Assembly (NCBI RefSeq): GCF_030816915.1
Contig: NZ_JAUSYN010000002.1
Span: forward strand, 6,585,501-6,649,500
Direction: 5' to 3'
Source: Streptomyces sp. B3I8
Lineage (GTDB): Bacteria > Actinomycetota > Actinomycetes > Streptomycetales > Streptomycetaceae
Length of the DNA stretch: 64,000 bases
Part shown: one piece after another, positions 1-64,000 of the stretch
Layout of the letters: the number at the start of each line of letters is the position of its first letter
Position numbering within the stretch: the stretch's first letter is position 1
Notes under the pieces: model-generated
The model's input: the letters and a program-made list of their open reading frames with translations, nothing else
The model's database searches: none
What the model was told of the DNA's origin: nothing
Position numbers and translations under genes: made by a program

Positions 1-443
1 TCCCGGGTGTCCTCGTCCATCGTCAGGTCCGCGACCCGCAGTACGGAGCGGGGACCGCCGGGGCCGAGGCTGCGGCGCAGTACCGTGCGCAGCCGGGCCA
101 TCAGCTCCTCCACGGCGAACGGTTTGACGAGGTAGTCGTCGCCGCCCCGGGTGAGTCCGGCGACGCGGTCGGCGACACCGTCGCGGGCGGTGAGGAAGAC
201 GACGGGGACGCCCATGCCGGCGCCGCGCAGCCGGTCCAGCACACCGAAGCCGTCGATGCCGGGGAGCATCAGGTCCAGTACGACGATGTCCGGCCGGAAC
301 GCGGCGGCGCGGGTCAGCGCCTCCTCGCCGGAGTACGCGGTGACCGCCTCCCAGCCCTCGTAACGGGCGACGGTGGCCACGAGATCGGCGATGGGGGGAT
401 CGTCGTCGACGACGAGCAGCCGAACGGGGTTCACGCCCCCCAT
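1..443 (-). CDS. OmpR-type response regulator, receiver domain (runs off the left edge)
   Basis: This is the N-terminal part of a two-component response regulator, a cytoplasmic DNA-binding protein controlled by phosphorylation from a sensor kinase. Translating the minus strand from the ATG at 441-443 gives an acidic DDD pocket at residues 13-15, the phospho-acceptor Asp57 in VVLDLMLPG, a conserved Thr85 in FLTA and Lys107 in YLVKPF, followed by the linker (EELMARLRTVLRR) typical of OmpR/PhoB members. The winged-helix output domain lies beyond position 1. A GTG three codons downstream is an alternative start. The cognate kinase is not in the window. The family call is secure; the target genes are unknown. 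Confidence 0.9.
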   Translation of the reverse strand, partial: MGGVNPVRLLVVDDDPPIADLVATVARYEGWEAVTAYSGEEALTRAAAFRPDIVVLDLMLPGIDGFGVLDRLRGAGMGVPVVFLTARDGVADRVAGLTRGGDDYLVKPFAVEELMARLRTVLRRSLGPGGPRSVLRVADLTMDEDTR

Positions 444-502
444 TCTGCGGTACGCCGGACGGGGGCGGGCGCCGGGTGTCTGCCGCCGCCCCCGCGCGGG
501 CC

Positions 503-718
503 CTACTCCTCGCCGTCGAGCCTGAAGCCCACCTTCAGGCCGACCTGGTAGTGCTCGATCTCGCCGTTCTCGATGTGGCCCCGGACCTGGGTCACCTCGA
601 ACCAGTCCAGGTTGCGCAGCGTCTGGGACGCCCGCGAGATGCCCTTGCGGATCGCGTCGTCGACGCCCTCCGTCGAGGTGCCGACGATCTCGGTCACGCG
701 GTACACGTTGTCGGACAT
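503..718 (-). CDS. Dodecin family flavin-binding protein
   Basis: A 71-residue protein starting MSDNVYRVTEIVGTS. Its length and sequence match dodecins, small dodecameric proteins that bind and store flavin (FMN or riboflavin) or coenzyme A. Visible family features are the N-terminal beta strand with YRVTEIVGTS, the helix with DAIRKGISRASQTLRN, the flavin-stacking Trp in NLDWFEVTQVRG and the C-terminal strand YQVGLKVGFRL. A longer reading frame upstream exists, but the family starts at this Met, and an AGAG-rich ribosome binding site precedes it. It is a single gene between the response regulator and the ergothioneine operon. Confidence 0.9.
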   Translation of the reverse strand: MSDNVYRVTEIVGTSTEGVDDAIRKGISRASQTLRNLDWFEVTQVRGHIENGEIEHYQVGLKVGFRLDGEE

Positions 719-817
719 GTGCGATGCCTCTCTCCACGGTGACGGTTGCGCGCACGCATGCGTCACTCCACCGTGCCGCAGGCGGCGCCACCCCGCGAGG
801 CGGCGCCGCCGCACCGG

Positions 818-1780
818 TCAGCGGACCGTGCTGAGCGAGAGCGCGAACCTCCCGCCGCGGTCCGTCCACCAGTGACCGAGCTCCAGCCCGGCAGCGGCCA
901 GCTCCCCGCGTACCCCGTCCGCGCGGAACTTCGCCGAGACCTCCGTGCGCAGTTCCTCGCCTGCCGCGAAGTCGACGGCCAGGCCGAGCGCGCGGATCTT
1001 CACGGTCTGGGCCGTGCGCGACCGCAGCCGCATCTCGATCCACTCCTGGGCGGCGTCCCACCGGGCGACGTGCTCGAACGCGTCGGGGTCGAAGTCGCCG
1101 CCGAGTTCGCGGTTGACCACGTTCAGCACGTTCTTGTTGAACGCGGCCGTCACGCCCGCCGCGTCGTCGTACGCCGCGACGAGCACCGACTCGTCCTTGA
1201 CCAGGTCCGTGCCGAGCAGCAGCGTGTCGCCGGGCGCCAGCAGGGCCCGTACGGAGGCGAGGAACACGGCCCGCTCCCCGGGCACCAGATTGCCGACGGT
1301 GCCGCCGAGGAACGCCACCAGCCGGGGTCCGGGGGTGTCCGGCAGGGTGAGGGAGGTGGTGAAGTCGGCGAGCAGCGCGTGCACGTCGAGCCCCGGGTAC
1401 TCCTCGGCCAGCGCGTGGCCCGCCCGGCGCAGGGCGCTGTCGCTGACGTCGACGGGCACGTAGGTGCGCAGCCCGGTCATGGCGTCCAGCAGGTGCCGGG
1501 TCTTCTCGGAGGACCCGGAGCCCAGTTCGACGAGCGTGCGCGCGCCGGCCGCGGCGGCGATCTCGCCCGAGCGGGCCCGGAGGATCTCCCGCTCGGCGCG
1601 CGTGGGGTAGTACTCGGGCAGTTCGGTGATCTTTTCGAACAGTTCGCTGCCGTGGGCGTCGTAGAACCACTTCGGCGGCAGGGTCTTGGGGGTGCCGGTG
1701 AGGCCGCGGCGTACGTCGGTGCGCAGCGCGGTCTCGGTGGCGCCCTCGGGGAGGGTGCGGGTGAGAAGGAACGGGCTCAC
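818..1780 (-). CDS. egtD: L-histidine N(alpha)-methyltransferase EgtD
   Basis: EgtD trimethylates histidine with three S-adenosylmethionine to give hercynine, the first step of ergothioneine biosynthesis. The 320-residue product has the usual length. It carries the [18 protein letters not shown] entry motif, the SAM-binding loop [19 protein letters not shown] (about residues 80-100), the FLGGTVGNL segment, and the C-terminal [13 protein letters not shown] typical of DUF2260 methyltransferases. The start is the GTG at 1778-1780, seven nt after a GAAGGAG ribosome binding site, and it overlaps the egtC stop as GTGA. It is the last gene of the egtABCD operon. Confidence 0.95.
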
Positions 1781-2580
1781 GTACGGGGCTCCTTCGGTGG
1801 TGCGGTGGGTGCGGACGGCACCGGGCCGGGCTCGGGCTCCTTCAGGGGCGTGAGCAGGACGTCGGTGCGGCTCGCGGCGAGCAGGGTGCGGTCGGGGACC
1901 TCGTGCCAGTGCGGGTCGTCGTCGTACGGCTCGGAGGCGACGACCGTGCGGCGGCCGGGTTCGGTCAGGTACCAGAGCGTGTCGCCCCAGGCGGTGGCGA
2001 CGATCGTGTCGCCGTCGGTGAGCAGCAGATTGAGCCGGGAGCCGGGGGCCGCCGCGGCGACCTCCAGGACCGTGTCGGCCAGCGCCTGGCCCGGCTCGTC
2101 GCCGCCGCGCAGCCGGTTCAGCACGAGCGCCCAGACCAGCGCGGAGTCGTTGCGCGCCTCCAGGGCGAGCACCTCCTCGGCCGGCAGGGCGCGCGCGAGT
2201 CCGGCGAGGGAGCCGGGCCAGCCGGTGACGGCCCCGTTGTGGCTGAACAGCCAACGGTCTGCGGCGAACGGTGCCGCCGCGGCCTCCGCGTCGGCACCCG
2301 AGAGGGTGGCGTCCCGGACGGCGGCGAGCACCGCGCCCGAGCGCACCACGCGTGCGAGGTCCGCGAACGACAGGTCGGCCCAGATCGGTCCGGCCCGCCG
2401 GTAACGGGCCGGCACCGGGTCGCCTCCGGCGTACCAGCCGATGCCGAAACCGTCGGCGTTGACCGTCCCGTACCGCTGCCGGCGGGGCGCCCACGACTGC
2501 CGGTACAGACCGTGCGGCGGCACTGTCAGCAGCGCGCCCAGCGGCTGGGTCGGACCGAGATACGCCACGTGGCGGCACAT
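1777..2580 (-). CDS. egtC: Gamma-glutamyl-hercynylcysteine sulfoxide amidohydrolase EgtC
   Basis: A class II glutamine-amidotransferase-type hydrolase that removes glutamate from gamma-glutamyl-hercynylcysteine sulfoxide in ergothioneine synthesis. The 267-residue product begins [10 protein letters not shown], leaving Cys2 as the N-terminal nucleophile after Met removal. Other family marks are [10 protein letters not shown], the [10 protein letters not shown] oxyanion segment and the [13 protein letters not shown] stretch. The reading frame is open far upstream, but the start is fixed by Cys2 and by the ATGA overlap with the egtB stop. The C-terminal tail is Pro-rich (about 30 residues) and probably disordered. 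Confidence 0.95.
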
Positions 2581-3995
2581 CAGGCGGCGTCCGGGGCGGC
2601 GTCGCGGGCGGTGCGGAAGCCGGAGAAGATCTGCCGCCGGATCGGATAGTCCCAGTTGCGGAAGGTGCCCCGGCAGGCCACCGGGTCCACGGCGAACGAA
2701 CCGCCGCGCAGTACCTTGTACTCGGGGCCGAAGAAGACCTCCGAGTACTCCTTGTACGGGAACGCCCGGAAGCCCGGGTACGGGGCGAGGTCGCTCGACG
2801 TCCACTCCCACACGTCACCGATCAACTGCCGTACGCCGAGCGGGGATTCCCCCTCCGGGTAGCTGCCGGCCGGGGCGGGGCGCAGATGGTGCTGGCCCAG
2901 GTTGGCGTGGGCCGGGCCCGGGTCGGCGTCGCCCCACGGGTAGCGCCGGGAGCGGCCGGTGGCCGGGTCGAAGCGGGCGGCCTTCTCCCACTCGGCCTCG
3001 GTGGGCAGCCGCCGCCCGGCCCAGCGGGCGTACGCGTCCGCCTCGTACCAGCTCACGTGCAGCACCGGCTCGTCCGGCGGGACGGCCTCGGTCACGCCGA
3101 ACCGCCGCCGCAGCCACTGCGCGTCCTCACGGCGCCAGAACTGCGGTGCCCGGATGGTGTGGGTGCGGATGTGCGCCCAGCCCGCCGGGTCCCACCAGCG
3201 CGCGTCGTCGTAGCCGCCGTCGGCCATGAACTCCTGGTAGGCGCCGTTGGTGACGGGCACGGTGTCGATGTGGAAGGCGGCCACTTCGCGTCGGTGCGCG
3301 GGCCGTTCGTTGTCCAGCGACCAGGGCTCGGTCGACGTCCCCATGGTGAACGGACCCCCGGGGACCAGGACTTCGGCCGGACCCCTGTACGGCGGCACCG
3401 GCGCCGGATCCGGTGCGGTGAGCGCCTGCGGGCCCGTGCGGAGTTGGTGGGTGATGAGCATGGTCTCGTCGTGCTGCTGCTCGTGCTGGGCGATCATGCC
3501 GAAGGCGAAACCGGCCTCCGTCAGTGCCCGGCCGCCCTGGAAGGCGGTGCTCTCCAGCACGTCCAGCGCCCGGCCGCGCACCTCGGCGGCGTAGCGGCGG
3601 GCCTCGGCGGGCGGGAGCAGCGGCAGCGACGGCCGTGCGGCGCGCGGGTGCTCGAACGCGTCGTACAGGCCGTCGATCTCCGGCCGCATCGCCTCGCGCC
3701 CGGCCACCGTGCGCAGCAGCCAGAGTTCCTCCTGGTTGCCTATGTGCGCGAGGTCCCAGACCAGGGGGGACATCAGCGGCGAGTGCTGGGCGAGCAGATC
3801 GGGTTCCTCGACGCACTCGGTGAGGAGCGCGGTGCGCTCGCGCGCGGTGGTCAGGGCCTCCAGGGCGCGGGTCCGCAGGGCCTCGGGGTCGGTGGGCGCG
3901 GTGGTGTCGGTCGTGCCAGTGGTTCTGGTCGTGCCGGTGGGGCCGGTCGCGCCGGTGGTGCGGGGGGTCGGTGTCGGGGAGGCGGACTCGGTCAT
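2580..3995 (-). CDS. egtB: Hercynine oxygenase EgtB
   Basis: A non-haem iron sulfoxide synthase joining hercynine and gamma-glutamylcysteine using O2. The 471-residue protein has an N-terminal DinB-like domain with iron-ligand histidines in [11 protein letters not shown] and [11 protein letters not shown], and a C-terminal formylglycine-generating-enzyme-like domain ([56 protein letters not shown]). The first 35 or so residues are a low-complexity Thr/Pro/Gly stretch that is poorly conserved in the family. It overlaps egtA upstream and egtC downstream by 4 nt each, implying translational coupling. Confidence 0.96.
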
Positions 3996-5317
3996 GTGCG
4001 CGGTTCCTTCCCGTGGTGCGGCGCGTGAGGTGCGTGCGGCGCGTGAGGTGCGTGCGGTGCGTGCGCCAGGAGATCGTCGGCGGGGCAGCGGCCCCGGGCC
4101 ACATAGCGTTCGGTGAACTCGGCGACGGCCGCTTGTACGCCGTCGTCGGCGCCGAGCCGGGGCAGCGCCTCGGCGGCGGCGGCGAAGCAGACGGCAGCGG
4201 CCTCGCGCAGCTCCGGATCGGTCAGGCCCTCGCGGGCGGCGGTCGTCCACAGCGGGTTGCGTGGGGCGGCGCGCGCGTTCGTGCGCTCGGCGAGAGGCTT
4301 GACCGTGCGGTAGGCGGTCTCGGCGGCCTCCGGGTCGTCGAAGAGGGCCGTCGTCACCGCCAGCGGCACGATCCAGCCGTCCGGGCCGGGCTGGGCGTCG
4401 ATCATCCGCAACTCCAGATGACCGCGCGGCCGCACCGGCGGGAACAGGGTGGTGAGGTGGTAGTCCAGGTCGGCACGTGTGGGACCTTCGGCCGACCGGG
4501 TCCACTCCCGGAAGGTCAGGCCCTCCGGCACGTCCCAGGGACCGTCGTCCCGGCGCACGCACATCACGGGCGCGTCCAGCACCCGTTCGGCCCACGCGCC
4601 CCGGGGATCGGGGCCGAGCGGCGGGGCGCCGCTGCGGCCCGGGTCCAGCGCGGTCCACAGGTACTGCCGGGTCGAGCGCCAGCCCGTGGGGCGGCCGCGG
4701 GCCACGGGGGAGTGCGCGAACGCGGCGACCAGCACCGCGCCCAGCGTGTGCGCCAGCCACCAACGCCGGCCGTGGCCGAGCGGGCCCGGCTCCTCGTACC
4801 CGGCGTCCAGGCACACCTGGACGGAGGCGGAGGAGCACATCATGGCGCGGCCCTCGGGACCGGTGCGGTCCAGACAGGCCTCCATGGCGTCGTAGCGGGG
4901 CTGCCGGAGGTAGCGGGTGGGGGGATTCCACGGGTCGTGACCGCAGCCGTACAGGCCGAGGCCGTCCGCGCGCAGGGCGGCGCGGACCGTGTCGAGATCG
5001 GCGGAGACGGACCGTACGCACTCCATCAGGGAGTCGGCGGGAGCGGAACTCAGCTCCAGCTGGCCGCCGGGTTCGACGGTGAGCGCCGAACTCAGGGGCA
5101 GGGTCCGCAGTGCGGCATATGCCGCGTCGAGACGTGTCTGTGTGACGGGAAGCCGTGGTCGCAGCGGCTCGTGGACGAGCCATTCCAGTTCGACACCGAG
5201 GCGGCGGGGCGGGCCGGTCTTGAAGCAGATGCCTCGTACCAGCGCCTCCACGTCTGCCTCGGTGAGCGCGGAGCGGTCCTCCGCACCGTCTTTACAGTCG
5301 CTCACCGTATCGGACAT
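3992..5317 (-). CDS. egtA: Glutamate-cysteine ligase EgtA (ergothioneine pathway)
   Basis: EgtA makes gamma-glutamylcysteine from glutamate, cysteine and ATP for the EgtB reaction. The product belongs to the GCS2-type carboxylate-amine ligases: RRLGVELEWLVHEP near the N-terminus, PGGQLELSSAP, MCSSASVQVCLDAG and HLELRMIDAQPG. I place the start at the ATG at 5315-5317 (441 residues), eight nt after an AGGAGG; an in-frame ATG at 5339-5341 would add eight residues but lacks a ribosome binding site. The C-terminus carries five Ala-Pro-His repeats encoded by a short tandem DNA repeat (about 4018-4065), which is not part of the enzyme fold. First gene of the egt operon; no egtE is present here. Confidence 0.94.
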   Translation of the reverse strand: MSDTVSDCKDGAEDRSALTEADVEALVRGICFKTGPPRRLGVELEWLVHEPLRPRLPVTQTRLDAAYAALRTLPLSSALTVEPGGQLELSSAPADSLMECVRSVSADLDTVRAALRADGLGLYGCGHDPWNPPTRYLRQPRYDAMEACLDRTGPEGRAMMCSSASVQVCLDAGYEEPGPLGHGRRWWLAHTLGAVLVAAFAHSPVARGRPTGWRSTRQYLWTALDPGRSGAPPLGPDPRGAWAERVLDAPVMCVRRDDGPWDVPEGLTFREWTRSAEGPTRADLDYHLTTLFPPVRPRGHLELRMIDAQPGPDGWIVPLAVTTALFDDPEAAETAYRTVKPLAERTNARAAPRNPLWTTAAREGLTDPELREAAAVCFAAAAEALPRLGADDGVQAAVAEFTERYVARGRCPADDLLAHAPHAPHAPHAPHAPHHGKEPRT

Positions 5318-5530
5318 GTCGGGATCCTCCTGAGATTCCATTCATGCCGTCGGACCGGTGCCGGTTGGGCCGGGCCGACAACGCTCGTCCCACCCAAACC
5401 CCTCGACGCCGTTCGCACAAGGGGGCGATTCGGTACGTAGGGGACTCCTTTCGGGATCGGCGAGGTGAGGTTTCGGCCACCCGGCGGCCGTTCGCGAGTT
5501 GTTCGCCGGCCGTCCGGACATCGTTTCCGC

Positions 5531-5569
5531 CAGCCGTCCGCCAGGCGCTCGGCAGCCGTCCGCCAGGCG
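5531..5569. repeat. 17-bp direct repeat in the gap upstream of egtA
   Basis: The motif CAGCCGTCCGCCAGGCG occurs twice, at 5531-5547 and 5553-5569, a 22-bp period. It lies in the roughly 390-bp gap between the egtA start and the divergent TIGR02452 gene. Nothing else in this gap (5318-5710) looks like a gene. Promoters for both directions must be here, but I could not pick convincing -35/-10 boxes. Confidence 0.5.
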
Positions 5570-5710
5570 TTCGAAGCAGGAAATTCCGTTGCCGCTCAGC
5601 ACCAGCATCACCCACGATGCGTGCATGAGCACGACGGGGAGGCGCGCCCGAGGGGGCGTGCGGGGATGTCGCACGTGGCGCACGCTCACGGCGCCCACGG
5701 GGGTGGCGCC

Positions 5711-6637
5711 GTGAGCGCGCGGCTGCGTGGCCTCGCGCGGGAGACGCAGGAGATCGTCGACCGGGGCGGGTACCGGGCACCCGGGGGCCACGAGGTGTCG
5801 CTGGCCGCGGCGGTCGAGGCCGCGCGGACGGGGACGCGGATGCACGGGCCGGAGCCGGTGCGGTGCGGCGGGGGAGAGGGCGCGGAGGTCGAGCGGGGCG
5901 GACGGCACGCCTCGGCGTCTGCGGCCGTGGAAGTCACCGGGGAGAGCAGCCTGGAGGCCGCGCGGCGGCTCGCGCGGGCCGCAGACGCCTCCGACGGCCA
6001 GGTCGCCGTACTGAATTTCGCCTCGGCCCGCAACCCGGGCGGCGGCTTCCTCAACGGCGCCCAGGCCCAGGAGGAGGCGCTGTGCCGTTCCTCGGCGCTG
6101 TACGCCTGCCTGCGGGAGGTCCGCGCGTTCTACGACCACCACCGCGAGCACCGCGACCCGCTCTACACCCACCGGGTCATCCACTCGCCCGGGGTCCCCG
6201 TCTTCCGCGACGACGGGGGCCGACTGCTCGACGAGCCGTACCGCGTCGCGTTCCTCACCGCGGCGGCGCCCAACGCGGGCGTGCTGCTGAGTCGCGCGCC
6301 GGAGCGCGCCGCCGAGCTGCCGCGCGCCCTCGCGGTGCGGGCCGAGCGGGTCCTGGAGGTGGCCGCCCTGCACGGACACCGCCGGCTGGTCCTGGGCGCG
6401 TGGGGCTGCGGTGTGTTCCGCAACGACCCGGCCCAGGTGGCCGCCGCGTTCCGGGCACTCCTCGTGGACGAGGGCGCCGGTGGCCGGTTCGCGCACCGGT
6501 TCGACCAGGTCGTGTTCGCGGTCCTGGACCGTACGAAGGGCGCGCCGGTCCGTGACGCGTTCGCGCGTACGTTCGCGACGGCGACGGCCACGGGGGCGAG
6601 CGCGGTGCGGCGCGGGGGCGCTCAGCGCCAGCCGTAG
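5711..6637 (+). CDS. TIGR02452 family protein (microbial PARG-like macrodomain)
   Basis: Resembles the TIGR02452/DUF2263 family, macrodomain-fold proteins related to bacterial-type poly(ADP-ribose) glycohydrolases. Family marks are the N-terminal RLRGLARETQEIVDRGGY, the ADP-ribose-contacting FASARNPGGGFLNGAQAQEE (Gly-rich loop plus the tandem Glu pair of PARG), LYACLREVRAFYDHH, YTHRVIHSPGVPVFRDD and the C-terminal LVLGAWGCGVFRNDPAQVA. I chose the GTG at 5711 (308 residues) because homologues start at this point; an in-frame ATG at 5666 is also possible. Activity on protein ADP-ribose is a family inference. It converges with the PemK-like gene; the two 3' ends overlap by 16 bp. Confidence 0.8.
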   Translation: MSARLRGLARETQEIVDRGGYRAPGGHEVSLAAAVEAARTGTRMHGPEPVRCGGGEGAEVERGGRHASASAAVEVTGESSLEAARRLARAADASDGQVAVLNFASARNPGGGFLNGAQAQEEALCRSSALYACLREVRAFYDHHREHRDPLYTHRVIHSPGVPVFRDDGGRLLDEPYRVAFLTAAAPNAGVLLSRAPERAAELPRALAVRAERVLEVAALHGHRRLVLGAWGCGVFRNDPAQVAAAFRALLVDEGAGGRFAHRFDQVVFAVLDRTKGAPVRDAFARTFATATATGASAVRRGGAQRQP

Positions 6638-7080
6638 CGCTCCCGCAGCCGGTGCACCACGGAGTTGAACCGCATCCGGTCCAGCGCGCACGCCTCGCGC
6701 CGCATGCCCTCCTCGTGCAGCCGCAACACCCGGTCCACGTCGACCCACGAGTCCCGCCCGGAGCGGTCCCACGGCCCGCTCCCGATCGCCACCCACTCCC
6801 GGTCCCCGTCGTGCCGCTTGCTGGAGAGCTGCACCGCGAGCAGTGTCCCGCCCGGCTCACGTGCGACGACGAGAACGGGGCGGTCCTTCCCCCGCCCGTC
6901 GTTCTCCTCGAAGGGGACCCAGGTCCAGACGATCTCCCCGGGGTCCGGGTCGCCGTCGTGCGCGGGTGAGTACTCGGTCCGTACGGGGCCCACCCGGCGG
7001 GGGTCCGCCTCGGTGGTGGCGGAGGGGCCGTAGCGGCCGGGTACGGGTACGTCCTGATCGGTGAAGGCAGTCACGGGCAC
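6622..7080 (-). CDS. PemK/MazF-like protein without an adjacent antitoxin
   Basis: A 152-residue protein whose central part (residues about 47-110) reads GEIVWTWVPFEENDGRGKDRPVLVV...LLAVQLSSK, the beta-barrel signature of the PemK/MazF endoribonuclease fold, with DVDRVLRLHEEGMRREACAL following. The N-terminal 45 residues are an extension rich in charged residues. The start is a GTG at 7078-7080, seven nt after GGGGAGG. No small antitoxin reading frame lies directly upstream or downstream, so toxin function is doubtful; in actinomycetes such orphan PemK-like proteins are common and their role is unclear. Confidence 0.7.
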   Translation of the reverse strand: MPVTAFTDQDVPVPGRYGPSATTEADPRRVGPVRTEYSPAHDGDPDPGEIVWTWVPFEENDGRGKDRPVLVVAREPGGTLLAVQLSSKRHDGDREWVAIGSGPWDRSGRDSWVDVDRVLRLHEEGMRREACALDRMRFNSVVHRLRERYGWR

Positions 7081-7205
7081 ACGGTAACCTCCCCGGCGCG
7101 CGACACACCGTCAGCCCCTGTTCGAACGCGCGTCCACCAGCGCGAACGTCCTTTCCTGCGCGGGAAGTTCACCCGCTCCCCGCTTGTTCGCGGCCTTCTG
7201 GAAAA

Positions 7206-7219
7206 ATGACGTACGTCAT
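7206..7219. promoter_or_regulatory. Perfect 14-bp palindrome at the start of the LacI-family gene
   Basis: ATGACGTACGTCAT is a perfect inverted repeat that overlaps the first candidate start codon (7206) and the second one (7218) of the LacI-type regulator. A CG at the dyad centre is typical of LacI-family operators, so autoregulation is a reasonable inference; binding itself is not shown. Confidence 0.5.
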
Positions 7220-8252
7220 GGTGCACATACCCGACCGGTCCACCGTCCCGTCGCCCGCCCCACGTTCCGTGCCGACGAGCGCGGATGTGGCGCGCCTGGC
7301 GGGAGTGTCCCGGGCCACCGTCTCCTATGTCCTGAACAACACCAGTGCCGTACGGATCAGCGAACCCACCCGCCGACGCGTCCGTGAGGCCGCCGAGGAA
7401 CTGGGTTACGTACCGCACGCCGCCGCCCGCAGCCTGCGCGCCGGCCACAGCCGCATGGTGCTCATGCCCGCCCCCGAGGTCCCCGTCGGACCGCTGTACA
7501 GCCAGTTCATCAACGAATTGCAGTGGGCGCTGGGCCGCCTGGACTACACCGTGGTCCAGTACGGCCAGGTCGGCCTGCGGGGCGACGAGGCGGCGCGCGC
7601 CTGGGCCGAACTGCGCCCGGTGGCGGTACTGCTGCCGGGCGGCGGGCTCGGCCCGCAGGGCGTCGCCGTGCTGAAACGGTCCGGTGCCCGCGCGGTGGTG
7701 ACGATGGGGGGCGAGCGCATCGAGGGCGCGCACGCGCTCTTCATGAACCACGCGGAGGTCGGCCGCAGCGCCGGCCTCCACCTGTATGCGCGCGGCCGGC
7801 GCCGCATCGGGGTGGTGATGCCCGAGGAGCCGGGACTGGAGGCCTTCTCCAACCCCAGACTGCGGGGCGTACGGCAGGCGGTGGAGGGCACGGACGCGAC
7901 CGTCACGGTCCTGCCGCTCTCGTACGAGGAGGAATCCGCCGCCGAACTGGCCGCCCGCTGGAGCGAGTTGAATCTCGACTCGGTGTTCGCCTACAACGAC
8001 GAGTACGCCATGCTGCTGATGCGGGCGCTTCAGGACAACGGTGTCGCGATCCCCGACGACACGGCGGTCGTCGGGGCCGACGACCTCATGCTCGGCCGTC
8101 TCCTGCGCCCCCGCCTCACCACGGTCCATCTGGAGCTGCCGTCCGGCCGCACCCTGGCCGAACTCGTGGACCACGCGGTCCAGAACGACACGGCCCCACC
8201 CGAGGTGCGACAGGTCCTGGGCGCCCATGTCATCCCGAGGGACACGAGCTGA
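7206..8252 (+). CDS. LacI family transcriptional regulator
   Basis: A DNA-binding repressor with an N-terminal helix-turn-helix (TSADVARLAGVSRATVSYVLN, about residues 24-44), the hinge helix YVPHAAARSLRAGHS, and a periplasmic-binding-protein-like ligand domain (GLHLYARGRRRIGVV, LDSVFAYNDEYAMLLMRAL, PDDTAVVGADDLMLGRLLRP, LTTVHLELPSG). The ATG at 7206 gives 348 residues; the ATG at 7218 or a later one is equally possible because about 20 residues precede the HTH. A perfect palindrome overlaps both ATGs. No transporter or sugar enzyme lies next to it, so the effector cannot be guessed. Confidence 0.88.
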   Translation: MTYVMVHIPDRSTVPSPAPRSVPTSADVARLAGVSRATVSYVLNNTSAVRISEPTRRRVREAAEELGYVPHAAARSLRAGHSRMVLMPAPEVPVGPLYSQFINELQWALGRLDYTVVQYGQVGLRGDEAARAWAELRPVAVLLPGGGLGPQGVAVLKRSGARAVVTMGGERIEGAHALFMNHAEVGRSAGLHLYARGRRRIGVVMPEEPGLEAFSNPRLRGVRQAVEGTDATVTVLPLSYEEESAAELAARWSELNLDSVFAYNDEYAMLLMRALQDNGVAIPDDTAVVGADDLMLGRLLRPRLTTVHLELPSGRTLAELVDHAVQNDTAPPEVRQVLGAHVIPRDTS

Positions 8253-8321
8253 GGGACCGCGCGGCGTGCGGGGCCCCGACGCTCGGGGACCCCGCCACCA
8301 TGGGAGTCCCGCCACCATGGC

Positions 8322-8397
8322 CGACCCGACCCGACCCGCGCCCCGCGCGCCCGCAGTGATGCGAGGCGAGGGGCTCGGGCTGGTCGGGTCGGGTCGC
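8322..8397. terminator. Candidate bidirectional terminator between convergent genes
   Basis: The arms CGACCCGACCCGACC (about 8322-8336) and its complement GGTCGGGTCGGGTCG (about 8382-8396) can pair over about 15 bp, between the 3' ends of the LacI gene and thioredoxin. The loop is long (about 45 nt) and no U-tract follows, so this is a weak prediction. The same gap has two copies of CCCGCCACCATGG near 8290-8320. Confidence 0.35.
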
Positions 8398-8403
8398 GGG
8401 AAC

Positions 8404-8805
<402 letters not shown>

Positions 8806-8955
8806 GGGGTCTGACCTCTTCCTGGTATCGGGTGAGCCGTCGACGCCAACGGCGCGGGCCGATCGGCTATTCCCCGCGCCCGGAGGCTGTTCCCCGGACA
8901 TCCTCGCGCGCGTACCCGTGTGGCCACGGCGCACACCACCCAGCAGACTGTGCCC

Positions 8956-10428
8956 ATGACGGAAACGGAATCCATCGCGTACGACGTCGTGGTGCTCGGG
9001 GCCGGGCCCGTGGGGGAGAACGTCGCCGACCGCACCCGCGCGGCCGGCCTGTCCACCGCGGTCGTGGAGAACGAGCTGGTCGGCGGCGAGTGTTCGTACT
9101 GGGCGTGCATGCCCAGCAAGGCCCTCCTCCGCCCGGTGATCGCCCGCGCCGACGCGCGCCGCCTGCCCGGACTCGCCCAGGCCGTGCAGGGCCCCCTCGA
9201 CACGGACGCCGTTCTGCGACGGCGCGACTACATGGCGTCCGACTGGAAGGACGACGGCCAGGTCGACTGGCTGAACGGCATCGGCGTGGACCTGTACCGG
9301 GGGCACGGGCGCCTCGCCGGTCCCCGCACGGTCGTGGTGGAGGGGGCGGACGGGGACCGGCGGGTGCTCACGGCCCGGCACGCGGTCGCCGTGTGCACCG
9401 GCACCCGCGCCGCGCTCCCGGACCTGCCCGGCCTCACGGACGTACGCCCCTGGACCAGCAGGGAGGCGACCAGCGGACGGGCGCCGGGCCGGCTGATCGT
9501 CGTCGGCGGAGGTGTCGTCGCCGTGGAGATGGCCACCGCCTGGCAGAACCTGGGCGCACAGGTCACCATGCTGGTGCGTGGCAAAGGGCTGCTGCCGCGC
9601 ATGGAGCCCTTCGCCGGGGAGCTGATCGCCGAGGGGTTGACCGAGGCGGGCGTCGACCTGCGGACCGGGGTGTCGGTCACCTCGGTGACCCGCGAACAGG
9701 CCGCGGACCCCGGCGCCCCGGGCACGTCGGCGCCCCGCGGGAAGGGGACGGTCGTGGCCGTGACCGACGGCGGCGAGCGCGTCGAGGCCGACGAGATCCT
9801 TTTCGCCACCGGCCGCGAGCCGAAGACCGACGCCATCGGTCTGGAGACGGTCGGGCTGGAGCCCGGCTCCTGGCTCGGCGTGGACGACAGCATGCGGGTG
9901 GAGGGCAGCGACTGGCTGTACGCGGTGGGTGACGTCAACCACCGGGCGCTCCTCACCCACCAGGGCAAGTACCAGGCCAGGATCGCCGGGGCGGCGATCG
10001 CGGCGCGGGCGTCGGGCGGCACGGACGAGGAGTCCGCGGCATGGGGCGCCCACGCGGCCACCGCCGACCACGGGGCCGTGCCCCAGGTCGTCTTCACCGA
10101 CCCGGAGGCCGCGGCCGTCGGCCTCTCCCTCGCGGAGGCGGAACAGGCGGGCCACCGGGTCCGCGCGGTCGACGTCGACTTCGCCTCGGTCGCCGGCGCG
10201 GGGCTGTACGCCGACGGTTACCGGGGCCGGGCCCGCATGGTGGTGGACCTGGAGGAGGAGATCCTGCGCGGAGTCACGTTCGTCGGCCCCGGCGTCGGCG
10301 AACTGATCCACTCCGCGACGATCGCCGTCGTCGGCGAGGTCCCACTGAGCCGCCTCTGGCACGCGGTGCCGTCCTACCCCACCCTCAGCGAGGTCTGGCT
10401 CCGCCTCCTGGAGGCCTACCGAGGCTGA
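8956..10428 (+). CDS. NAD(P)/FAD-dependent pyridine nucleotide-disulfide oxidoreductase
   Basis: A 490-residue class I flavoprotein disulfide reductase of the dihydrolipoamide dehydrogenase / mercuric reductase type. The sequence shows the FAD Rossmann motif VVLGAGPVGENVADRT (about residues 11-26), a redox CSYWAC pair in GGECSYWACMPSKALLRP, the NAD(P) Rossmann motif VVGGGVVAVEMATAW (about 180-195), the second FAD motif YAVGDVNHRALLTHQGKYQA, and a dimerisation domain ending in HAVPSYPTLSEVW with the catalytic His-Glu pair positions. The active site is CX4C, as in lipoamide dehydrogenases. No 2-oxo acid dehydrogenase genes or mer genes are nearby, so the substrate is unknown. Confidence 0.88.
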   Translation: MTETESIAYDVVVLGAGPVGENVADRTRAAGLSTAVVENELVGGECSYWACMPSKALLRPVIARADARRLPGLAQAVQGPLDTDAVLRRRDYMASDWKDDGQVDWLNGIGVDLYRGHGRLAGPRTVVVEGADGDRRVLTARHAVAVCTGTRAALPDLPGLTDVRPWTSREATSGRAPGRLIVVGGGVVAVEMATAWQNLGAQVTMLVRGKGLLPRMEPFAGELIAEGLTEAGVDLRTGVSVTSVTREQAADPGAPGTSAPRGKGTVVAVTDGGERVEADEILFATGREPKTDAIGLETVGLEPGSWLGVDDSMRVEGSDWLYAVGDVNHRALLTHQGKYQARIAGAAIAARASGGTDEESAAWGAHAATADHGAVPQVVFTDPEAAAVGLSLAEAEQAGHRVRAVDVDFASVAGAGLYADGYRGRARMVVDLEEEILRGVTFVGPGVGELIHSATIAVVGEVPLSRLWHAVPSYPTLSEVWLRLLEAYRG

Positions 10429-10432
10429 AAGT

Positions 10433-10475
10433 CGCTCCTATAGGGGGGTGCCGGGGGCACCCCCCTATAGGAGCG
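10433..10475. terminator. Perfect 20-bp stem-loop terminator
   Basis: Arms at 10433-10452 and 10456-10475 are perfectly complementary over 20 bp (CGCTCCTATAGGGGGGTGCC and its complement) with a GGG loop. It starts four nt after the stop codon of the FAD oxidoreductase. There is no U-tract, which is usual for Streptomyces terminators. Confidence 0.8.
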
Positions 10476-10590
10476 CGGGGAACTGCGCGACAAGCCACGA
10501 GGCACCGGCAGCCGACCACACGGGGCGCACCCCACCCCCCTCATGGGACGTGAGGCCACCCCTGGGGGCCGAGGCGGGGCGCGGCCCCCT

Positions 10591-10666
10591 CCGGTGACGT
10601 CAGCCAGGTCCGGTGACCTCAGCGAGGCCCGGTGACCTCAGCGAGGTCCGGTGACCTCAGTCAGGG
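10591..10666. repeat. Four tandem 19-bp repeats at the 3' end of the deformylase gene
   Basis: Units at 10591-10609, 10610-10628, 10629-10647 and 10648-10666 follow the consensus CCGGTGACCTCAGCGAGGT with one to three differences each. The last unit contains the stop codon (10657-10659) and the last codons of the peptide deformylase gene on the minus strand. The repeats lie in an otherwise gene-free gap of about 180 bp. Confidence 0.8.
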
Positions 10667-11313
10667 AGAGCGAACCCCAGCACCCCCGCCGCCCGTTCCG
10701 GCGTCGGCTGCGCCCACCACCGCGCCACCGCCTCGCTCGTGGAGAGCGACCGCGACTCCGCCCGGTCCAGATACAGCGTGCCGTCCAGGTGGTCCGTCTC
10801 GTGCTGCACGATCCGGGCCGGCCACCCCGCGAACTCCTCGTCCAGCACGGCCCCCCGCGCGTCCAGCCCCCGCAGCCGTACGCGCGCGTGCCGCGCGACC
10901 ACTGCCTGCCAGCCGGGCACGCTCAGGCAGCCCTCGAAGAACGCGGCCCGCTCCTCCCCGACGGCCTCGTACGACGGGTTCACCAGCACCCGGAACGGCT
11001 GCGGCACCCGACCGCGCGCCACCCGTACCTCCTCCGGTACCGGCGCCGGATCCTCGATCACCGCGATGCGCAGCGGCACGCCCACCTGCGGCGCCGCGAG
11101 GCCGACGCCGGGCGCCGCGTGCATCGTCGCGCGCAGGGCGGCGAGGAAACGATCCAGCAGAGTCGGGTCGAGCTGTCCGTCGAACGGTTCCGCGCCCCGT
11201 CGCAGCACGGGATCACCGGCGGCGACGATCGGCAACGGCCCCTCCAGGGCGAGGAGTTCCTCGACGAGGTCGGCGATCGGACGCCCGGTGCTGCGGTCAG
11301 TGTCTGAAGCCAT
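10657..11313 (-). CDS. def: Peptide deformylase
   Basis: Removes the formyl group from nascent N-terminal Met using a metal ion. All three signature motifs are present: motif 1 GVGLAAPQVG, motif 2 EGCLSVPG (Cys metal ligand) and motif 3 QHETDHLDGTLY (two His ligands and catalytic Glu). The protein is 218 residues from the ATG at 11311-11313 (MASDTDRSTG). It has an N-terminal extension of about 35 residues before the catalytic core, common in one actinobacterial subgroup. Streptomycetes usually carry several def paralogues, so this may not be the essential copy. Confidence 0.93.
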   Translation of the reverse strand: MASDTDRSTGRPIADLVEELLALEGPLPIVAAGDPVLRRGAEPFDGQLDPTLLDRFLAALRATMHAAPGVGLAAPQVGVPLRIAVIEDPAPVPEEVRVARGRVPQPFRVLVNPSYEAVGEERAAFFEGCLSVPGWQAVVARHARVRLRGLDARGAVLDEEFAGWPARIVQHETDHLDGTLYLDRAESRSLSTSEAVARWWAQPTPERAAGVLGFALPD

Positions 11314-11432
11314 CGGACCAGCATGACAGGCCCGACAGTGTGCGCCCGCGCACTGACACGACACCACGCGCGCGCCCCCGGCCCACGCCCCGTCCGCCCC
11401 CTCGGCCTCACACCTCACATCAGCCTCACACC

Positions 11433-11780
11433 TCACATCTCGGCGAAGTCACCGGCCAGGGCGGAGGCGAGCCGCAGATGAGGCCCCGCCTCCTCGTGAC
11501 GGCCCTGCCGCTCCAGGGTCCGGCCCAGCAGCAGCCGGGCGTACTGCTCCACGGGGTCTCGCTCCACGAGCACCCGCAGCTCCACCTCGGCCCGCCGCAA
11601 CTGCGCCGAGTGGTAGTAGGCGCGGGCCAGCAGCAGCCGGGGCCCGGTCTGCTCGGGCACCTCCTCGACGAGCCCGCCCAGTACCCGCGCCGCACCGGCG
11701 TAGTCCCGCGCGTCGAAGAACATCCGCGCCCGCTCCCAGCGCTCCGCGGCCGTCCCGTGGTCGTAGTACGTCTGCTCCAC
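11433..11780 (-). CDS. Small tetratricopeptide-repeat protein
   Basis: A 115-residue protein with about two to three TPR-like helical pairs: ERARMFFDARDYAGAARVL (residues 14-32), PRLLLARAYYHSAQLRRAEVELR and YARLLLGRTLERQGRHEEAGPHLRLA. I start at the GTG at 11778-11780 (VEQTYYDHG) because AAGGAGG stands five nt upstream; a longer upstream frame lacks this signal. No catalytic motif. Likely a protein-interaction module; the partner is unknown. It is divergent from the pirin gene. Confidence 0.75.
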   Translation of the reverse strand: MEQTYYDHGTAAERWERARMFFDARDYAGAARVLGGLVEEVPEQTGPRLLLARAYYHSAQLRRAEVELRVLVERDPVEQYARLLLGRTLERQGRHEEAGPHLRLASALAGDFAEM

Positions 11781-11878
11781 ACCGTCCTCCTTCGACGGCC
11801 GCACAACACCGGCACCGGAACGAACATTCCGGTCGGCCGCGGAGCGCACGGGCCCCGCCGGGCATTAGGTTGTGCGCC

Positions 11879-12844
11879 ATGAGCAATCTCGACCGCGAGG
11901 CGACGCCCGCGCTCTGCGGCGGCCGTGGATTCGTGGTGGCCGAACCGGTACGCGAACTCCTCAGCCCCCGCCGCGTGCGGCTCGGCGAGTCCACCGAGGT
12001 ACGCCGTCTGCTGCCCAATCTGGGCCGCCGCATGGTCGGCGCCTGGTGCTTCGTCGACCACTACGGCCCCGACGACATCGCCGACGAGCCCGGCATGCAG
12101 GTCCCGCCGCACCCGCACATGGGCCTGCAGACGGTGAGCTGGCTGCACGAGGGCGAGGTGCTGCACCGTGACTCCACGGGCAGCCTGCAGACCGTCCGCC
12201 CGCGCGAGCTGGGCCTGATGACCTCCGGCAGGGCCATCAGCCACTCCGAGGAGAGCCCCCGTTCGCACGCCCGCTTCCTGCACGGCGCCCAGCTCTGGGT
12301 CGCCCTCCCCGACGCCCACCGCCACACCGATCCACGCTTCGAGTACCACGCGGACCTCCCCGAGGTCACCGCGCCGGGCCTGACGGCCACGCTCATCCTG
12401 GGCGAGGTCGACGGCACCCGCTCCCCGGGCACGACGTACACCCCGATCGTCGGCGCCGACCTGACCCTGGCCCACGGCACCGACGTACGCCTGCCGCTGG
12501 AACCGGACTTCGAGTACGCGGTCCTGTCCATGTCCGGAGAGGCCCACGTCGACGGCGTCCCGCTGCTCCCCGGCTCGATGCTCTACCTGGGCTGCGGCCG
12601 CCGCGACCTCCCCCTGCGCGCCGCCTCCGACGCCGGCCTGATGCTCCTGGGCGGCGAACCCTTCGAGGAGGAACTCGTCATGTGGTGGAACTTCATCGGC
12701 AGAAGCCAACAGGACATCACCCAGGCCCGCCAGGACTGGATGACCGGCTCCCGGTTCGGGGAAGTGAAGGGCTACGACGGCGCCCCGCTCCCGGCCCCCG
12801 ACCTGCCGCCCGTTCCCCTCAAACCCCGAGGCAGGACCCGCTAG
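11879..12844 (+). CDS. Pirin family protein
   Basis: A 321-residue bicupin. The N-terminal cupin carries the metal-binding histidines in HPHMGLQTVSWLHEGEVLHRDS and the following ISHSEESP. The C-terminal pirin domain includes GSMLYLGCGRRDLPLRA and LLGGEPFEEELVMWWNFIGRS, a strong pirin signature. Bacterial pirins are iron-binding proteins, some with quercetinase activity or acting as redox regulators; which applies here cannot be told. The start is the ATG at 11879 (MSNLDREATP). The gap after it (12845-13025) shows no gene. Confidence 0.9.
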   Translation: MSNLDREATPALCGGRGFVVAEPVRELLSPRRVRLGESTEVRRLLPNLGRRMVGAWCFVDHYGPDDIADEPGMQVPPHPHMGLQTVSWLHEGEVLHRDSTGSLQTVRPRELGLMTSGRAISHSEESPRSHARFLHGAQLWVALPDAHRHTDPRFEYHADLPEVTAPGLTATLILGEVDGTRSPGTTYTPIVGADLTLAHGTDVRLPLEPDFEYAVLSMSGEAHVDGVPLLPGSMLYLGCGRRDLPLRAASDAGLMLLGGEPFEEELVMWWNFIGRSQQDITQARQDWMTGSRFGEVKGYDGAPLPAPDLPPVPLKPRGRTR

Positions 12845-13025
12845 GAGGGTCCCGCAGGACTCCCAGCACAACGCGGCCGGGCGAGGCGTGGGCCCCCTCG
12901 TCCGGCCCACGAAATCCGCACACGCGAACTGCTTCGAGCCACCCCCGAAGCCCCGCCCTCGAAATGCAGGTTTCGTCAGCTGTGACCATGTCTAGCCGGA
13001 CTGATGCTGACCCAATGCTGACTTA

Positions 13026-13924
13026 GGCCGTTTCGTCTGGATCATCTGAGCGTTGGTCCGGGTGTGCCGTTGACTGACGCGCAGTGGGCGCGGATCGAGC
13101 CGTTGCTCCCGGATCGGACGCCGAGGCGGGGTGGTCGGTGGCGTGATCATCGTGAGGTGATCGACGCGATCGCCTTCAAGTTCCAGACCGTTACCCAGTG
13201 GGTCCACCTGCCGGAAAAGTACGGCAACTGGCGAGGCATCTACAACCAGCTGCGAATGTGGACAGTCGACGGCACTTGGGAGCGAGTGTTCACCGCGCTG
13301 GTGGCCCAGGCCGATGCCGACGAAGACATCAACTGGGCTGTCTCGGTGGACTCCACCATCGTGCGCGCTCACCAGCACGTGGCCGGGGCTCGCAAAAAGG
13401 GGCCCCGGCCGGCGAACCGGACGATCACGCCATCGGCCGGTCCCGCGGCGGACTGACCACGAAGATCCACCTGGTGGCCGACGGCTGCTGCCGGCCTCTG
13501 GTGTTCGTCCTGACCGCAGGACAGGCCGGTGACGCACCTGCCTTCGAGCAGGTCATGGCCCGCCTGCGAGTGCCCCGGCAGCGGGGTCGGCCTCGCACCA
13601 ACCCGGACGTCGTCCTGGCCGACAAGGCGTACTCCTCGCGTGCCATCCGCAGGCACCTGCGCAAGCGCGGAATCCGTGCGGTCATCCCCGTCCCGGCCGA
13701 CCAGCAGGCACACCGCCGTCGACGCGGCAGCCGGGGCGGCAGGCCGCCCGCCTTCGACCGCGAGACCTACAAGCACCGCAACACCGTCGAGCGGTGCATC
13801 AACCGTCTCAAGCAATGGCGCGGCATCGCTACCCGGTACGAGAAGACAGCCACGATCTACCTGGCCGGACTCCACATCGCAGGCATCTTTCTCTGGTCCG
13901 CACGGTGATCCAAACGAAAGTCCC
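13026..13924 (+). mobile_element. IS5-family insertion sequence (IS427-like), 899 bp
   Basis: Imperfect terminal inverted repeats of about 21 bp: the left end reads GGCCGTTTCGTCTGGATCA and the complement of the right end GGGACTTTCGTTTGGATCA. The element is flanked on both sides by TA (13024-13025 and 13925-13926), consistent with a TA target duplication. It contains one transposase in two overlapping frames. Confidence 0.85.
13064..13908 (+). CDS. IS5-family transposase, two frames joined by -1 frameshift
   Basis: Frame 1 (13064-13456) starts at a GTG (MPLTDAQWARIEPLLPD) and carries the helix-turn-helix-like part and the first catalytic Asp in VSVDSTIVRAHQH. Frame 2 continues from about 13396 to 13908 with GRSRGGLTTKIHLVADG, the second Asp in VLADKAYSS and the Glu in NTVERCINRLKQWRG. 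The frames meet at a CAAAAAGGGG slip site, as in many IS5/IS427 elements where a -1 shift makes the full DDE transposase. All catalytic residues are present, so the copy could be active. Confidence 0.85.
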
Positions 13925-14024
13925 TAGCTGACGATTCGTCAGTTCCGATTCCGGCGATGCACTGCACTCCGCTCACCCCTCCCGTGAAGTGCAACGCCGT
14001 TGCGTTTAGCTATCAGGCCCGGCG

Positions 14025-14210
14025 TCAATGTCTCCGGCCTTGACCATTTTTAAAGTCAAGTGTGTATGCCTGCACGGTGCGCGGATACTGGTCCCGCTGG
14101 AAGCCGTACTTGCTGGCTGACTTGCGGTAGCGGGCCTTCAGGCGCTGACGGCGGTGTTCGGGCAGAAGGCCGACCAGCACAGCGCGACCGATGGGCCCGA
14201 CCAACGACAC
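14025..14210 (-). pseudogene. Possible C-terminal tail of a transposase
   Basis: A 61-residue frame ending with a very basic tail (LLPEHRRQRLKARYRKSASKYGF...) resembles the C-termini of some actinobacterial IS4-type transposases. No catalytic part is present, so at best this is a remnant. It sits just beyond the IS5 element and next to other decayed fragments. Confidence 0.3.
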
Positions 14211-14242
14211 CGTGCTGTCCCGGACGGCGCGTGGACTGCAGC

Positions 14243-14270
14243 GGCATGACCTGCAGCATTAGGTCATGCC
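14243..14270. terminator. 10-bp perfect hairpin
   Basis: GGCATGACCT (14243-14252) pairs with AGGTCATGCC (14261-14270) around an 8-nt loop. The stop codon of the NTF2-like remnant lies at the loop edge (14259-14261), so the hairpin may be its old terminator. Confidence 0.4.
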
Positions 14271-14619
14271 GAGGGGAGCGCCGCTCTCCACGAGGCGGCC
14301 CACACCACGCATCTCGACCACGATGGTCTCCGGATCGGTGGTCTGATGGATGGAGATCCGAGGCCGGGAAGTCGTGCAGGTCGATGTGGTCGGGGTAGTG
14401 GCGCATATAGGCGGCGATGGCCTCCTTGCCCTCCAGGCGTCGGGGCCAGCCGTCGGGGGCGAAGGGGAACTCCATGAGGCCGTCCCCGGCCCACAGGGCG
14501 ACCCACGCGGGAATGTTCTTGTCGAGCAGCATGAGTCGGCGAACCAGCCGTCCATGCGGCCCTCCGCGCGCCGCATTCGCTCTCCTCTTGACCCGCACCG
14601 GTTGGACACTCAGCGTCAC
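14259..14619 (-). pseudogene. Frameshifted SnoaL/NTF2-like protein remnant
   Basis: The upstream frame reads RRLMLLDKNIPAWVALWAGDGLMEFPFAPDGWPRRLEGKEAIAAYMRHYPDHI, a typical NTF2/SnoaL-like (ketosteroid-isomerase fold) polyketide-cyclase-type N-terminal half. Around 14350-14370 the coding potential jumps to another frame (ISIHQTTDPETIVVEMRGVGRLVESG), which then stops. A one-base change therefore split the gene, and the C-terminal third is missing. The original function is unknown. Confidence 0.5.
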
Positions 14620-14789
14620 TGCTGCTGGACTTCCCGTCTATAACGCCGGGTCAGCCATCTTCGCCAAGCACAGATGCCCCATCCGGCGCACGGCTGGAGA
14701 GGGCACCGGCAGACAGTGCGGTTCCGGCGTTGCTCCGTTCGAGTGGCGCCAGTTACGACTAGCAACGGCGGGGACGTTCGGTCAGCGGC

Positions 14790-15026
14790 TGTTGAATGTG
14801 CCGAGAGCCGACGCCGTGAGGGGAGCCGTCGCCGTCCAGTTCGACCAGCGCCCGCACCAGCGCCGTCAGCGTCTCGGCGGCGCCGGGCCAGCCGCGCGCC
14901 TGCGCGGGATCGGGCGATCTCGGCCAGCGTCCTGTCGAAGTCGAGTCAGCGCCGCGTCTGCGGGCGCGGCGCGTCCAGCAACCCGGCCAACCCTGCCGCC
15001 GTCCGCGGCACCGGAAGCTCAGTCAT
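14790..15026 (-). pseudogene. Decayed trehalose-6-phosphate phosphatase-like fragment
   Basis: From the ATG at 15024-15026 the minus strand reads MTELPVPRTAAGLAGLLDAP, then a stop, then LDFDRTLAEIA, then after a frameshift DPAQARGWPGAAETLTALVRALVELDGDGSP. Put together this matches the N-terminus of HAD-type trehalose phosphatases (DFDGTLAPI...DP..AR..PGA...L..L), with the catalytic DFDG changed to DFDR. The rest of the gene is absent. The identification rests on pattern resemblance only. Confidence 0.45.
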
Positions 15027-15292
15027 GCAACGAATCTACCCAGCGTGGGCGGCGGGGGCGCCCAGGTCACTGCCGTGCGTGACGTTTTTCCTGGATAGGC
15101 CATTGGCCACTTTTGACTGTTGTCGCGAGTCAAGGGCGTGGGTGAGGATGACAACTGATCTTCCGGGCGGCCAAGTCCCGGACAGCCGACGGCGAGCGAT
15201 CAGTCCGGCCGTTGCCGGTGAGCCACTCCGTTTTTCGCCGGTCCGGCCGAAGCAGCCGATGCAGAGCACGACACCAAGCAAGGGGGAGACCA

Positions 15293-16117
15293 ATGCGTGT
15301 TGCAGTCACGGGTGGTGACGGTTTTATCGGCCGCTACGCGGTCGAGTACCTCGCGGAACAGGGCCACCACGCCTTCTCCGTCGACCGCGCGTCCGGGGTC
15401 GACATCCTCAAGGACGAGCTGGAGTCGGCGCTCAAGGACGTGGACGGCGTGCTCCACCTGGCCGGCGTGCTCGGCACCGACGAACTGTTCGACATGGTCG
15501 AGACGGCCATCGAAGTGAACATCAAGGGCACGTACCGCGTGCTGGAGGCGTGCCGCGCGAACGACGCGCGTTTCGTCGGGATCACCATGCCGCAGGTGTG
15601 GAAGAACGTCTACCAGACCACCAAGCAGGCCGCGCAGAACCTCTCCTACGCGTGGCACGCCAACTTCCAGGTCCCGGTAAGCCATGTGCGCGCCTTCAAC
15701 GCCTTCGGACCCGGCCAGAAACACTACGGCGTCCAGAAAATCCTGCCCACCTTCGCCGTGAAGGCATGGAGCGGTGAGCCCATCCCGGTGTGGGGCAACG
15801 GCACGCAGACCGTCGACCTGGTCCACTCCGCCGATCTCGGCCGCATGCTGGCCGAAGCCCTGAACTTCGGTGACTGCGAGGTCTTCGACGGCGGCACCGG
15901 GGTCGCCTTCACGGTCAACCAGGTGGCCGAGATGGTGCTCGCGGTGACCGGCTCCAAGGCCGGGATCGAGTACCTGCCAATGCGTAAGGGCGAGACCCAG
16001 ACCGACCTCGTGGCGAAGGGAGAGGGCTGGGACCGGCTCGGCTGGCACCCGGAGTTCCGCGAGCAGGACCTGGAGCAGACGGTGCTGCACTACCGCCAGT
16101 ACGCGACCACGTCCTGA
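15293..16117 (+). CDS. NAD-dependent epimerase/dehydratase (NDP-sugar type)
   Basis: An extended-SDR sugar-nucleotide enzyme of 274 residues, shorter than the usual 310-340. It has the NAD motif VTGGDGFIGRYAVEYL at the N-terminus, the catalytic YxxxK as YQTTK (within VWKNVYQTTKQAAQNLSYAW), RAFNAFGPGQKHYG and the C-terminal GNGTQTVDLVHSADLGR substrate segment. The Ser/Thr catalytic position is replaced by a TMPQVW stretch, which is unusual. The ATG at 15293 follows AAGGGGGAG. It begins a plus-strand group with the YdcF-like and HAD genes; substrate unknown. Confidence 0.8.
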   Translation: MRVAVTGGDGFIGRYAVEYLAEQGHHAFSVDRASGVDILKDELESALKDVDGVLHLAGVLGTDELFDMVETAIEVNIKGTYRVLEACRANDARFVGITMPQVWKNVYQTTKQAAQNLSYAWHANFQVPVSHVRAFNAFGPGQKHYGVQKILPTFAVKAWSGEPIPVWGNGTQTVDLVHSADLGRMLAEALNFGDCEVFDGGTGVAFTVNQVAEMVLAVTGSKAGIEYLPMRKGETQTDLVAKGEGWDRLGWHPEFREQDLEQTVLHYRQYATTS

Positions 16118-16151
16118 CCAGACGAGCCGCTGGATCCTGGGAGCCGCCGTC

Positions 16152-17135
16152 GTGATACACGAGCGCACCGTTCACGCCATCCCGTGGCGCCTGCCCGGCG
16201 CCCCCGGGTCGACGTTCGCCGTCGAGGTCACCGTGGCTGGTGACGGCCGACAGCCCGGGTCGGCCTTCGGCCTCGTCTTCGCGCCGGACGATCTGCTGGG
16301 CGGCTGGACGGGCCGCCACGGTGGGGCCGCGGTGCGGCTCGCCATGCCCGCCGCGGCCCGCGCTGCGGCCGACGCGGGTACGGTGACCGGGAGTTCGCTG
16401 GTGATGTCCGGGCAGGTCGGGATCGAGGGGTCCTGGGAGGAACTGGCCCGCGCGAGCGCGGTGATGGCCGGTCCAGTTTTCCGCGCTTACCTGCGCGGGC
16501 TCACCGGGACCGGACCCGCTTCGCTGCCCCCGGCCCCGGCGGAGCGGGGCCTCTCGGTGGTCGCTGTCCTCGGCGGTCCCAACGACGAGCGCGGGGTGCT
16601 CAGCACCATGGCGGCGGAGCGGATGCGCGAGGCCGTCGCCCTGGTCCGCCGCGATCCGGCCGCTCGGTTGGTGCTGACCGGCGGATTCGGGGCGCAGTTC
16701 AACAACACCGACCAGCCGCACTGGCGGCACTGCGCGGCCTGGCTGGAGACCTCCGGCCTGTGTGCCGTACGGCCACTGGCCCTGCTCGACACCGGTCACA
16801 CCTACGAGGACGTGCTGATGCTGCGTGAGCTCGCCCGGGAACTCGGCGTCAGGGACCTCACGCTGGTGACCTCGGACTACCACCAGCCGAGGGTGCGCTG
16901 CCTGCTGGACCTGGTCCTGCCGCCGGCCGTGGTCCGGGCGGTCGCGCACCCGGAGCTGACGGCGGCGCAGGTCAGCGCTGTCCACGGCCACGAGCTGGTC
17001 GCCCTCGGTAAGACGGTGGCCGCCGCCATCCTGTTCGGCCCGGACCGGCTGCTCTCCCCGCTGGTACGGAGCACCGAGCCGGAGGGCGAGCGCTGGCGCC
17101 CGGCCGTGAACGGATCGCAGCGGGAGAGGGGGTGA
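16152..17135 (+). CDS. YdcF/SanA-type (DUF218) protein with an extra N-terminal domain
   Basis: The C-terminal half (about residues 133-300) is a DUF218/YdcF domain: VVAVLGGPNDERGVLST, ARLVLTGGFGAQFNN, LLDTGHTYEDVLMLREL (the conserved ST..N/E-type motif) and LTLVTSDYHQPRVRCLLDLVL. The first 130 residues (IPWRLPGAPGSTFAVEVTVAGD...) do not resemble the membrane segment seen in most YdcF proteins and look soluble. The start is GTG at 16152. It ends in a GTGA overlap with the HAD gene, so the two are translationally coupled and probably act in the same sugar or cell-envelope pathway. Biochemical role unknown. Confidence 0.7.
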   Translation: MIHERTVHAIPWRLPGAPGSTFAVEVTVAGDGRQPGSAFGLVFAPDDLLGGWTGRHGGAAVRLAMPAAARAAADAGTVTGSSLVMSGQVGIEGSWEELARASAVMAGPVFRAYLRGLTGTGPASLPPAPAERGLSVVAVLGGPNDERGVLSTMAAERMREAVALVRRDPAARLVLTGGFGAQFNNTDQPHWRHCAAWLETSGLCAVRPLALLDTGHTYEDVLMLRELARELGVRDLTLVTSDYHQPRVRCLLDLVLPPAVVRAVAHPELTAAQVSAVHGHELVALGKTVAAAILFGPDRLLSPLVRSTEPEGERWRPAVNGSQRERG

Positions 17136-17821
17136 CGGCGGTGGCGACGATCGCGCACCCGATCCGCTGCGCCGCTGTGGTCTTCGACCTCGACGGGGTA
17201 CTGGTGGACTCCCTGAGGCTCATCGAGCGAATCCTGCGGGCGTGGGCGGTCCACCGCGCGGTGGACCCGGACGAAGCCGTCGCGCGCGCTCACGGGATGC
17301 GCGACATCGACCTGGTCCGGCTGGTGGCGCCCGGACTGGACGCGGCGGCCGAAGCCCGGTGGATTGCCGAACGGGAGGAGCGGGACTTCGCCGGGCTGCG
17401 CCCGGTGCCGGGAGCCCCGGAGCTCCTGACCGCCCTGCCGCCGGCCGCCTGGGCGGTGGCGACCTCGGGCACGCGGCTCGTGGCGTCCGGCCGCCTGCGG
17501 GCGGCCGGCCTGCCGCAGCCGGCGCACCTGGTCGCCGCGGAGGACATCACCAGGGGCAAGCCGGATCCGGAGTGCTACCGGCTCGCGGTCGACCTGCTCG
17601 GCGTCCCACCTGCGCACTGCCTGGCTGTGGAGGACGCGCCCAACGGTGTCAGGGCCGCCGTCGCGGCCGGCCTTCGGTGCGTTGGAGTCGGACCGGCGGT
17701 CGGGGAGGTCGCGCACCTGCTGCACGGCCGGGTCAGGGACCTGCGCGAGGTCGACGTGCTCGGTGTCGGCGACGACGGGATCGTCCTGGCCCTCGCGACC
17801 GGCCCTGGGCCGGCCCGGTGA
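17132..17821 (+). CDS. HAD-superfamily phosphatase (beta-phosphoglucomutase-like)
   Basis: A 229-residue HAD hydrolase with all four motifs: VVFDLDGVLVDS (nucleophile Asp and acid/base Asp), WAVATSGTRLVASGRL (motif II), EDITRGKPDPECYRLA (motif III Lys) and LAVEDAPNGVRAAVAAG (motif IV). The helical cap between motifs I and II is of the C1 type, as in beta-phosphoglucomutase and small-sugar-phosphate phosphatases. The GTG start at 17132 overlaps the YdcF-like stop. A role in dephosphorylating a sugar phosphate of the neighbouring cluster is inference. Confidence 0.85.
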   Translation: MTAVATIAHPIRCAAVVFDLDGVLVDSLRLIERILRAWAVHRAVDPDEAVARAHGMRDIDLVRLVAPGLDAAAEARWIAEREERDFAGLRPVPGAPELLTALPPAAWAVATSGTRLVASGRLRAAGLPQPAHLVAAEDITRGKPDPECYRLAVDLLGVPPAHCLAVEDAPNGVRAAVAAGLRCVGVGPAVGEVAHLLHGRVRDLREVDVLGVGDDGIVLALATGPGPAR

Positions 17822-17831
17822 TGTGCAGCGG

Positions 17832-18479
17832 ATGGGAGCGGGCGACGCGCCCGGCAGGGCGGGCCGGGATGGCGCAGTCCCTGGCCGCTTGATCGGCGTC
17901 TCCCTGTCGAGCACCGGCCCGCTGCTGCCCCTGTTCGAGCGCAGGCTCGGCTCCGGCACCGTGAGCGCCTCGCTGCTGATCACCGCGTACTTCACCGGTT
18001 CCCTGGCCGCGATGCTCCTGGTGGCCGCGAGTCGCCGGCCGGGCCGCGCACTGCTGCCCTGGGGGATCGGGCTCTACGCGGCCGGCAGTCTCGGGGTGTT
18101 CGCCGCTCACTGGCTGTGGCCCGCCCTTGCAGCGGCCCTGATCGGCGGCTTCGGCTCCGGCACGGTCGTCCTGATCGTCAACAGCGCGTTCGCCCGGCAG
18201 CCGTCCGGCGTGGCGCCGACCAACCTGCTGAACGGCTGCTTTGCCGTGGGGACCGTCGCCGGGCCGTTGGTCGCCGAGCCCTCGTTGGCCCTGGGCAGGC
18301 CCTACGGCTTCCTGCTCGCCGCCCTCGGCGCCGTCCTGTGCCTACGAGTCAGGGCGGTCGCTGACTGGCCCGCGCCGAACCCGGCGAAGGTCGGGGCAAC
18401 GAGGACCGCGCCCGGGCAGGTCCTCGGCTTCCTGTTGCTCCATGGCTGCTACGGCGGGATCGCCGAGCACGCTGGGTAG
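17832..18479 (+). pseudogene. MFS transporter, truncated after about six membrane segments
   Basis: The frame opens 10 nt after the HAD stop (ATG at 17832) and encodes 215 residues with about six hydrophobic segments, among them GVSLSSTGPLLPLF, LITAYFTGSLAAMLLVAA, LLPWGIGLYAAGSLGVFAA and AALIGGFGSGTVVLIVNSAF. Normal major-facilitator proteins have 12 segments and about 400 residues. The frame breaks at HGCYGGIAEHAG, exactly where IS982-type coding begins, so the second half has been lost. Probably the exporter or importer of the 15.3-17.8 kb operon before disruption. Confidence 0.75.
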
Positions 18480-18795
18480 GTGGTCGGCCACGAGGGCTTC
18501 GCTTCCAGGGAGTTCGAGAACGACCTGGCCATGCGCGGGATCGAACTGCTGCGGCCGTCGTTCAAGCGGGAGAAGAAGCGCAGGGCGAGCCTCTCCTCAA
18601 GTCGGTGCGGCAGCTGATCGAGTCTGTAAAGGACACCCTCAAAGGGCAGATGGACTTTGAACAGCACGGCGGAAGCACCTTCGAGGGCGTTGCCGTCTGC
18701 GTCGCTTAGAGAGTTCTCGCGATGGCTCCGCGATCTGGCGAAAGCACAAGACTGGCGCCCCGGTCATGCGGTCGCTTGTCACATTTGATCATTGA
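18480..18795 (+). pseudogene. IS982-family transposase remnant (C-terminal part)
   Basis: Three pieces in different frames match the C-terminal half of IS982 transposases: VVGHEGFASREFENDLAMRG followed by ELLRPSFKREKKRR, then PLLKSVRQLIESVKDTLKGQ with QHGGSTFEGVAVCVA, and finally KHKTGAPVMRSLVTFDH before a TGA at 18793-18795. The N-terminal part and the other end of the element are gone. Its joint with the MFS gene suggests the IS insertion plus a deletion removed the rest of the transporter. Confidence 0.7.
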
Positions 18796-18841
18796 ACGTA
18801 TCGGACTTATTCGTCTAGGGCCTGTGTCGGAAGTGCTCTAA

Positions 18842-19889
18842 CGAGCTCGTGCACGGTAAGCGGTGAGACGTCGAGCCTCTGATCGTCGATCATGGCCATG
18901 TGGTGGGGAGCGCATCTCGTGCAGCGATCATCAGCGATCGGAGGATCACGGGCCTGTCGGCCAACGTGATCGCTGAACTGGTCGCAGAGCTCGGCCTGTT
19001 GTGGCACGAACGGCACCAGGCCGAGCTTGCGTCCCGTCCGCGGAAGCGCGCTGTGGGCGCCGGAGCGAAGCACCGGTTGGTGTTCGTCGACCGGCTTCTG
19101 GCCACGCTCGTGCACCTCCGGCATGCCACCACGCACGACGTGCTCGCCTGCTGGTTCGGTGTCGACCGCTTCACCATCACCCGTGCCATCGGGGAGGTTC
19201 GACCCTTGCTCGCCGAGCGAGGGTGCACCGTCAGCCAGGGTGTGCGGCTGCGGACCCTGGCTGAGATCATCGACCACCTCGGTGCCGACGGGAAGACCGG
19301 GATCATCGACGGCACCGAGATTCGGGTCCGCCGCCCGGCCACCGGACGCAAGGACCGCGACAAGTTCATCTCCGGCAAGAACAAGCAGAACGCGGTCAAG
19401 ACCATGGTCGTCACGGACGGGGACGGCCGCGTGCTCTTCTGCAGCCCGACCAAGCCCGGCAGCTGCGCAGACATCACCCACGCCCGCCAATTAGGGCTGG
19501 TCAGGCTTCTGGCCGACGGACCCGCGGTGGAGATCCTCGCCGACGCCGGCTACCAGGGCCTGGGCGCCCAGACCGGCGGCCGGGTGATCGCGCCACCACA
19601 CCGTAAGTTCAAGAAGAACGCCCCCGACTGGTACGAGGAGATGTACGAGCGCCAGCGCAAGGCGCACTCATCACGGCGTATCCGTGTCGAGCACGGCATC
19701 GCCCATCTCAAGAACTGGCGGGCCCTGGCCCGCCACCTCGGCCGCCGCGAGCACATGAGCGACATCGTCCAAGCCATCGCCGGCTTGCTGTCCCACCAGC
19801 AGACAGCGGACCTGAACCTGACACGACAGATGTGACCACGGGCCACACCGGAGTCCGTGACGTCTCACCGCCTACCGTGCACGAGCTCG
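18842..19889 (+). mobile_element. IS5-group (ISL2-like) element, 1048 bp
   Basis: Terminal inverted repeats of about 31 bp with one mismatch begin CGAGCTCGTGCACGGTAA on the left and CGAGCTCGTGCACGGTAG on the complementary right end. TAA flanks both sides (18839-18841 and 19890-19892), the 3-bp target duplication of this group. The right TAA is also the first bases of the adjacent MITE. Confidence 0.88.
18900..19835 (+). CDS. IS5-group transposase (DDE_4 type)
   Basis: A single intact frame of 311 residues from a GTG at 18900. It has the N-terminal helix-turn-helix-like HATTHDVLACWFGVDRFTITRAIGEV, the first catalytic Asp in TGIIDGTEIRVRRP, the second in VEILADAGYQGL, and the Glu in RRIRVEHGIAHLKNWRALARH. 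All three catalytic residues are present and the inverted repeats are intact, so this copy looks functional. Confidence 0.9.
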   Translation: MVGSASRAAIISDRRITGLSANVIAELVAELGLLWHERHQAELASRPRKRAVGAGAKHRLVFVDRLLATLVHLRHATTHDVLACWFGVDRFTITRAIGEVRPLLAERGCTVSQGVRLRTLAEIIDHLGADGKTGIIDGTEIRVRRPATGRKDRDKFISGKNKQNAVKTMVVTDGDGRVLFCSPTKPGSCADITHARQLGLVRLLADGPAVEILADAGYQGLGAQTGGRVIAPPHRKFKKNAPDWYEEMYERQRKAHSSRRIRVEHGIAHLKNWRALARHLGRREHMSDIVQAIAGLLSHQQTADLNLTRQM

Positions 19890-19891
19890 TA

Positions 19892-20053
19892 AGGGCTGTC
19901 CCGTAATCCCCGGCGGGCGCGCGACGACAGCTACGGCACCTCGCCGCGTTGTCGGGACGTCCGCATACATCCAGTATTCGGACGTCCCTCCGCCTTGCGA
20001 TACACCGCATCTGACGCCGCGCGCTGATCCACCGGGGATTACGGGACAGCCCT
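19892..20053. mobile_element. 162-bp MITE, copy 1
   Basis: A non-coding element with terminal inverted repeats AGGGCTGTCCCGTAATCCCC at the left and its complement at the right end, flanked by TA on both sides (19890-19891 and 20054-20055). An internal inverted repeat (around 19956-19992, GGACGTCCGCATAC and its near-complement) can form a hairpin. A second copy of the same length is at 63672-63833. It encodes nothing and must be moved by a transposase in trans. It ends 13 bp before the next gene. Confidence 0.85.
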
Positions 20054-20066
20054 TAGGCTGGCTGAC

Positions 20067-20588
20067 GTGGCTGGGCGGGGGCGGAGTTATCGATATGTCG
20101 GACCGGTCGAGCTGAAGGCCGCGGTACGGCCTGGTGACGGCGGGCGCCGTATCGGCTCGGCGGCTGACTTCGACGGCTGGACCATGGAGCAATCGGCGGC
20201 CGAGCTGGCCGAACCGTTCACCTTCGTGGTCGGCGTGGACGGTGTGCTTCGGCTGGCGCCGCGCCGGAGCGAGCACGTGGCCTGTGCCGGCGGAGACATG
20301 GTCTTGAGCGCTGGTGAGATCAGCTTCATGCGCGAGGCAGACCGGTGGACCGTGAGCGAGGTCAGCAACCAGTCCACCGGCTACTGCCCAGATGTCACCT
20401 CCTGGGCGGAAGTCGCCCGCGCCCTGGACGCTGCAGAGCTCCGGCGGCCATCCGGCTTCACCCACGAGGTGGTGTTCCGGCGATGCCTCGACTGTCAGGA
20501 GCGCAACATCGTCCGTGAGGACGACTTCGTCTGCGTCTTCTGCGGCAGCGATCTGCCCGCGGCATGGAACGTGGATCCCACCACGTGA
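20067..20588 (+). CDS. Hypothetical protein with C-terminal zinc-ribbon motif
   Basis: A 173-residue protein not assigned to any characterised family. The C-terminal 45 residues hold two Cys pairs (FRRCLDCQERNIV and FVCVFCGSDLP), a CX2C-X(16-17)-CX2C zinc ribbon. The central part is acidic and probably soluble. The start is a GTG at 20067, only 13 bp after the MITE, without a good ribosome binding site, so the MITE may have displaced the native leader. The stop codon (20586-20588) overlaps the end of the following insertion sequence, so the last residues could also be altered. Confidence 0.6.
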   Translation: MAGRGRSYRYVGPVELKAAVRPGDGGRRIGSAADFDGWTMEQSAAELAEPFTFVVGVDGVLRLAPRRSEHVACAGGDMVLSAGEISFMREADRWTVSEVSNQSTGYCPDVTSWAEVARALDAAELRRPSGFTHEVVFRRCLDCQERNIVREDDFVCVFCGSDLPAAWNVDPTT

Positions 20589-21496
20589 CAACCCATGGTC
20601 ACAACCACGCGCTGATGGCCGCAACCAGCACGGTCGCCTCGTAGCGGACGGCGAGCTTGTCGTATCGCGTGGCGACAGCACGGTGTCTCTTGAGACGGTT
20701 GATCCCACACTCGACCGCATGGCGCTGGCGGTAGTCGACCGGGTCGAAGCGCGGCGGTCGGCCACCGCGGGAGCCGAGCTTCTGGCGGTTGCGGGCCTGG
20801 TCGGCCTTGTCCGGGATGGTGCAGCGGATCCCGCGGCGGCGCAGGTAGGCGCGGTTCCTGCGGGAGGCGTACGCCTTGTCAGCCCGCACCCGATCGGGAC
20901 GAACGCGTGGCCGACCCGGCCCGAGGCGGGGCACGCGAACCTTCTGCAGCACCGGTTCGAACTGCGGTGAGTCTCCACGCTGTCCTGCCGTCACCACGAT
21001 CGACAGGGGCTTCTGACCCTGTTCGACGGCCAAGTGCAGTTTGGTGGTGAACCCGCCGCGCGAGCGTCCCAGCCCGTGATCACGAGGCTCGGTGAACACG
21101 CCACCCGGCGGTTCCTTCTGCAGATCACCCTGCTTGCGAGCCCCGGCCTCATGCTGGTGGGCGCGGCAGACCGTGGAGTCGACGCTGAGGTCCCACGTGA
21201 TTGCGCCCTTCGCATCAGCCAGGGACTGGAGGCGGGTGAGGATGCGGTGCCAGGTGCCGTTCCGCTGCCATCGACGGAAGAGGTCGTAGACCCGGTTCCA
21301 GGGCCCGTATTCGACAGGGATGTCCCGCCACGGAACACCGGTCCGGACCTGGAACCGGTATGCCGTTGATCAGCTGCCGCCGAGGCCAGGCAGGCGGTCG
21401 CCCCGACTTCGTCCCCTTCGGCAACAACGGCCCCAGCACCGCCCACTGCTCGTCCGTGAGATCTCCCCGACCCATGAACCGTGATCATTCACAGTC
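20587..21496 (-). mobile_element. IS5-family element, about 910 bp, inactive copy
   Basis: Bounded by weak inverted repeats: the left end reads GACAACCCATGGTCAC and the complement of the right end GACTGTGAATGATCAC. Exact ends are uncertain because the repeats match at only about 10 of 18 positions and no clear target duplication is seen. Contains a frameshifted transposase. Confidence 0.6.
20599..21475 (-). pseudogene. IS5-family transposase with one-base frameshift
   Basis: It begins with the ATG at 21473-21475 (MGRGDLTDEQWAVLGPLLPKG). After RRQLINGI, near 21361, one extra base breaks the frame. The correct frame resumes with [19 protein letters not shown] and runs uninterrupted through [39 protein letters not shown] and [22 protein letters not shown] to the stop at 20599. 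The three catalytic residues are still encoded, but a full-length protein cannot be made without a shift at a place that is not slippery. Confidence 0.8.
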
Positions 21497-21521
21497 CCAA
21501 AATCCACTTTCGATACACGGC

Positions 21522-22424
21522 CTAGCGGGGACGGGGACGGGCGCCGGCCGACCACAGGTCCTTCAGCGATTCCTGGAGCGAGTGGGACGGCCGCCAGCCG
21601 AGGTGCTTGGCGGCGGCGGAGATGTCGGAGCATTGCCAAGGGACCTGCCCCGACCGGGCTGAACCGGCACCCTGCTCCTCGATCGTGCCGCGGAAGCCGG
21701 CGGTGTCCGCGAGTAACCGCACCAGACGGCGCACCGGGACGGCGTCTCCGCCGCCGATGTTGAGCACGTCCGGCAGCGGTCCTGGCACGGTCACTGCCCG
21801 TTCGGTGGCGTGCGCCACGTCACGGGCGTCGACGAAGTCCCGGTGCGCAGTCAGGTCGCCGAGCCGCAGCACCGCGTCGGGGCCGGTCCCTGCCTCACGC
21901 ATCAGCGCGGTGACCCGACCGGGCAGGCCGGCGGCCGGCGCGCCGGACCCCACCGGATTGCCGATCCGCAGCACTACTGCGTCCAGCCCCGAGGCAGTCA
22001 CCGCGACGGTGCCGGCCAGTTTTGTTGCCCCGTACACGGTCACGGGGCTCGTGGCTGCCGACTCGGTGGTGCGGACCTCCGGGATGCCGGGACCGTACTC
22101 GGCGGCCGAACCCAGGTGGACCAGCCGGGTCGAGGGACAGGCCTGGGACAGCGCCGCGCAGAGCACGGCAGGACCGCGGGCGTTGACCTCCACCAGCGTT
22201 ACCGGGTCGCCGTCGACTGCGCCAGCGCAGTTGACCACGGCGTCAGGCGCCACCATGGCGAGCACCTCGGCCAGATGGTGGGCGGAGTCGGCCGTCAAGT
22301 CGACGGGCACCTCGGCGACCGGTGAACGGCCGCCGCCAAGGACCTGCGTGCCAGGCAGCGCGGCGAGCCGCCGGGCGATGTGGGCTCCCAGGTAACCGGT
22401 GTGGCCCAGGACGAGGATGCGCAT
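21522..22424 (-). CDS. NAD-dependent sugar epimerase/reductase (RmlD-like)
   Basis: A 300-residue short-chain-dehydrogenase-fold enzyme: NAD motif LVLGHTGYLGAHIARRLA, the conserved PDAVVNCAGAVDGDP, catalytic YGATK (VTVYGATKLAGTVAV), RIGNPVGSGAPA and HRDFVDARDVAHATE. The overall layout fits NDP-4-keto-sugar reductases or epimerases. It is last in the long minus-strand cluster, seven nt downstream of the nucleotidyltransferase stop, so it is probably co-transcribed with it. The IS5 remnant begins 26 bp beyond its stop. The exact sugar is unknown; reduction of a 4-keto intermediate is the most likely reaction. Confidence 0.82.
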   Translation of the reverse strand: MRILVLGHTGYLGAHIARRLAALPGTQVLGGGRSPVAEVPVDLTADSAHHLAEVLAMVAPDAVVNCAGAVDGDPVTLVEVNARGPAVLCAALSQACPSTRLVHLGSAAEYGPGIPEVRTTESAATSPVTVYGATKLAGTVAVTASGLDAVVLRIGNPVGSGAPAAGLPGRVTALMREAGTGPDAVLRLGDLTAHRDFVDARDVAHATERAVTVPGPLPDVLNIGGGDAVPVRRLVRLLADTAGFRGTIEEQGAGSARSGQVPWQCSDISAAAKHLGWRPSHSLQESLKDLWSAGARPRPR

Positions 22425-22431
22425 ACTCCGG

Positions 22432-23160
22432 TCAGGTTTCTCTGAGCAGCAGGGCCTTACGGCTGGTGAACTCCGCATTGGCTTGGTCGTAGTCGTCGGG
22501 GCGTCCGATGTCCAGCCAGTACCCCTCGAACTCGTACGCATCCGGCGGCTCGCCGGCCTTGAGTAGGTCCAGGACCAATTCGTCCAAGCCCAGGGGGAGT
22601 CCGACGGTGTACCCGTCGAGCGTGGCCCGGGACAGTCCGTACACCCCCATGGAGACGCGACAGTTCAGGCTGGGCTTCTCAGCGAAGCCGACTACCTTGC
22701 TGTCGGCGGTGGTCAGCACACCGAAGTCGACGTGCACCGTCCGGGCGTAGGTGGCGATGGTCAGTGGAGCTTCAGAGTCCCGGTGCCGAGCGAGGACGTC
22801 GGCAAAGTTCAGGTCGGTGAGGATATCGCCGTTCATCACCAGAAAATGCTCCGGCAGCCGCTCCCGCATGCTGACCAGTGGCCCCATGGTGCCCAGCGGG
22901 CTCTCCTCGGTGGAGTAGTCGATCTCCAGGCCCCACTGGGAGCCGTCGCCGACGTAGGCGCGGATGATCTCGCCGAGGTGGCCTATCGCGATGGTGCAGT
23001 CGGTGAAGCCGAATGTGGCGAGCTGGCGAAGGACGATCTCCAAGATGGCATGTTGGTCGCCGATGGGTACGAGCGGCTTGGGGAGCGCGGTGGTATACGG
23101 ACGCAGCCGGACTCCCTTGCCACCGGCCAGAATTACTGCGTGCAAGGTCTTCCCCCTCAT
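22432..23160 (-). CDS. Sugar-1-phosphate nucleotidyltransferase
   Basis: Activates a sugar-1-phosphate to an NDP-sugar. The 242-residue protein shows the nucleotidyltransferase signature VILAGGKGVRLRPYT with PKPLVPIG, the metal-binding Asp in FLVMNGDILTDL, the FAEKPS loop and YWLDIGRPDDYDQANAEF at the C-terminus. It lacks the left-handed-helix acyltransferase domain of GlmU and is shorter than RmlA, closer in size to HddC or mannose-1-phosphate guanylyltransferase-like enzymes. The nucleotide and sugar are not deducible. It lies 20 nt downstream of the dehydratase gene stop and just upstream of the RmlD-like gene. Confidence 0.88.
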   Translation of the reverse strand: MRGKTLHAVILAGGKGVRLRPYTTALPKPLVPIGDQHAILEIVLRQLATFGFTDCTIAIGHLGEIIRAYVGDGSQWGLEIDYSTEESPLGTMGPLVSMRERLPEHFLVMNGDILTDLNFADVLARHRDSEAPLTIATYARTVHVDFGVLTTADSKVVGFAEKPSLNCRVSMGVYGLSRATLDGYTVGLPLGLDELVLDLLKAGEPPDAYEFEGYWLDIGRPDDYDQANAEFTSRKALLLRET

Positions 23161-23180
23161 CGGTGGATGTGCCGGTGCGG

Positions 23181-24182
23181 TCAGATGTTGTAGATGCCGG
23201 TCTTGTAACGGGCGAGGTTGACCGGGTCGCGAAAGAATTCGACGGTGGCCGCGAGCCCCTGCTCCAGGTCGTGCGACGGACTCCAGCCGGTAGCGTTGCG
23301 GAGTCGGCTCGAGTCCGCGACCAGCCGTACCACCTCGGAGTTCGTGGGCCGTAGCCGTTGCGCGTCTTCCCGTACGTGCAGCGAGGTGTCCATCACCTTA
23401 CCGATGAGCGCCACAAGGTCGCCGATGGAGATTTCCCCGCCAGTACCGGCGTTGAACGTCCGCCCCACCACCTGCCCGGCGGGCGCTGTACCGACGGCCA
23501 GGAACGCCTGCGCGGTGTCCTTGACGAAGGTGAAGTCCCGGGTGGGCCTGAGGGTTCCCAGTGTGATGGTCCGCTTCCCGGCAGCGACCTGACCGATGAC
23601 GGTAGGGATCACCGCCCGCATCGACTGCCGGGGACCGAAGGTGTTGAACGGCCGCAACGTCACCACCGGGGTTTCGAAACTGGCGTGGTAGCTGTCGGCC
23701 AGACAATCTGCACCCGCCTTCGACGCGGCGTACGGCGACTGGGTGTTGATCGGGTGGACCTCGGTGATCGGCACGATCTGTGCGCTGCCATACGTCTCGC
23801 TGGTGGAGGTGTGCACAAGCCGGGGCGTGCCTGCAGCCCGCACTGCCTCCAGCACGTTGAGCGTGCCGGTGACGTTGGTGTCCACGTAACTGTGCGGCGC
23901 CCGGTAGGAATAGGGAATCGCGACCAGCGCCGCGAGGTGGTAGACACAGCTAGCGCCCTTGACGAGGTGTCGAACAGAACTGGGGTCCCGGACGTCGCCG
24001 AGGACGACCTCCACCTGCTCCAGCACATCAGGGTGTAGTGCCTCCAGCCAGCCGTAGGAGGAGAAGGGGTTGTACTGAGCCATGGCTCTCACCCGGTACC
24101 CCGAGGCGACGAGGGCCTCGGTGAGGTGGGAGCCGATGAATCCGTCGGCTCCGGTCACGGCGGCGAGTGGGATGGAAGTCAC
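23181..24182 (-). CDS. NDP-sugar 4,6-dehydratase (LegB-like)
   Basis: A 333-residue extended SDR, probably converting an NDP-hexose or NDP-HexNAc to its 4-keto-6-deoxy form. Seen are the NAD motif VTGADGFIGSHLTEAL, the catalytic Thr in LVHTSTSETYGSA (Thr plus Asp/Glu pair of 4,6-dehydratases), YxxxK as YAASK, and RPFNTFGPRQSMRAVIPTVIGQ with the GTLRPTRDFTFVKDTA segment that is strongly like UDP-GlcNAc 4,6-dehydratase LegB. The start is the GTG at 24180-24182 after GGAAGGA. It lies upstream of the nucleotidyltransferase in the same direction. Confidence 0.85.
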   Translation of the reverse strand: MTSIPLAAVTGADGFIGSHLTEALVASGYRVRAMAQYNPFSSYGWLEALHPDVLEQVEVVLGDVRDPSSVRHLVKGASCVYHLAALVAIPYSYRAPHSYVDTNVTGTLNVLEAVRAAGTPRLVHTSTSETYGSAQIVPITEVHPINTQSPYAASKAGADCLADSYHASFETPVVTLRPFNTFGPRQSMRAVIPTVIGQVAAGKRTITLGTLRPTRDFTFVKDTAQAFLAVGTAPAGQVVGRTFNAGTGGEISIGDLVALIGKVMDTSLHVREDAQRLRPTNSEVVRLVADSSRLRNATGWSPSHDLEQGLAATVEFFRDPVNLARYKTGIYNI

Positions 24183-24334
24183 GCGGAGTCCTTCCAGTGG
24201 ACGATGACGATACGGAGAGGGCGACCCGCTGGGAGCGGTGTGGGCGCTTCCGTCGCGTTGGTGGGTCCGTAGCTTTGTGACCGGTCGAAAGAACACTTGC
24301 GCGCGGCCACGGACATCGTGCTTCCGGTGGAGTC

Positions 24335-25198
24335 CTACCGACGCGTCGGTCCACCATCCGCTGCGGGTAGGTCGGTGAACCGTCCCAGACGCAAGCCAAG
24401 TCGCCGCAGCGTCTCACGCAGGGCAGCGGAGGTGAGCCCGGCGAGCTCTGCCTCCCATTGGTAACCCCATGCGTAGCGGATCCGGTCGCTGGCCGTGGGC
24501 TCTCCGGGGTGGAAGTTGACTTCGAAAGCGCGGGCCGGCCCGCGGGCCAAACGCTCGACGAGGCGCTGCGTCCTCGACAGCGTGAGTGAACCGGCCTCGT
24601 CGAGCCCGCCGTAACCCTCGGGAAAGTCCAGCCCGGCGGACCGGAGACGGGTCGCCAGCGACCGACTCCAGTGACGGACCACTATGCCTCGTGGGCCGGG
24701 CGCGGTACTCGTCGGCACTCGCACCGCAGGGATTCCCCACTTGGTGGCAAGCTCCGCCACAATCCGCCCGATGGGCGGGTAGAGGTGCAGGTGCTGGTGT
24801 GTGTCGACGTGCCCGAGCGGCAGCCCGAGGTCCCGGACGAGCCGTTCGAGTTGCGCGCCGAACTCGCGCCGGACATCAGCCATGTCGACGCGTCCTGCCA
24901 TCGCCGCGGTCGTGAACGACCGCCACCCGGGCTTGAACGCGCCGTGGCCGTCGACCAGTGTGGGAATCTCTCGCGCAGTGAGCAACGGAGGGTCCTCACC
25001 GACCACGGCCAGATGCGCGCCGACTCCGAGGCCCGGGCGATCCCTCAGCCCAGCAACGGCACGATCCACTGCGGGACCGACGGCGAGCACCGAGACGCTA
25101 CTGATCAGCCCGGTGTCGTGAGCGCGGAGGACACCTCGTGAGATGCCATCGCTCAAACCGTAGTCGTCGGCGTTGAGGATGAGTAATCGGGCAGTCAC
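24335..25198 (-). CDS. YdjC/ChbG-family carbohydrate deacetylase
   Basis: A 287-residue member of the YdjC (ChbG/HpnK) family, metal-dependent deacetylases of N-acetyl sugars. The metal site is visible as NADDYGLS near the N-terminus (Asp) and GHVDTHQHLHLYPP (His-x-x-x-His). VNFHPGEPT carries a further conserved His. The GTG start overlaps the stop of the glycosyltransferase gene by GTGA, implying that removal of an N-acetyl group follows or accompanies glycosyl transfer. Related enzymes act on N-acetyl-pseudosugars in antibiotic pathways (family knowledge); the substrate here is unknown. Confidence 0.85.
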   Translation of the reverse strand: MTARLLILNADDYGLSDGISRGVLRAHDTGLISSVSVLAVGPAVDRAVAGLRDRPGLGVGAHLAVVGEDPPLLTAREIPTLVDGHGAFKPGWRSFTTAAMAGRVDMADVRREFGAQLERLVRDLGLPLGHVDTHQHLHLYPPIGRIVAELATKWGIPAVRVPTSTAPGPRGIVVRHWSRSLATRLRSAGLDFPEGYGGLDEAGSLTLSRTQRLVERLARGPARAFEVNFHPGEPTASDRIRYAWGYQWEAELAGLTSAALRETLRRLGLRLGRFTDLPAADGGPTRR

Positions 25199-26403
25199 CG
25201 GACGGGTCCCCCGTTTCCCTCACCAGCAGGCCGAGCGAACACCCATTGCTGCATCAGCGTAAAACGCAGCAGGGACGCAAGGGCGTCACCAGCGAGCAGC
25301 ACGCACAACTCCACGGCCCTACTGGCATGCGGGCCGAGGGCGAGCAGACTCGCGCTGACACACAGGAGACTGATGAGGAATGCGACGGCGCCTTTTGCCT
25401 GGTGCCGGAACATGTCGTGACGGGTCTGCACCCCGAAAGTGATTCGCCTGTTCGCCGCAGTGTTGAGCACGGTGGCGAGCAGGAGCCCCAGTCCGTTCGC
25501 CGGCAGCGCTGGCATCATCGTTCTGAACCCGAGGTAGAGCAGGACGTGCAGGACTCCGGTCACTGCACCGACCGCCGCGAAGCGCAGGAACCGGTGCACT
25601 GGCCCGGCGAGTAGTTTCGGGCGCTGCAGATGCGGTGGCAACGGTCTGATCAGCGACCCGCGCATTCTACGGCCGGCCACGCGAACGACACCGCGCAGCA
25701 TGTCCCAGACCGTGCGTCTGATGTCGACCGAGGTCTCGGGGTCGTCGAGGCAGTCGACCGGGACCTCGTGTATGCGCATCCCCTGGCGCTGCGCCACACA
25801 GAGCAGTTCCGTGTCGAAGAACCACTTGTCGTCGTGGACCGTCGGCAGAAGAGCCTGCACTACCTCTCGCCGCCCCGCTTTGAAGCCGCATTGGGCGTCG
25901 GAGAAGTTTACTCCGAGTACGATGCGCAGGATCAGGTTGTAGGTGCGCGAGAGTACGGAGCGCAGCAGAGACCTTCGCACGCTTGCACCCCGGGCGTGCC
26001 GGGTGCCGATCGCCAGGTCACTGTGGCCCGAGGCCAGCGGTGCGACGAGGGGCAGGAACCCATTGAGGTCGATCGACAGATCCGCATCCATGTAGCTGAC
26101 CACGTCGGCCCTGCTCTCGGCCCACACGTGCCGCAACGCCAGACCGCGTCCACGTCCGTCGAGACTGACGAATTCCACTTCGGGGAACCGTCGGGCCAGG
26201 GCCGCACCGACATCGCGAGTCGAGTCGACGCTGCCGCTTTCTGCGATGGTGATGAGGAATGGGTAGGGGAAGTTCTGGACGAGGTAGTCGTGCAGGCGGT
26301 GGATACTTGAGGGAAGCATCTTCGCTTCATTGCGCACCGGTATGACAATCTCGGTCAGGGGCGCCTGCGTCGCCTTGGCCGGTTCCTTGGCAGTCGTAGT
26401 CAT
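25195..26403 (-). CDS. Fusion of GT2 glycosyltransferase and GtrA-like membrane domain
   Basis: A 402-residue two-domain protein. The first 230 residues are a family 2 glycosyltransferase of the dolichol-phosphate-mannose-synthase type (TEIVIPVRNEAKMLPSSI, SGSVDSTRDVGAALA, the DxD motif in VVSYMDADLSID, DAQCGFKAGRR). Residues about 275-395 hold four hydrophobic segments of the GtrA family (FLRFAAVGAVTGVLHVLLYLG, NGLGLLLATVLNTAANRRITF, GAVAFLISLLCVSASLLAL, ELCVLLAGDALASLLRFTLMQ). Such fusions make polyprenyl-phosphate sugars and move them across the membrane. The ATG at 26401-26403 begins MTTTAKEPAKA; a longer upstream frame looks non-coding. Confidence 0.88.
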   Translation of the reverse strand: MTTTAKEPAKATQAPLTEIVIPVRNEAKMLPSSIHRLHDYLVQNFPYPFLITIAESGSVDSTRDVGAALARRFPEVEFVSLDGRGRGLALRHVWAESRADVVSYMDADLSIDLNGFLPLVAPLASGHSDLAIGTRHARGASVRRSLLRSVLSRTYNLILRIVLGVNFSDAQCGFKAGRREVVQALLPTVHDDKWFFDTELLCVAQRQGMRIHEVPVDCLDDPETSVDIRRTVWDMLRGVVRVAGRRMRGSLIRPLPPHLQRPKLLAGPVHRFLRFAAVGAVTGVLHVLLYLGFRTMMPALPANGLGLLLATVLNTAANRRITFGVQTRHDMFRHQAKGAVAFLISLLCVSASLLALGPHASRAVELCVLLAGDALASLLRFTLMQQWVFARPAGEGNGGPVR

Positions 26404-26846
26404 GGACGCTGCCTCTCGATGGCCGCGCGGTGAATGCGCGGGTCTATGGCATTCGGGTCTGAGCATCGGCCGAGTGGACCGCGCACCGTGGCTCTGCCGG
26501 GCGCCGGCCCGCCGTGACGGGAACACGAGGAGGGCATCCGGCCGGTAGCAGGAGCCGTGGTGCCCGTTCGGACGGCGGTGAGGCGGCGGACGCGGGTGCC
26601 GCTGCGACGGACGGCAGCGCAGTGAGTGTTCGCATGCGCTGTCCGAAGGTTCTGCGGGTTCTGTCACGGACTGAGCGCCCTCCGCGACCGAAAACCAGGA
26701 GGTACCCCGGACGAGGCGGTGGTGCGTATGCCAGATTGCCAGTGTCGCTTCGGCTTCTGGACGTGCGTGTTCCGCGAATGTGAGGGTCATTGGGTCACCT
26801 CCATCTGCGTCTGGCCTGCTACCGGAAGGGTTCCGGTGCTACGCCC
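26404..26846. other. Non-coding gap of about 440 bp inside the minus-strand cluster
   Basis: No open frame here has coding character. It separates the GT2/deacetylase/dehydratase group from the HAD gene and its upstream partners, so it probably holds the promoter of the former. I could not identify convincing promoter boxes or a strong hairpin. Confidence 0.4.
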
Positions 26847-27485
26847 TCATGGGCTTGAGGAGCTTTCCTGAGCTGGGACGAGAAGCGACAGAGCGGCCGG
26901 AAGCCTGGAAGGATGGGGCACGTGCAGTGAGTTCATGCCGAACCGGCGGGCAGCTTCGACGTTTTCGGGGTTGTCGTCGACGAACGTGGCCTCATCGGGG
27001 AAACAGCCACAGGCTGTGAGCAGCTGGTGGAAGTACTCGGATCGGGGTTTCTCTGTCCCGATGTGCCACGACGAGCCGATGACGTCGAACAGTTCGAAGT
27101 GGCGGTAGCGCGCGTTTTTCAGTTTGTCCCAATGCTCGGCCTCGTTGTTTGCCAACGCGAGCACCAGGCCGGTATCACCGGTCCGCAGATGTCGCAGGGC
27201 GATGAACGCCGTGTCGTACGCGCGGACGCTGTCCATGTAGAGGCTGTCAGTCCATTCCGGCTCCACAGAGCCGATGTCGGCGCCCGCCGCGTTGAGGCAG
27301 TCGGCCAGAACCGCGTGTACGTGACGGGCCCCGGTCTCGTACGCACGGTCGTGTAGGTCGAGCTGACGCCGCACCTCCTGGGGGTCGGCTCCATGTTGTC
27401 GGGCCAGGCGCGGCAGGAAATCGGTTTCCTCAGTGACGTTGTTGAACAATATGCCCCCGGCGTCCACGAGTAGTGCCCTGATCAC
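26847..27485 (-). CDS. HAD-family hydrolase lacking the second motif I aspartate
   Basis: A 212-residue HAD protein: motif I LLVDAGGILFN, motif II LVLALANNEAEHWDKL, Lys in IGTEKPRSEYFHQLL and motif IV ATFVDDNPENVEAARRFGM. Motif I has D-A-G instead of D-x-D, so the usual acid/base Asp of phosphatases is missing; this resembles haloacid-dehalogenase-like members and raises doubt about plain phosphatase activity. It is coupled by ATGA overlap to the upstream SDR gene. In the cluster it may act on a sugar phosphate or have a non-hydrolytic role. Confidence 0.75.
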   Translation of the reverse strand: MIRALLVDAGGILFNNVTEETDFLPRLARQHGADPQEVRRQLDLHDRAYETGARHVHAVLADCLNAAGADIGSVEPEWTDSLYMDSVRAYDTAFIALRHLRTGDTGLVLALANNEAEHWDKLKNARYRHFELFDVIGSSWHIGTEKPRSEYFHQLLTACGCFPDEATFVDDNPENVEAARRFGMNSLHVPHPSRLPAALSLLVPAQESSSSP

Positions 27486-28441
27486 ACTCGCTCCAGGTGT
27501 TCTCGCAGCCAGACGGTGTTCTCTTCCAGACCGGATTCCAAGGAGTACTGAGGTGCCCAGCCAGTTGCTCGGCGCAACTTCGTGGCGTCCGCTCGCAGCA
27601 TGTCGACCTCGCCAGGCCGCGCGGGCGCCATCCGTATCTCACTCTTCGACGCAGTCATGCGCAGGATGAGATGCGCGAGGCTGAGGATGTCGTGATCGGT
27701 TCCGGTGCCGATGTTGTAAGCGTCGCCAACGGGTGCGAGTTCGGCCAGCCGCAGGAACGCGTCCACAGTGTCCTGCACATAAGTCAGGTCGCGGGTCTGT
27801 GAGCCCGTTCCGTTGACGAGCAACGGTTCCCCGCGTAGAGCTTTGACGAGAAAGATCGGCACGACGTCATAGACGTGTCGGGGACCATAGCAGTTGAACG
27901 GCCGCACGATGGTCAGTGGAACGTCGAAGGTGTTTCGGTACGACCAGGAGATTCTGTCGCACGCCACCTTCGAGGCGGCGTAGGGAGTCGCCGGTCTCAG
28001 CGGGTATTTTTCGGTGATTGCGGTGTCGTGTGAGCCGTAGATCTCGCTCGAACTGGTGAGGAGGACGTGTCGCGGTCCGGCCAGCCGTGCGGCCTCCAGA
28101 ACGTTCACTGTGGAAGAGATGTTGGTTTGGATGACCGAGGTGGGCTGCGTCAGTGAGGCCGGCACATATGCGTCGGCGGCAAGGTGGAACCATGTGTCGG
28201 CCTGGACAGCGCCCAGGGTGGCGACGGCTGAAGGGGCGGCCAGGTCGGTCTGGATCAGAGACTGCAGACTGGCGACTGCCTGCGGTGACAGGTTGTGGAA
28301 GCGCCGCGTCACCTGGGAGCGGGAGGTTCGCCGCACCACGGCCTGTACGCACGCGCCGCGTGACAGCAGTTCATCGACTAGGTGGGACCCGATGAAGCCG
28401 TCGGCTCCGGTGACGAGGACGGTACGGTCTCGCCAGTTCAT
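27482..28441 (-). CDS. NAD-dependent sugar dehydratase/epimerase (GDP-mannose 4,6-dehydratase-like)
   Basis: A 319-residue extended SDR with NAD motif VTGADGFIGSHLVDELL, catalytic Ser in VLLTSSSEIYGSHDTA, YxxxK as YAASK, RPFNCYGPRHVYDVVPIFL and the NGTGSQTRDLTYVQDTVDAF substrate loop. The TSSSEIYG motif with an acidic residue at the active site suits a 4,6-dehydratase or 4-epimerase acting on an NDP-sugar. It overlaps the aminotransferase stop upstream (ATGA) and the HAD start downstream. It is the second dehydratase-like SDR of the cluster, suggesting either two different sugars or successive steps. Confidence 0.82.
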   Translation of the reverse strand: MNWRDRTVLVTGADGFIGSHLVDELLSRGACVQAVVRRTSRSQVTRRFHNLSPQAVASLQSLIQTDLAAPSAVATLGAVQADTWFHLAADAYVPASLTQPTSVIQTNISSTVNVLEAARLAGPRHVLLTSSSEIYGSHDTAITEKYPLRPATPYAASKVACDRISWSYRNTFDVPLTIVRPFNCYGPRHVYDVVPIFLVKALRGEPLLVNGTGSQTRDLTYVQDTVDAFLRLAELAPVGDAYNIGTGTDHDILSLAHLILRMTASKSEIRMAPARPGEVDMLRADATKLRRATGWAPQYSLESGLEENTVWLREHLERV

Positions 28442-29775
28442 GCGGCTCCTCTGGTTCGGTCGATGCTGGGAGCGCGGGTGGTCTCGGAGTTGAGTCGTTC
28501 AAAAGTTTCACGCAACGCGGATCCGAGGAACGCCGTCTCCTCCTCAGAGATGTTGAGCGGCGGGGCCACGATGACGCCCTCACCGCCGCCGTCCGGCTGG
28601 AACCCGTTGAAGGGGTACAGGAGGAGTCCCTGCTCCCGGGAAAGGGCCAGCGCCCTGCGCTGGGTACCGGGTGTCAGTTCGACCCCCAGGAAATAGCCGC
28701 AGCCACGGGTGTCGGCGACGACGGCCAGGTCCTGGGTGGCTTTACCAACAGCGTCAGTGACCACGGCACCGCGGACCCTCTCACGGTCCAGTGCACCGAT
28801 GTCTTCCAGGACCGAGAGGGTGGCCATCCCGACGGTGGCCTGCAACGGTGTGGCTGACATGGTGCCCATCAAGGGGACTGGAATGTCGGCGGACAGCAAG
28901 TCCTCCGCCGCCTCCGGTGACATCAGCACAGCCGAGATCGGCAGATAGCCGGCGCCCAGTCCCTTGGCGAGTACTGTGAAGTCCGCGTCGGAACCAGGAC
29001 TGTGGTGGGCGGCCAGCGGCAAGCCCGTACGACCGAGGCCGGTGAGTACTTCGTCGTGGATCAGCAGTACTCCGTGTGCGGTACAGATGTCGCGCACCGC
29101 CCGCAGGTAGCCGTCGGGGGGCCGGTATCCGCCGCCGGTGGTGCCGTTGACGGGTTCGACGAGCACTGCGGCAACACTGTCGGCTCCCGCCTCCTCTATG
29201 GCCGCATCGACCTCGGTGGCGCAACCGGAGTCGCATATGTCGAGGGGGCAATTGCGGTGGTGGCCCGGATAGGGCGGGTCGAAGGCCGGGCCGAGTCCGA
29301 GACCGTCGTCGGGGTGGGGCCGGCGACGTCGGTGGCCGGACAGGGCCAGGGCTAGGGCGCTGTTGCCGTGGTAGCTCAAGGACGCGGTGAGCACCTTGTG
29401 CCGATGTGCTTCCCCTCTCGCCCGCTGGACAGAGCGCGCGAGAGCAATGGCCATTTCCACAGCCGCAGTTCCGGTACACGCGAAGGTCACCCGGTCCTCG
29501 GGGCGGCCCACAGCCTTTGTGACCGCTTGTGCGAACCTCTCCTGCAGCCGCGGAGTCAGTGAGCCGGGGGAAGCGAAGGCTCCCTTCCTCGCCTGCTCGG
29601 TGAGTGCCTGCAAGACGGCCGGGTGAGCATGCCCCACGTTCACACAGATCAGTCCGCTGGAAGCGTCCATGAAGCGCTGGCCGTCCGGGCTGTAGACCCA
29701 GCACCCTTCGGCGTGGTCGAAGGGCAGGGATGTCACTGGCTGCCGGGCAGCCAGCAGTCGAGAGGACGGTGTCAC
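28438..29775 (-). CDS. Class III PLP-dependent aminotransferase
   Basis: A 445-residue fold-type I aminotransferase. Visible are SSGLICVNVGHAHPAVLQAL, the PLP-phosphate loop FACTGTAAVEMAIALAR, LSYHGNSALAL, the PLP-ring Asp in LLIHDEVLTGLGRTG and the Schiff-base Lys in FTVLAKGLGAGYLPISAVLMS, so it should be active. Class III members include glutamate-1-semialdehyde mutase, omega-transaminases and neamine-type aminosugar aminotransferases. The start is uncertain: the GTG at 29773-29775 is six nt after GGGAGG, while an ATG at 29791-29793 overlaps the upstream stop. It may install an amino group on a sugar or carbocyclic unit. Confidence 0.85.
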   Translation of the reverse strand: MTPSSRLLAARQPVTSLPFDHAEGCWVYSPDGQRFMDASSGLICVNVGHAHPAVLQALTEQARKGAFASPGSLTPRLQERFAQAVTKAVGRPEDRVTFACTGTAAVEMAIALARSVQRARGEAHRHKVLTASLSYHGNSALALALSGHRRRRPHPDDGLGLGPAFDPPYPGHHRNCPLDICDSGCATEVDAAIEEAGADSVAAVLVEPVNGTTGGGYRPPDGYLRAVRDICTAHGVLLIHDEVLTGLGRTGLPLAAHHSPGSDADFTVLAKGLGAGYLPISAVLMSPEAAEDLLSADIPVPLMGTMSATPLQATVGMATLSVLEDIGALDRERVRGAVVTDAVGKATQDLAVVADTRGCGYFLGVELTPGTQRRALALSREQGLLLYPFNGFQPDGGGEGVIVAPPLNISEEETAFLGSALRETFERLNSETTRAPSIDRTRGAA

Positions 29776-29789
29776 GTGTTTCCTCCCGT

Positions 29790-30932
29790 TCATACCAGCG
29801 CGAACCAGGGCAGCCAGTACCTGCTGTCCGTGTGGAGTCGGAGGGCCTGGACCGCGAACAGAGAGGCCCAGCAGTTGAGATGCAGTTCGCCCGCCTGCGG
29901 TCGGTAGCAGACGGCAGCCGTGTCTCCTGACTGGTGAACCGACTTGAGTAAAGTGGTCACCGCCTCCTCCAGGCCGGGGGCTGGGAGCCGGTGCAGTGCG
30001 ACGAGCCGTAGAGCCTGGGCCAGTACGTCGGACTGCGGCACGGGACGATCCGCCGCACGCCCCTGGAGGGGGACGAACCCGGGGAAGCCGCCTCCAGCTA
30101 GGCGCTGTCGCCACACCCACTCGGTGGCGCGGCGCGAGAGGTCCAGAGAAGCCGGGTCTTCGGAATGCGTGCCCCACACCCACAGTCCTTCGGCGGCGTA
30201 GCACAACGCGTGCAGACTGATTTGGTCACCGCTACGGCAACCGCCTGTTAGGGCGTCGAGAGGATCACCCTGCTGGTCGATCGCGTCGTGCACCATGCGT
30301 TCGGCGAGATCGGCCGCCGGCTTGAGACCGGAGGAGGCGGCCGAGAGCAGCGCCTGTACGCACTTCAGCAGATGCGCGTGTCCCTGGACGGACCAGGACT
30401 CCCCGAGCGGCACGTCAGCCGTACCGGGTACCACACAGGGCAGCTCACCGTGGCGTCGCTCCGCCGCGACCAGCGCCTCGGCGTTGCGGAGTCCGGCGGC
30501 GACCGCCCGGTCGTCGCCGGCGGCAAGCCCATGGCGGATCAGCCCATGCGCCGTCATGGCCACATCGAACGTGTAGACGGCCCGGCCGGTCTTCTCGGGA
30601 CGGGCCGAAAGATCACCAGCCTCGCTACGGGAAACGAGCCAGGCACAACCGGCCGCTGCCCGTGCGGTATCGGCGTCGTCCAGCGGCCACAGCGACGACA
30701 GAAATCCCAGTGTGTACCCGGTGATCTCCGGATAGGGCGGCGACAGCTCACCGCTGCCCAGCCGCCGCCATCCGCAGTACGCTCCCGACGAGCTCTGTGT
30801 GCCCCCTCGACATATCCACCGTGAAATTGCTTCGGCGGTGTCGAGTACACCCGGTGAGAGAAACGAGACACCGTTCTGCTCTCGCGTCTCCCGGCGCGAC
30901 TGCTGGCGCACGCCGGGTACGGGGGCGGTCAT
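29790..30932 (-). CDS. Unknown protein, probable alpha/alpha-toroid fold
   Basis: A 380-residue protein of mainly helical hairpins with repeated Gly/Trp-rich turns (PPYPEITGYTLGFLSSLWPL, RAVYTFDVAMTAHGLIRHGL, QISLHALCYAAEGLWVWGTH, FPGFVPLQGRAADRPVPQSDVLAQALRLVAL, ELHLNCWASLFAVQALRL). This pattern suggests an (alpha/alpha)6 barrel, as in polysaccharide lyases, glycosidases, epimerases and prenyltransferase/terpene-cyclase-like proteins. I see no DxDD or QW repeats of true terpene cyclases. It is coupled by overlaps to the GT4 gene upstream and the aminotransferase downstream, so it acts in the same pathway; the reaction is unknown. Confidence 0.6.
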   Translation of the reverse strand: MTAPVPGVRQQSRRETREQNGVSFLSPGVLDTAEAISRWICRGGTQSSSGAYCGWRRLGSGELSPPYPEITGYTLGFLSSLWPLDDADTARAAAGCAWLVSRSEAGDLSARPEKTGRAVYTFDVAMTAHGLIRHGLAAGDDRAVAAGLRNAEALVAAERRHGELPCVVPGTADVPLGESWSVQGHAHLLKCVQALLSAASSGLKPAADLAERMVHDAIDQQGDPLDALTGGCRSGDQISLHALCYAAEGLWVWGTHSEDPASLDLSRRATEWVWRQRLAGGGFPGFVPLQGRAADRPVPQSDVLAQALRLVALHRLPAPGLEEAVTTLLKSVHQSGDTAAVCYRPQAGELHLNCWASLFAVQALRLHTDSRYWLPWFALV

Positions 30933-32107
30933 CGACCGACCTCGCCCGAGACCAGGTCGGCGTAGGCACGCGCGTGTCCCTCGACCATCGCCTGCGAAGA
31001 GAAGCGTTGACGGACTCGCCGGTGGGCTTCGTCGACGAGAGCCGACACATCGGTGTCGAGAACCCTGCGCATGGCCTGAGACAGCGCAGAGACGTCGCCG
31101 GGCGGGTACAGCAGGCCGGTGTGATCGTGGTGAATCACCTCGTCGTGACCCTCGACATCGGTCGTGATCACGGGGCGTCGGCTCGCCATGGCCTCGTTCA
31201 GTGCTATGCCCCAGCCTTCGTGGGAGGAGGGAAGCACCACAGCGTCCGAGGCACAGTACAGGGCGGGCATCTCCTGCCAGCTCGTGTCCTCGACCCAGTG
31301 CACGTGGTCATCCACTCCGAGTTTCGCGGCGAGGGTCCGCAGTCCCTGGACGTATTCGGTGTTGGTCCTGCCCGAGGGAGCGGTGAGTACCAGGCGTGCG
31401 CGCGGGTGGGTTCGCCGTACATCGGCGAGCGCGCTGATCGCGTCCTCGATGCGCTTGCGTGGCACCGGGCGTGCGGCGACGAGGAACAACGGATCGTCTT
31501 CGAATCCGTGGGTGCTTCGCCACTGAGTGCGGGTGACCGGGTCGTCGTGGAAGACCGACAAGTCCGTCCCGAACTCCACGACTCGGGCCGGTTCGGTGAA
31601 GCCCGCCTCCCGGAGCCACCGCAAGTAGGCCTCGGAACCGCACAGGTGCAGATCGGGGTGGAGACTGGCGACAAGTCCTCGCTGAAGGGCGCGTTCCAAT
31701 TCCCAGTTGTTCCACATGTCGAACACGCGGACCCCTGGCACGAAGGTCTCGAAGAGAGAGACAGCCAATTTCGCGGTGACGGTGGGCCGCAGCCAGGCGA
31801 CCATCAGCGCCGGTATGTAGTTGAAGACATGAATCACGTCGGCGTTGGTGCCCTTGATCTCGGCGTGCAGCGACTCCATCGCGTCTTTGCAGTCGAGCTT
31901 CTGGCAGGCCGCGACGAGCCCGGTGGTTTCCCGCACGGTCACCTTGCCGGACCGGTACCTGTCCCGCTCGGAGCCGGGCGGCACGGCCTCGGTGAGTACG
32001 GTCACCTCATGTCCGTGCTCCACCAGCCCCTCGGCGAGCTGCTGGACGTGCGTCTCGCCCCCTCCGACGATCGGAGGGTACTTCTCGGCTATCAGAAGGA
32101 TCCTCAC
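30929..32107 (-). CDS. Family 4 glycosyltransferase (GT-B fold)
   Basis: A 392-residue cytoplasmic or membrane-associated retaining glycosyltransferase. The N-terminal domain starts MRILLIAEKYPPIVGGGETHVQQLAEGL; the C-terminal nucleotide-sugar domain has LFLVAARPVPRKRIEDAISAL (basic phosphate contacts) and the GT4 signature EGWGIALNEAMASRRPVITTDVEGHDEVI (E-x7-E). It overlaps the DegT-like gene upstream and the toroid protein downstream by 4 nt. It transfers an activated sugar to an unidentified acceptor; the sugar may be the product of the neighbouring enzymes. Confidence 0.88.
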   Translation of the reverse strand: MRILLIAEKYPPIVGGGETHVQQLAEGLVEHGHEVTVLTEAVPPGSERDRYRSGKVTVRETTGLVAACQKLDCKDAMESLHAEIKGTNADVIHVFNYIPALMVAWLRPTVTAKLAVSLFETFVPGVRVFDMWNNWELERALQRGLVASLHPDLHLCGSEAYLRWLREAGFTEPARVVEFGTDLSVFHDDPVTRTQWRSTHGFEDDPLFLVAARPVPRKRIEDAISALADVRRTHPRARLVLTAPSGRTNTEYVQGLRTLAAKLGVDDHVHWVEDTSWQEMPALYCASDAVVLPSSHEGWGIALNEAMASRRPVITTDVEGHDEVIHHDHTGLLYPPGDVSALSQAMRRVLDTDVSALVDEAHRRVRQRFSSQAMVEGHARAYADLVSGEVGR

Positions 32108-33306
32108 TTCATCTCCTCAAGGGCTGCGGTGAGTGCGTCGGTGGCGAGCGGGATGTCGACTCCGGGTGGGCACCCAAGCAGCACGGTGTCGCGTGCCAGG
32201 TCACGCGCTCGGCGATAGGGCTCGTGCACCAGGTAGGGCGTCCGGTCGAAACACGGCTGGTCGGGCAGTGACGCGCCCAAGAACCCGCGGGCCTCCACGC
32301 CGTGTGCGGCCAGTACGGTCACCACCCGGGCGAGGTCATGACCCGCGGGGATTCGGCACACAACGGCGAACGGTGAGGCGTCGGGATGGTCGGGGCGGCC
32401 GACGACGCGCCACCCCTCGAATCCCTCCACGACCTTGCGTATGGCATATGCGGCCGCTCGGCGTTCAGCGGCCATTCCCACGTGCCGGGTGAGCTGTACG
32501 AGCCCGAAGGAGGCCTGCAGGTCGGTCAGTTTGGCGTTGTACCCGTTGCGCAGGTGCACATAGCGTTCTTCGGACGCGATGGCCCTGCGCTCCACCGGGT
32601 AGGCGAACCGATTGCCCTCGTACTGCAGGTCGCGCCCGAATGCCCGCAGGCTCCGCAACAGGCCGGCAAGGACCGGGCTGTCGCAACCCACCATGCCGCC
32701 CTCTCCCGTGGTCAGGTGATGGCCGGCGTAGAAGCTGAAAGTGGCGGCATCACCGACGCGCCCCACCGGTACACCCTGGTGTGCGGCCCCCAGCGACTCG
32801 CAGCAGTCTTCGAGCAGCGCGATGCCCAGTCGTCGGCAGAGGCTGCTGAGGGCATGCATGTCCAGAGCTTGGCCGAGAGTATGGGGAAGGAGCATGGCGC
32901 GTGCTTCGAAGCGGACAGCCGCTTCCTCCACGAGACGCAGGTCGACGTTGACTCCATCATGTTCGACGTCGGTGAAAACTGGCACGAGGCCCAGCTGGAC
33001 GACCGGTGTGACGGCGCTGATGAATGTGGCGCCGCTGACCACCACTTTGTCTCCGGGAAGCAGTCCATCACGCTCGACCACGGCTGCCAGGGCCACGAGG
33101 TTGGCCATGCTGCCCGAACTGACCGCCACGGCGTGACGGAATCCGAACTCGTCTGCGAATGCTTTTTCGAACTCGCGGACTATACGTCCCGTGGCCAGAT
33201 CACCGGACTCGATCGCGGCGGTCACCGCCGCGATCTCCTCGGGGCCGTAGCGGGGCTGCCCGAAAGGAAGTGACCAGGTGTTCGTACTGGTGGAAATGGC
33301 CTGCAT
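32104..33306 (-). CDS. DegT/DnrJ/EryC1-family sugar 3-dehydratase-like enzyme (Lys replaced by His)
   Basis: A 400-residue PLP enzyme of the sugar aminotransferase/dehydratase superfamily: FGQPRYGPEEIAAV, ALAAVVERDGLLPGDKVVVSG, LGQALDMHALSSLCRRLGIALLEDCCESLGAAH and FSFYAGHHLTTGEGGMVGC. The residue that forms the Schiff base in aminotransferases is His in the HH of this motif, as in RfbH (E1), ColD and related 3-dehydratases, which use PLP (or PMP) to remove the C3 hydroxyl of an NDP-4-keto-6-deoxyhexose. The product would be a 3,6-dideoxy sugar. No ferredoxin-like or E3 reductase gene is adjacent, so a ColD-like mechanism is possible. Likely first gene of the coupled minus-strand run. Confidence 0.82.
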   Translation of the reverse strand: MQAISTSTNTWSLPFGQPRYGPEEIAAVTAAIESGDLATGRIVREFEKAFADEFGFRHAVAVSSGSMANLVALAAVVERDGLLPGDKVVVSGATFISAVTPVVQLGLVPVFTDVEHDGVNVDLRLVEEAAVRFEARAMLLPHTLGQALDMHALSSLCRRLGIALLEDCCESLGAAHQGVPVGRVGDAATFSFYAGHHLTTGEGGMVGCDSPVLAGLLRSLRAFGRDLQYEGNRFAYPVERRAIASEERYVHLRNGYNAKLTDLQASFGLVQLTRHVGMAAERRAAAYAIRKVVEGFEGWRVVGRPDHPDASPFAVVCRIPAGHDLARVVTVLAAHGVEARGFLGASLPDQPCFDRTPYLVHEPYRRARDLARDTVLLGCPPGVDIPLATDALTAALEEMK

Positions 33307-33341
33307 ACAGGGGCCTCCAGGCAGGTGAGGAGGATGGCTGG

Positions 33342-33926
33342 TCAGTCGGATTCACGTATGCCGTAAAACGACGCGAGCGTGGGTATCTGCGGCCGGTCGG
33401 CGACCAGGACGAGGCTATGGAACAGCAACCACGAGGTGGTGGCCCTCGGAGGGGCCGGGAAGAGCGGGCTCGCGTGGAAGAGGTACTCCGGGACGTGTGA
33501 CATGAGCCAGTACGGCAGGAACAGCTCATCGGGTCCCGGAAGAAACAGCGGCACGATCACGCACCCTGTGGGTACGACACGCACACTGCGTATTTTCCCC
33601 TCAGACAGGGATGACGAATAGAGCGCGAGATCGCGTGCAAGGCGTTCCACCAGGGCGGACCACTCGCCGTCGTCGATCTCAATACTTGGCTCTCTGGCAC
33701 GACGCTCGGTGAGCTCCGCCAGCGCCCTGGGCAAGGATGTGTCGTCGTGCCGCTCCGCGTGGCGGCGACATGCCGCAGCAAGCAGGTCCGTCGGCGGTGC
33801 GAGGGGGTGGCGCCTGACCAGCCATTTCTTACAGTCTCGTAAATGGATACCGCTCCAGTCCGAAAGCGCGTCATCGGAGGGCAATGGAGCTGCGGCTGTG
33901 ACCGGAAAGGTCGCAACATGCGTCAT
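33342..33926 (-). CDS. Hypothetical protein of the sugar cluster
   Basis: A 194-residue protein from a start at 33924-33926 (MTHVATFPVTAAAPLPSDD). I recognise no family. It has a charged N-terminal half (HLRDCKKWLVRRHPLAPPTDLLAAACRRHAERH) and a C-terminal part rich in aromatic residues (DELFLPYWLMSHVPEYLFHASPLFP and TTSWLLFHSLVLVADRPQIP), probably a soluble alpha/beta protein. It lies between the ThiO-like oxidase and the 3-dehydratase with gaps of about 30 bp, so it is very likely part of the same transcript. Confidence 0.6.
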   Translation of the reverse strand: MTHVATFPVTAAAPLPSDDALSDWSGIHLRDCKKWLVRRHPLAPPTDLLAAACRRHAERHDDTSLPRALAELTERRAREPSIEIDDGEWSALVERLARDLALYSSSLSEGKIRSVRVVPTGCVIVPLFLPGPDELFLPYWLMSHVPEYLFHASPLFPAPPRATTSWLLFHSLVLVADRPQIPTLASFYGIRESD

Positions 33927-33955
33927 GGTCGTCTCCGGAGGTCACATGATGCGGA

Positions 33956-35113
33956 TCAGTACTTGGCCGCGAACCTGGCGTGCGGCCGCAGGTGCCGGCC
34001 GTAGCGGAACGGGGACAGGTCGAGGCCGTCGACGGGGGAACGACCGCTCACGGCGTCAGCAATCAGCCGACCCGTGATGGGGGCAAGGAGAATTCCGTTG
34101 CGGTGATGGCCGGTGGCCACTAGAAAGCGGCGGTCGTCGGTGACACCGAGCACGGGCAGTTCGTCGGATGTCATAGGCCGGAAGCCGGCCCACATGTCTT
34201 CGAACTGCCAATGAGCCGCGTCCGGAACAACCTCGCAGAGCCGGGAGAGTACTGTCCCCACGACTCCGGCGGTGTTGTGTTCGTCCGGTACCAGGTATTC
34301 CTCGCTGGTACCCACGATGTAGCTGCCGGGCCGCCGTTCCACTATGGATCCGCAACCGCCGGCGGGCATGAAGATGACACTGCTGACCGCATGGGGAGGA
34401 CCGCTGAGTCGCATCATCTGTCCCTTGGCGGGACACAGGGGCACCTCCAGCCCGGCCAGCCGCGCGACGTCTGCCGTCCAGGCGCCTGCGGCGAGCAGGA
34501 CACGGTCGGCGACCACTCGGCTGCCGTCGCCGGCTGCCAGCACGATCCGTTCGCCCTGCTCGCCGATCTCGGCCAGTCCTCCCGTGTGCGCCCTGCCGCT
34601 CTGAGCGGCCACGGCGTTGCCCAGTTTCTCCCACAGCGCGATGGGATTGACGACTGCCTCGTCCCGGATCCTGATGGCCCCCCGTACAGCAGCGGGCGAG
34701 AGTGCCGGTTCGCGTGCGCAGACTTCTTCGGCCTCCAACCAGTCACAGTCGAAACCGAGTTGAGGCATCCAATCCATGCGCTCGCGCAGCGATTCCTCAC
34801 GCTCGCTGAGGTCGGTCAGCGTGAAATCGGTGATGCGATAGTCCACCTGCTCGGGTGTCGTCCAGTCGGAGCGCAGGAAGTGCTTGTAATAGGAAAAGCC
34901 CGCCTTAAGGAGGTCCAAGAATTGCTGGCACATCCAGGGGTCGTACTCGCAGGCCGGTGTCAGCATTCCAGCTGCGGCCGTCGAGGCTCTCCCTGTCGAT
35001 GGACCGCCCACGACGGCGACTCGATGCCCGGACTTCTGCAGATGCAGGGCGGCACTAAGCCCGATCAGACCGTCACCTACTACTGCCACATCAACACTGA
35101 CACGTTCATCCAT
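33956..35113 (-). CDS. FAD-dependent amine oxidase, glycine oxidase (ThiO)-like
   Basis: A 385-residue D-amino-acid-oxidase-family flavoprotein. It shows the FAD Rossmann motif VAVVGDGLIGLSAALHLQKSGHRVAVV at the N-terminus, STAAAGMLTPACEYD (the GxxAAGM loop of ThiO), VLLAAGAWTADVARLAG, CPAKGQMMRL and the C-terminal FD motif MWAGFRPMTSDELPVLG...FLVATGHHRNGILLAPITG. It should oxidise an amine to an imine with release of H2O2. No thi genes are nearby, so it probably works in the sugar or amino-sugar pathway rather than in thiamine synthesis. The start is the ATG at 35111-35113; a GTG just upstream is nearer to AAGGAGG. Confidence 0.82.
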   Translation of the reverse strand: MDERVSVDVAVVGDGLIGLSAALHLQKSGHRVAVVGGPSTGRASTAAAGMLTPACEYDPWMCQQFLDLLKAGFSYYKHFLRSDWTTPEQVDYRITDFTLTDLSEREESLRERMDWMPQLGFDCDWLEAEEVCAREPALSPAAVRGAIRIRDEAVVNPIALWEKLGNAVAAQSGRAHTGGLAEIGEQGERIVLAAGDGSRVVADRVLLAAGAWTADVARLAGLEVPLCPAKGQMMRLSGPPHAVSSVIFMPAGGCGSIVERRPGSYIVGTSEEYLVPDEHNTAGVVGTVLSRLCEVVPDAAHWQFEDMWAGFRPMTSDELPVLGVTDDRRFLVATGHHRNGILLAPITGRLIADAVSGRSPVDGLDLSPFRYGRHLRPHARFAAKY

Positions 35114-35371
35114 CACGTACTGGATACCTCCTTGCAGAAGCCGCGAGAGGTGCAGTCCAGGGTCGCGCAGAAATTCTGACCATCGGTTCAGCCGCGACGC
35201 AGGAGACATACTTCCCGACGTTTTAGCCGAGCAAACACGCGTATGCACTGAACACAACCGTGACCCATTTCGCTTGGAATCAACGCGCGTCCATCGTGTC
35301 CACGCAGTCTTCCTCGGCCATGTGGCACCACGTGCCAAGCGGGCAGCAAGCGGGCAGTGGTTCATCACTTA

Positions 35372-36223
35372 CAAGTCATCTTATTTGGCGAGGCGGCGGT
35401 AGCAGATGAGAGTGCAGGCGAGACTGGTGAAGGCTAGGAAGTGCACGGCCTTGCGTTCGTAGCGACGCTGAAGCCGGCGGCAGCCGCCGAGCCAGGCCAT
35501 GGTTCGTTCGATGGTCCAGCGGTGTCGACCGAGTCGCTGTGATGTCTCGACGCCCTTGCGGGCGATACGGTGCTGGATGCCTCTCTGTGACAGCCGTTGC
35601 CGCAGGTGCCGGTAGTCGTAGCCCTTGTCGGCGTGGAGCTTGCCGGGTCTTTGTCGACGAGGACCGCGGCGGGATCGGACCGGAGGTATGCCCTTCACCA
35701 GCGGGATCAGAGCCTGGCTGTCGTGGACGTTGGCACCCGAGATGCCGGCGGACAGGGGCAGACCCGTCCGGTCGGTTTTCAGATGGATCTTCGAACCGTA
35801 CTTGCCCCGGTCGACAGGATGCGGGCCTGTCAGGTCCCCCTTTTCAGGGCTCGCATGTTGACCGAGTCGATCGCGCACCGCGACCAGTCCAACTCGCCGC
35901 GAGAGCCGAGTTCGTCGAGGACCAGGCGATGGAGCTTGGCCCACACACGGGCTTTCGTCCACTCGGTGAACCGGCGATGCGCCGTCGCACCGGACGGGCC
36001 GAACGAGGCCGTCGGCAACTGCTGCCACGTGCAGCCCGAGGTCGTCACGAAGATGATCGCGGCCAGGACCTCACGGTCACCATGGCGACGCCGGCCGCCG
36101 CCCTGCGGACGTGACGGTGCCTCGGGCACCACCCGCTGGAACAGGTCCCACAGCTCTTCCGGCACCAGCCGCTCAACGATCCCCACCACAGCAGCAGCCT
36201 ACCCCGCCACATGAGATGACCTT
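35372..36223 (-). mobile_element. IS5-family element, about 850 bp, copy 1
   Basis: Ends GTCATCTTATTTGGCG (left) and GTCATCTCATGTGGCG (right, complement) form the inverted repeats; the same termini occur in the element at 45931-46783. No exact target duplication is seen (TTA on the left, TTG on the right). It lies between the two divergent arms of the sugar cluster. Confidence 0.78.
35381..36189 (-). CDS. IS5-family transposase, two frames joined by -1 frameshift
   Basis: The first frame (36189 down to 35830) encodes MVGIVERLVPEELWDLFQRV through SRCAIDSVNMRALKRGT, with the first catalytic Asp. The second frame continues with DLTGPHPVDRGKYGSKIHL, the second Asp in LHADKGYDYRHL and the Glu in WTIERTMAWLGG, ending at 35381 with CYRRLAK. 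The frames meet at a GAAAAGGGGG slip site near 35840, so a -1 shift would give the complete DDE enzyme. About 80% identical by eye to the copy at 45966-46774. Confidence 0.82.
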
Positions 36224-36831
36224 TTGCGGGCGAGACAGGAAGATCCTCGACCAACCATGCCGGAGGCAACGCCGAGTGGCACCGTCCGGTCCGGAGAGTG
36301 ACAGCGCGACCCGGCGCTCGCATCGGCGTCACTCCCCATCGTGGCTGTTCAAGGGCGTGCGGCGAAGACCGTAATCCACCCGGCGACCTCTCGTCTTCGG
36401 GGTGCTCTCCGAATTCCGATCAACCCTCCGACCCAACTGACTATTGCAGCTTCTCGGCCCTGCCCGCAGCATTCGTACAGAAGTAACGGTTGCTGCTCGA
36501 TCGGGCACCGCCGACCGCGAGGGGCGGGCGCCAAATCGGCCACCGGCCTCTGTTCCGCTGTGCAAGCTATCAGCCAAACCCCGATATCCCGTCACGCAGT
36601 GTGGACCTTCGCTCACCGGCCGAGTATTGTTGCAAATCGCCCTCAGTCCCTACGTTCAGCGCGTCTTGCGACGAATTCGGGAACCTGTCTCAGCCGAGTA
36701 CGCGCAGGACGCCCGCGACTCTTTCGCATCGCGGGTTGGGCCAGACGCAACTCCGTTCTGTGGTGCACCAGTCGGCGCCGCCTACGCAGGAGGATAGAAT
36801 TGGCTGTCGAACATTGAGTAATTCATTGGCG
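36224..36831. other. Non-coding gap of about 600 bp upstream of the plus arm
   Basis: No coding signal is convincing here. The GC content falls below that of the surrounding genes. The promoter of the wecB-like/ABC/GT87 operon should lie in it. An AGGAGG at 36788-36793 stands in the right place for translation but precedes no standard start codon in the coding frame. Confidence 0.4.
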
Positions 36832-37983
36832 GTGAACAAGCCGTCTCCAGTAGAGTCGAAGTTCGAGGTATCTGGCCGTATAGCGGTCGTGCTCGGTACT
36901 CGACCAGAGATGATCAAACTGGCTCCGGTCATCGCGCTGCTGGGTAGACGGGCTGCGACCGTCCATACCGGACAGCACTTCACCTCAGCTATGTCCGAGG
37001 GCATCAGCAGAGGTCTCCAGATGCCGGCATGGAGTACGAAACTAGGTATTGGCGGAACGCGACGCGGCTCCCAACTGGGTTCCGCCATTGCCTCCCTGGA
37101 CGACCTCTTCGCCTCCGAGAGGCCGACGGCAGTCGTCGTTCAAGGGGATACCAACTCGGCGCTGGCCGGGGCGATAGCCGCCAACGCGCACGACATCCCT
37201 CTGGTCCACGTGGAGGCGGGATTGCGCAGCTTCGACCGGCGCATGCCCGAAGAGTCCAACCGCGTATTGACCGATCACCTCGCCGACGTGTGTTGCGCTC
37301 CCACCGAAGGGAATCGGCGCAACCTGCTGAAGGAGGGCATACCAGCTGAACGCATCGTCGTGACGGGCAACACCGTGGTGGAGGCCGTGAGTTCGGCTTT
37401 GCCCGATCAAACGACGCGGCTGGCGACGAGGCGGCGGTACGGACTGGTGGAGAACGAGTACGTGCTGGCCACACTGCATCGCCCCGAGAACGTCGATGAC
37501 GAGCTCAACCTGCGTCACCTGCTCGTCGAGCTAGCGGCCCTGCCGCTACCGGTCGTCCTCCCGTTGCACCCACGTACCCAGAAGCGAGTAGAGGAGTTTG
37601 GACTCGAACTCCTCCTGCGCCGTCTCACGTGTACCGAACCGCTTCTCTACCGGGAATTTGTGACCCTGGCACATGGCGCGGCACTGGTCGTCTCCGACTC
37701 CGGGGGACTTCAGGAGGAAGTCACCGTACTGAAGCGCCCAATCGTCGTCGTACGTCGAAGCACCGAACGTCCGGAGATCGAGGAGGTGTTCGGCACGCTG
37801 ACTCCTCCGGGAGCGATGCTGGGGACCGTCCTGAAGAACTGGCTCGCCACCGCTTCCGAGCGGCACGAGCAGCTGGCGCTCCTGCCCTCACCGTATGGCG
37901 ACGGGCACGCTTCACTCCGGGTCGCCCGCCTGATTGAGAAACAGGCGACACTGCCCACCCGACCTCTCAGCACGATGACATGA
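36832..37983 (+). CDS. Non-hydrolysing UDP-GlcNAc 2-epimerase (WecB-like)
   Basis: A 383-residue GT-B-fold enzyme that interconverts UDP-GlcNAc and UDP-ManNAc. Key segments are VVLGTRPEMIKLAPVIALLG at the N-terminus, VVVQGDTNSALAGAIAANAHDIPLVHVEAGLRSFDRRMPEESNR (Asp, Glu and His active-site positions), LHRPENVDDE, LPLHPRTQKRVEEFG and VVSDSGGLQEEVTVLKRPIVVVR. The start is uncertain: I used the in-frame GTG at 36832, a TTG at 36814 is also in frame, and an ATT at 36799 sits just after AGGAGG. Directly upstream of the ABC exporter genes. Confidence 0.88.
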   Translation: MNKPSPVESKFEVSGRIAVVLGTRPEMIKLAPVIALLGRRAATVHTGQHFTSAMSEGISRGLQMPAWSTKLGIGGTRRGSQLGSAIASLDDLFASERPTAVVVQGDTNSALAGAIAANAHDIPLVHVEAGLRSFDRRMPEESNRVLTDHLADVCCAPTEGNRRNLLKEGIPAERIVVTGNTVVEAVSSALPDQTTRLATRRRYGLVENEYVLATLHRPENVDDELNLRHLLVELAALPLPVVLPLHPRTQKRVEEFGLELLLRRLTCTEPLLYREFVTLAHGAALVVSDSGGLQEEVTVLKRPIVVVRRSTERPEIEEVFGTLTPPGAMLGTVLKNWLATASERHEQLALLPSPYGDGHASLRVARLIEKQATLPTRPLSTMT

Positions 37984-38011
37984 ATTGGGCGCTAGGAAGC
38001 GAGCGATCACG

Positions 38012-38977
38012 ATGATCGAGACCACGAAGCTGTGCCGCTCCTTCTCCGCAGGGAAGAAGCGCCGGCGGGCGGAGCACCACAAGGTCACGGCCCTGGACGA
38101 GGTCAGCTTCTTCGTGCCAGCCGGGGAAACCCACGGCATTCTCGGCCCTAATGGCGCCGGCAAGACCACGCTGATCAAGATTCTCAGCACCATGTTGGCG
38201 CCTACCTCCGGCGAAGCCGTCGTCGCAGGTCATGATGTCGTCTCACAGACCGATGCCGTACGCAGGTGTATCGGCATGGTGTTTGGCGGGGATCGCGGGC
38301 TGTATGACCGTATCAGCGCACGGCAGAACCTGGTCTTCTGGGCGACGCTCTATCGGGTTGACGCCCGCCGAGTGGACGCTCGCGCCGCTGAACTGCTGGA
38401 GCGGGTTGGCCTTGCGGACCGTGCCGACGAGCCTGTGGAACGGTTCTCCAGGGGGATGCGCCAGCGACTGCACTTGGCACGCGGACTGGTCGGAGACCCC
38501 TCCGTGCTCTTCCTGGACGAGCCGACTGTGGGCATGGATCCCGTGGCCGCGAAAGAGTTTCGCTCCCTGATCGGCGAGTTACGTGCCGAGGGCCGCACCA
38601 TACTGCTCACCACTCACGACATGAGGGAGGCGGAAGCCTTGTGCGACCGTGTCACCCTGGTCGATCGCGGTCGCGTCCTCGCGACGGAGAAAACCGCATA
38701 CGTCGGCAGGCTTATCAAGGGATCCCTTGGCATCGACATCATCCTTGCACCCGGTCAGAGCGACACACTGAAGAGTCTGGCCGAGTTGAGCGAAGTCCGT
38801 TCTGTGGAACGTTTGCCCGGTGAGCACACGTTCCGCGTACACACCGAGTCACCCGCGTCGATGGAGACGGTGATGAGGTGGCTGGTGGACCGTGGAGTGC
38901 TGTCTCTCCAAGTCCGGAGCCCTTCCTTGGAAGAGGTCTACATGCGGTTGGTCGGGGAACGGGGACTCACTGTATGA
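38012..38977 (+). CDS. ABC transporter ATP-binding protein (ABC-2 exporter)
   Basis: A 321-residue ATPase subunit: Walker A GPNGAGKTTLIKIL, Q-loop region GMVFGGDRGLYDRISARQNL, signature FSRGMRQRLHLARGLVGDPSVLFLDEPTVGMDP with Walker B, and the switch His in TILLTTHDMREAEALCDRV. The Q-loop Gln is replaced by GG, unusual but seen in this exporter subfamily. The C-terminal 90 residues are the extension found in DrrA/NatA-type drug and polymer exporters. The start is the ATG at 38012. It overlaps the first permease by ATGA. Confidence 0.9.
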   Translation: MIETTKLCRSFSAGKKRRRAEHHKVTALDEVSFFVPAGETHGILGPNGAGKTTLIKILSTMLAPTSGEAVVAGHDVVSQTDAVRRCIGMVFGGDRGLYDRISARQNLVFWATLYRVDARRVDARAAELLERVGLADRADEPVERFSRGMRQRLHLARGLVGDPSVLFLDEPTVGMDPVAAKEFRSLIGELRAEGRTILLTTHDMREAEALCDRVTLVDRGRVLATEKTAYVGRLIKGSLGIDIILAPGQSDTLKSLAELSEVRSVERLPGEHTFRVHTESPASMETVMRWLVDRGVLSLQVRSPSLEEVYMRLVGERGLTV

Positions 38978-39741
38978 GCACTCTCCTTGCGGCTGCCAAG
39001 GTCCAGTGGCACACGAGCATCCGCGCGCCCGAACACCTCCTGGTGCTGGCGACTGCCCCCCTGTACACGCTGATCTTCCTCTCGGTCTTCCGAGACACCG
39101 ACCGGCCGGATCTGGTAGCGAACGCAGTGATAGGCACCGGCCTCCTCGGTATCTGGTTCGTGGCCGTGAACGTCGCTGGTGGGGTCATCCAGAACGAGAG
39201 GTGGATGTCCACGCTGGAACTGGTAATAGTCGCGCCCAGACCACTGGCCCTCATCATGTGCGGCCGGATCCTGCCCGTGATGCTGATCGGCAGTCTCGCC
39301 CTCGGGGAATCCTGGCTGATGGCCGTGGTCGCCTTCGGTGTCGACCTGCCTGTCCAGCACCCGGTTCTTGCGCTCGTGATTTTGCTCGTGACCCTCGCCG
39401 CCAGCGCATGTACGGCCACCATGCTCGCCGCGTTGTTCGTCATGAGCCGGAACACCGAGATGGTGCAGGCAGCGCTCAGCTATCCGTTCTACGTCCTCGG
39501 CGGCCTGGTCTTCCCGCTGTCGTCCCTCCCCAACGAGGTCGAATTCCTCGGCCGCTTCTTCTACCTCTCATGGGCGGCGGACCTGCTGCGCGACAGCGTC
39601 ACCCGTAGCACGGTCGACCACGCCTGGGAACGGATCGCCACCGTGGCGGGGATGGGAACGGTGGCACTGTTCATCGGCGTCCTGCTGCTCCGCAAGGTGA
39701 GCGACCGCGCCCGTACAACAGGGTCGGTGAGTCTCGCGTGA
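38974..39741 (+). CDS. ABC-2 type permease, first subunit
   Basis: A 255-residue integral membrane protein with about six hydrophobic segments (LLVLATAPLYTLIFLSVF, NAVIGTGLLGIWFVAVNVAGG, ILPVMLIGSLALGESWLMAVVAFG, LALVILLVTLAASACTATMLAALFV, YPFYVLGGLVFPLSSLP, ATVAGMGTVALFIGVLLL). This is the ABC2_membrane fold of exporters. It is coupled by 4-nt overlaps to the ATPase gene and the second permease, so the three form one heteromeric exporter. Confidence 0.87.
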   Translation: MSTLLAAAKVQWHTSIRAPEHLLVLATAPLYTLIFLSVFRDTDRPDLVANAVIGTGLLGIWFVAVNVAGGVIQNERWMSTLELVIVAPRPLALIMCGRILPVMLIGSLALGESWLMAVVAFGVDLPVQHPVLALVILLVTLAASACTATMLAALFVMSRNTEMVQAALSYPFYVLGGLVFPLSSLPNEVEFLGRFFYLSWAADLLRDSVTRSTVDHAWERIATVAGMGTVALFIGVLLLRKVSDRARTTGSVSLA

Positions 39742-40526
39742 ATTCTCGAGATGTCATAGTCCGCTCGGCACGGATGGGCTTCGCCGAACTCCCCACGACC
39801 TATACCCTCCGCTCGTGGACGGTCTGGTGGGTCATCCGCCTAGGGTGCCAGGCCCTGTTCTTCGCCCTCCTGGGCAGGCTGACCGGCGCACCGGGACGGC
39901 TGGACTACATGCTGATCGGCAACAGCGTGGCGGTAGTGGCCATGGAGACGATGTTCGTATCGACCACCGCCGTCACAGAGCGGTTCCAAGGAACCTTCCC
40001 CCTGCTGGTCATTTCGCCGGCCAACATGGGATTGGTTTACTTGGGCCGCGGACTGCACTGGCCGGCCTCCGGCCTCGCCAGCTCCTTCGCTGTCCTCTTC
40101 TCCCTCTCCCTCGTGTTCTCCTCTCCCTGGCGGTGGTGGCAGATCCTTGCCACACTACCCCTCCTGGGCCTGATTGCTGTCAGCACCTACTGCTATGCCT
40201 GCCTCATCGCCGCATTGTCGTTGCGCAACGTTAAGTTCCGGACGTTCTACCCCGAGACGGGCGCCCTTCTCCTCACTGCATTCTGCGGCGTGAACGTCAC
40301 CACCTCGTTCTGGCCCGGACCTCTTCACTGGTTCGCTCAGTTCCTGCCGCTGACGCACGGACTCCAGGCTGTGCGCAACCTGCTCAACGGCAGATCCTTC
40401 GCCTCAGTTCTGTTGCCGGCTTGCCTGGAGATCACCTGTGCCGCGCTATGGGCAGGTCTGACCCTGCTGTTGTTCGAACGCATCGTCGCGGCAGGCAGGC
40501 GAGACGGTTCACTCGCCTTCAGCTGA
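39738..40526 (+). CDS. ABC-2 type permease, second subunit
   Basis: A 262-residue membrane protein with about six segments (WVIRLGCQALFFALLG, YMLIGNSVAVVAMETMFVS, ASGLASSFAVLFSLSLVF, ILATLPLLGLIAVSTYCYACLIAAL, ETGALLLTAFCGVNVTTSF, CLEITCAALWAGLTLLLFE). GTG start at 39738 in a 4-nt overlap. It pairs with the preceding permease and ATPase. The substrate is unknown, but the flanking wecB-like and GT87 genes suggest a glycan, glycolipid or glycosylated small molecule. Confidence 0.86.
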   Translation: MNSRDVIVRSARMGFAELPTTYTLRSWTVWWVIRLGCQALFFALLGRLTGAPGRLDYMLIGNSVAVVAMETMFVSTTAVTERFQGTFPLLVISPANMGLVYLGRGLHWPASGLASSFAVLFSLSLVFSSPWRWWQILATLPLLGLIAVSTYCYACLIAALSLRNVKFRTFYPETGALLLTAFCGVNVTTSFWPGPLHWFAQFLPLTHGLQAVRNLLNGRSFASVLLPACLEITCAALWAGLTLLLFERIVAAGRRDGSLAFS

Positions 40527-40527
40527 G

Positions 40528-41898
40528 GTGACCGGCAACCCTCCTTCACCATCGCCGACAGCGCAGGAGCGTGACAAGGTGATTCCACGCCCGAACGCCC
40601 TCACCGACACTCAGACCGAAGCCCGAGCGGACCGCCTCGTCGCCTGGTCGGCTCGTAACGCGGTGCTACTGCTTATCTTGCCTCTCCTCGTATACGCCAC
40701 GCTTATCTGTTTCGATCCTCTGGCACGCAACTACGGCATGGACGTCGACGTATACCAGGCAGCAGGGGAAGCCGTCCGCAACGGTGACTCCTTGTATGAA
40801 GGCCCGGTGACGGACCTGAACTACAACTACACGCCGTTCGCGGCGCTGCCTCTTGTGGCAATGACCGTGGTACCGCCCGAGGCACTCCACCTCCTGTGGT
40901 TCCTCATCAACATGACCCTGCTCGTCTACGTCATCGCCACCGCGCTCTCCATGATCGGGACACGGCTGGGCGGGCGGATACTGCGTGCCTCGATCGGTCT
41001 CGCCGGGCTCATGCTGTGGCTCCAACCGGTCACTTGGGGCATGGTGCTGGGCCAAGTGAACTTGGTGATCGCCTCCATGGTTCTGTGGGACGGCAAGAAC
41101 AGCCCGGCCTCCGGACCGCACAAGTGGTACCGAGGCATCCTGATCGGAGTCGCTACCGGTATAAGGCTGACCCCGGGACTGTTCATCATCTATCTGCTGG
41201 TGATCAGGAGAACGCGTACCGCGCTCATGGCTTGCGCCGGATTCTTCGCGACCGTCGCTGTCGGCTTCATCGCCCTGCCCCATCAGTCACTCTGGTACTG
41301 GCAGGGGCACTTTGCAGACGTCGGTCACATCGACGGCGACAACCACGATCGCGACGTCCAGTCGCTGGCCGCGACCATGTCCCGGTTGTTGGACCGTGAT
41401 CAGCCACCCGCGGTCCTCTGGTTGGTCCTGGCGTGTCTGCTGGGGGCCGCTGGGCTAGCGGTGGCCGCCCGGGCCTATCGAAGGGGACACACGCTGCTCG
41501 GGCTCACACTGTGCGGACTGACCGCCGAGGCGGTAGCACCCTTCTCGTGGAGTCACCACTGGGTCTGGCTGGTTCCCGCGACCTTAATGGTCGTGAGCTG
41601 GGCTGCAAGAGGCTCTCGCCGTCGGTTGCATCTAACTGTGGTCGCCGTACTGGTGTGTCTGGCGGCCTGGCCGTTGGGCTACCTCACACACGATCGCCTG
41701 GGTCCCATACTCGGGACGATCGCACTGCCTCTCGTGTCACCGTTCGACATCATCTACGGGAACCTCTACCTGTGGCTCTACTTCGGCATTCTGATCGTCG
41801 CCATGTCTCTGGGTGACCGGACGGCGGCCAAGACACCTCTGTCCGACAGCGATCGAGCAGCTAGGCGGGCGGCCCCGGAGGACGGCATCCGTTCATGA
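40528..41898 (+). CDS. GT87-family polyprenyl-phosphate-dependent glycosyltransferase (membrane)
   Basis: A 456-residue protein with about nine to eleven membrane segments. After the first one (AVLLLILPLLVYATLICF) comes the extracellular acidic motif NYGMDVDVYQAAGEAVRNGDSLYE followed by LNYNYTPFAALPLV, the signature of GT87/DUF2029 mannosyltransferases such as PimE, which use a lipid-linked sugar on the outer face. It begins one base after the permease stop. It may use a lipid-linked sugar made by the GT2-GtrA fusion protein of the minus arm (inference). The last 30 residues are charged and cytoplasmic. Confidence 0.85.
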   Translation: MTGNPPSPSPTAQERDKVIPRPNALTDTQTEARADRLVAWSARNAVLLLILPLLVYATLICFDPLARNYGMDVDVYQAAGEAVRNGDSLYEGPVTDLNYNYTPFAALPLVAMTVVPPEALHLLWFLINMTLLVYVIATALSMIGTRLGGRILRASIGLAGLMLWLQPVTWGMVLGQVNLVIASMVLWDGKNSPASGPHKWYRGILIGVATGIRLTPGLFIIYLLVIRRTRTALMACAGFFATVAVGFIALPHQSLWYWQGHFADVGHIDGDNHDRDVQSLAATMSRLLDRDQPPAVLWLVLACLLGAAGLAVAARAYRRGHTLLGLTLCGLTAEAVAPFSWSHHWVWLVPATLMVVSWAARGSRRRLHLTVVAVLVCLAAWPLGYLTHDRLGPILGTIALPLVSPFDIIYGNLYLWLYFGILIVAMSLGDRTAAKTPLSDSDRAARRAAPEDGIRS

Positions 41899-41982
41899 AC
41901 CGCGCTGGCGGCCTCCTGCGTGAAGCGTACGTGGACACAGGCGCGTTGAGCCGCTCAGGCACCTCAGGGATACGATCGCGGT

Positions 41983-42378
41983 ATGGCGATTACTTATGAA
42001 TGGCGAGGCGACATCGACAGCGCTTCTGTCGAAGCTTTGCATGCCGAGGGTTTCGGTCATCCGCCCCAGGACATCGACTGGCTCGCCCAGCTGAGGCGGC
42101 ACAGCCTGGGCTGGGTCTCAGCACGCGATGAGGGCCGACTCGTGGGCTTCGTCAACGTTGCCTGGGACGGAGGTGTCCACGCCTTCATTTTGGACACGAT
42201 GGTGGCCCGTGACCGCCGCGGGCACGGAATCGGAGCGGCACTCGTCTCAGCCGCAGCAGAAGGAGCCCGCTCCGCCAAGTGTGAATGGCTGCATGTCGAC
42301 TTCGACGATGGTCTGGAGCCCTTCTACTTCGATGCCTGCGGCTTCAAGCGGACTCCCGCGGGGCTGATCGGCCTCTGA
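41983..42378 (+). CDS. GNAT family N-acetyltransferase
   Basis: A 131-residue acetyltransferase with the acetyl-CoA pyrophosphate loop VARDRRGHGIGAALVSAAAEGA, the preceding strand VHAFILDTMV and the C-terminal FYFDACGFKRTPAGL. It starts at the ATG at 41983. It follows the GT87 gene by 84 bp in the same direction but has its own start region. The acceptor amine is unknown; it could act on an amino sugar of the cluster or be unrelated. Confidence 0.85.
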   Translation: MAITYEWRGDIDSASVEALHAEGFGHPPQDIDWLAQLRRHSLGWVSARDEGRLVGFVNVAWDGGVHAFILDTMVARDRRGHGIGAALVSAAAEGARSAKCEWLHVDFDDGLEPFYFDACGFKRTPAGLIGL

Positions 42379-42836
42379 CCCAGCTGTGTCGAATCGCACC
42401 GGGCAGGGCGCCCGAGACGTCTGTGCGCCGAATAGCGGCGCTCGGCCTCGCGATCAACGTCACTCGATTCGGGTCGCACCGGAATCGGAGGAGGATGCGT
42501 CGGGACTTCGAGCAGCCATGCCGCACTCGTCGGGTACGCAGGCAGCAGCGAGTGTGCTGTTGGACGGTCCGCTGTGTCGTAGTGAGTTTGTCGCCGGGTG
42601 GTCGGTTGGGTCCGATAGTCACTCACGGGCCGGCGCCTTGGCGCAGCGGTCGGCCGAGATCGGTGCTCCCTGACGCCCTCAGGTAACGATCACCGCATAG
42701 GCGCGCGCGGCGGTTACTGACCGTCAAAGCGTGGGTCGGTGGGGCTGACGGGTCGTGTCCCTGCCGTATGCCAAGTGCATGAGGTAAGCGCAAGGGGGCG
42801 GGCCGCCCGACGAACGGTGAGCCCTTGGTGGGTAGT
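42379..42836. other. Non-coding gap of about 450 bp
   Basis: No frame looks coding and no strong repeat or hairpin stands out. It separates the sugar cluster from the IS region. The left end of the IS630-type remnant probably lies somewhere in it but cannot be placed. Confidence 0.35.
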
Positions 42837-43760
42837 TGCAGCTGGAGGCGGCTGAGTGCTTCCAGCAGGGCGACGAGAAGGCGGTTATCACTCACGACCT
42901 GCGGGTCAGTGTTCGGTCGGTACGACGGTGGCGCAGGACCTGGTCGCTGGAGGAGCCGAGAGCCTTGGCCTCGAAGGGGCCGACGTTCTTGTCGCTGCTC
43001 AAAAGCGAATTCTTCGCCGACCTTGAGCGGGAGCTGTTTTCCAGGGACCGGTCGCGCATGGCTGGCCGGACCAGACCTGGACGCTGCCGCGGATCAAGAC
43101 CCCGATCGGGCGCCGGTTCCACATGAGCTACATCATCCAGGGTGTCGCTGCGTTACTCAGACGGCACGGTTGGAGCTGCCAGGTCCCCGCCAGCGGGCGA
43201 TCGAGCCGTCGGGGACTGCGGTGGTTGGCTGGGGGAGGGGGACCTGGCCGAGCGTGGAAGGACCGTGGCGGCGCTCGACGCCTGGCTCGTCTTCGAGGAC
43301 GAGGCCGGATTCGCGATGACGCCGCCGACCACCCGCAGCTGGTCCGCATCCGGGGCCGCTCCCGCCGCCTCGTATCGGTGGCCGCCCTGGCCTGCTACAA
43401 GGCCGGCGAACCCTCCCGGCTGATCTACCGGCCTGCCCGGACGCCCGGCCCGGCGGACGCAAAAGCTTCTCCTGCGCGACCTGATCCAGACCGCCCACCA
43501 AGAGCTCGGCGGCCCGATCGTGCTGGTCTGGGAGAACCAGTCGCCGCCCTACGTACTTGACCTCAACCCGGCCGAGGGCGTCCTTCGACGCACCACACAG
43601 CCAACCCTTTCTTCGCCAACCCGACGACCTCATCACCGCGGTCCGGCGCCGCCTGCGCCAGCTCCAGTACCGCCCCGACGTCCTCGACGACTGTCGCATT
43701 GGCACCGGCCTCCGGCGCCAACCACCATGGCGACATCACGCATTCAAGGTCAGTAGCTCG
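42837..43760 (+). pseudogene. IS630-family transposase, frameshifted and internally deleted
   Basis: Fragments in all three frames line up with an IS630 transposase: LEAAECFQQGDEKAVITHDLRVSVRSVRRWRRTW (helix-turn-helix), MSYIIQGVAALLRRHGWSCQVPA, AALDAWLVFEDEAGFAMTPPTTRSW (first Asp/Glu), RRLVSVAALACYKAGEPSRLIYRP, LGGPIVLVWENQ and VLDLNPAEGV. Between VWENQ and DLNP about 20 residues that normally carry the NTH(x)n segment are missing. At least three frameshifts make the gene dead. Confidence 0.78.
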
Positions 43761-44037
43761 TGGGACCGACCAGGCTGGGTTGGCGAGATCCACAAGATGC
43801 CTCGCGGAAGCCCTGCGTGTCACCTCTGGTAACTCGCCACCCGATCGATGGCGATTTTGAGAGATCGCAGCAATGATTATCGCCCAGTCCGAGTGACATT
43901 CCACCATCTTCGAGTACTCAACGCGTGGGCGGTGTCGACTACCCGAAGGTGGTCGGCCAGCCCTCGAACCGCCCATGTTTCACAGATAGGAGGCAGGTGC
44001 GGTCTTATCCGATAGGATGTCTTGATTTCGTCGGCCT

Positions 44038-44649
44038 TCAGTACATTGCGGCATTTGGTTGCTCGCCCATTTGTGCCTGCTCGGCGCGATCGACCGTTGC
44101 ACGTAAGAGCCGGGCCAGTACAGCAGGAGCATCCGAGCCGGTCGCTCTCGCTTGAACATTCACGCTTCCGGCGCGCGCATACGCGGTCATTGTTCGGCAT
44201 GAAGATGCAGTCTCGGCTTGGCAAGAGGCCATACTCTGGTCACCGATCACCGTAAGCGTCAGAGGTGTCCCTTCTCTGCTCTTACGTTCCCTGTGTGTAT
44301 AGGAATCCATGGCGTCTCCCTGGGACGAGAAGGCGGTAACCTCGATCGACGCCATATCGCCGGTGGAGCGAACCCACGTCGCTTTGCCCTCTGCAAAGAC
44401 ACTATGGCAGTTATTTTTTGGCGGACACATAGCGGCCTTGGAGCCACTTGTCTGCCGCCAATCGCGGGGAAGACTCGCCGGTTCAGGTATCACTGTCTGA
44501 ACCTGGTAAGCGCTGCGTAATGGATGCGCATCCCTTCCTTCTGGTATATGGAGCCAAACATAGGATATGCCAGACAAAGCGACCGCTGTCAAGATGCCCG
44601 CTTTGGTAACCCAAGAGCCAGAATGCACTAATTTCTCCTTGTGTGACAT
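44038..44649 (-). CDS. Hypothetical membrane-anchored or secreted protein
   Basis: A 203-residue protein whose ATG (44647-44649) follows GGGAGG by four nt. One hydrophobic segment near the N-terminus (WVTKAGILTAVALSGISYVWLHI, about residues 13-35), preceded by a short basic stretch, acts as signal anchor or uncleaved signal; there is no lipobox. The exported part contains three Cys in CPPKNNCHS and SCQAETASSC-type pairs, which may form disulfides. GC content is visibly lower than in neighbouring genes and AGA/ATA-type codons occur, suggesting foreign origin. I recognise no family. Confidence 0.6.
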   Translation of the reverse strand: MSHKEKLVHSGSWVTKAGILTAVALSGISYVWLHIPEGRDAHPLRSAYQVQTVIPEPASLPRDWRQTSGSKAAMCPPKNNCHSVFAEGKATWVRSTGDMASIEVTAFSSQGDAMDSYTHRERKSREGTPLTLTVIGDQSMASCQAETASSCRTMTAYARAGSVNVQARATGSDAPAVLARLLRATVDRAEQAQMGEQPNAAMY

Positions 44650-44891
44650 ACGTCCTCCCTCTTTCGTGCGGATAGCCATAGTGGATAGCTATAGCCTTCT
44701 TCCGGTGACCCCGCCTTGGTGCTATACCACGGAGTGACTGCGGTTTCTGTGCTGTGGCCAAGTATCACAGCAGGAGTGCTGTCATTCCAGGGAATATGCG
44801 AGGATGAGATCGTGATCTGGTGACGGTGCGTCATATGAGAAGCGTGCGCGCCTGGAGGGGTGGGAATGTCCTCGTGCCACATCCAATAACG

Positions 44892-45927
44892 AGTTGGTGT
44901 GTGATAGCGGGTGAGGTGTCGTGCCAGGTTGATGGCCTGATCCCGCTGTGGCGATCATGGTGAATCGGGCGGTGCTGGCGCATCGGCTGTTCACGGGGCT
45001 CTCTGGGTCTCATCTTGCCTGTCTGGTCGAAGAGTTGGCCGGACCGTGGCAGGCCGCGGGGTCGAAGGTCGTCGCCATGCGACGCGGGGCGGGGCCAGGA
45101 AGCGGGTCGCGGGTGCCGGCGCCAGCCATCAGTTGGTGTTCGTCGACAGGCTGGTGGCCATGCTGATCCATCTGCGGCACGACCTGCCGCACTCGGTGCT
45201 GGGCTTGCTGTTCGGTGTCGGCCGTTCCACGGTCACCCGGGCGATCGGAGAGGTGTGCACGCTCTTGGCGGAGCGGGGGTGCGCGGTTCCCGACCGTCCC
45301 GGCCTGCGGCTTCGGATGCTGACGGATGTATTTGCCTGCGCCCGGGCCGAAGGCATCGAGCTGCGTCTGGACGCCACCGAGATCCAGGTCCGCCGGCCAC
45401 CGGCCGTCCGCTGCGGGCGTCGTGCGTTCGTCTCGGGCAAGAAGAAGCAGAACACGATGAAGGCCACCGTGATTGCCGACCGGCGAGGCCGCACGTTATG
45501 GACCGATGCCCTGCGACCTGGGGGTATGCACGACGCTACGGCCTCCCGCGACGAAGGCGTCGCCATCTGCTTCCGGCACTTCTCCGACGTCGAAGTGCTC
45601 CTGGACGACGGCTGCCTCGGCCTGAGCCGCGACCACCGTGGCCAAGTCATCACACCGCCCAGAAAACCGCGGCCGGGAGCATTGCCCGGCAGAGTCGAGC
45701 AGTGGGAACGGGACCGCCACGGGTACTCGTCCGACCGCATCACCGTTGAACACGCCCTTGCCGATCACAAACGCTGGAAGCAACTGACCCGCTGGACACA
45801 CCGGCGAGATGTCCTGCCCGACACCCACCGCGCCATCGCCGGCCTCGTCTCCGACCGCACCGCCAACGTCTGAAAACCGGCCACGGCAAGGCCGAACACG
45901 CCTCACCCGCTATCACGCACCAACTGG
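44892..45927 (+). mobile_element. IS5-group (ISL2-like) element, 1036 bp
   Basis: Inverted repeats of about 27 bp: left CGAGTTGGTGTGTGATAGCG, right complement CCAGTTGGTGCGTGATAGCG. TAA at 44889-44891 and 45928-45930 is the target duplication. It is related in layout to the element at 18842-19889. It is the first of four elements that follow each other with only TAA between them. Confidence 0.87.
44948..45873 (+). pseudogene. IS5-group transposase with a frameshift
   Basis: The N-terminus (VNRAVLAHRLFTGLSGSHLACLVEELAGPW) is in the frame starting at 44948. From about 45050 the coding frame changes by -1 and continues with GGARKRVAGAGASHQLVFVDRLVAMLIHLRHDLPHSVLGLLFGVGRSTVTRAIGEV, IELRLDATEIQVRRP (Asp), DVEVLLDDGCLGL (Asp) and DRITVEHALADHKRWKQL (Glu) to 45873. 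The shift site has no obvious slippery run, so the copy is probably inactive, although programmed shifting cannot be excluded. Confidence 0.75.
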
Positions 45928-45930
45928 TAA

Positions 45931-46783
45931 GACGTCATCTCATTTGGTTCGGTAGGCTATCGGTCGTGGTTTCGATCGTTGAGCGGCTGGTGCCGGATGA
46001 GTTGTGGGAGCTGTTCCAGCGGGTGGTTCCGGAGGCTCCGTCCCGGCCTCAGGGTGGCGGTCGGCGGCGGCATGGTGACCGGGAGGTTCTGGCTGCGATC
46101 GTGTTCGTGGCCACGTCGGGCTGCACGTGGCAGCAGTTGCCGTCCGCGTCGTTCGGCCCGTCGGGGGCGACCGCTCACCGGCGTTTTGCCGAGTGGTCGA
46201 AGGCCAGGGTGTGGGCCAGACTCCATCGTCTGGTACTTGACGAGCTCGGCTCCCGCGGCGAGTTGGACTGGTCTCGATGCGCGATCGACTCGGTGAACAT
46301 GCGTGCCCTGAAAAGGGGGATCTGACAGGTCCGAATCCTGTAGACCGGGGCAAATACGGGTCGAAGATCCATCTGGTCACCGAGCGGACCGGTCTGCCCC
46401 TGTCCGTCGGGATCTCGGGGGCGAACCTCCACGACGGCCAGGCGCTGATCCCGCTGGTGAAGGGCATACCGCCGATCCGCTCTCGTCGGGGACGCCGGCG
46501 GCGCAGGCCGGCAAAGCTCCACGCCGACAAGGGATACGACTACGACTACCTGCGGCGATGGTTACGCGGGCGCGGCATCCGGCACCGCATCGCCCGCAAG
46601 GGCACCGAGTCCTCGACCCGCCTGGGCCTGCACCGCTGGACCGTAGAACGCACGATGTCCTGGCTCGCCGGATGCCGCCGACTGCACCGCCGCTACGAGC
46701 GCAAAGCGGAGCACTTCCTGGCTTTCACCAGCATCGCCTGCACCCTCATCTGCTACCGCAGACTCACCAAATGAGATGACGCC
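45931..46783 (+). mobile_element. IS5-family element, 853 bp, copy 2
   Basis: Inverted repeats GACGTCATCTCATTTGGT (left) and GGCGTCATCTCATTTGGT (right, complement). Flanked by TAA at 45928-45930 and 46784-46786. Both TAA triplets are shared with the neighbouring elements. Same element type as 35372-36223. Confidence 0.86.
45966..46774 (+). CDS. IS5-family transposase, two frames joined by -1 frameshift
   Basis: Frame 1 (45966-46325, GTG start) encodes MVSIVERLVPDELWELFQRV to CAIDSVNMRALKRGI with the first catalytic Asp. Frame 2 continues to 46774 with DLTGPNPVDRGKYGSKIHL, LHADKGYDYDYL (Asp) and WTVERTMSWLAGCRRL (Glu). The joint is a GAAAAGGGGG run at about 46311-46320. All catalytic residues are kept. 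Confidence 0.85.
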
Positions 46784-46786
46784 TAA

Positions 46787-47651
46787 GACCGTGTCCTACG
46801 TGGTGCTGGCTCGTTGGGCTCGTCATGGGGCGGGGTACGTGGAGTTGGATTGTTCCGGACGGGCTGTGGGAGATCGCGGAGCCGCTGATCCCGCCGTCGA
46901 AGGTGCGGCCGCAGGGCGGCGGGACGCAGGACACGCCTGATGAGACGCTGTTCGCGGCGATCATCTACGTGCTGGTGTCCGGGTGCGCCTGGCGGGCGCT
47001 GCCCCCGTGCTTCGGGATATCGAAGTCCACAGCCCACCGCAGGTTCCTGATCTGGTCCAGAGCTGGCGTCTGGGGACGGTTGCACGAGGAGATCCTGCAC
47101 GGCCTGGACGATGCCGGCCTGCTCGACCTGTCCCGTGCCGTTCTCGATTCCGCCCACGTGAGGGCTAAAAAAGGGGCGAACTCACAGGTCCGAGCCCCGT
47201 GGACCGGGGCAAGCCGGGTTCCAAGATGCACATCCTGTCCGACGCCAACGGACTGCCCCTCCTCGTCGGCCTCTCCGCCGCGAACACCCACGACAGCCTC
47301 GCGCTGAAACCCATGGTCGCCGGTCACCAAACGAGACACGACCCCCACCGCGGCCGCTACTTCAAGCCCCAGCGCCTGCACGCCGACAAGGCATACGACG
47401 TACCTCACCTGAGGAAATGGCTCTGGGGCAAACACATCGGCGTGCGCATCGCCCGCAAGGGAGTCGAGTCCAGCGAACGGTTAGGCCGCCGCAGATGGGT
47501 CATCGAGCGGACCATGTCCTGGCTGACCGGCTACCGCCGACTCAACCACCGCTACGAACGCCACCCCCGCAACTACCTGGCCTTCCTCGGCCTCGCAGCC
47601 GCCCTCTGCTGCTACAAGCGACTCGCTCGACACACCACGTAGGACACGGTC
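46787..47651 (+). mobile_element. IS5-family element, 865 bp, tandem copy A
   Basis: Perfect inverted repeats GACCGTGTCCTACGTGGTG at both ends. Flanked by TAA at 46784-46786 and 47652-47654. The next element is identical and begins right after the second TAA. Confidence 0.92.
46825..47642 (+). CDS. IS5-family transposase (copy A), two frames joined by -1 frameshift
   Basis: Frame 1 from the ATG at 46825 encodes MGRGTWSWIVPDGLWEIAEP and ends its useful part at LDSAHVRAKKG (first Asp). Frame 2, usable from about 47165 to 47642, encodes VDRGKPGSKMHILSDANGLP, LHADKAYDVPHL (Asp) and WVIERTMSWLTGYRRL (Glu), ending LARHTT. The frames meet at GCTAAAAAAGGGGC, a strong -1 slip site. Complete catalytic triad; likely active. 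Confidence 0.87.
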
Positions 47652-47654
47652 TAA

Positions 47655-48519
47655 GACCGTGTCCTACGTGGTGCTGGCTCGTTGGGCTCGTCATGGGGCG
47701 GGGTACGTGGAGTTGGATTGTTCCGGACGGGCTGTGGGAGATCGCGGAGCCGCTGATCCCGCCGTCGAAGGTGCGGCCGCAGGGCGGCGGGACGCAGGAC
47801 ACGCCTGATGAGACGCTGTTCGCGGCGATCATCTACGTGCTGGTGTCCGGGTGCGCCTGGCGGGCGCTGCCCCCGTGCTTCGGGATATCGAAGTCCACAG
47901 CCCACCGCAGGTTCCTGATCTGGTCCAGAGCTGGCGTCTGGGGACGGTTGCACGAGGAGATCCTGCACGGCCTGGACGATGCCGGCCTGCTCGACCTGTC
48001 CCGTGCCGTTCTCGATTCCGCCCACGTGAGGGCTAAAAAAGGGGCGAACTCACAGGTCCGAGCCCCGTGGACCGGGGCAAGCCGGGTTCCAAGATGCACA
48101 TCCTGTCCGACGCCAACGGACTGCCCCTCCTCGTCGGCCTCTCCGCCGCGAACACCCACGACAGCCTCGCGCTGAAACCCATGGTCGCCGGTCACCAAAC
48201 GAGACACGACCCCCACCGCGGCCGCTACTTCAAGCCCCAGCGCCTGCACGCCGACAAGGCATACGACGTACCTCACCTGAGGAAATGGCTCTGGGGCAAA
48301 CACATCGGCGTGCGCATCGCCCGCAAGGGAGTCGAGTCCAGCGAACGGTTAGGCCGCCGCAGATGGGTCATCGAGCGGACCATGTCCTGGCTGACCGGCT
48401 ACCGCCGACTCAACCACCGCTACGAACGCCACCCCCGCAACTACCTGGCCTTCCTCGGCCTCGCAGCCGCCCTCTGCTGCTACAAGCGACTCGCTCGACA
48501 CACCACGTAGGACACGGTC
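47655..48519 (+). mobile_element. IS5-family element, 865 bp, tandem copy B
   Basis: Identical by reading to copy A with a period of exactly 868 bp (865 bp plus TAA). Perfect inverted repeats GACCGTGTCCTACGTGGTG. Right TAA at 48520-48522, directly followed by the terminal repeat of the next element. Confidence 0.92.
47693..48510 (+). CDS. IS5-family transposase (copy B), two frames joined by -1 frameshift
   Basis: Same sequence as the transposase of copy A (frame 1 from the ATG at 47693, frame 2 to 48510), including the AAAAAAGGGG slip site and the complete Asp-Asp-Glu set. I found no base difference between the two copies, so the duplication is recent or kept identical by recombination. Confidence 0.87.
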
Positions 48520-48606
48520 TAACTGATCGTTTCAGAATGCCGTCCTGCGAAGACGCTGGCGGCCCATGGAACAATCTCTTCAGCCACAGGCTCTGGGGGA
48601 CGCCGT

Positions 48607-49011
48607 ATGGAACGGGTTGGGGCCGCACGAGACCTCGTGCTCGGTTACGTCCGCGCTTTGAGCACGATTGACGAGGCCATGAGGGTAGCTATCCCCTCGC
48701 TTGAGCGACTGGCAGATGTCCTCGGTCTGGTCCGTTCGCGCCGGATCATCAGCCGGAGTGGGCACGTCGGCGCCTACTCCTACACGGTTCATGGGGCAGG
48801 GTGCCGCTTCGTGAGCGACAACGGTATTGAGGTTGATGTGGACTTCGAAGCCGACGGGAGCGAAGTCTTCGACCTCTGGCGACTGCGCTGGTACGGGCTG
48901 AGCCTGCCGGATCCTCTTGACGTCACGGATCAGGACCTGCGGGCCGCAGTGCGGTCGCTGCAACCGCTTCTGACTGAGGTGCGGCCGGGGTGGTTCAGCG
49001 TAGCCAACTGA
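48607..49011 (+). CDS. Hypothetical protein, passenger gene between IS ends
   Basis: A 134-residue protein whose ATG follows a GGGGGA run by seven nt. It has an N-terminal helical region (MERVGAARDLVLGYVRALSTIDEAMR) and a beta-rich C-terminal half (GCRFVSDNGIEVDVDFEADGSEVFDLWRLRWYGLSLPDPLD). It may belong to the DUF6896 family of small streptomycete proteins, but this is from memory of the pattern and weak. There are no catalytic motifs. The stop codon (49009-49011) is inside the third IS terminal repeat, so the end of the protein is set by the element. Small single-domain proteins of this shape can be immunity proteins; that is speculation. Confidence 0.55.
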   Translation: MERVGAARDLVLGYVRALSTIDEAMRVAIPSLERLADVLGLVRSRRIISRSGHVGAYSYTVHGAGCRFVSDNGIEVDVDFEADGSEVFDLWRLRWYGLSLPDPLDVTDQDLRAAVRSLQPLLTEVRPGWFSVAN

Positions 49012-49016
49012 TCGCT

Positions 49017-49858
49017 TCAGGATGAGGTTCGCAGGCGGCGCAGGCATATGAGGCTGCAGGCCAGCTCGAGCAGGCCCTGGTGGAGATCGGCGCGTCGTTC
49101 GTAGCGGGTGCGGAGCCGTTTGAACTGGTGGAGCCAGGCGAAGGCGCGCTCGACCACCCAGCGCACCTTGCCCAGTCCGGAGCCGTGGGCGACGCCGCGT
49201 CGGGCGATCAGGGGTTTGATGCCGCGCTTCCACAGCAGGCGGCGGTACTTGTCGAAGTCGTAGCCCCGGTCCGCGTAGAGCCGCCGGGGCTTGTGACGGG
49301 GGCGTCCCCGCAGTCCCCGGATCGGTGGGACCGCGTCCAGCAGGGCCAGGAGCTGGGTGACGTCGTGCCGGTTACCGCCGGTGAGCGTGACGGCGAGCGG
49401 GGTTCCGTGCCGGTCGACGATCAGATGGTGCTTGGAGCCGGGGCGGGCACGGTCGACAGGCGGGGGGCCGACATGATCCCCCCTTTGAGGGCCCGGACAT
49501 GCGAGCCGTCCACGGCGCAGTCATCCAGGTCCAGCAGGTCGGTGCGGCGAAGTTCGGCCAGCAGGGCAGCATGCAGGCGTGGCCAGACGCCGGCCTCGGT
49601 CCAGTCCCGCAGCCGGCGCCAGGCCGTCACTCCAGAGCATCCCACCGTCTCCGCCGGGACATCACGCCATGCGACACCGGTCCGCAGCACAAATAGGACA
49701 CCGGCGAGGGTTACTCGGTCGGGAACTCGCAACCGTCCGGGATGACGGCGGCGCCGTGCGGGAGCAGACGGCAGCTGCGGGGCCACACGCTCCCACGGGT
49801 CGTCAGGAACAAGATCAGCTCGTACCTGGACACCCTGCCGACCAAGATCGACGAGCAC
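49017..49858 (-). CDS. IS5-family transposase, two frames joined by -1 frameshift
   Basis: The first frame (49858 to about 49480) encodes VPDDPWERVAPQLPSAPARRRRHPGRLRVPDRVTLAGVLFVLRTGVAWRDVP and LDDCAVDGSHVRALKGG with the first Asp. The second frame runs to the TGA at 49017-49019: VDRARPGSKHHLIVDRHGTPLAVTLTGGNRHD, LYADRGYDFDKYRRL (Asp) and WVVERAFAWLHQFKRLRTRYERR (Glu), ending LRRLRTSS. The joint is CAAAGGGGGG near 49485. All catalytic residues are present. Confidence 0.83.
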
Positions 49859-49919
49859 AAGACCTGCGGCTCAACTCATTCTGAAACGATCAGTTAGGCG
49901 TCAGAGAAGGAAATCCGCG

Positions 49920-50413
49920 ATGTCGACGCAGGATGTGACGACGGCCTCGGCCTGGCGCGACTTCACTGCTGAGCGACTACCGCCGATACTGCGGGCAGCG
50001 CAGACATGCTTCGTTGAGCAGGGCTACCACGGAACGACGATTCGCAAGTGGCCACCGCCGCCGACCTGTCTGTGCCGGGTCTTCATCACCACTACATCTC
50101 CAAGCAGTCGCTGCTCAGGGCCATTTGGCGGTTCGCGATGAACGATCTGTGGGAACGCGAGGGCGGCGGACGCGCGGAGCACATCGCCGCGCGGAGCCGC
50201 CAGCAGCGCCTGATGGACGCACTCCCCGAAGAGGGAGCGGCCAACGGGCTCTTCAGCACGCCCTCCCCTCGCGAGGTAAGCCGCGCGGTCGTGAGGATGT
50301 GCACCGGTGTCTCCCAGTGGTATCGCCCAGGCGGAGAACTCAGCCCCGCCCACCTGGCCGAGCAGTACCGCGTTGTCGCCCGCATGACAGTCGGAGCACC
50401 AGCGACGACCTGA
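49920..50413 (+). pseudogene. TetR-family regulator, frameshifted and internally deleted
   Basis: From the ATG at 49920 the first frame encodes RLPPILRAAQTCFVEQGYHGTTIRK, the first two helices of a TetR HTH. Near 50046 the frame shifts and continues VATAADLSVPGLHHHYISKQSLLRAIWRFAMNDLWERE. Then about 50 residues of the usual ligand domain are missing before HIAARSRQQRLMDALPEEGAANGLFST and REVSRAVVRMCTGVSQWYRPGGELSPAHLAEQYRVVARM. The IS insertion lies 25 bp upstream of its start. Probably dead. Confidence 0.75.
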
Positions 50414-50554
50414 CCAGCGGGCGCAGCCGCCAGGCCGACCTGTGTGACCTGTGTGAGGCGTGATCGAACTCAAGACACATGTTCTGTGGCCGAACCGGCG
50501 GTGCCTGTGGGCAGCAGCCGATGACCGCGTTGAGGTGCCGGCTGGAAGACTCCC

Positions 50555-51748
50555 TTACCTGTCTCGGGGGAAGGCCGCGCGCCGTCCGCAGCTGACGATG
50601 ACGAGGGCGAGGAGCGCGAGAGCGATTACCCCCGCGGGCAGCATCGCGGCGCCGACGTCTTCGATCACAAGGGCGCCGAGAGCGCTGCCCCCGAAGATCG
50701 CGAGGTTGAAGGAGGTGGTGAGCATCGAGTTTCCCACGTCGGCGTTCTCGCCCGTGGCCTCGCTCATGGCTGTCTGAAGGTGCGTCGCCGCCCCGCCGAA
50801 CGCGATGCCCCATACGACGATGGCGACGAGCGCGGCGATGAGAGACCCCTGGATGGCCATGAGTACTGCTCCGGCAACGGCGAAGAGCGTCACGCTCGCC
50901 AGTGTGAGTGTGCGCAGCGCGCGGTCGATGAACAGACCGGTGATCCAGATCCCGGCGAGTGCGGCGAGGCCGAAGACGATCAGGGCGAGGTCCGGGCGGA
51001 GCGTGATCCGTGCCTCGCGCAGGTATGGCGCGATGTAGGTGTAGAGGAGATTGTGGGCGAGCATCCACACGAGGACGACCGTGAGGATGGTCCCCACTCC
51101 GGGGAGTCTCAGCACCCGCGTTAGTGGCAGCCGCGTCATCGTGCGCTGCCCCGCGACGTCGGGCACGAGGACGCGTGCGGCGGCCATGATGACGGCGGCC
51201 AGCAGCGACATGGCGGTGAAGGACCACCGCCAGCCGACCGCGCTGCCGAGCCAGGTTCCCAGCGGTGTTCCGACAGACAGTGCCACCGGTGTTCCGGCCA
51301 TGGCGACGGCCAGGGCCCGCCCGGTGTGCCGGGGCGCCGCGATACGGCGCGCGTACCCGGCGAGCATGCCCCAGAGCAGACCGGAGAAGGCACCCGCGAT
51401 GAACCGGGCGGACAGGGCGACCGCGAGGGACGGAGCCAGGGCGGTGACGGCGTTCGCCACGAGGAACCCGAACAGGCCTGCCAGCAGCAGGGGCCGTCTC
51501 CGGACCTCACGGGTCAGCGAGATCGCGGGTATGGCTGCGAGGACCGTGCCGAGCGCGTAGGCGCTCACCAGCTGGCCCGCGCCCCCCTCGGACACGTTGA
51601 GCCCCGCAGCCAGTTGGGGCAGCAGCCCGGCCGGCAGTGTCTCCGTCGTGATCACGAGGAATCCGGTGCAGGCCATCACGGTCAAGGCCGACAGGGGGAA
51701 GCTGCTGCGGGCCCGCGGTGGGGCCGTAGCGGGAGGTGCCGTGGACAC
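50555..51748 (-). CDS. MFS transporter, AraJ/drug-efflux type
   Basis: A 397-residue 12-segment major-facilitator protein. Typical features: FLVITTETLPAGLLPQLAAGLNVSEGGAGQLVSAYALGTVLAAIPA (first two segments), the loop motif RRRPLLLAGLFGF, GLLWGMLAGYARRIAAP, and the motif C region GTPVALSVGTPLGTWLGS, which fits drug or arabinose-polymer proton antiporters. The GTG start (51746-51748) follows GAGGAGA. It is divergent from the hydrolase gene across a gap that contains an inverted pair of operator-like boxes; the same boxes precede the TetR gene at 53604. Confidence 0.88.
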   Translation of the reverse strand: MSTAPPATAPPRARSSFPLSALTVMACTGFLVITTETLPAGLLPQLAAGLNVSEGGAGQLVSAYALGTVLAAIPAISLTREVRRRPLLLAGLFGFLVANAVTALAPSLAVALSARFIAGAFSGLLWGMLAGYARRIAAPRHTGRALAVAMAGTPVALSVGTPLGTWLGSAVGWRWSFTAMSLLAAVIMAAARVLVPDVAGQRTMTRLPLTRVLRLPGVGTILTVVLVWMLAHNLLYTYIAPYLREARITLRPDLALIVFGLAALAGIWITGLFIDRALRTLTLASVTLFAVAGAVLMAIQGSLIAALVAIVVWGIAFGGAATHLQTAMSEATGENADVGNSMLTTSFNLAIFGGSALGALVIEDVGAAMLPAGVIALALLALVIVSCGRRAAFPRDR

Positions 51749-51773
51749 GGGTGGTATCTCCTCACTTATTTTC

Positions 51774-51836
51774 GGATCGACTGATCCGATATTGACGTCA
51801 GCGGGTGCGGGATGTCAATATCGGATCGATCAATCC
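51774..51836. promoter_or_regulatory. Inverted pair of TetR-type operator boxes between MFS and hydrolase genes
   Basis: Two 24-bp boxes in opposite orientation: 51813-51836 (TGTCAATATCGGATC...) and the complement at 51774-51797 (GGATC...GATATTGACG). The same box, 21 of 24 identical, occurs at 53663-53686 upstream of the TetR gene. The pair would cover the divergent promoters of the MFS and hydrolase genes. Confidence 0.65.
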
Positions 51837-51889
51837 AAAATCTGGACCGTGATCCGCGGCTTCCTGCCCGGAAAGGATTCACCGCCCAC

Positions 51890-52837
51890 ATGACCACCGC
51901 ATCTCCCCATGAGGCCCAGCCGACAGGCTTCGGTTCCGTCACCGGCGTACCGGACCTGCCGGCGGGCTTTCCCGACGTCTTCTCCAGCCGGTACATGGAC
52001 ACTGGCTCAGTGCGTCTGCACACCGTCACCGGAGGCCAGGGGCCGGCCCTGCTCCTGATCAGCGGCTGGCCTCAGTTCTGGTACCAGTGGCGTCACGTCA
52101 TGCTGCCGCTTGCCGAGCAATACACGGTCGTGGTCGCCGACCCGCGTGGCACCGGCCTCTCCGACAAACCGTCCACCGGGTACGACTCGGCAACGTGTGC
52201 ACAGGATTTCCACCAGCTCATGAGCCTGCTCGGCCACGACAGGTTCGCTGTCGTCGGTCACGACATCGGCATGTGGACCAGCTACGCCATGGCGGCTGAC
52301 GCACCCGGCCGCATCCATCGGATGGCGCTCGTGGACGCGATCATTCCTGGCATCTTGCCGTCGCCTCCGCTGCTGGGTGACCGGCGCACGAGTGACTTCC
52401 TGTGGCACTTCAATTTCAACCGCGCCCACGACATCAACGAGCAACTGGTCCAGGGGCGTGAACACCTCTACCTCGGCCACCAGTTCGCCACCAAAGCGGC
52501 CACCCCCACGGCCATCCCGTCCACCGCGGTGGACGTGTACGTCCAGGCCATGCGCTTGCCCGGAGCACTGCGGGCCAGCTTTGAGTACTACCGGGCAATC
52601 GACGCGACAATCACGCAGAGCGCCCTGCGCAAGAAGACGAAGCTCACGATCCCCGTGCTGTCGGTCGCCGGTGACGCTCTGGGCGGAGAGAACATGGAGA
52701 ACGAGGTTCGCTCGCTGGCCGACGATGTCAGCAGTGTCGTCATCCCCAACTGCGGGCACTTCGTGCCGGAGGAAGCCCCGGAAGCGTTCCTCAACGCCCT
52801 GCGGCCCTTCCTCGAGACCTACCGCACCGCTGGCTGA
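51890..52837 (+). CDS. Alpha/beta hydrolase (epoxide hydrolase/dehalogenase-like)
   Basis: A 315-residue alpha/beta-hydrolase-fold enzyme. Sequence marks: oxyanion segment LLLISGWPQFWYQWRHVM, VVVADPRGTGLSDKPSTGYD, the nucleophile elbow VVGHDIGMWTSYAMA (Asp nucleophile in GHDIG, as in epoxide hydrolases and haloalkane dehalogenases rather than Ser), and the C-terminal His in VIPNCGHFVPEEAPEAFLNAL. The ATG at 51890 follows GGAAAGGA. It shares operator boxes with the MFS and TetR genes, so it is probably induced together with the efflux pump to detoxify a small electrophile. Confidence 0.88.
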   Translation: MTTASPHEAQPTGFGSVTGVPDLPAGFPDVFSSRYMDTGSVRLHTVTGGQGPALLLISGWPQFWYQWRHVMLPLAEQYTVVVADPRGTGLSDKPSTGYDSATCAQDFHQLMSLLGHDRFAVVGHDIGMWTSYAMAADAPGRIHRMALVDAIIPGILPSPPLLGDRRTSDFLWHFNFNRAHDINEQLVQGREHLYLGHQFATKAATPTAIPSTAVDVYVQAMRLPGALRASFEYYRAIDATITQSALRKKTKLTIPVLSVAGDALGGENMENEVRSLADDVSSVVIPNCGHFVPEEAPEAFLNALRPFLETYRTAG

Positions 52838-52965
52838 CATCGCCGCGCGGTGGCCGACCGCCACGGCGGACCGAGCCAACCAACGGCAGCCCGGTGTACG
52901 GCTGTACGCCGGGCAACAGTCGAACCGGGTCAACACCCCTTGCCGGAGCCGGTCAAGGAGGGCCG

Positions 52966-53604
52966 CTACCGGTCCCCGGGGCGGGTCTCGGCCGCGCTCT
53001 TGGCAGGAGCGTTCCACAGTGAGAGGAGAGCGTCCGCTGCCATGTGCAACTGTTGGGCCGAGACGCCGTCGCAGACCTGGGTGGAGATGCCGAGCAGAAA
53101 GCTGTGGACCATGGTGGTGACCGCGTCCGTGTCGGTGTCCTTGGCGAGTTCGCCCAAGGCGATGCCACGGGTCACGGCAGCCTTGACGCGCGCGCGGTCG
53201 GTCGCGCGGCGCGCCGCGACGGCTTCCCGGACGCCGGCATCTTCTGTGCCGTGTGCTTCCACTGTTCCCGACAAGGCCACCAGGCATCCGCGGGGGTGGG
53301 AGAGGTCGGTCTGCATGTCGATCGAACCGTGCAGCAACTGTGCGACGGCCTGATACGGACTCAGCGACTCGTCCGCGATGACGTCGGTGACGCTGCCCGG
53401 TCCGGCGATGTAGTGCTCCACGGCCCGGGTGAACAGCCCTTCCTTTGAGCCGAAGGCACCGTACAAGCTCGCGGAGGACAGCCCTGTGGCATCCCGCAGC
53501 TGCGCCAGTGAGGTCGCCTCGTAGCCCTGCCGCCAGAACAGCAGCATCGCTGCTTCGAGGACGAGTTCCTCGTCGAAGGTGCGTGGGCGGCCGGCAGGTG
53601 ACAC
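52966..53604 (-). CDS. TetR family transcriptional repressor
   Basis: A 212-residue regulator. The HTH is GRPRTFDEELVLEAAMLLFWRQGYEATSLAQLRDATGLSSASLYGAFGSKEGLF (residues about 5-58) and the C-terminal domain is of the TetR_C_11/AefR-like kind (HPRGCLVALSGTVEAHGTED). The GTG at 53602-53604 (VSPAGRPRT) is chosen because AGGAGG ends six nt upstream. Boxes at 53625-53686 and 51774-51836 share sequence, so this protein most likely represses itself and the MFS/hydrolase promoters. Confidence 0.88.
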   Translation of the reverse strand: MSPAGRPRTFDEELVLEAAMLLFWRQGYEATSLAQLRDATGLSSASLYGAFGSKEGLFTRAVEHYIAGPGSVTDVIADESLSPYQAVAQLLHGSIDMQTDLSHPRGCLVALSGTVEAHGTEDAGVREAVAARRATDRARVKAAVTRGIALGELAKDTDTDAVTTMVHSFLLGISTQVCDGVSAQQLHMAADALLSLWNAPAKSAAETRPGDR

Positions 53605-53624
53605 GGCAGACCTCCTCAAGTTCC

Positions 53625-53686
53625 GGATTGAATGGTCCAGATTGACAGATGGGTTTGAATGCTGTCAATACCGGATCATTCAATCC
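53625..53686. promoter_or_regulatory. Inverted pair of operator boxes upstream of the TetR gene
   Basis: Box at 53663-53686 (TGTCAATACCGGATC...) and a near-complement at 53625-53647 (GGATTGAATGGTCCAGATTGAC). The spacing matches the pair at 51774-51836. The presence of the box at both promoters marks it as the binding site of the TetR protein. Confidence 0.65.
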
Positions 53687-53719
53687 GGAATCAATGAGAT
53701 CTGAGGGGTGGCCGTCCTG

Positions 53720-54385
53720 CTACTCGAGGATGAGTCGCGTGGTGATGCTGATGTGCTTGGTGAGTGCCGCCACGGCCCGGTCGGCGTCGCGGTCGATGGT
53801 GGCTTCGAGGATTTCGCGGTGTTCGGCTTCGACGTCGCGTGGCGTCTTCTCCTCGCCAAGGGGTACCGACCATCGTCGGTACAACTCGGCGGCGTCCCTG
53901 ACCGACCGTGCGATCGCGTGCAGTCTCGGGCTGCCGCAACCGCTCAGGAGCTTGTCGTGAAAACGTGCGTGGGCGGCCGCCCACTCGTCGCTGAGCCGGG
54001 TGGGGTCTTCGGGGTCGATGCGCTGTGTCCGGTCCAGCGCGTGGTGGGCCGCGACGAGGCGCGCCTCCCAGTCGAGATCGCCGCGGTCGATGGAGTAGCG
54101 CAGAGCCAGCCCCTCGATGTCGACACGGACTGCGGTCAGGTCTTCGAGGTCGGTGGCGGAGATGGGGGTGACCCTGAATCCCAGCTGGGGTTCGGCGCGT
54201 ACGAGACCTTGCTCGGCGAGGCGGCTGAGAACCTCCCGGATCACACCGATGCTGACCTCGTACCGTTCGCTCAAAAGTGCGAATTTTAGCCGATCACCGG
54301 GCCGCCAGTGGCCGCCGAGGATGTCGGCGCGCAGCCGGTCGTAGGTGTCACCCGTGCGGGTTTTCGTCGAAGCGCGCTTGTCCAT
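53720..54385 (-). CDS. GntR family transcriptional regulator (FCD subfamily)
   Basis: A 221-residue regulator: winged helix TYDRLRADILGGHWRPGDRLKFALLSERYEVSIGVIREVLSRLAEQGLVRAEPQLGFRV, followed by an all-helical FCD ligand domain (VDIEGLALRYSIDRGDLDWEARL, HARFHDKLLSGCGSPRLHAIA, EHREILEATIDRDADRAVAALTKHI) with metal-binding Asp/His positions. Start at the ATG at 54383-54385 (MDKRASTKTR); a GTG six codons upstream is possible. The AT-rich stretch just upstream contains a candidate operator. No enzyme gene is coupled to it. Confidence 0.88.
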   Translation of the reverse strand: MDKRASTKTRTGDTYDRLRADILGGHWRPGDRLKFALLSERYEVSIGVIREVLSRLAEQGLVRAEPQLGFRVTPISATDLEDLTAVRVDIEGLALRYSIDRGDLDWEARLVAAHHALDRTQRIDPEDPTRLSDEWAAAHARFHDKLLSGCGSPRLHAIARSVRDAAELYRRWSVPLGEEKTPRDVEAEHREILEATIDRDADRAVAALTKHISITTRLILE

Positions 54386-54409
54386 GTCGCAGATTGTAGT
54401 CACGATTCA

Positions 54410-54443
54410 TGATTTTAGTAAAGTTTCGAAAATCTCTTGAAAC
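54410..54443. promoter_or_regulatory. AT-rich inverted repeats upstream of the GntR gene
   Basis: GATTTT...AAAATC (54411-54434) and GTTTC...GAAAC (54423-54443) overlap in a strikingly AT-rich block for this genome. It may hold the GntR operator or the promoter between the GntR gene and the divergent ATPase gene. Confidence 0.4.
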
Positions 54444-54539
54444 ATCGAATCTACAGGATGATGCTGAATTGGTGAGAGCTGCTGTCAAGGCGTTTGGACT
54501 CGCAGCAGCAGAACGCCCCGGGGACCGAGAGGACCCATC

Positions 54540-55082
54540 ATGCTTGTCTCCGATGCACCGGCGGACCTGACTCGTCGAGTACCACTGAAGGGCGCGGCCG
54601 GCGCCTCTCCCCGGCAGGCCGTCCTGGCTCTGCAGTCACGAAGGGCGTCCGCGCGCACCTTCCGCCACTTCACCGACGACGTCCTCGGGCGGTGGGGACT
54701 CTCGGAGGACGAGCGGGACTCCGCCGTTCTCGTCGTCAGCGAGCTCACCGCGAACTCCGCCCAGCACGGCCGTGCCTCGACGACGCTGTTTCTGCTCCAC
54801 GATCAGGAAACGCTCCACATCGAGGTCGTGGACTTTGGCGAACGGCTGCGGGACGATTGCGAGCGAGCCGACGACGATCCTGCTGAGCATGGTCGGGGCA
54901 TGACTATCGTGGAGTGCCTCGCGCAGTGGGTTGAGGTCACTCAGAACCGTGACGGCCATACGGTCCGCGTCGGCCTGCGGGGGGCTGACCAGCCGCTAGG
55001 ACCGCGGCCTGGTCGCGATCGGCGTCCAGGGGCCGAACGCGGTGACGGATTCCCCGGCTCGAGCAGTTCGGCGCCATCCTGA
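54540..55082 (+). CDS. ATP-binding protein, anti-sigma-factor type (HATPase_c_2)
   Basis: A 180-residue serine-kinase-fold protein like the many streptomycete RsbW-like ATPases. Visible are RRASARTFRHFTDDVLGRWGL, the N-box SAVLVVSELTANSAQHG, the G1 region LHIEVVDFGERL and G2-like EHGRGMTIVECLAQWVEV. After about residue 148 (VRVGLRG) the sequence turns into a Pro/Arg/Gly-rich tail that does not look like the family and overlaps the convergent AraC remnant. A frameshift near the 3' end may have lengthened the protein. The partner sigma or anti-anti-sigma factor is not nearby. Confidence 0.8.
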   Translation: MLVSDAPADLTRRVPLKGAAGASPRQAVLALQSRRASARTFRHFTDDVLGRWGLSEDERDSAVLVVSELTANSAQHGRASTTLFLLHDQETLHIEVVDFGERLRDDCERADDDPAEHGRGMTIVECLAQWVEVTQNRDGHTVRVGLRGADQPLGPRPGRDRRPGAERGDGFPGSSSSAPS

Positions 55083-55226
55083 CCGGGCTTGACCGCCTCC
55101 TCGCGAACGCACTTCCGGTACCGCAGCGGCGGCACTCCGAACCTCGCGTTCGAACGCGGTGCTGAAGGCGCTTTCCGAGCCGTAGCCCAGAGCGGATGCC
55201 AGCGCGCCGACGGGGACGTCCCCCGT
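55050..55226 (-). pseudogene. AraC-family regulator, C-terminal fragment
   Basis: Encodes GDVPVGALASALGYGSESAFSTAFEREV, the second helix-turn-helix of an AraC regulator, then after a frameshift PPLRYRKCVREEA. It continues the fragment at 57118-57837; the two were one gene, now split by the insertion 55227-57117. At both joints the strand reads ACGGGG, the overlap expected at an insertion point. Confidence 0.72.
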
Positions 55227-55374
55227 TATGTTTTCCGCGGTCCTGCAAGAGGGCCGCTGGCCTCCGGGCCCGGCATGGCTGGTCCCCCCCCCGTCGAACC
55301 GATGACCTGGGGGGGTGCCACCGGGCTCGAGAGGCGCCGTTGGAGACGATGATGAGTGCCTCTGTGTGTCAAGA

Positions 55375-55750
55375 GGCCGTAGCGAGAGTCGTGTGGCGGT
55401 CGTGTTTGAGGGTGCGATAGACGACGTTCGACAGGCGTCGTGTGAGGGCCCTTCGGGCCTCGGCTGGTGTCTTGTTTCGGCGATTTTCCGCAGGTAGTAG
55501 TCCTGGCCTCGGCCGCCGTCGCGGATCTGGCAGACAGCGATGATGTGCAGCACGCAGTTCAGCGCGCGGTTGCCTCCGGTGTTGAGGTGGTGGCGGGTGT
55601 TCCTGCCGCTGGAAGCGTCCAGGGGCGCTGTGCCGGTGTAGCTGGCGAAGTGGTGCTCGGTCGGGAAGCGTGTGACGTCCCCGACGTGTCCAAGGAGCTT
55701 GGCGGCGAGCACGGTGCCCAGCTGACCGGCACCCTGGACGCTACGGTTGC
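55375..55750 (-). pseudogene. IS110-family transposase remnant, C-terminal part
   Basis: Encodes AAKLLGHVGDVTRFPTEHHFASYTGTAPLDASSGRNTRHHLNTGGNRALNCVLHIIAVCQIRDGGRGQDYYLRKIAE, the Transposase_20 domain with the conserved Ser in FASYTGTAP. The N-terminal DEDD domain is missing, and the 3' end is frameshifted. Confidence 0.75.
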
Positions 55751-55910
55751 AGACCGCGTGTCTGGCACCGATTCAACACGTCAGAGGTCCGACTACCGCC
55801 CGGCCGAGTGCAATGCCCGGCCGCACACGGGCGACAGGTCTGCATAACGTGGATGCGCGCACGACGCCAACGCCCAGGCCGGCACCGCATGTCCCGTTCG
55901 GGAGGACGGC

Positions 55911-57100
55911 TTGAACGAGCACGATGAGATAGGCGTCTTCCTGGGCCTGGATGTCGGGAAGAGCGCTCACCACGGACACGGACTCACCCCGGCCGGCAAG
56001 AAGGTCTTCGACAAGCAACTCCCGAATAACGAACCGAAGTTGCGGGACGTCTTCACCAAGCTGAAGACCAAGTTCGGCACCGTCCTGGTGATCGTGGACC
56101 AACCCGCACCCATAGGCGCCCTGCCCCTCGCGGTCGCCCGCGACGCGGCCTGCAAGGTCGCCTACCTGCCCGGACTCGCCATGCGGCGCATCGCCGACCT
56201 CTACCCCGGCGAAGCGAAGACCGACGCGAAGGACGCCGCGGTCATCGCAGACGCGGCCCGCACCATGCCGCACACCCTGCGCTCGCTGGAGGTGACCGCC
56301 GAGCTGACCGTTCTGGTCGGCTTCGACCAGGACCTCGCGGCCGAGGCCACCCGCACCAGCAACCGCGTCCGCGGCCTGCTCACCCAGTTCCCCCCAGCCT
56401 GGAACGCGTCCTCGGCCCCCCGGCTCGACCATCAAGCCGTCACTTGGCTGCTGGAACGCTACGGATCCCCGGCCAGCTTGCGAAAAGCCGGACGCCGCAG
56501 GCTGCTTGAGGTGATCCGCCCCAAGGCGCCCCGGATGGCGAACCGGCTGATCGACGACATCTTCGAGGCCCTCGACGAGCAGACCGTCGTGGTCCCGGGC
56601 ACCGGCACCCTCGACATCGAGATTCCCTCGCCGGCACGCTCACTCGGCGCCGTCCACGAACAGCGACGAGCCACGGAAGCCCAGATCACAACCCTGCTGG
56701 AGGACCACCCTCTTTCAAAGGTCCTGACGTCGCTGCCCGGCGTCGGCGTCAGGACCGCCGCCACCTGCTGGTCACCGTCGGCGACGGCACCAGCTTCCCC
56801 ACCGCCGCCCACCTCGCCTCCTACGCCGGCCTCGCCCCGACCACGAAGTCGTCGGGGACCTCGATCCACGGCGAGCACGCGCCCAGAGGCGGCAACCGGC
56901 AGCTCAAACGCGCGATGATCCTGTCCGCCTTCGCCGCCCTGCACGATCCCGCCTCCCGCACCTACTACGACCGATGCCGAGCCCGCGGAAAGACCCACAC
57001 GCAGGCCCTACTCCGCCTGGCCCGCCAGAGGGTCAACGTGCTGTTCGCGATGCTCCGCGACGGCACCTTCTACGAACCCCGAACCCCACGCCTCGCTTGA
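55911..57100 (+). pseudogene. IS110-family transposase with one frameshift
   Basis: It starts at a TTG at 55911 five nt after GGGAGG: MNEHDEIGVFLGLDVGKSAHHG (DEDD first Asp), VLVIVDQPAPIGALPLAVA, KTDAKDAAVIADAARTMPHTLR (Asp-Asp) and SLPGVGVRTAAT. Near 56763 the frame breaks; the next frame continues LLVTVGDGTSFPTAAHLASYAGLAPTTKSSG (nucleophile Ser) and HGEHAPRGGNRQLKRAMILSAFAALHDPASRTYYDR to 57100. With one base corrected the enzyme would be complete (about 395 residues). Confidence 0.82.
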
Positions 57101-57117
57101 CGAAAGACATAGAGGCA

Positions 57118-57837
57118 CCCCCCGTGCGCAGGGTTTGCTGTGCCAACAGCATCCGCCGGCGGTTGAGATAGGTGGGCGGTGGCATGTCCGCCACTGCCCG
57201 GAAGCGCGTGGCGAATGCCGTGCGGGACATGGCTGCTGTCCGCGCCAGTGTCTCCAGCCGCCAGGCTGCGCCCGGCTCGGCGTGCATGAGGGTCGCCGCT
57301 GGGTGCAGTTGTTCGTCGGTGAGCACGCGCAGCAAGCGGGGAAAGCTCGGCCTGTCCGAGGTAGACACGCAGCATGTCCAGCACCAGTAATTGTCCGTGC
57401 TGGCGGACGGCGAAGGCGGAGCCGATGCGGTGGCCGGACACTTCGTCGAGGAGCTGATCGAGCCTGGGCCGTAGGGGGACGGTAGTGGACGCGGCCCGGA
57501 TGTGCCCGACCGGCGGAAGCGCCGCCAGCGGGAGGGACCAGCCGATCGTCTAGAGGACGATGTGACCGCCGAAGACCATGTAGGCGCCGCCTTCGTGTAC
57601 GGAGGCATAGGCTGGGCTCGAAACGTCGACCTCGTGAGCGGACTCACCGTCGTCTCCTCCTCGGACCTCGATCCACGACCGGCTGTTCAGGAGCGCGACC
57701 TCGCCCGGTTCGAGGGTGAGCGGCCCGTTGCCGTCGTCCGTGGTCAGGCGGATGCTGCCGCGGGCTACCGCGACGAACTTCAGAGGGTGATCGACGAGGG
57801 ATGGATCACATGGGAGAAGGGCTCCCGTTCTCCTTGA
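57118..57837 (-). pseudogene. AraC-family regulator, N-terminal fragment (cupin plus first HTH)
   Basis: Minus-strand fragments in several frames read LKFVAVARGSIRLTTDDGNGPLTLEPGEVALLNSRSW (cupin_6 domain), VSGHRIGSAFAVRQHGQLLVLDMLRVYLGQAEL, LRVLTDEQLHPAATLMHAEPGAAWRLETLARTAAMSRTAFATRFRAVADMPPPTYLNRRRMLLAQQTLRTG. The last piece is the first HTH of an AraC regulator and stops exactly at the insertion. Frameshifts inside the fragment show that it was already decaying. Confidence 0.72.
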
Positions 57838-58046
57838 CTCGAGCTGACGAAGTGCTCACCCGATGCTGAAGGGGCGCGCTCCATCGGTAGCCGGGACCGC
57901 ACAGCGGAACCTTCACTTCACCCTTGTCGGCCGCCCGGTGCGGTCCCGGACGACAAGGAGGGCGCCCCATGCGGATGGACAGACGGACGGACGCGAGAGC
58001 CGAGCGAGCTGCAGGGTCCGTACGTCTGCCACCTCGGGGCGAGATC

Positions 58047-58850
58047 TCAGCGGGCCGCCATTCCTGCGGACAGGTCGATATCAGCGCCGCAGAGCCCCGG
58101 CATGTTGAGCATCGCGGTCACAGCGAGTGCGACCTCATGCTCGGTCACCATCCGATTCAGAGCCGCACGTGAGACGTACTCCTTGCGGGCTTCCTCGACG
58201 GTCGTGTTGGTGCGCTGGGCCTCGAGAGCGAAGTTGCGGTCCATCCGCGGTCCATCCACCGGTCCGGGCGACAGCGTATTGACGGAGACGCCGAGCGGAC
58301 CGACCTCATGTGCCAACGTCGTCGTCAAGCCGATGACCGCGAGCTTCGAGGCGGTGTACGGCGTGCGCCGGGCCAGGGGCCGCTTCCCGCTCACGGAGGC
58401 GAGGTTGATGACATCCCCGCCGCCACGCCCGATCATCGGCGGCAGGAACGCCCTGCACATCAGGAAGACACCGCGGACATTGACCGCGAAGACGTCGTCC
58501 CAATCCTGCACGGCGATGCCGGTCAGGGATGCTACCGGGCCCGCGATGCCGGCGTTGTTGACCAGGATGGAGATCTCTTCGTCCGCCAGCTCCTTGGCCA
58601 GCGAAGCAACCGACTCCTCGCTGGAGGTGTCGACGGTCACCGCGCGCACGTCCTTGCCGACTTCGAGGCCCACGGCATCCAGCGTGCTCCTCCTGCGGCC
58701 GGTCAGGATGACCCGCGCGCCCTGGGCCGCGAGTTCGAGCGCGATCGCCCGGCCGAGGCCGTTTCCCGCTCCGGTGATCAAGGCCGTGCGGCCGGCGATG
58801 GTCTGCGCCGAACCTTCGAAGTGGCCGGTCACAGGCTTGCCGGTGCCCAC
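58047..58850 (-). CDS. SDR-family NAD(P)-dependent oxidoreductase
   Basis: A 267-residue classical short-chain dehydrogenase: TALITGAGNGLGRAIALELAAQG (TGxxxGxG), ILVNNAGIAGPVA (NNAG), catalytic Ser in INLASVSGKRP, YxxxK as YTASK and SVNTLSPGPVDGPR. It overlaps the 3' end of the HisD-family gene by 22 nt, so both are on one transcript. Together they probably oxidise two hydroxyl groups of the same compound or of successive intermediates; the substrate is unknown. Confidence 0.87.
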   Translation of the reverse strand: MGTGKPVTGHFEGSAQTIAGRTALITGAGNGLGRAIALELAAQGARVILTGRRRSTLDAVGLEVGKDVRAVTVDTSSEESVASLAKELADEEISILVNNAGIAGPVASLTGIAVQDWDDVFAVNVRGVFLMCRAFLPPMIGRGGGDVINLASVSGKRPLARRTPYTASKLAVIGLTTTLAHEVGPLGVSVNTLSPGPVDGPRMDRNFALEAQRTNTTVEEARKEYVSRAALNRMVTEHEVALAVTAMLNMPGLCGADIDLSAGMAAR

Positions 58851-60136
58851 GGGAGCTCCTCACCGGCGAACTTGTGCGCTCGGACGTCACCGGAGCGGGC
58901 GTGGCCCTCGAAGAACTCGACGCGGGCGGCACGGCCGCACAGCCGGCCCAGGGCCGCGCTGGCGTCCTGGTCGGTCACCTCCTGGTAGGTGACCGTCTTG
59001 AGGTACTTCCCCACCCAGAGCCCGCCCGTGTAGTTGGCCGCGCCACGGGTGGGGAGGGTGTGATTGGTGCCGATCACCTTGTCACCGTAGGAGACGCAGG
59101 TGCCCTCGCCGAGGAACAGCGCGCCGTAGTTGCGCATCGTCTCCAAGGCCTCACGAGGGTTGTCGGTGAGGATCTGCACATGCTCGGAGGCGTACTGGTC
59201 AGCCAGCGCGTAGGCGGCATCGAGGTCTTCGACGACCAGCACCTCGCCATGCTCCTTCCATGCCACGCCCGCGAAATCGGCCGTCGGCATGTCGACGAGT
59301 ATTTCCTCGACCAGCTCGATGACACGGCGCGCCACGGACTCCGACGTTGTGATCAGCACGGCGGGGGAGTCCGGCCCGTGCTCGGCCTGGCTGAGAAGAT
59401 CGACCGCGATGACGAACGGGTCTGCGTGCTCATCGGCGATGATCAAGGTTTCTGTCGGACCTGCGAACAGGTCGATACCGACCTCGCCGAACAACTGCCG
59501 CTTGGCTTCGGCGACATAGGCGTTTCCGGGCCCGGCAAGCATGTCGACCTTCCGGATGGTCTCGGTGCCGACGGCCATCGCCGCGACGGCCTGCGTACCG
59601 CCAAGCAGGAAGATCTCGTCAGCGCCGGCCAGATGAAGCGCCGCGACGGTTGCGGCGGGGATCTCTCCGTGGATCGGCGGTGTGCACGCGGTGACCCGTT
59701 CGACGCCGGCCACCTTCGCGGTCACGACGGTCATGTGCGCTGAGGCGACGAGCGGGTAGCGACCGCCTGGGACGTAGGCGCCCGCCGAGCCCACCGGGAT
59801 GTTCTTCTGCCCCAGGAAGACACCCGGCTCCGTCTCCACCTCGAAGTCGGTGAGCGAGGCCCTTTGGTGCCGGGCGAAGGTCCGGACCCGCTCCTGAACC
59901 GTCTTGATGTCGCTGATGGCCTGAGCGGGAACGGTCTCGACGATCCTGGCGATCTGTTCCTGGTCCAGCCGGAAGGACTCCGGCGACCACTTGTCGAACC
60001 GCTCGGAGTACTCGCGCACGGCGACATCACCGCGCTCGCGGATGTCGGCGATGATGTCTACGACGGTCTCGCGCACTGCCTTCAACCGGTCACTGTCCTG
60101 TACCGCGGGCCGCGCGGACTTCACCTGCTTGACCAT
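58829..60136 (-). CDS. HisD-family zinc dehydrogenase, catabolic paralogue
   Basis: A 435-residue member of the histidinol dehydrogenase family: DIRERGDVAVREYSERFDKW, VPVGSAGAYVPGGRYPL-type segment (NIPVGSAGAYVPGG), DMLAGPGNAYVAEAKRQLFGEVGIDLFAGPTETLIIADEHADP, LLSQAEHGPDSPAVL (Zn ligand His) and GTNHTLPTRGAANYTGGLWVGKYLK. The C-terminal motif differs from true histidinol dehydrogenase and resembles paralogues such as the sulfopropanediol dehydrogenase HpsN. The context (LacI regulator, SDR, no his genes) supports a catabolic alcohol-to-acid oxidation. ATG at 60134-60136 after AAGGAGA. Confidence 0.86.
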   Translation of the reverse strand: MVKQVKSARPAVQDSDRLKAVRETVVDIIADIRERGDVAVREYSERFDKWSPESFRLDQEQIARIVETVPAQAISDIKTVQERVRTFARHQRASLTDFEVETEPGVFLGQKNIPVGSAGAYVPGGRYPLVASAHMTVVTAKVAGVERVTACTPPIHGEIPAATVAALHLAGADEIFLLGGTQAVAAMAVGTETIRKVDMLAGPGNAYVAEAKRQLFGEVGIDLFAGPTETLIIADEHADPFVIAVDLLSQAEHGPDSPAVLITTSESVARRVIELVEEILVDMPTADFAGVAWKEHGEVLVVEDLDAAYALADQYASEHVQILTDNPREALETMRNYGALFLGEGTCVSYGDKVIGTNHTLPTRGAANYTGGLWVGKYLKTVTYQEVTDQDASAALGRLCGRAARVEFFEGHARSGDVRAHKFAGEELPWAPASL

Positions 60137-60186
60137 GTGCCTCTCCTTGTCTGTTCAGCCATGTCCGTCAGGGCAGTCACCTTCGA

Positions 60187-60207
60187 TTGCATACGTATAC
60201 TTGTCAA
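60187..60207. promoter_or_regulatory. LacI-type operator candidate in the divergent promoter region
   Basis: TTGCATACGTATACTTG contains the perfect palindrome ATACGTAT (60191-60198) with the central CG typical of LacI operators. On the minus strand it directly follows a TTGACA hexamer (60202-60207) facing the HisD-like gene. It lies 37 bp before the LacI start. Confidence 0.55.
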
Positions 60208-60243
60208 CGAGGTCGTTGGCGTCGGCGCATCAGGAGCGGTCAC

Positions 60244-61248
60244 ATGGCGAAGAAGGTGACCAGTTTCGACGTGGCACGGCGCGCGGGAGTGTCGCAGCCG
60301 ACGGTGTCCCGGGCCTTGCGCAACATCCCCGGCACTTCCCCGGAGACACGGGAGAAAGTGCTCCGGGCGGCCGCCGAACTCTCTTACATCCCCAGCGACT
60401 CGGGAAGATCACTGTCCACTCGGAGCACCCGGCGGATCGCGGTGGTCTCCGAAGAGCTGACCAACCCCTACTATCCGCAGTTGGTGGAGCCGCTGCGCCG
60501 CCGCCTGGCCGAGCGTGATCTGCGCACTGTGGTGGTCACCGATTCCGAGCATCGGGCCGTGGGGCTCGATGTCCTTGCGGACGGGTCGTACGACGGCGTG
60601 ATCCTCACGACAACCGAGCGGCGGTCAACTCTCCCCAGGGACCTGTCCGAGCGCGGTATCCCGCACGTGCTCGTCAACCGTGTGCTGGATGTCGCGGAGT
60701 CTCCGAGCTGCTCGGTCGACAACACCGGCGGGACAGCGGCGATCGCCGAGCTGCTGGCCGGCCTCGGCCACCATCGAGTGGGGGCCGTGCAGGGACCGGT
60801 CGTGACCTCGACCGGACGCGAGCGGGCTGAGGCGCTCCGATCCGGATTGCGGTTGCACGGCATCCGCCTCCCTCGTGACCTGGTCCGGCGCACAGTCTTC
60901 GACCACAAGGCCGGACAGGAGGCCGCGCATGACCTCCTCGGCAGCCGCGACCGGCCGACTGCAATCGTCTGCGGCAATGACGTCATCGCGCTGGGTGTGC
61001 TCTCCGCCGCTCGGCAGCGGGGGATCGCCGTGCCTGACGAACTCACGGTCATCGGGTTTGACGACATTCCGATGGCCTCCTGGCCGATCATCGATCTCAC
61101 CACAGTGCGCTGTGACCTCGAGGTCCTGGCGAACGCGGCCGTCGAGCTCCTGATGGCGGAGATGCTGCGGCCCGGGTTGCCCCCGGCGGAGCAGCGCATA
61201 GCGGTGTCACTCATGCTGCGTGGTACGCACGCTCCTGCATCTGCCTGA
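60244..61248 (+). CDS. LacI family transcriptional regulator
   Basis: A 334-residue repressor: HTH VTSFDVARRAGVSQPTVSRALRNIPGTSPETREKVLRAAAELSYIPSDSGRSLST, then a sugar-binding-protein-like domain (IAVVSEELTNPYYPQLVEPL, YDGVILTTTERRST, SVDNTGGTAAIAELLAGLGHHRVGAV, TAIVCGNDVIALGVLSAARQRGIAVPDELTVIGFDDIPMASW). It is divergent from the HisD-SDR operon and upstream of the FAH and VOC genes, so it likely controls both arms through the palindrome between them. Confidence 0.9.
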   Translation: MAKKVTSFDVARRAGVSQPTVSRALRNIPGTSPETREKVLRAAAELSYIPSDSGRSLSTRSTRRIAVVSEELTNPYYPQLVEPLRRRLAERDLRTVVVTDSEHRAVGLDVLADGSYDGVILTTTERRSTLPRDLSERGIPHVLVNRVLDVAESPSCSVDNTGGTAAIAELLAGLGHHRVGAVQGPVVTSTGRERAEALRSGLRLHGIRLPRDLVRRTVFDHKAGQEAAHDLLGSRDRPTAIVCGNDVIALGVLSAARQRGIAVPDELTVIGFDDIPMASWPIIDLTTVRCDLEVLANAAVELLMAEMLRPGLPPAEQRIAVSLMLRGTHAPASA

Positions 61249-61528
61249 CTCTGACCCCACCGGCGCCCGGCGTGTTGTCGCCACACGTCCAGGGCTGCGC
61301 TGTTGGTTCGGGCGGAACCGACGGGCAGAGCAGGTCAGAGACCTGCGAGGAGTCCAGCGTCCAGACGGCATCGAAGCCGACGCCTCACTCTGAACTGTTG
61401 AAGATCCAGCAAGAACAAGCTACTGCCAGAAAATTTCGAAACTATGTTGACTCTTCGATTTCGCAGGGGTTTCATGGAGGGCAGCGAGGTGATGGCAGTC
61501 ACATAGGCTGTCTGTACAAGGAGAGAAC

Positions 61529-62419
61529 ATGCGTTTGATGAACGTGGCCGGGCGTCTGTACGTCCAAGCACAGGACGGGCTCCACGACGTGGAATCCGCG
61601 AGCAACGGACGGTTCAGCGCCGATCCGCAAGCCATCTATGGCCACTGGTCGGCCTTCACGCAGTGGTACTCCGAGACATCCCTGGGAAAGCCGGCCCTGG
61701 CTGAGCCGCTGCCCGACCGCACCGTCGTGGGCTCGCCTGTACCCAGGCCGCCGCAGATCTTCGCGGTCGGACTCAACTACTCGGCCCACGCCGACGAGTC
61801 CGGCTTTGACAAGCCCCCACATCCTGTGATCTTCACGAAGTTCACGTCATCGATCAGCGGACCCTACGGCGACGTGGCGCTTCCGGCAGGATCGGTCGAC
61901 TGGGAGGTGGAGCTCGTCGCGGTCCTGGGCCGCGGCGGGCGCAATATCGAGGAATCCCGTGCATGGGACCATGTCGCCGGTGTCTCTGTGGGGCAGGATC
62001 TCTCTGAGCGGGAGTTTCAGCACAGCGGACCTGCTCCTCAGTTCAGCCTGGCCAAGTCGCATGCCGGCTTCTCGCCGATCGGTCCCAGCCTGGTCACCGT
62101 GGATGAACTCGACGATCCCGATGATCTTGAGATCGGCTGCGCCATAGACGGCGAGACCGTACAGCTGGGACGCACCCGGGAACTCATCTTCCCGGTTCCC
62201 GAGCTGATCGCCCGGCTCTCCCGCATTGTTGAGCTGTACCCGGGAGACGTGATCTTCACGGGTACTCCGTCCGGTGTGGGCGCCGGCCGCAAGCCGCCTC
62301 GCTACCTGCAAGACGGCAACATCCTCACCAGTTGGGTGGGCGGTGTCGGGAGCATTGAACAGCGCTTGCTCACCCGACGGCGTGAGCATGACGCACAGCC
62401 GATTTCCGCGAATTTCTGA
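61529..62419 (+). CDS. Fumarylacetoacetate hydrolase family protein
   Basis: A 296-residue FAH-fold enzyme acting on a 2,4-diketo or 2-hydroxy-dienoic acid type substrate by C-C cleavage, hydration or decarboxylation. Motifs: FAVGLNYSAHADESG, VIFTKFTSSISGPYGDV, metal ligands Glu-x-Glu in VDWEVELVAVLGRGG and Asp in VGQDLSEREFQ, SLAKSHAGFSPIGPSLV and GDVIFTGTPSGVGAGRKPP. The ATG follows AAGGAGAG. It is eight nt upstream of the VOC gene, so they are co-transcribed. The roughly 280-bp gap before it shows no gene. Confidence 0.88.
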   Translation: MRLMNVAGRLYVQAQDGLHDVESASNGRFSADPQAIYGHWSAFTQWYSETSLGKPALAEPLPDRTVVGSPVPRPPQIFAVGLNYSAHADESGFDKPPHPVIFTKFTSSISGPYGDVALPAGSVDWEVELVAVLGRGGRNIEESRAWDHVAGVSVGQDLSEREFQHSGPAPQFSLAKSHAGFSPIGPSLVTVDELDDPDDLEIGCAIDGETVQLGRTRELIFPVPELIARLSRIVELYPGDVIFTGTPSGVGAGRKPPRYLQDGNILTSWVGGVGSIEQRLLTRRREHDAQPISANF

Positions 62420-62427
62420 GTCTCGCC

Positions 62428-63348
62428 ATGGCAATCAACGGACTGCGCAGGGTCACGCTGGGAGTACCTGATCTCAATGCGACGGCCGCGTTCTACGAAG
62501 ATTTCGGGCTGACGAGGTCCACCGGGTGGTCATTCGCCACGACGGACGGGGAAGAGCAGCTGAAGCTGGCTGCAGCCCCCCGCCGCCGCTTGCTGGAAGC
62601 CCTCTTCACCGTCGACACGCTCGACGATCTCGCCGCCATTCAGCGCTCGTTGACCCGGCTTGGTGTCCAGAGCACGGCGTCCGGAGAAACGCTGGTGTGC
62701 CATGACCCGGGCACCGGTACCCGCATCGTTCTCCGGGTCATGCCGCGTCTCACGCAAGAACCAGCGCCGGCATCTCCAGTAAACGGACGTGGCCGCATTG
62801 ACCGGGTGAACGCCCGAACGCCGGGGCTGCAGCGTTCCGGCCGCGTACGACCGCGTCGGCTCGGACATTTCGTCCTCGGCTCAACGGAGTACGACGCGTC
62901 GTTTGCCTTCTTCACCCGCGGTTTGGGCTTCAAGGTGAGCGACATCGTTCGGGACCTCGGTGTCTTCTTGCGATGCTCCACCGACCACCACAACGTCCTC
63001 ATCCAGCGGGCGCCGGTTCCCTTCCTTCATCACACCAGCTGGCAAGTCGACGACGTCGACGAGATCGGGCGTGGTGCGATGGACCTTCTCGCCGACCACC
63101 CCGAGCGCCACGTATGGGGAATGGGCCGGCACTACGCAGGGTCAAACTTCTTCTGGTACTTCAAGGACCCCGCCGGCAACTTCGCCGAGTACCACAGCGA
63201 CATGGACTCCATCCCCGAGGACGCGCTGTGGACACCAGAGATCCTTGAAGGGGCGAAGGGACTGTTTCAGTGGGGCCCGCCGCCCCCACCGTCGTTCATC
63301 AATCCAGAAGACCTGGCCGATTTGATGATCAACAGTCACCAGGGCTGA
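62428..63348 (+). CDS. VOC-family extradiol dioxygenase-like protein
   Basis: A 306-residue protein with two vicinal-oxygen-chelate modules. The C-terminal one keeps the metal ligands of type I extradiol dioxygenases: His in RRLGHFVLGS, His in FLHHTSWQVDDVDEIG and Glu in NFAEYHSDMD; the N-terminal one is degenerate (GLRRVTLGVPDLNATAAFYEDFGL). Also present is GRHYAGSNFFWYFKDPAGNF, typical of BphC/catechol 2,3-dioxygenase-like enzymes. A ring or enediol cleavage followed by the FAH enzyme is a logical order; the substrate is unknown. Confidence 0.85.
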   Translation: MAINGLRRVTLGVPDLNATAAFYEDFGLTRSTGWSFATTDGEEQLKLAAAPRRRLLEALFTVDTLDDLAAIQRSLTRLGVQSTASGETLVCHDPGTGTRIVLRVMPRLTQEPAPASPVNGRGRIDRVNARTPGLQRSGRVRPRRLGHFVLGSTEYDASFAFFTRGLGFKVSDIVRDLGVFLRCSTDHHNVLIQRAPVPFLHHTSWQVDDVDEIGRGAMDLLADHPERHVWGMGRHYAGSNFFWYFKDPAGNFAEYHSDMDSIPEDALWTPEILEGAKGLFQWGPPPPPSFINPEDLADLMINSHQG

Positions 63349-63671
63349 CGTGCCCCGGTCGCCGACCGGTCCTCGACGTCCCAATCCGTCGGGATAGGTG
63401 CGATTCAAGGTTTTCCGTCACGACCCGATCGGCGGCCGGCTCTGCGGCTCAGCAAGGCCGACGTGCTGCTGACTCGGGTGCTGCCTAGGTCTCATAGTCA
63501 TGCCGGTGCCTTAGCTCTGTCGTGATCTTCAGGCTGATCCCGGCATCGTCTACACAAAACGCTGCCGCTGGATGTGAGCCGGTGACAGCGCCTTTGACGG
63601 CGTCATCCAGCACGGGCACCACTGTCCCGTGATTTCACACGGAAGGCGCCCACGCTCTCAGTGCAGCCCTA
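63349..63671. other. Non-coding gap of about 320 bp
   Basis: No coding frame, terminator hairpin or operator is clear. It ends at the MITE copy 2. Confidence 0.35.
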
Positions 63672-63833
63672 AGGGGTGTCCCGTGATCCCCGGCGGGCGC
63701 GCGACGACAGCTACGGCACCTCGCCGCGTTGTCGGGACGTCCGCATACGTCCAGTATGCGGACGCCCCTCCGCCTTGCGATGCACCGCATCTGACGCCGC
63801 GCGCTGATCCGCCGGGGATTACGGGACAGCCCT
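63672..63833. mobile_element. 162-bp MITE, copy 2
   Basis: Same element as 19892-20053, identical length and about 95% identical. The left terminal repeat reads AGGGGTGTCCCGTGATCCCC, two changes from the right end complement AGGGCTGTCCCGTAATCCCC. TA flanks at 63670-63671 and 63834-63835. The internal hairpin (GGACGTCCGCATAC and GTATGCGGACGCCC) is better paired than in copy 1. It ends 21 bp before the next start codon. Confidence 0.87.
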
Positions 63834-63854
63834 TAGCTTGACCAAAGGACAATG

Positions 63855-64000
63855 ATGTTCCAAATCCGCGGTATCCCGATCGCTCTGGCCCTTATTCTGT
63901 CGTTTGTCGTAGCCGGCTGCACCGTGACCCCCACCAGCAGCGCGTACACCGGAACCGTCGAGCCGGGCTTCGATCATTCCGTGCGAGAGTCGATCGAGGC
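63855..64000 (+). CDS. Probable lipoprotein, N-terminal part (runs off the right edge)
   Basis: From the ATG at 63855 (a second ATG at 63852 is too near the AAAGGA) the product begins MFQIRGIPIALALILSFVVAGC, a lipoprotein signal peptide with the lipobox VAGC at residues 19-22. The mature part starts CTVTPTSSAYTGTVEPGFDHSVRESIEA and is cut by the window end. It would be anchored to the outer face of the membrane. Function cannot be judged from 49 residues. Confidence 0.7.
   Translation, partial: MFQIRGIPIALALILSFVVAGCTVTPTSSAYTGTVEPGFDHSVRESIE

Follow-up and report, generated by a model that had tools for sequence, protein, structure and literature searches.

A kasugamycin-type gene cluster with additional membrane glycosyltransferase genes in Streptomyces sp. 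B3I8

The locus considered here raises the question of what is made by a compact group of sugar-building, sugar-transferring and export genes. The window, as we call the whole 64,000-nt stretch of DNA analyzed, had been read earlier as holding an unrecognized cluster for a small secreted compound, such as a pseudo-oligosaccharide with deoxy and amino sugars. All gene families named in that original prediction were recovered with Pfam and NCBIfam, and the cluster was found to contain in addition an HAD phosphatase, a 194-aa orphan, an IS5-type element and a GNAT acetyltransferase, the last of which sits just beyond the former end coordinate. As had been claimed, no polymerase, PKS, NRPS or priming phosphoglycosyltransferase is present among the cluster ORFs scanned. 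A capsule, EPS or O-antigen cluster was rejected, as polymerase, flippase and priming phosphoglycosyltransferase are absent from these ORFs. Gene content, gene order, homology, catalytic residues and absences were read directly from the sequence. Judged by the homology of its core, the assignment of positions 21,522-42,378 to a Streptomyces gene cluster of kasugamycin type is strong. Its features are given below, with percent identity to the kas reference, S. celluloflavus locus L014, or to S. varsoviensis.

21522..22424, minus strand: RmlD/epimerase-type SDR (NDP-sugar ketoreductase); Pfam Epimerase, 124 bits
22432..23160, minus strand: sugar-1-phosphate nucleotidyltransferase (NTP_transferase); 84% in S. 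varsoviensis
23181..24296 (start uncertain), minus strand: LegB-type UDP-GlcNAc 4,6-dehydratase-like SDR; NCBIfam LegB 450 bits, cut-off 475
24335..25198, minus strand: YdjC/HpnK-type carbohydrate deacetylase; Pfam 190 bits, HpnK 174 bits (cut-off 233); 81% in S. varsoviensis
25195..~26403, minus strand: GT2-GtrA membrane fusion protein, predicted polyprenyl-phosphate sugar synthase/flippase; Pfam GT2 and GtrA/DPMS; 84.5% in S. varsoviensis
26847..27485, minus strand: KasE-type HAD phosphatase; 49% to L014, 74% to S. varsoviensis
27482..28441, minus strand: KasD-type NDP-sugar 4,6-dehydratase (SDR); 62% to L014, 86% to S. varsoviensis
28438..~29793, minus strand: KasC-type class III aminotransferase; Pfam 247 bits; 60% to L014, 84% to S. 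varsoviensis
29790..30932, minus strand: KasB-type toroid protein; 45% to L014
30929..32107, minus strand: KasA-type GT4 glycosyltransferase; 61% to L014, 83% to S. varsoviensis
32104..33306, minus strand: KasR-type PLP 3-dehydratase (DegT, RfbH type); 58% to L014; PDB 9wvy 455 bits
33342..33926, minus strand: KasO-type orphan, 194 aa; 36% to L014 (E 6e-21), 70% to S. varsoviensis
33956..~35113, minus strand: KasN-type glycine oxidase (ThiO-like); 59% to L014, 82% to S. varsoviensis; ThiO model 209 bits, cut-off 251
35375..36220, minus strand: IS5-type insertion sequence with imperfect ends (12/14 bp)
36490..37983, plus strand: WecB-family non-hydrolyzing UDP-sugar 2-epimerase, conserved from ~36862; 84% to S. 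varsoviensis
37985..38977, plus strand: KasK-type ABC exporter ATPase with Walker and signature motifs; 63% to L014
38974..39741, plus strand: KasL-type ABC-2 permease; 65% to L014
39738..40526, plus strand: KasM-type ABC-2 permease; 48% to L014, no Pfam match
40528..41898, plus strand: GT87 (GT-C) PimE-like membrane glycosyltransferase; Pfam GT87 130 bits; PimE 9dm5 is the only PDB match
41983..42378, plus strand: GNAT acetyltransferase with a predicted self-resistance role; 65% (131 aa) to the L014 gene in the KasH position

Kasugamycin is an aminosugar-inositol pseudodisaccharide. The reference locus was anchored in two ways: its KasQ is near-identical to the KasQ PDB entries, and each of the ten published kas primers tried has a site in it with 0-2 mismatches, as judged for four tailed ones by the last 24 bases. 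Primers P122 and P123 fall within L014 kasB and place it as the counterpart of the toroid protein gene, which is hence kasB-type. Eleven window genes match the reference in two collinear blocks (kasR-A-B-C-D-E, kasN-O, kasK-L-M), with an identity of 45-65% for ten genes and 36% for the KasO-type gene. The kasugamine-forming core of KasD, KasR, KasC and KasA is present (62, 58, 60 and 61%, respectively), as are KasB, KasE, KasN, KasO and KasKLM (36-65%), with their order kept within the blocks. Compared with the kas cluster of S. kasugaensis and S. celluloflavus, the KLM block is reversed in the window. A homologue of the KasH-position acetyltransferase of that cluster is also present; of the four kas loci L013-L016, a single one showed KasH.

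The individual core proteins carry further signs of their type. In the KasR-type enzyme, a His replaces the Schiff-base Lys, H196/H197 are invariant, and a motif test found no E1 Fe-S motif. The KasB-type protein is predicted to be an (alpha/alpha)6 barrel of the AGE/cellobiose-2-epimerase/GH88 type (AlphaFold pLDDT 91, Foldseek best E 1.1e-7). The KasO-type protein has an invariant C-terminal IRESD in an eight-row alignment, and its AlphaFold model has a mean pLDDT of 37; a homologue search returned four proteins, including that of the window itself. The search with the GT4 was unspecific, as all 61 genomes of 61 gave a match, with at most 45% identity among the matches listed besides its own copy. 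Its alignment with PDB MshA covers the C-terminal half only. A mycothiol-like route, in which the KasA-type enzyme would act on inositol phosphate and the KasE-type enzyme would serve as the phosphatase, was considered. KasN is the proposed iminoacetyl-group enzyme. Another ThiO-like flavoenzyme, Orf1, can add a kasugamycin-like N-glycine imine to some acceptors (PMC10156733).

The window differs from the kas cluster in what it lacks. KasJ, the proposed inositol epimerization enzyme (D-chiro-inositol), is matched nowhere in the genome of the strain, where 51 candidates were scored, nor in the S. varsoviensis genome. KasF, one of the two kas self-resistance acetyltransferases, likewise has no match in the genome of the strain. 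KasP, an F420-type oxidoreductase and proposed reductase, is absent from the window; a relative at 49% identity is found elsewhere in the genome, but the kas producer also has one, and its role may be unrelated. Within the window, tblastn gave no match to the regulator KasT, and the ORF at the L014 KasI position has no match either. The 2-epimerase scores higher with WbpI-type 8sxv (248 bits) than with KasQ 7vz6 (163 bits) and is 39% identical to L014 KasQ; a WbpI-like epimerase takes the place of KasQ. Judged by these differences, the cluster is not the kasugamycin cluster itself. The original label of an unrecognized cluster was half right: no near-identical known cluster was found, as identity to kas is 36-65% and several kas genes are missing, but the core pathway is one already described.

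The window also differs in what it adds, namely the nucleotidyltransferase, the GT2-GtrA protein, the YdjC deacetylase, the GT87 and two SDRs. The best NCBIfam model for the nucleotidyltransferase is mannose-1-P guanylyltransferase, matched far below its cut-off. The four PDB matches of GT2-GtrA comprise a dolichol-P-mannose synthase and three ArnC, and its nearest characterized models were also matched far below cut-off; the fusion would provide a polyprenyl-phosphate sugar synthase together with its membrane partner. Its gene overlaps by 4 bp with that of YdjC, in which the motifs NADD and HxDTHxH are intact. HpnK, the best model for the latter, acts on a lipid-linked aminosugar. The GT87 gene begins 1 bp downstream of the kasM-type gene. 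Residues D58, Y62, Y92, Q163, W319, H321 and H322 of PimE, all among those tested by mutation (PMC12041525), are kept in the GT87 as D72, Y76, Y101, Q176, W341, H343 and H344, whereas K195 is replaced by Arg and the acceptor residue D160 by Val. The protein would supply a GT-C enzyme with the catalytic Asp and donor-phosphate residues.

Comparison with S. varsoviensis (NRRL ISP-5346, L011) shows that added genes and core travel together. Nucleotide matches at positions 22415-41797 form one conserved 19-kb block, in pieces of 80.7-83.5% DNA identity with three gaps of more than 400 bp. Outside it, the sole other match above 80 bits is an isolated 372-bp stretch (8435-8806), and the flanks differ. 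The clustering is therefore more than chance, and the homologues are not scattered but keep a conserved neighborhood. The proteins of the S. varsoviensis locus are 70-89% identical, and KasJ is missing there too. The nucleotidyltransferase, GT2-GtrA, YdjC and GT87 are common to both loci. However, no ortholog of the RmlD/epimerase-type SDR occurs in the stretches compared from S. varsoviensis, and none of the LegB-type SDR at that locus, where only the KasD-type SDR matches the latter (39%). The S. varsoviensis locus also differs in having no KasH-like gene and no IS match between the operons.

None of the same extras were seen in the examined stretches of five other named kas-type loci (L012-L016). 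They thus occur at both KasJ-less loci (two of two, the window and S. varsoviensis), whereas L012-L016 carry KasJ without them, and they were likewise not seen at a distant KasJ-bearing locus in genome G575. This pattern comprises eight loci, four of which are close kas clusters (L013-L016); it covers ~10 kb on each side for L013 and L015, and L012 begins at a contig end.

Several kas genes are missing and sugar-attaching membrane genes are added; hence, the product is likely a new relative of kasugamycin. We infer from these genes every substrate, the final structure and the expression of the cluster. A kasugamine-type 2,4-diamino-tetradeoxy sugar would be formed from UDP-GlcNAc by the epimerase and the KasD-, KasR- and KasC-type enzymes, and the KasA-type GT4 would couple it to inositol. 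Since the genome has no KasJ match, the inositol is probably left unepimerized and is predicted to be the myo and not the D-chiro form. A glycine-derived imine would be introduced by the KasN-type glycine oxidase, perhaps helped by the KasO-type protein. Export of the product would rely on the KasKLM-type proteins, and protection of the producing cell on the KasH-like acetyltransferase. In a parallel branch, an NDP-sugar would come from the nucleotidyltransferase, aided in this strain by the two extra SDRs. GT2-GtrA would put its sugar moiety onto polyprenyl phosphate and flip it, YdjC would remove an acetyl group from the lipid-carried sugar, and GT87 would pass that sugar to the exported aminoglycoside.

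We consider it somewhat probable, on the basis of gene content, that the cluster makes a kasugamycin-like aminoglycoside that, once exported, likely receives another sugar outside the cell. The glycosylation outside the cell would draw on a lipid-carried sugar. A more specific version is put forward tentatively and is itself rather doubtful: the last sugar may be built on polyprenyl phosphate by GT2-GtrA, unmasked by YdjC and added by the PimE-type GT87 after export, and a kasugaminyl-inositol trisaccharide may be completed beyond the membrane, and perhaps become active only there.

Several observations run against this best reading. They are the local lack of KasP, the two GT87 substitutions, the below-cut-off models of GT2-GtrA and the nucleotidyltransferase, the lack of a KasT-type regulator in the window, the IS element between the operons, the S. 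varsoviensis locus without a KasH-like gene, and the lack of LegB- and RmlD-type SDR orthologs in that locus, which leaves the second sugar undefined. Furthermore, YdjC could act directly on the kasugamine part and not on a lipid-linked sugar.

This last point leads to the alternative that survives best, although we regard it as unlikely: YdjC would be the missing deacetylase of the kas pathway, removing the 2-N-acetyl group of a kasugamine precursor, and GT2-GtrA and GT87 would have a lesser or separate role. According to section 3.2 of the KasQ paper (PMC8869731), a deacetylase is required, yet was not found in the kas cluster, whereas the window carries YdjC with intact motifs, conserved in S. 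varsoviensis. However, no YdjC was found in the stretches of L012 or of the kas clusters L013-L016, and the kas pathway therefore seems to run without it. The overlap of its gene with GT2-GtrA and the lipid-linked substrate of HpnK also argue against this role.

It is improbable that the kas-type cluster merely adjoins an unrelated cell-envelope glycan set made up of the nucleotidyltransferase, GT2-GtrA, YdjC, GT87 and the SDRs. ArnC and PpgS are cell-envelope enzymes. So is PimE (PMC12041525); all three are among the nearest models, below cut-off, and ArnC and PimE are among the nearest solved structures. Nevertheless, the extras occupy both ends of the kas core, with GT87 directly behind the kasM-type gene, and extras and core are conserved in S. 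varsoviensis as one block with differing flanks.

A similarly low probability is given to the reading that the IS insertion has silenced the cluster, which would now be decaying. The element lies between the divergent operons in their shared upstream region, a second copy, 82% identical, is found at 45934-46780, further transposase genes flank on both sides, and no KasT-type regulator was found in the window. However, the 18 cluster frames that were translated contain no stop, and the GNAT frame is open.

Kasugamycin itself, made with missing functions from elsewhere in the genome, is very improbable and was rejected, since in spite of a complete KasR-A-B-C-D-E, N-O and K-L-M set, a KasH-like GNAT and a KasP-like paralog, the genome has no KasJ or KasF match, no role in kasugamycin is known for the extra glycosyltransferases, and in the KasR tree the window lies beside S. 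varsoviensis and P0045 and not in the starred seven-row clade that holds KasR.

The pseudo-oligosaccharide of the original prediction is thus supported and made specific as a kasugamycin core. Among the paper titles listed, none dealt with this cluster or with a cluster of kasugamycin type in S. varsoviensis, and none of the papers seen treats the product of the latter locus; one listed paper concerned reveromycin. Minosaminomycin is described as a relative of kasugamycin that is assembled from enduracididine, leucine and an amino sugar (PMC5238550); no genes of this type (amino-acid ligation, enduracididine) were seen among the window cluster ORFs scanned. For peptide antibiotics, polyprenyl-phosphomannose-dependent tailoring outside the cell by Ram29, MppH-I, Tcp15 and Dbv20 has been proposed (PMC4635501). 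Similar to these systems, the window has a GT-C membrane enzyme within an antibiotic cluster and a suggested lipid-carried sugar. However, its acceptor would be a pseudodisaccharide aminoglycoside, its enzyme is of the GT87/PimE type, and its cluster includes a donor synthase and a deacetylase.

The pathway to the crop antibiotic kasugamycin still has gaps (PMC8869731). The window and S. varsoviensis clusters can be regarded as natural knock-in/knock-out versions of kas, with no KasJ, no local KasP, another epimerase and an added deacetylase, and both would make it possible to test what KasJ, KasP and the missing deacetylation contribute. If the membrane branch does act on the product, lipid-carrier tailoring, as proposed in the case of peptide antibiotics, would extend to aminoglycosides and yield a new scaffold.

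Every gene family named in the original prediction is present in the window, which lies in a genome of 8.0 Mb, but that gene list overlooked a GNAT open reading frame of 131 residues at 41983-42378. The cluster consists of tightly packed genes. Neighbours among the minus-strand HAD, KasD-, KasC-, KasB-, KasA- and KasR-type genes share 4-7 bp. The plus strand carries the epimerase, KasK-, KasL-, KasM-type and GT87 genes at intervals of 1, -4, -4 and 1 bp (some starts are estimated).

Forty-two homologues of the toroid protein (the window's own counted) and 120 homologues of the DegT enzyme among the matches listed have 10 named organisms in common, an overlap that hinted at a shared cluster. 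Published roles of the kasugamycin (kas) genes, most of which are reported as proposals, fit the window gene set (PMC8869731). A profile search of genome contigs with the DegT alignment returned 25 loci, six of them kas-type Streptomyces loci (L011-L016) and 19 distant (at most 38% identity). One of the six, the S. rhizoryzae locus L016, recurs without any mismatch in genome G289, which is of the same genus as the window; that genus is therefore Streptomyces. By its sequence, the S. celluloflavus locus L014 is the kasugamycin cluster, because its epimerase matches the KasQ PDB entries 7vz6, 7vyy and 7vza at 829-849 bits and all ten kas cloning primers tried map onto it with 0-2 mismatches (the four tailed primers were compared via their last 24 bases). 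Primer P121 maps inside kasR, and primers P122 and P123 lie inside the toroid gene, which is thus kasB. The names kasO, kasE, kasH and kasI were assigned via gene order. The matched genes are as follows.

Window genes matched to kas genes, with identity to S. celluloflavus
KasN-type, ThiO-like oxidase: 59%
KasO-type, 33342-33926, orphan: 36%
KasR-type, 32104-33306, minus strand, DegT enzyme: 58%
KasA-type, minus strand, GT4: 61%
KasB-type, 29790-30932, minus strand, toroid protein: 45%
KasC-type, minus strand: 60%
KasD-type, minus strand, SDR: 62%
KasE-type: 49%
KasK-type, plus strand: 63%
KasL-type, plus strand: 65%
KasM-type, plus strand: 48%

The order N-O-R-A-B-C-D-E is collinear between the window and S. 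celluloflavus; K-L-M is collinear too, but in the opposite orientation. The core of the cluster is thus very probably of the kasugamycin type. It is not the kasugamycin cluster itself, because KasJ, KasF and KasQ proper were not encountered. KasP, KasF, KasT and KasJ were not found within the window; genome-wide, KasJ had no match in the window's own genome or in S. varsoviensis, and KasF had none in the former. KasJ was found genome-wide in S. aureocirculatus (46%) and in genome G575 (57%). Each of the four genomes tested has a KasP relative at 48-49%, and the kas producer has it in addition to its own KasP, so the absence of KasP from the window cluster is difficult to interpret. In the kas cluster, a putative F420-dependent enzyme has been noted (PMC8498797). 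The window 2-epimerase scores higher against WbpI-type enzymes (248 bits) than against KasQ (163 bits), and its type also occurs in S. varsoviensis (84%) and S. aureocirculatus (62%). At L013, L015 and L016, KasJ, KasP, KasQ and KasF are 75-89% identical to those of S. celluloflavus, and these loci were therefore taken as kas clusters proper.

The overlooked GNAT is 65% identical over its full length to the GNAT that occupies the KasH position in S. celluloflavus, and is predicted to be a resistance gene. Both match general NCBIfam GNAT models weakly, and the S. celluloflavus KasF-position protein scores 99 bits against NCBIfam AAC(2')-IIb, under the cut-off of 390.

The KasR-type enzyme resembles ColD-type PLP dehydratases, because a His pair at 196-197 is invariant in all 23 aligned sequences and a motif test did not find the E1 motif of four cysteines. 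Among solved structures, 9wvy is the closest (455 bits). In the KasR tree, the window, S. varsoviensis and P0045 form one group (100/100), the S. aureocirculatus set adjoins this group (95/91), and the window lies outside a seven-row clade that includes P0062, the KasR of S. celluloflavus, in a tree whose outgroup branches are flagged as long. The predicted toroid model (pLDDT 91) matches the folds of cellobiose 2-epimerase, N-acylglucosamine 2-epimerase and unsaturated glucuronyl hydrolase, as well as certain squalene-hopene cyclase chains (lowest E 1.1e-7, with a TM of about 0.63 and 12% identity), which makes it a likely candidate for acting on a sugar. Orf1, which like the KasN-type oxidase is ThiO-like, is reported to be able to add an N-glycine imine akin to that of kasugamycin (PMC10156733). 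The KasO-type orphan adjoins the glycine oxidase gene and ends in an IRESD tail invariant in all eight aligned sequences, conservation so strong that it suggests a role in partner binding or an active site.

With a toroid profile at E <= 1e-10, hits were obtained in 2 of 392 genomes of the genus, 3 of 391 of the order and 2 of 394 of the class, own genome counted each time; in the G417 family, 2 of 355 genomes had hits, G417 itself counted. These samples overlap, and for the genomes listed scoring was limited to five first-look candidates each. A distant kas-type locus in G575 (L048/L049, C1:7337000-7365000) carries KasJ (57%), GT4 (52-56%), a KasD-type SDR (52-54%), a toroid (33%), a DegT enzyme, GT8, a PhyH-type oxygenase and an Orn/DAP decarboxylase-like gene, and perhaps makes another kasugamycin-related product. 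The S. aureocirculatus locus (L012/L042) is of a third type, in which the kasR-A-B-C-D-E core precedes genes for a WbpI-like epimerase, for KasJ (43-46%) and for a KasH-like GNAT (51%); no KLM, N or O genes were found in this stretch, which begins at a contig end. G701 (L050/L051) and G1221 (L053/L054) contain toroid homologues that are very remote, with E values of about 1e-31 to 1e-33, and the G701 stretch has no other kas core gene apart from an epimerase-family match.

The GC content of the cluster, 0.654, is below that of the DNA on its left (0.725) and on its right (0.666), and transposase genes flank it on both sides. An IS5-type element (35375-36220) separates the divergent operons, with a second, 82% identical copy at 45934-46780. 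An overlapping direct repeat (46311-47654 / 47169-48522; 1.36 kb, 87% identity) apparently represents stacked IS copies, and a 167-bp direct repeat (19890-20056 / 63670-63836, 96% identical, nearly 44 kb apart) flanks the cluster region.

Nucleotide matches to S. varsoviensis above 80 bits cover 22415-23158, 24363-26440, 26876-33954, 33956-35148 and 36757-41797 at 80.7-83.5% identity; the sole additional match (8435-8806, 372 bp, 79%) falls in the S. varsoviensis locus some 9 kb outside the kas-type block there. The extra genes NTP (nucleotidyltransferase), YdjC, GT2-GtrA and GT87 are 76-84.5% identical to S. varsoviensis proteins, akin to the core (70-89%), and that locus contains no ortholog of the LegB- or RmlD-type SDR. 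NTP, YdjC, GT2-GtrA, GT87 and the RmlD-type SDR were found neither in L012-L016 with added stretches L042-L044 nor in stretches L040-L041 beside L014, and the first four were not found in 28 kb at G575 either. KasJ is present at all six loci without the extras (L012-L016 and G575; at L013 the gene runs off the end of the locus), and the window and S. varsoviensis have the extras and no KasJ. All eight loci are consistent with the extras replacing KasJ, but four of them are closely related, the flanks at L013 and L015 extend only about 10 kb, and L012 begins at a contig end.

The four PDB matches of GT2-GtrA are a dolichol-P-mannose synthase and ArnC, and PimE is the sole PDB match of GT87. The alignment pairs PimE D58, Y62, Y92, Q163, W319, H321 and H322 with D72, Y76, Y101, Q176, W341, H343 and H344 of the window protein; K195 is replaced by Arg213, and the acceptor residue D160 by Val173. 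PimE mutants of D58, Y62, Y92, Q163, W319 and K195 are reported to lose activity, those of H321 and H322 are weakened, and D160A is drastically reduced (PMC12041525). For ramoplanin and other peptide antibiotics, extracellular transfer from polyprenyl phosphomannose has been proposed (PMC4635501). YdjC resembles HpnK and its motifs are intact; on a rival reading, it might supply the deacetylation missing from the kas cluster. The best reading of the extras, which we hold with about even confidence, is a lipid-carrier glycosylation step, to which these matches, the retained PimE residues and the peptide-antibiotic proposal point: YdjC would deacetylate a lipid-carried amino sugar, which would then be moved onto the exported aminoglycoside. 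Such a lipid-carrier step would be the main novelty of the cluster.
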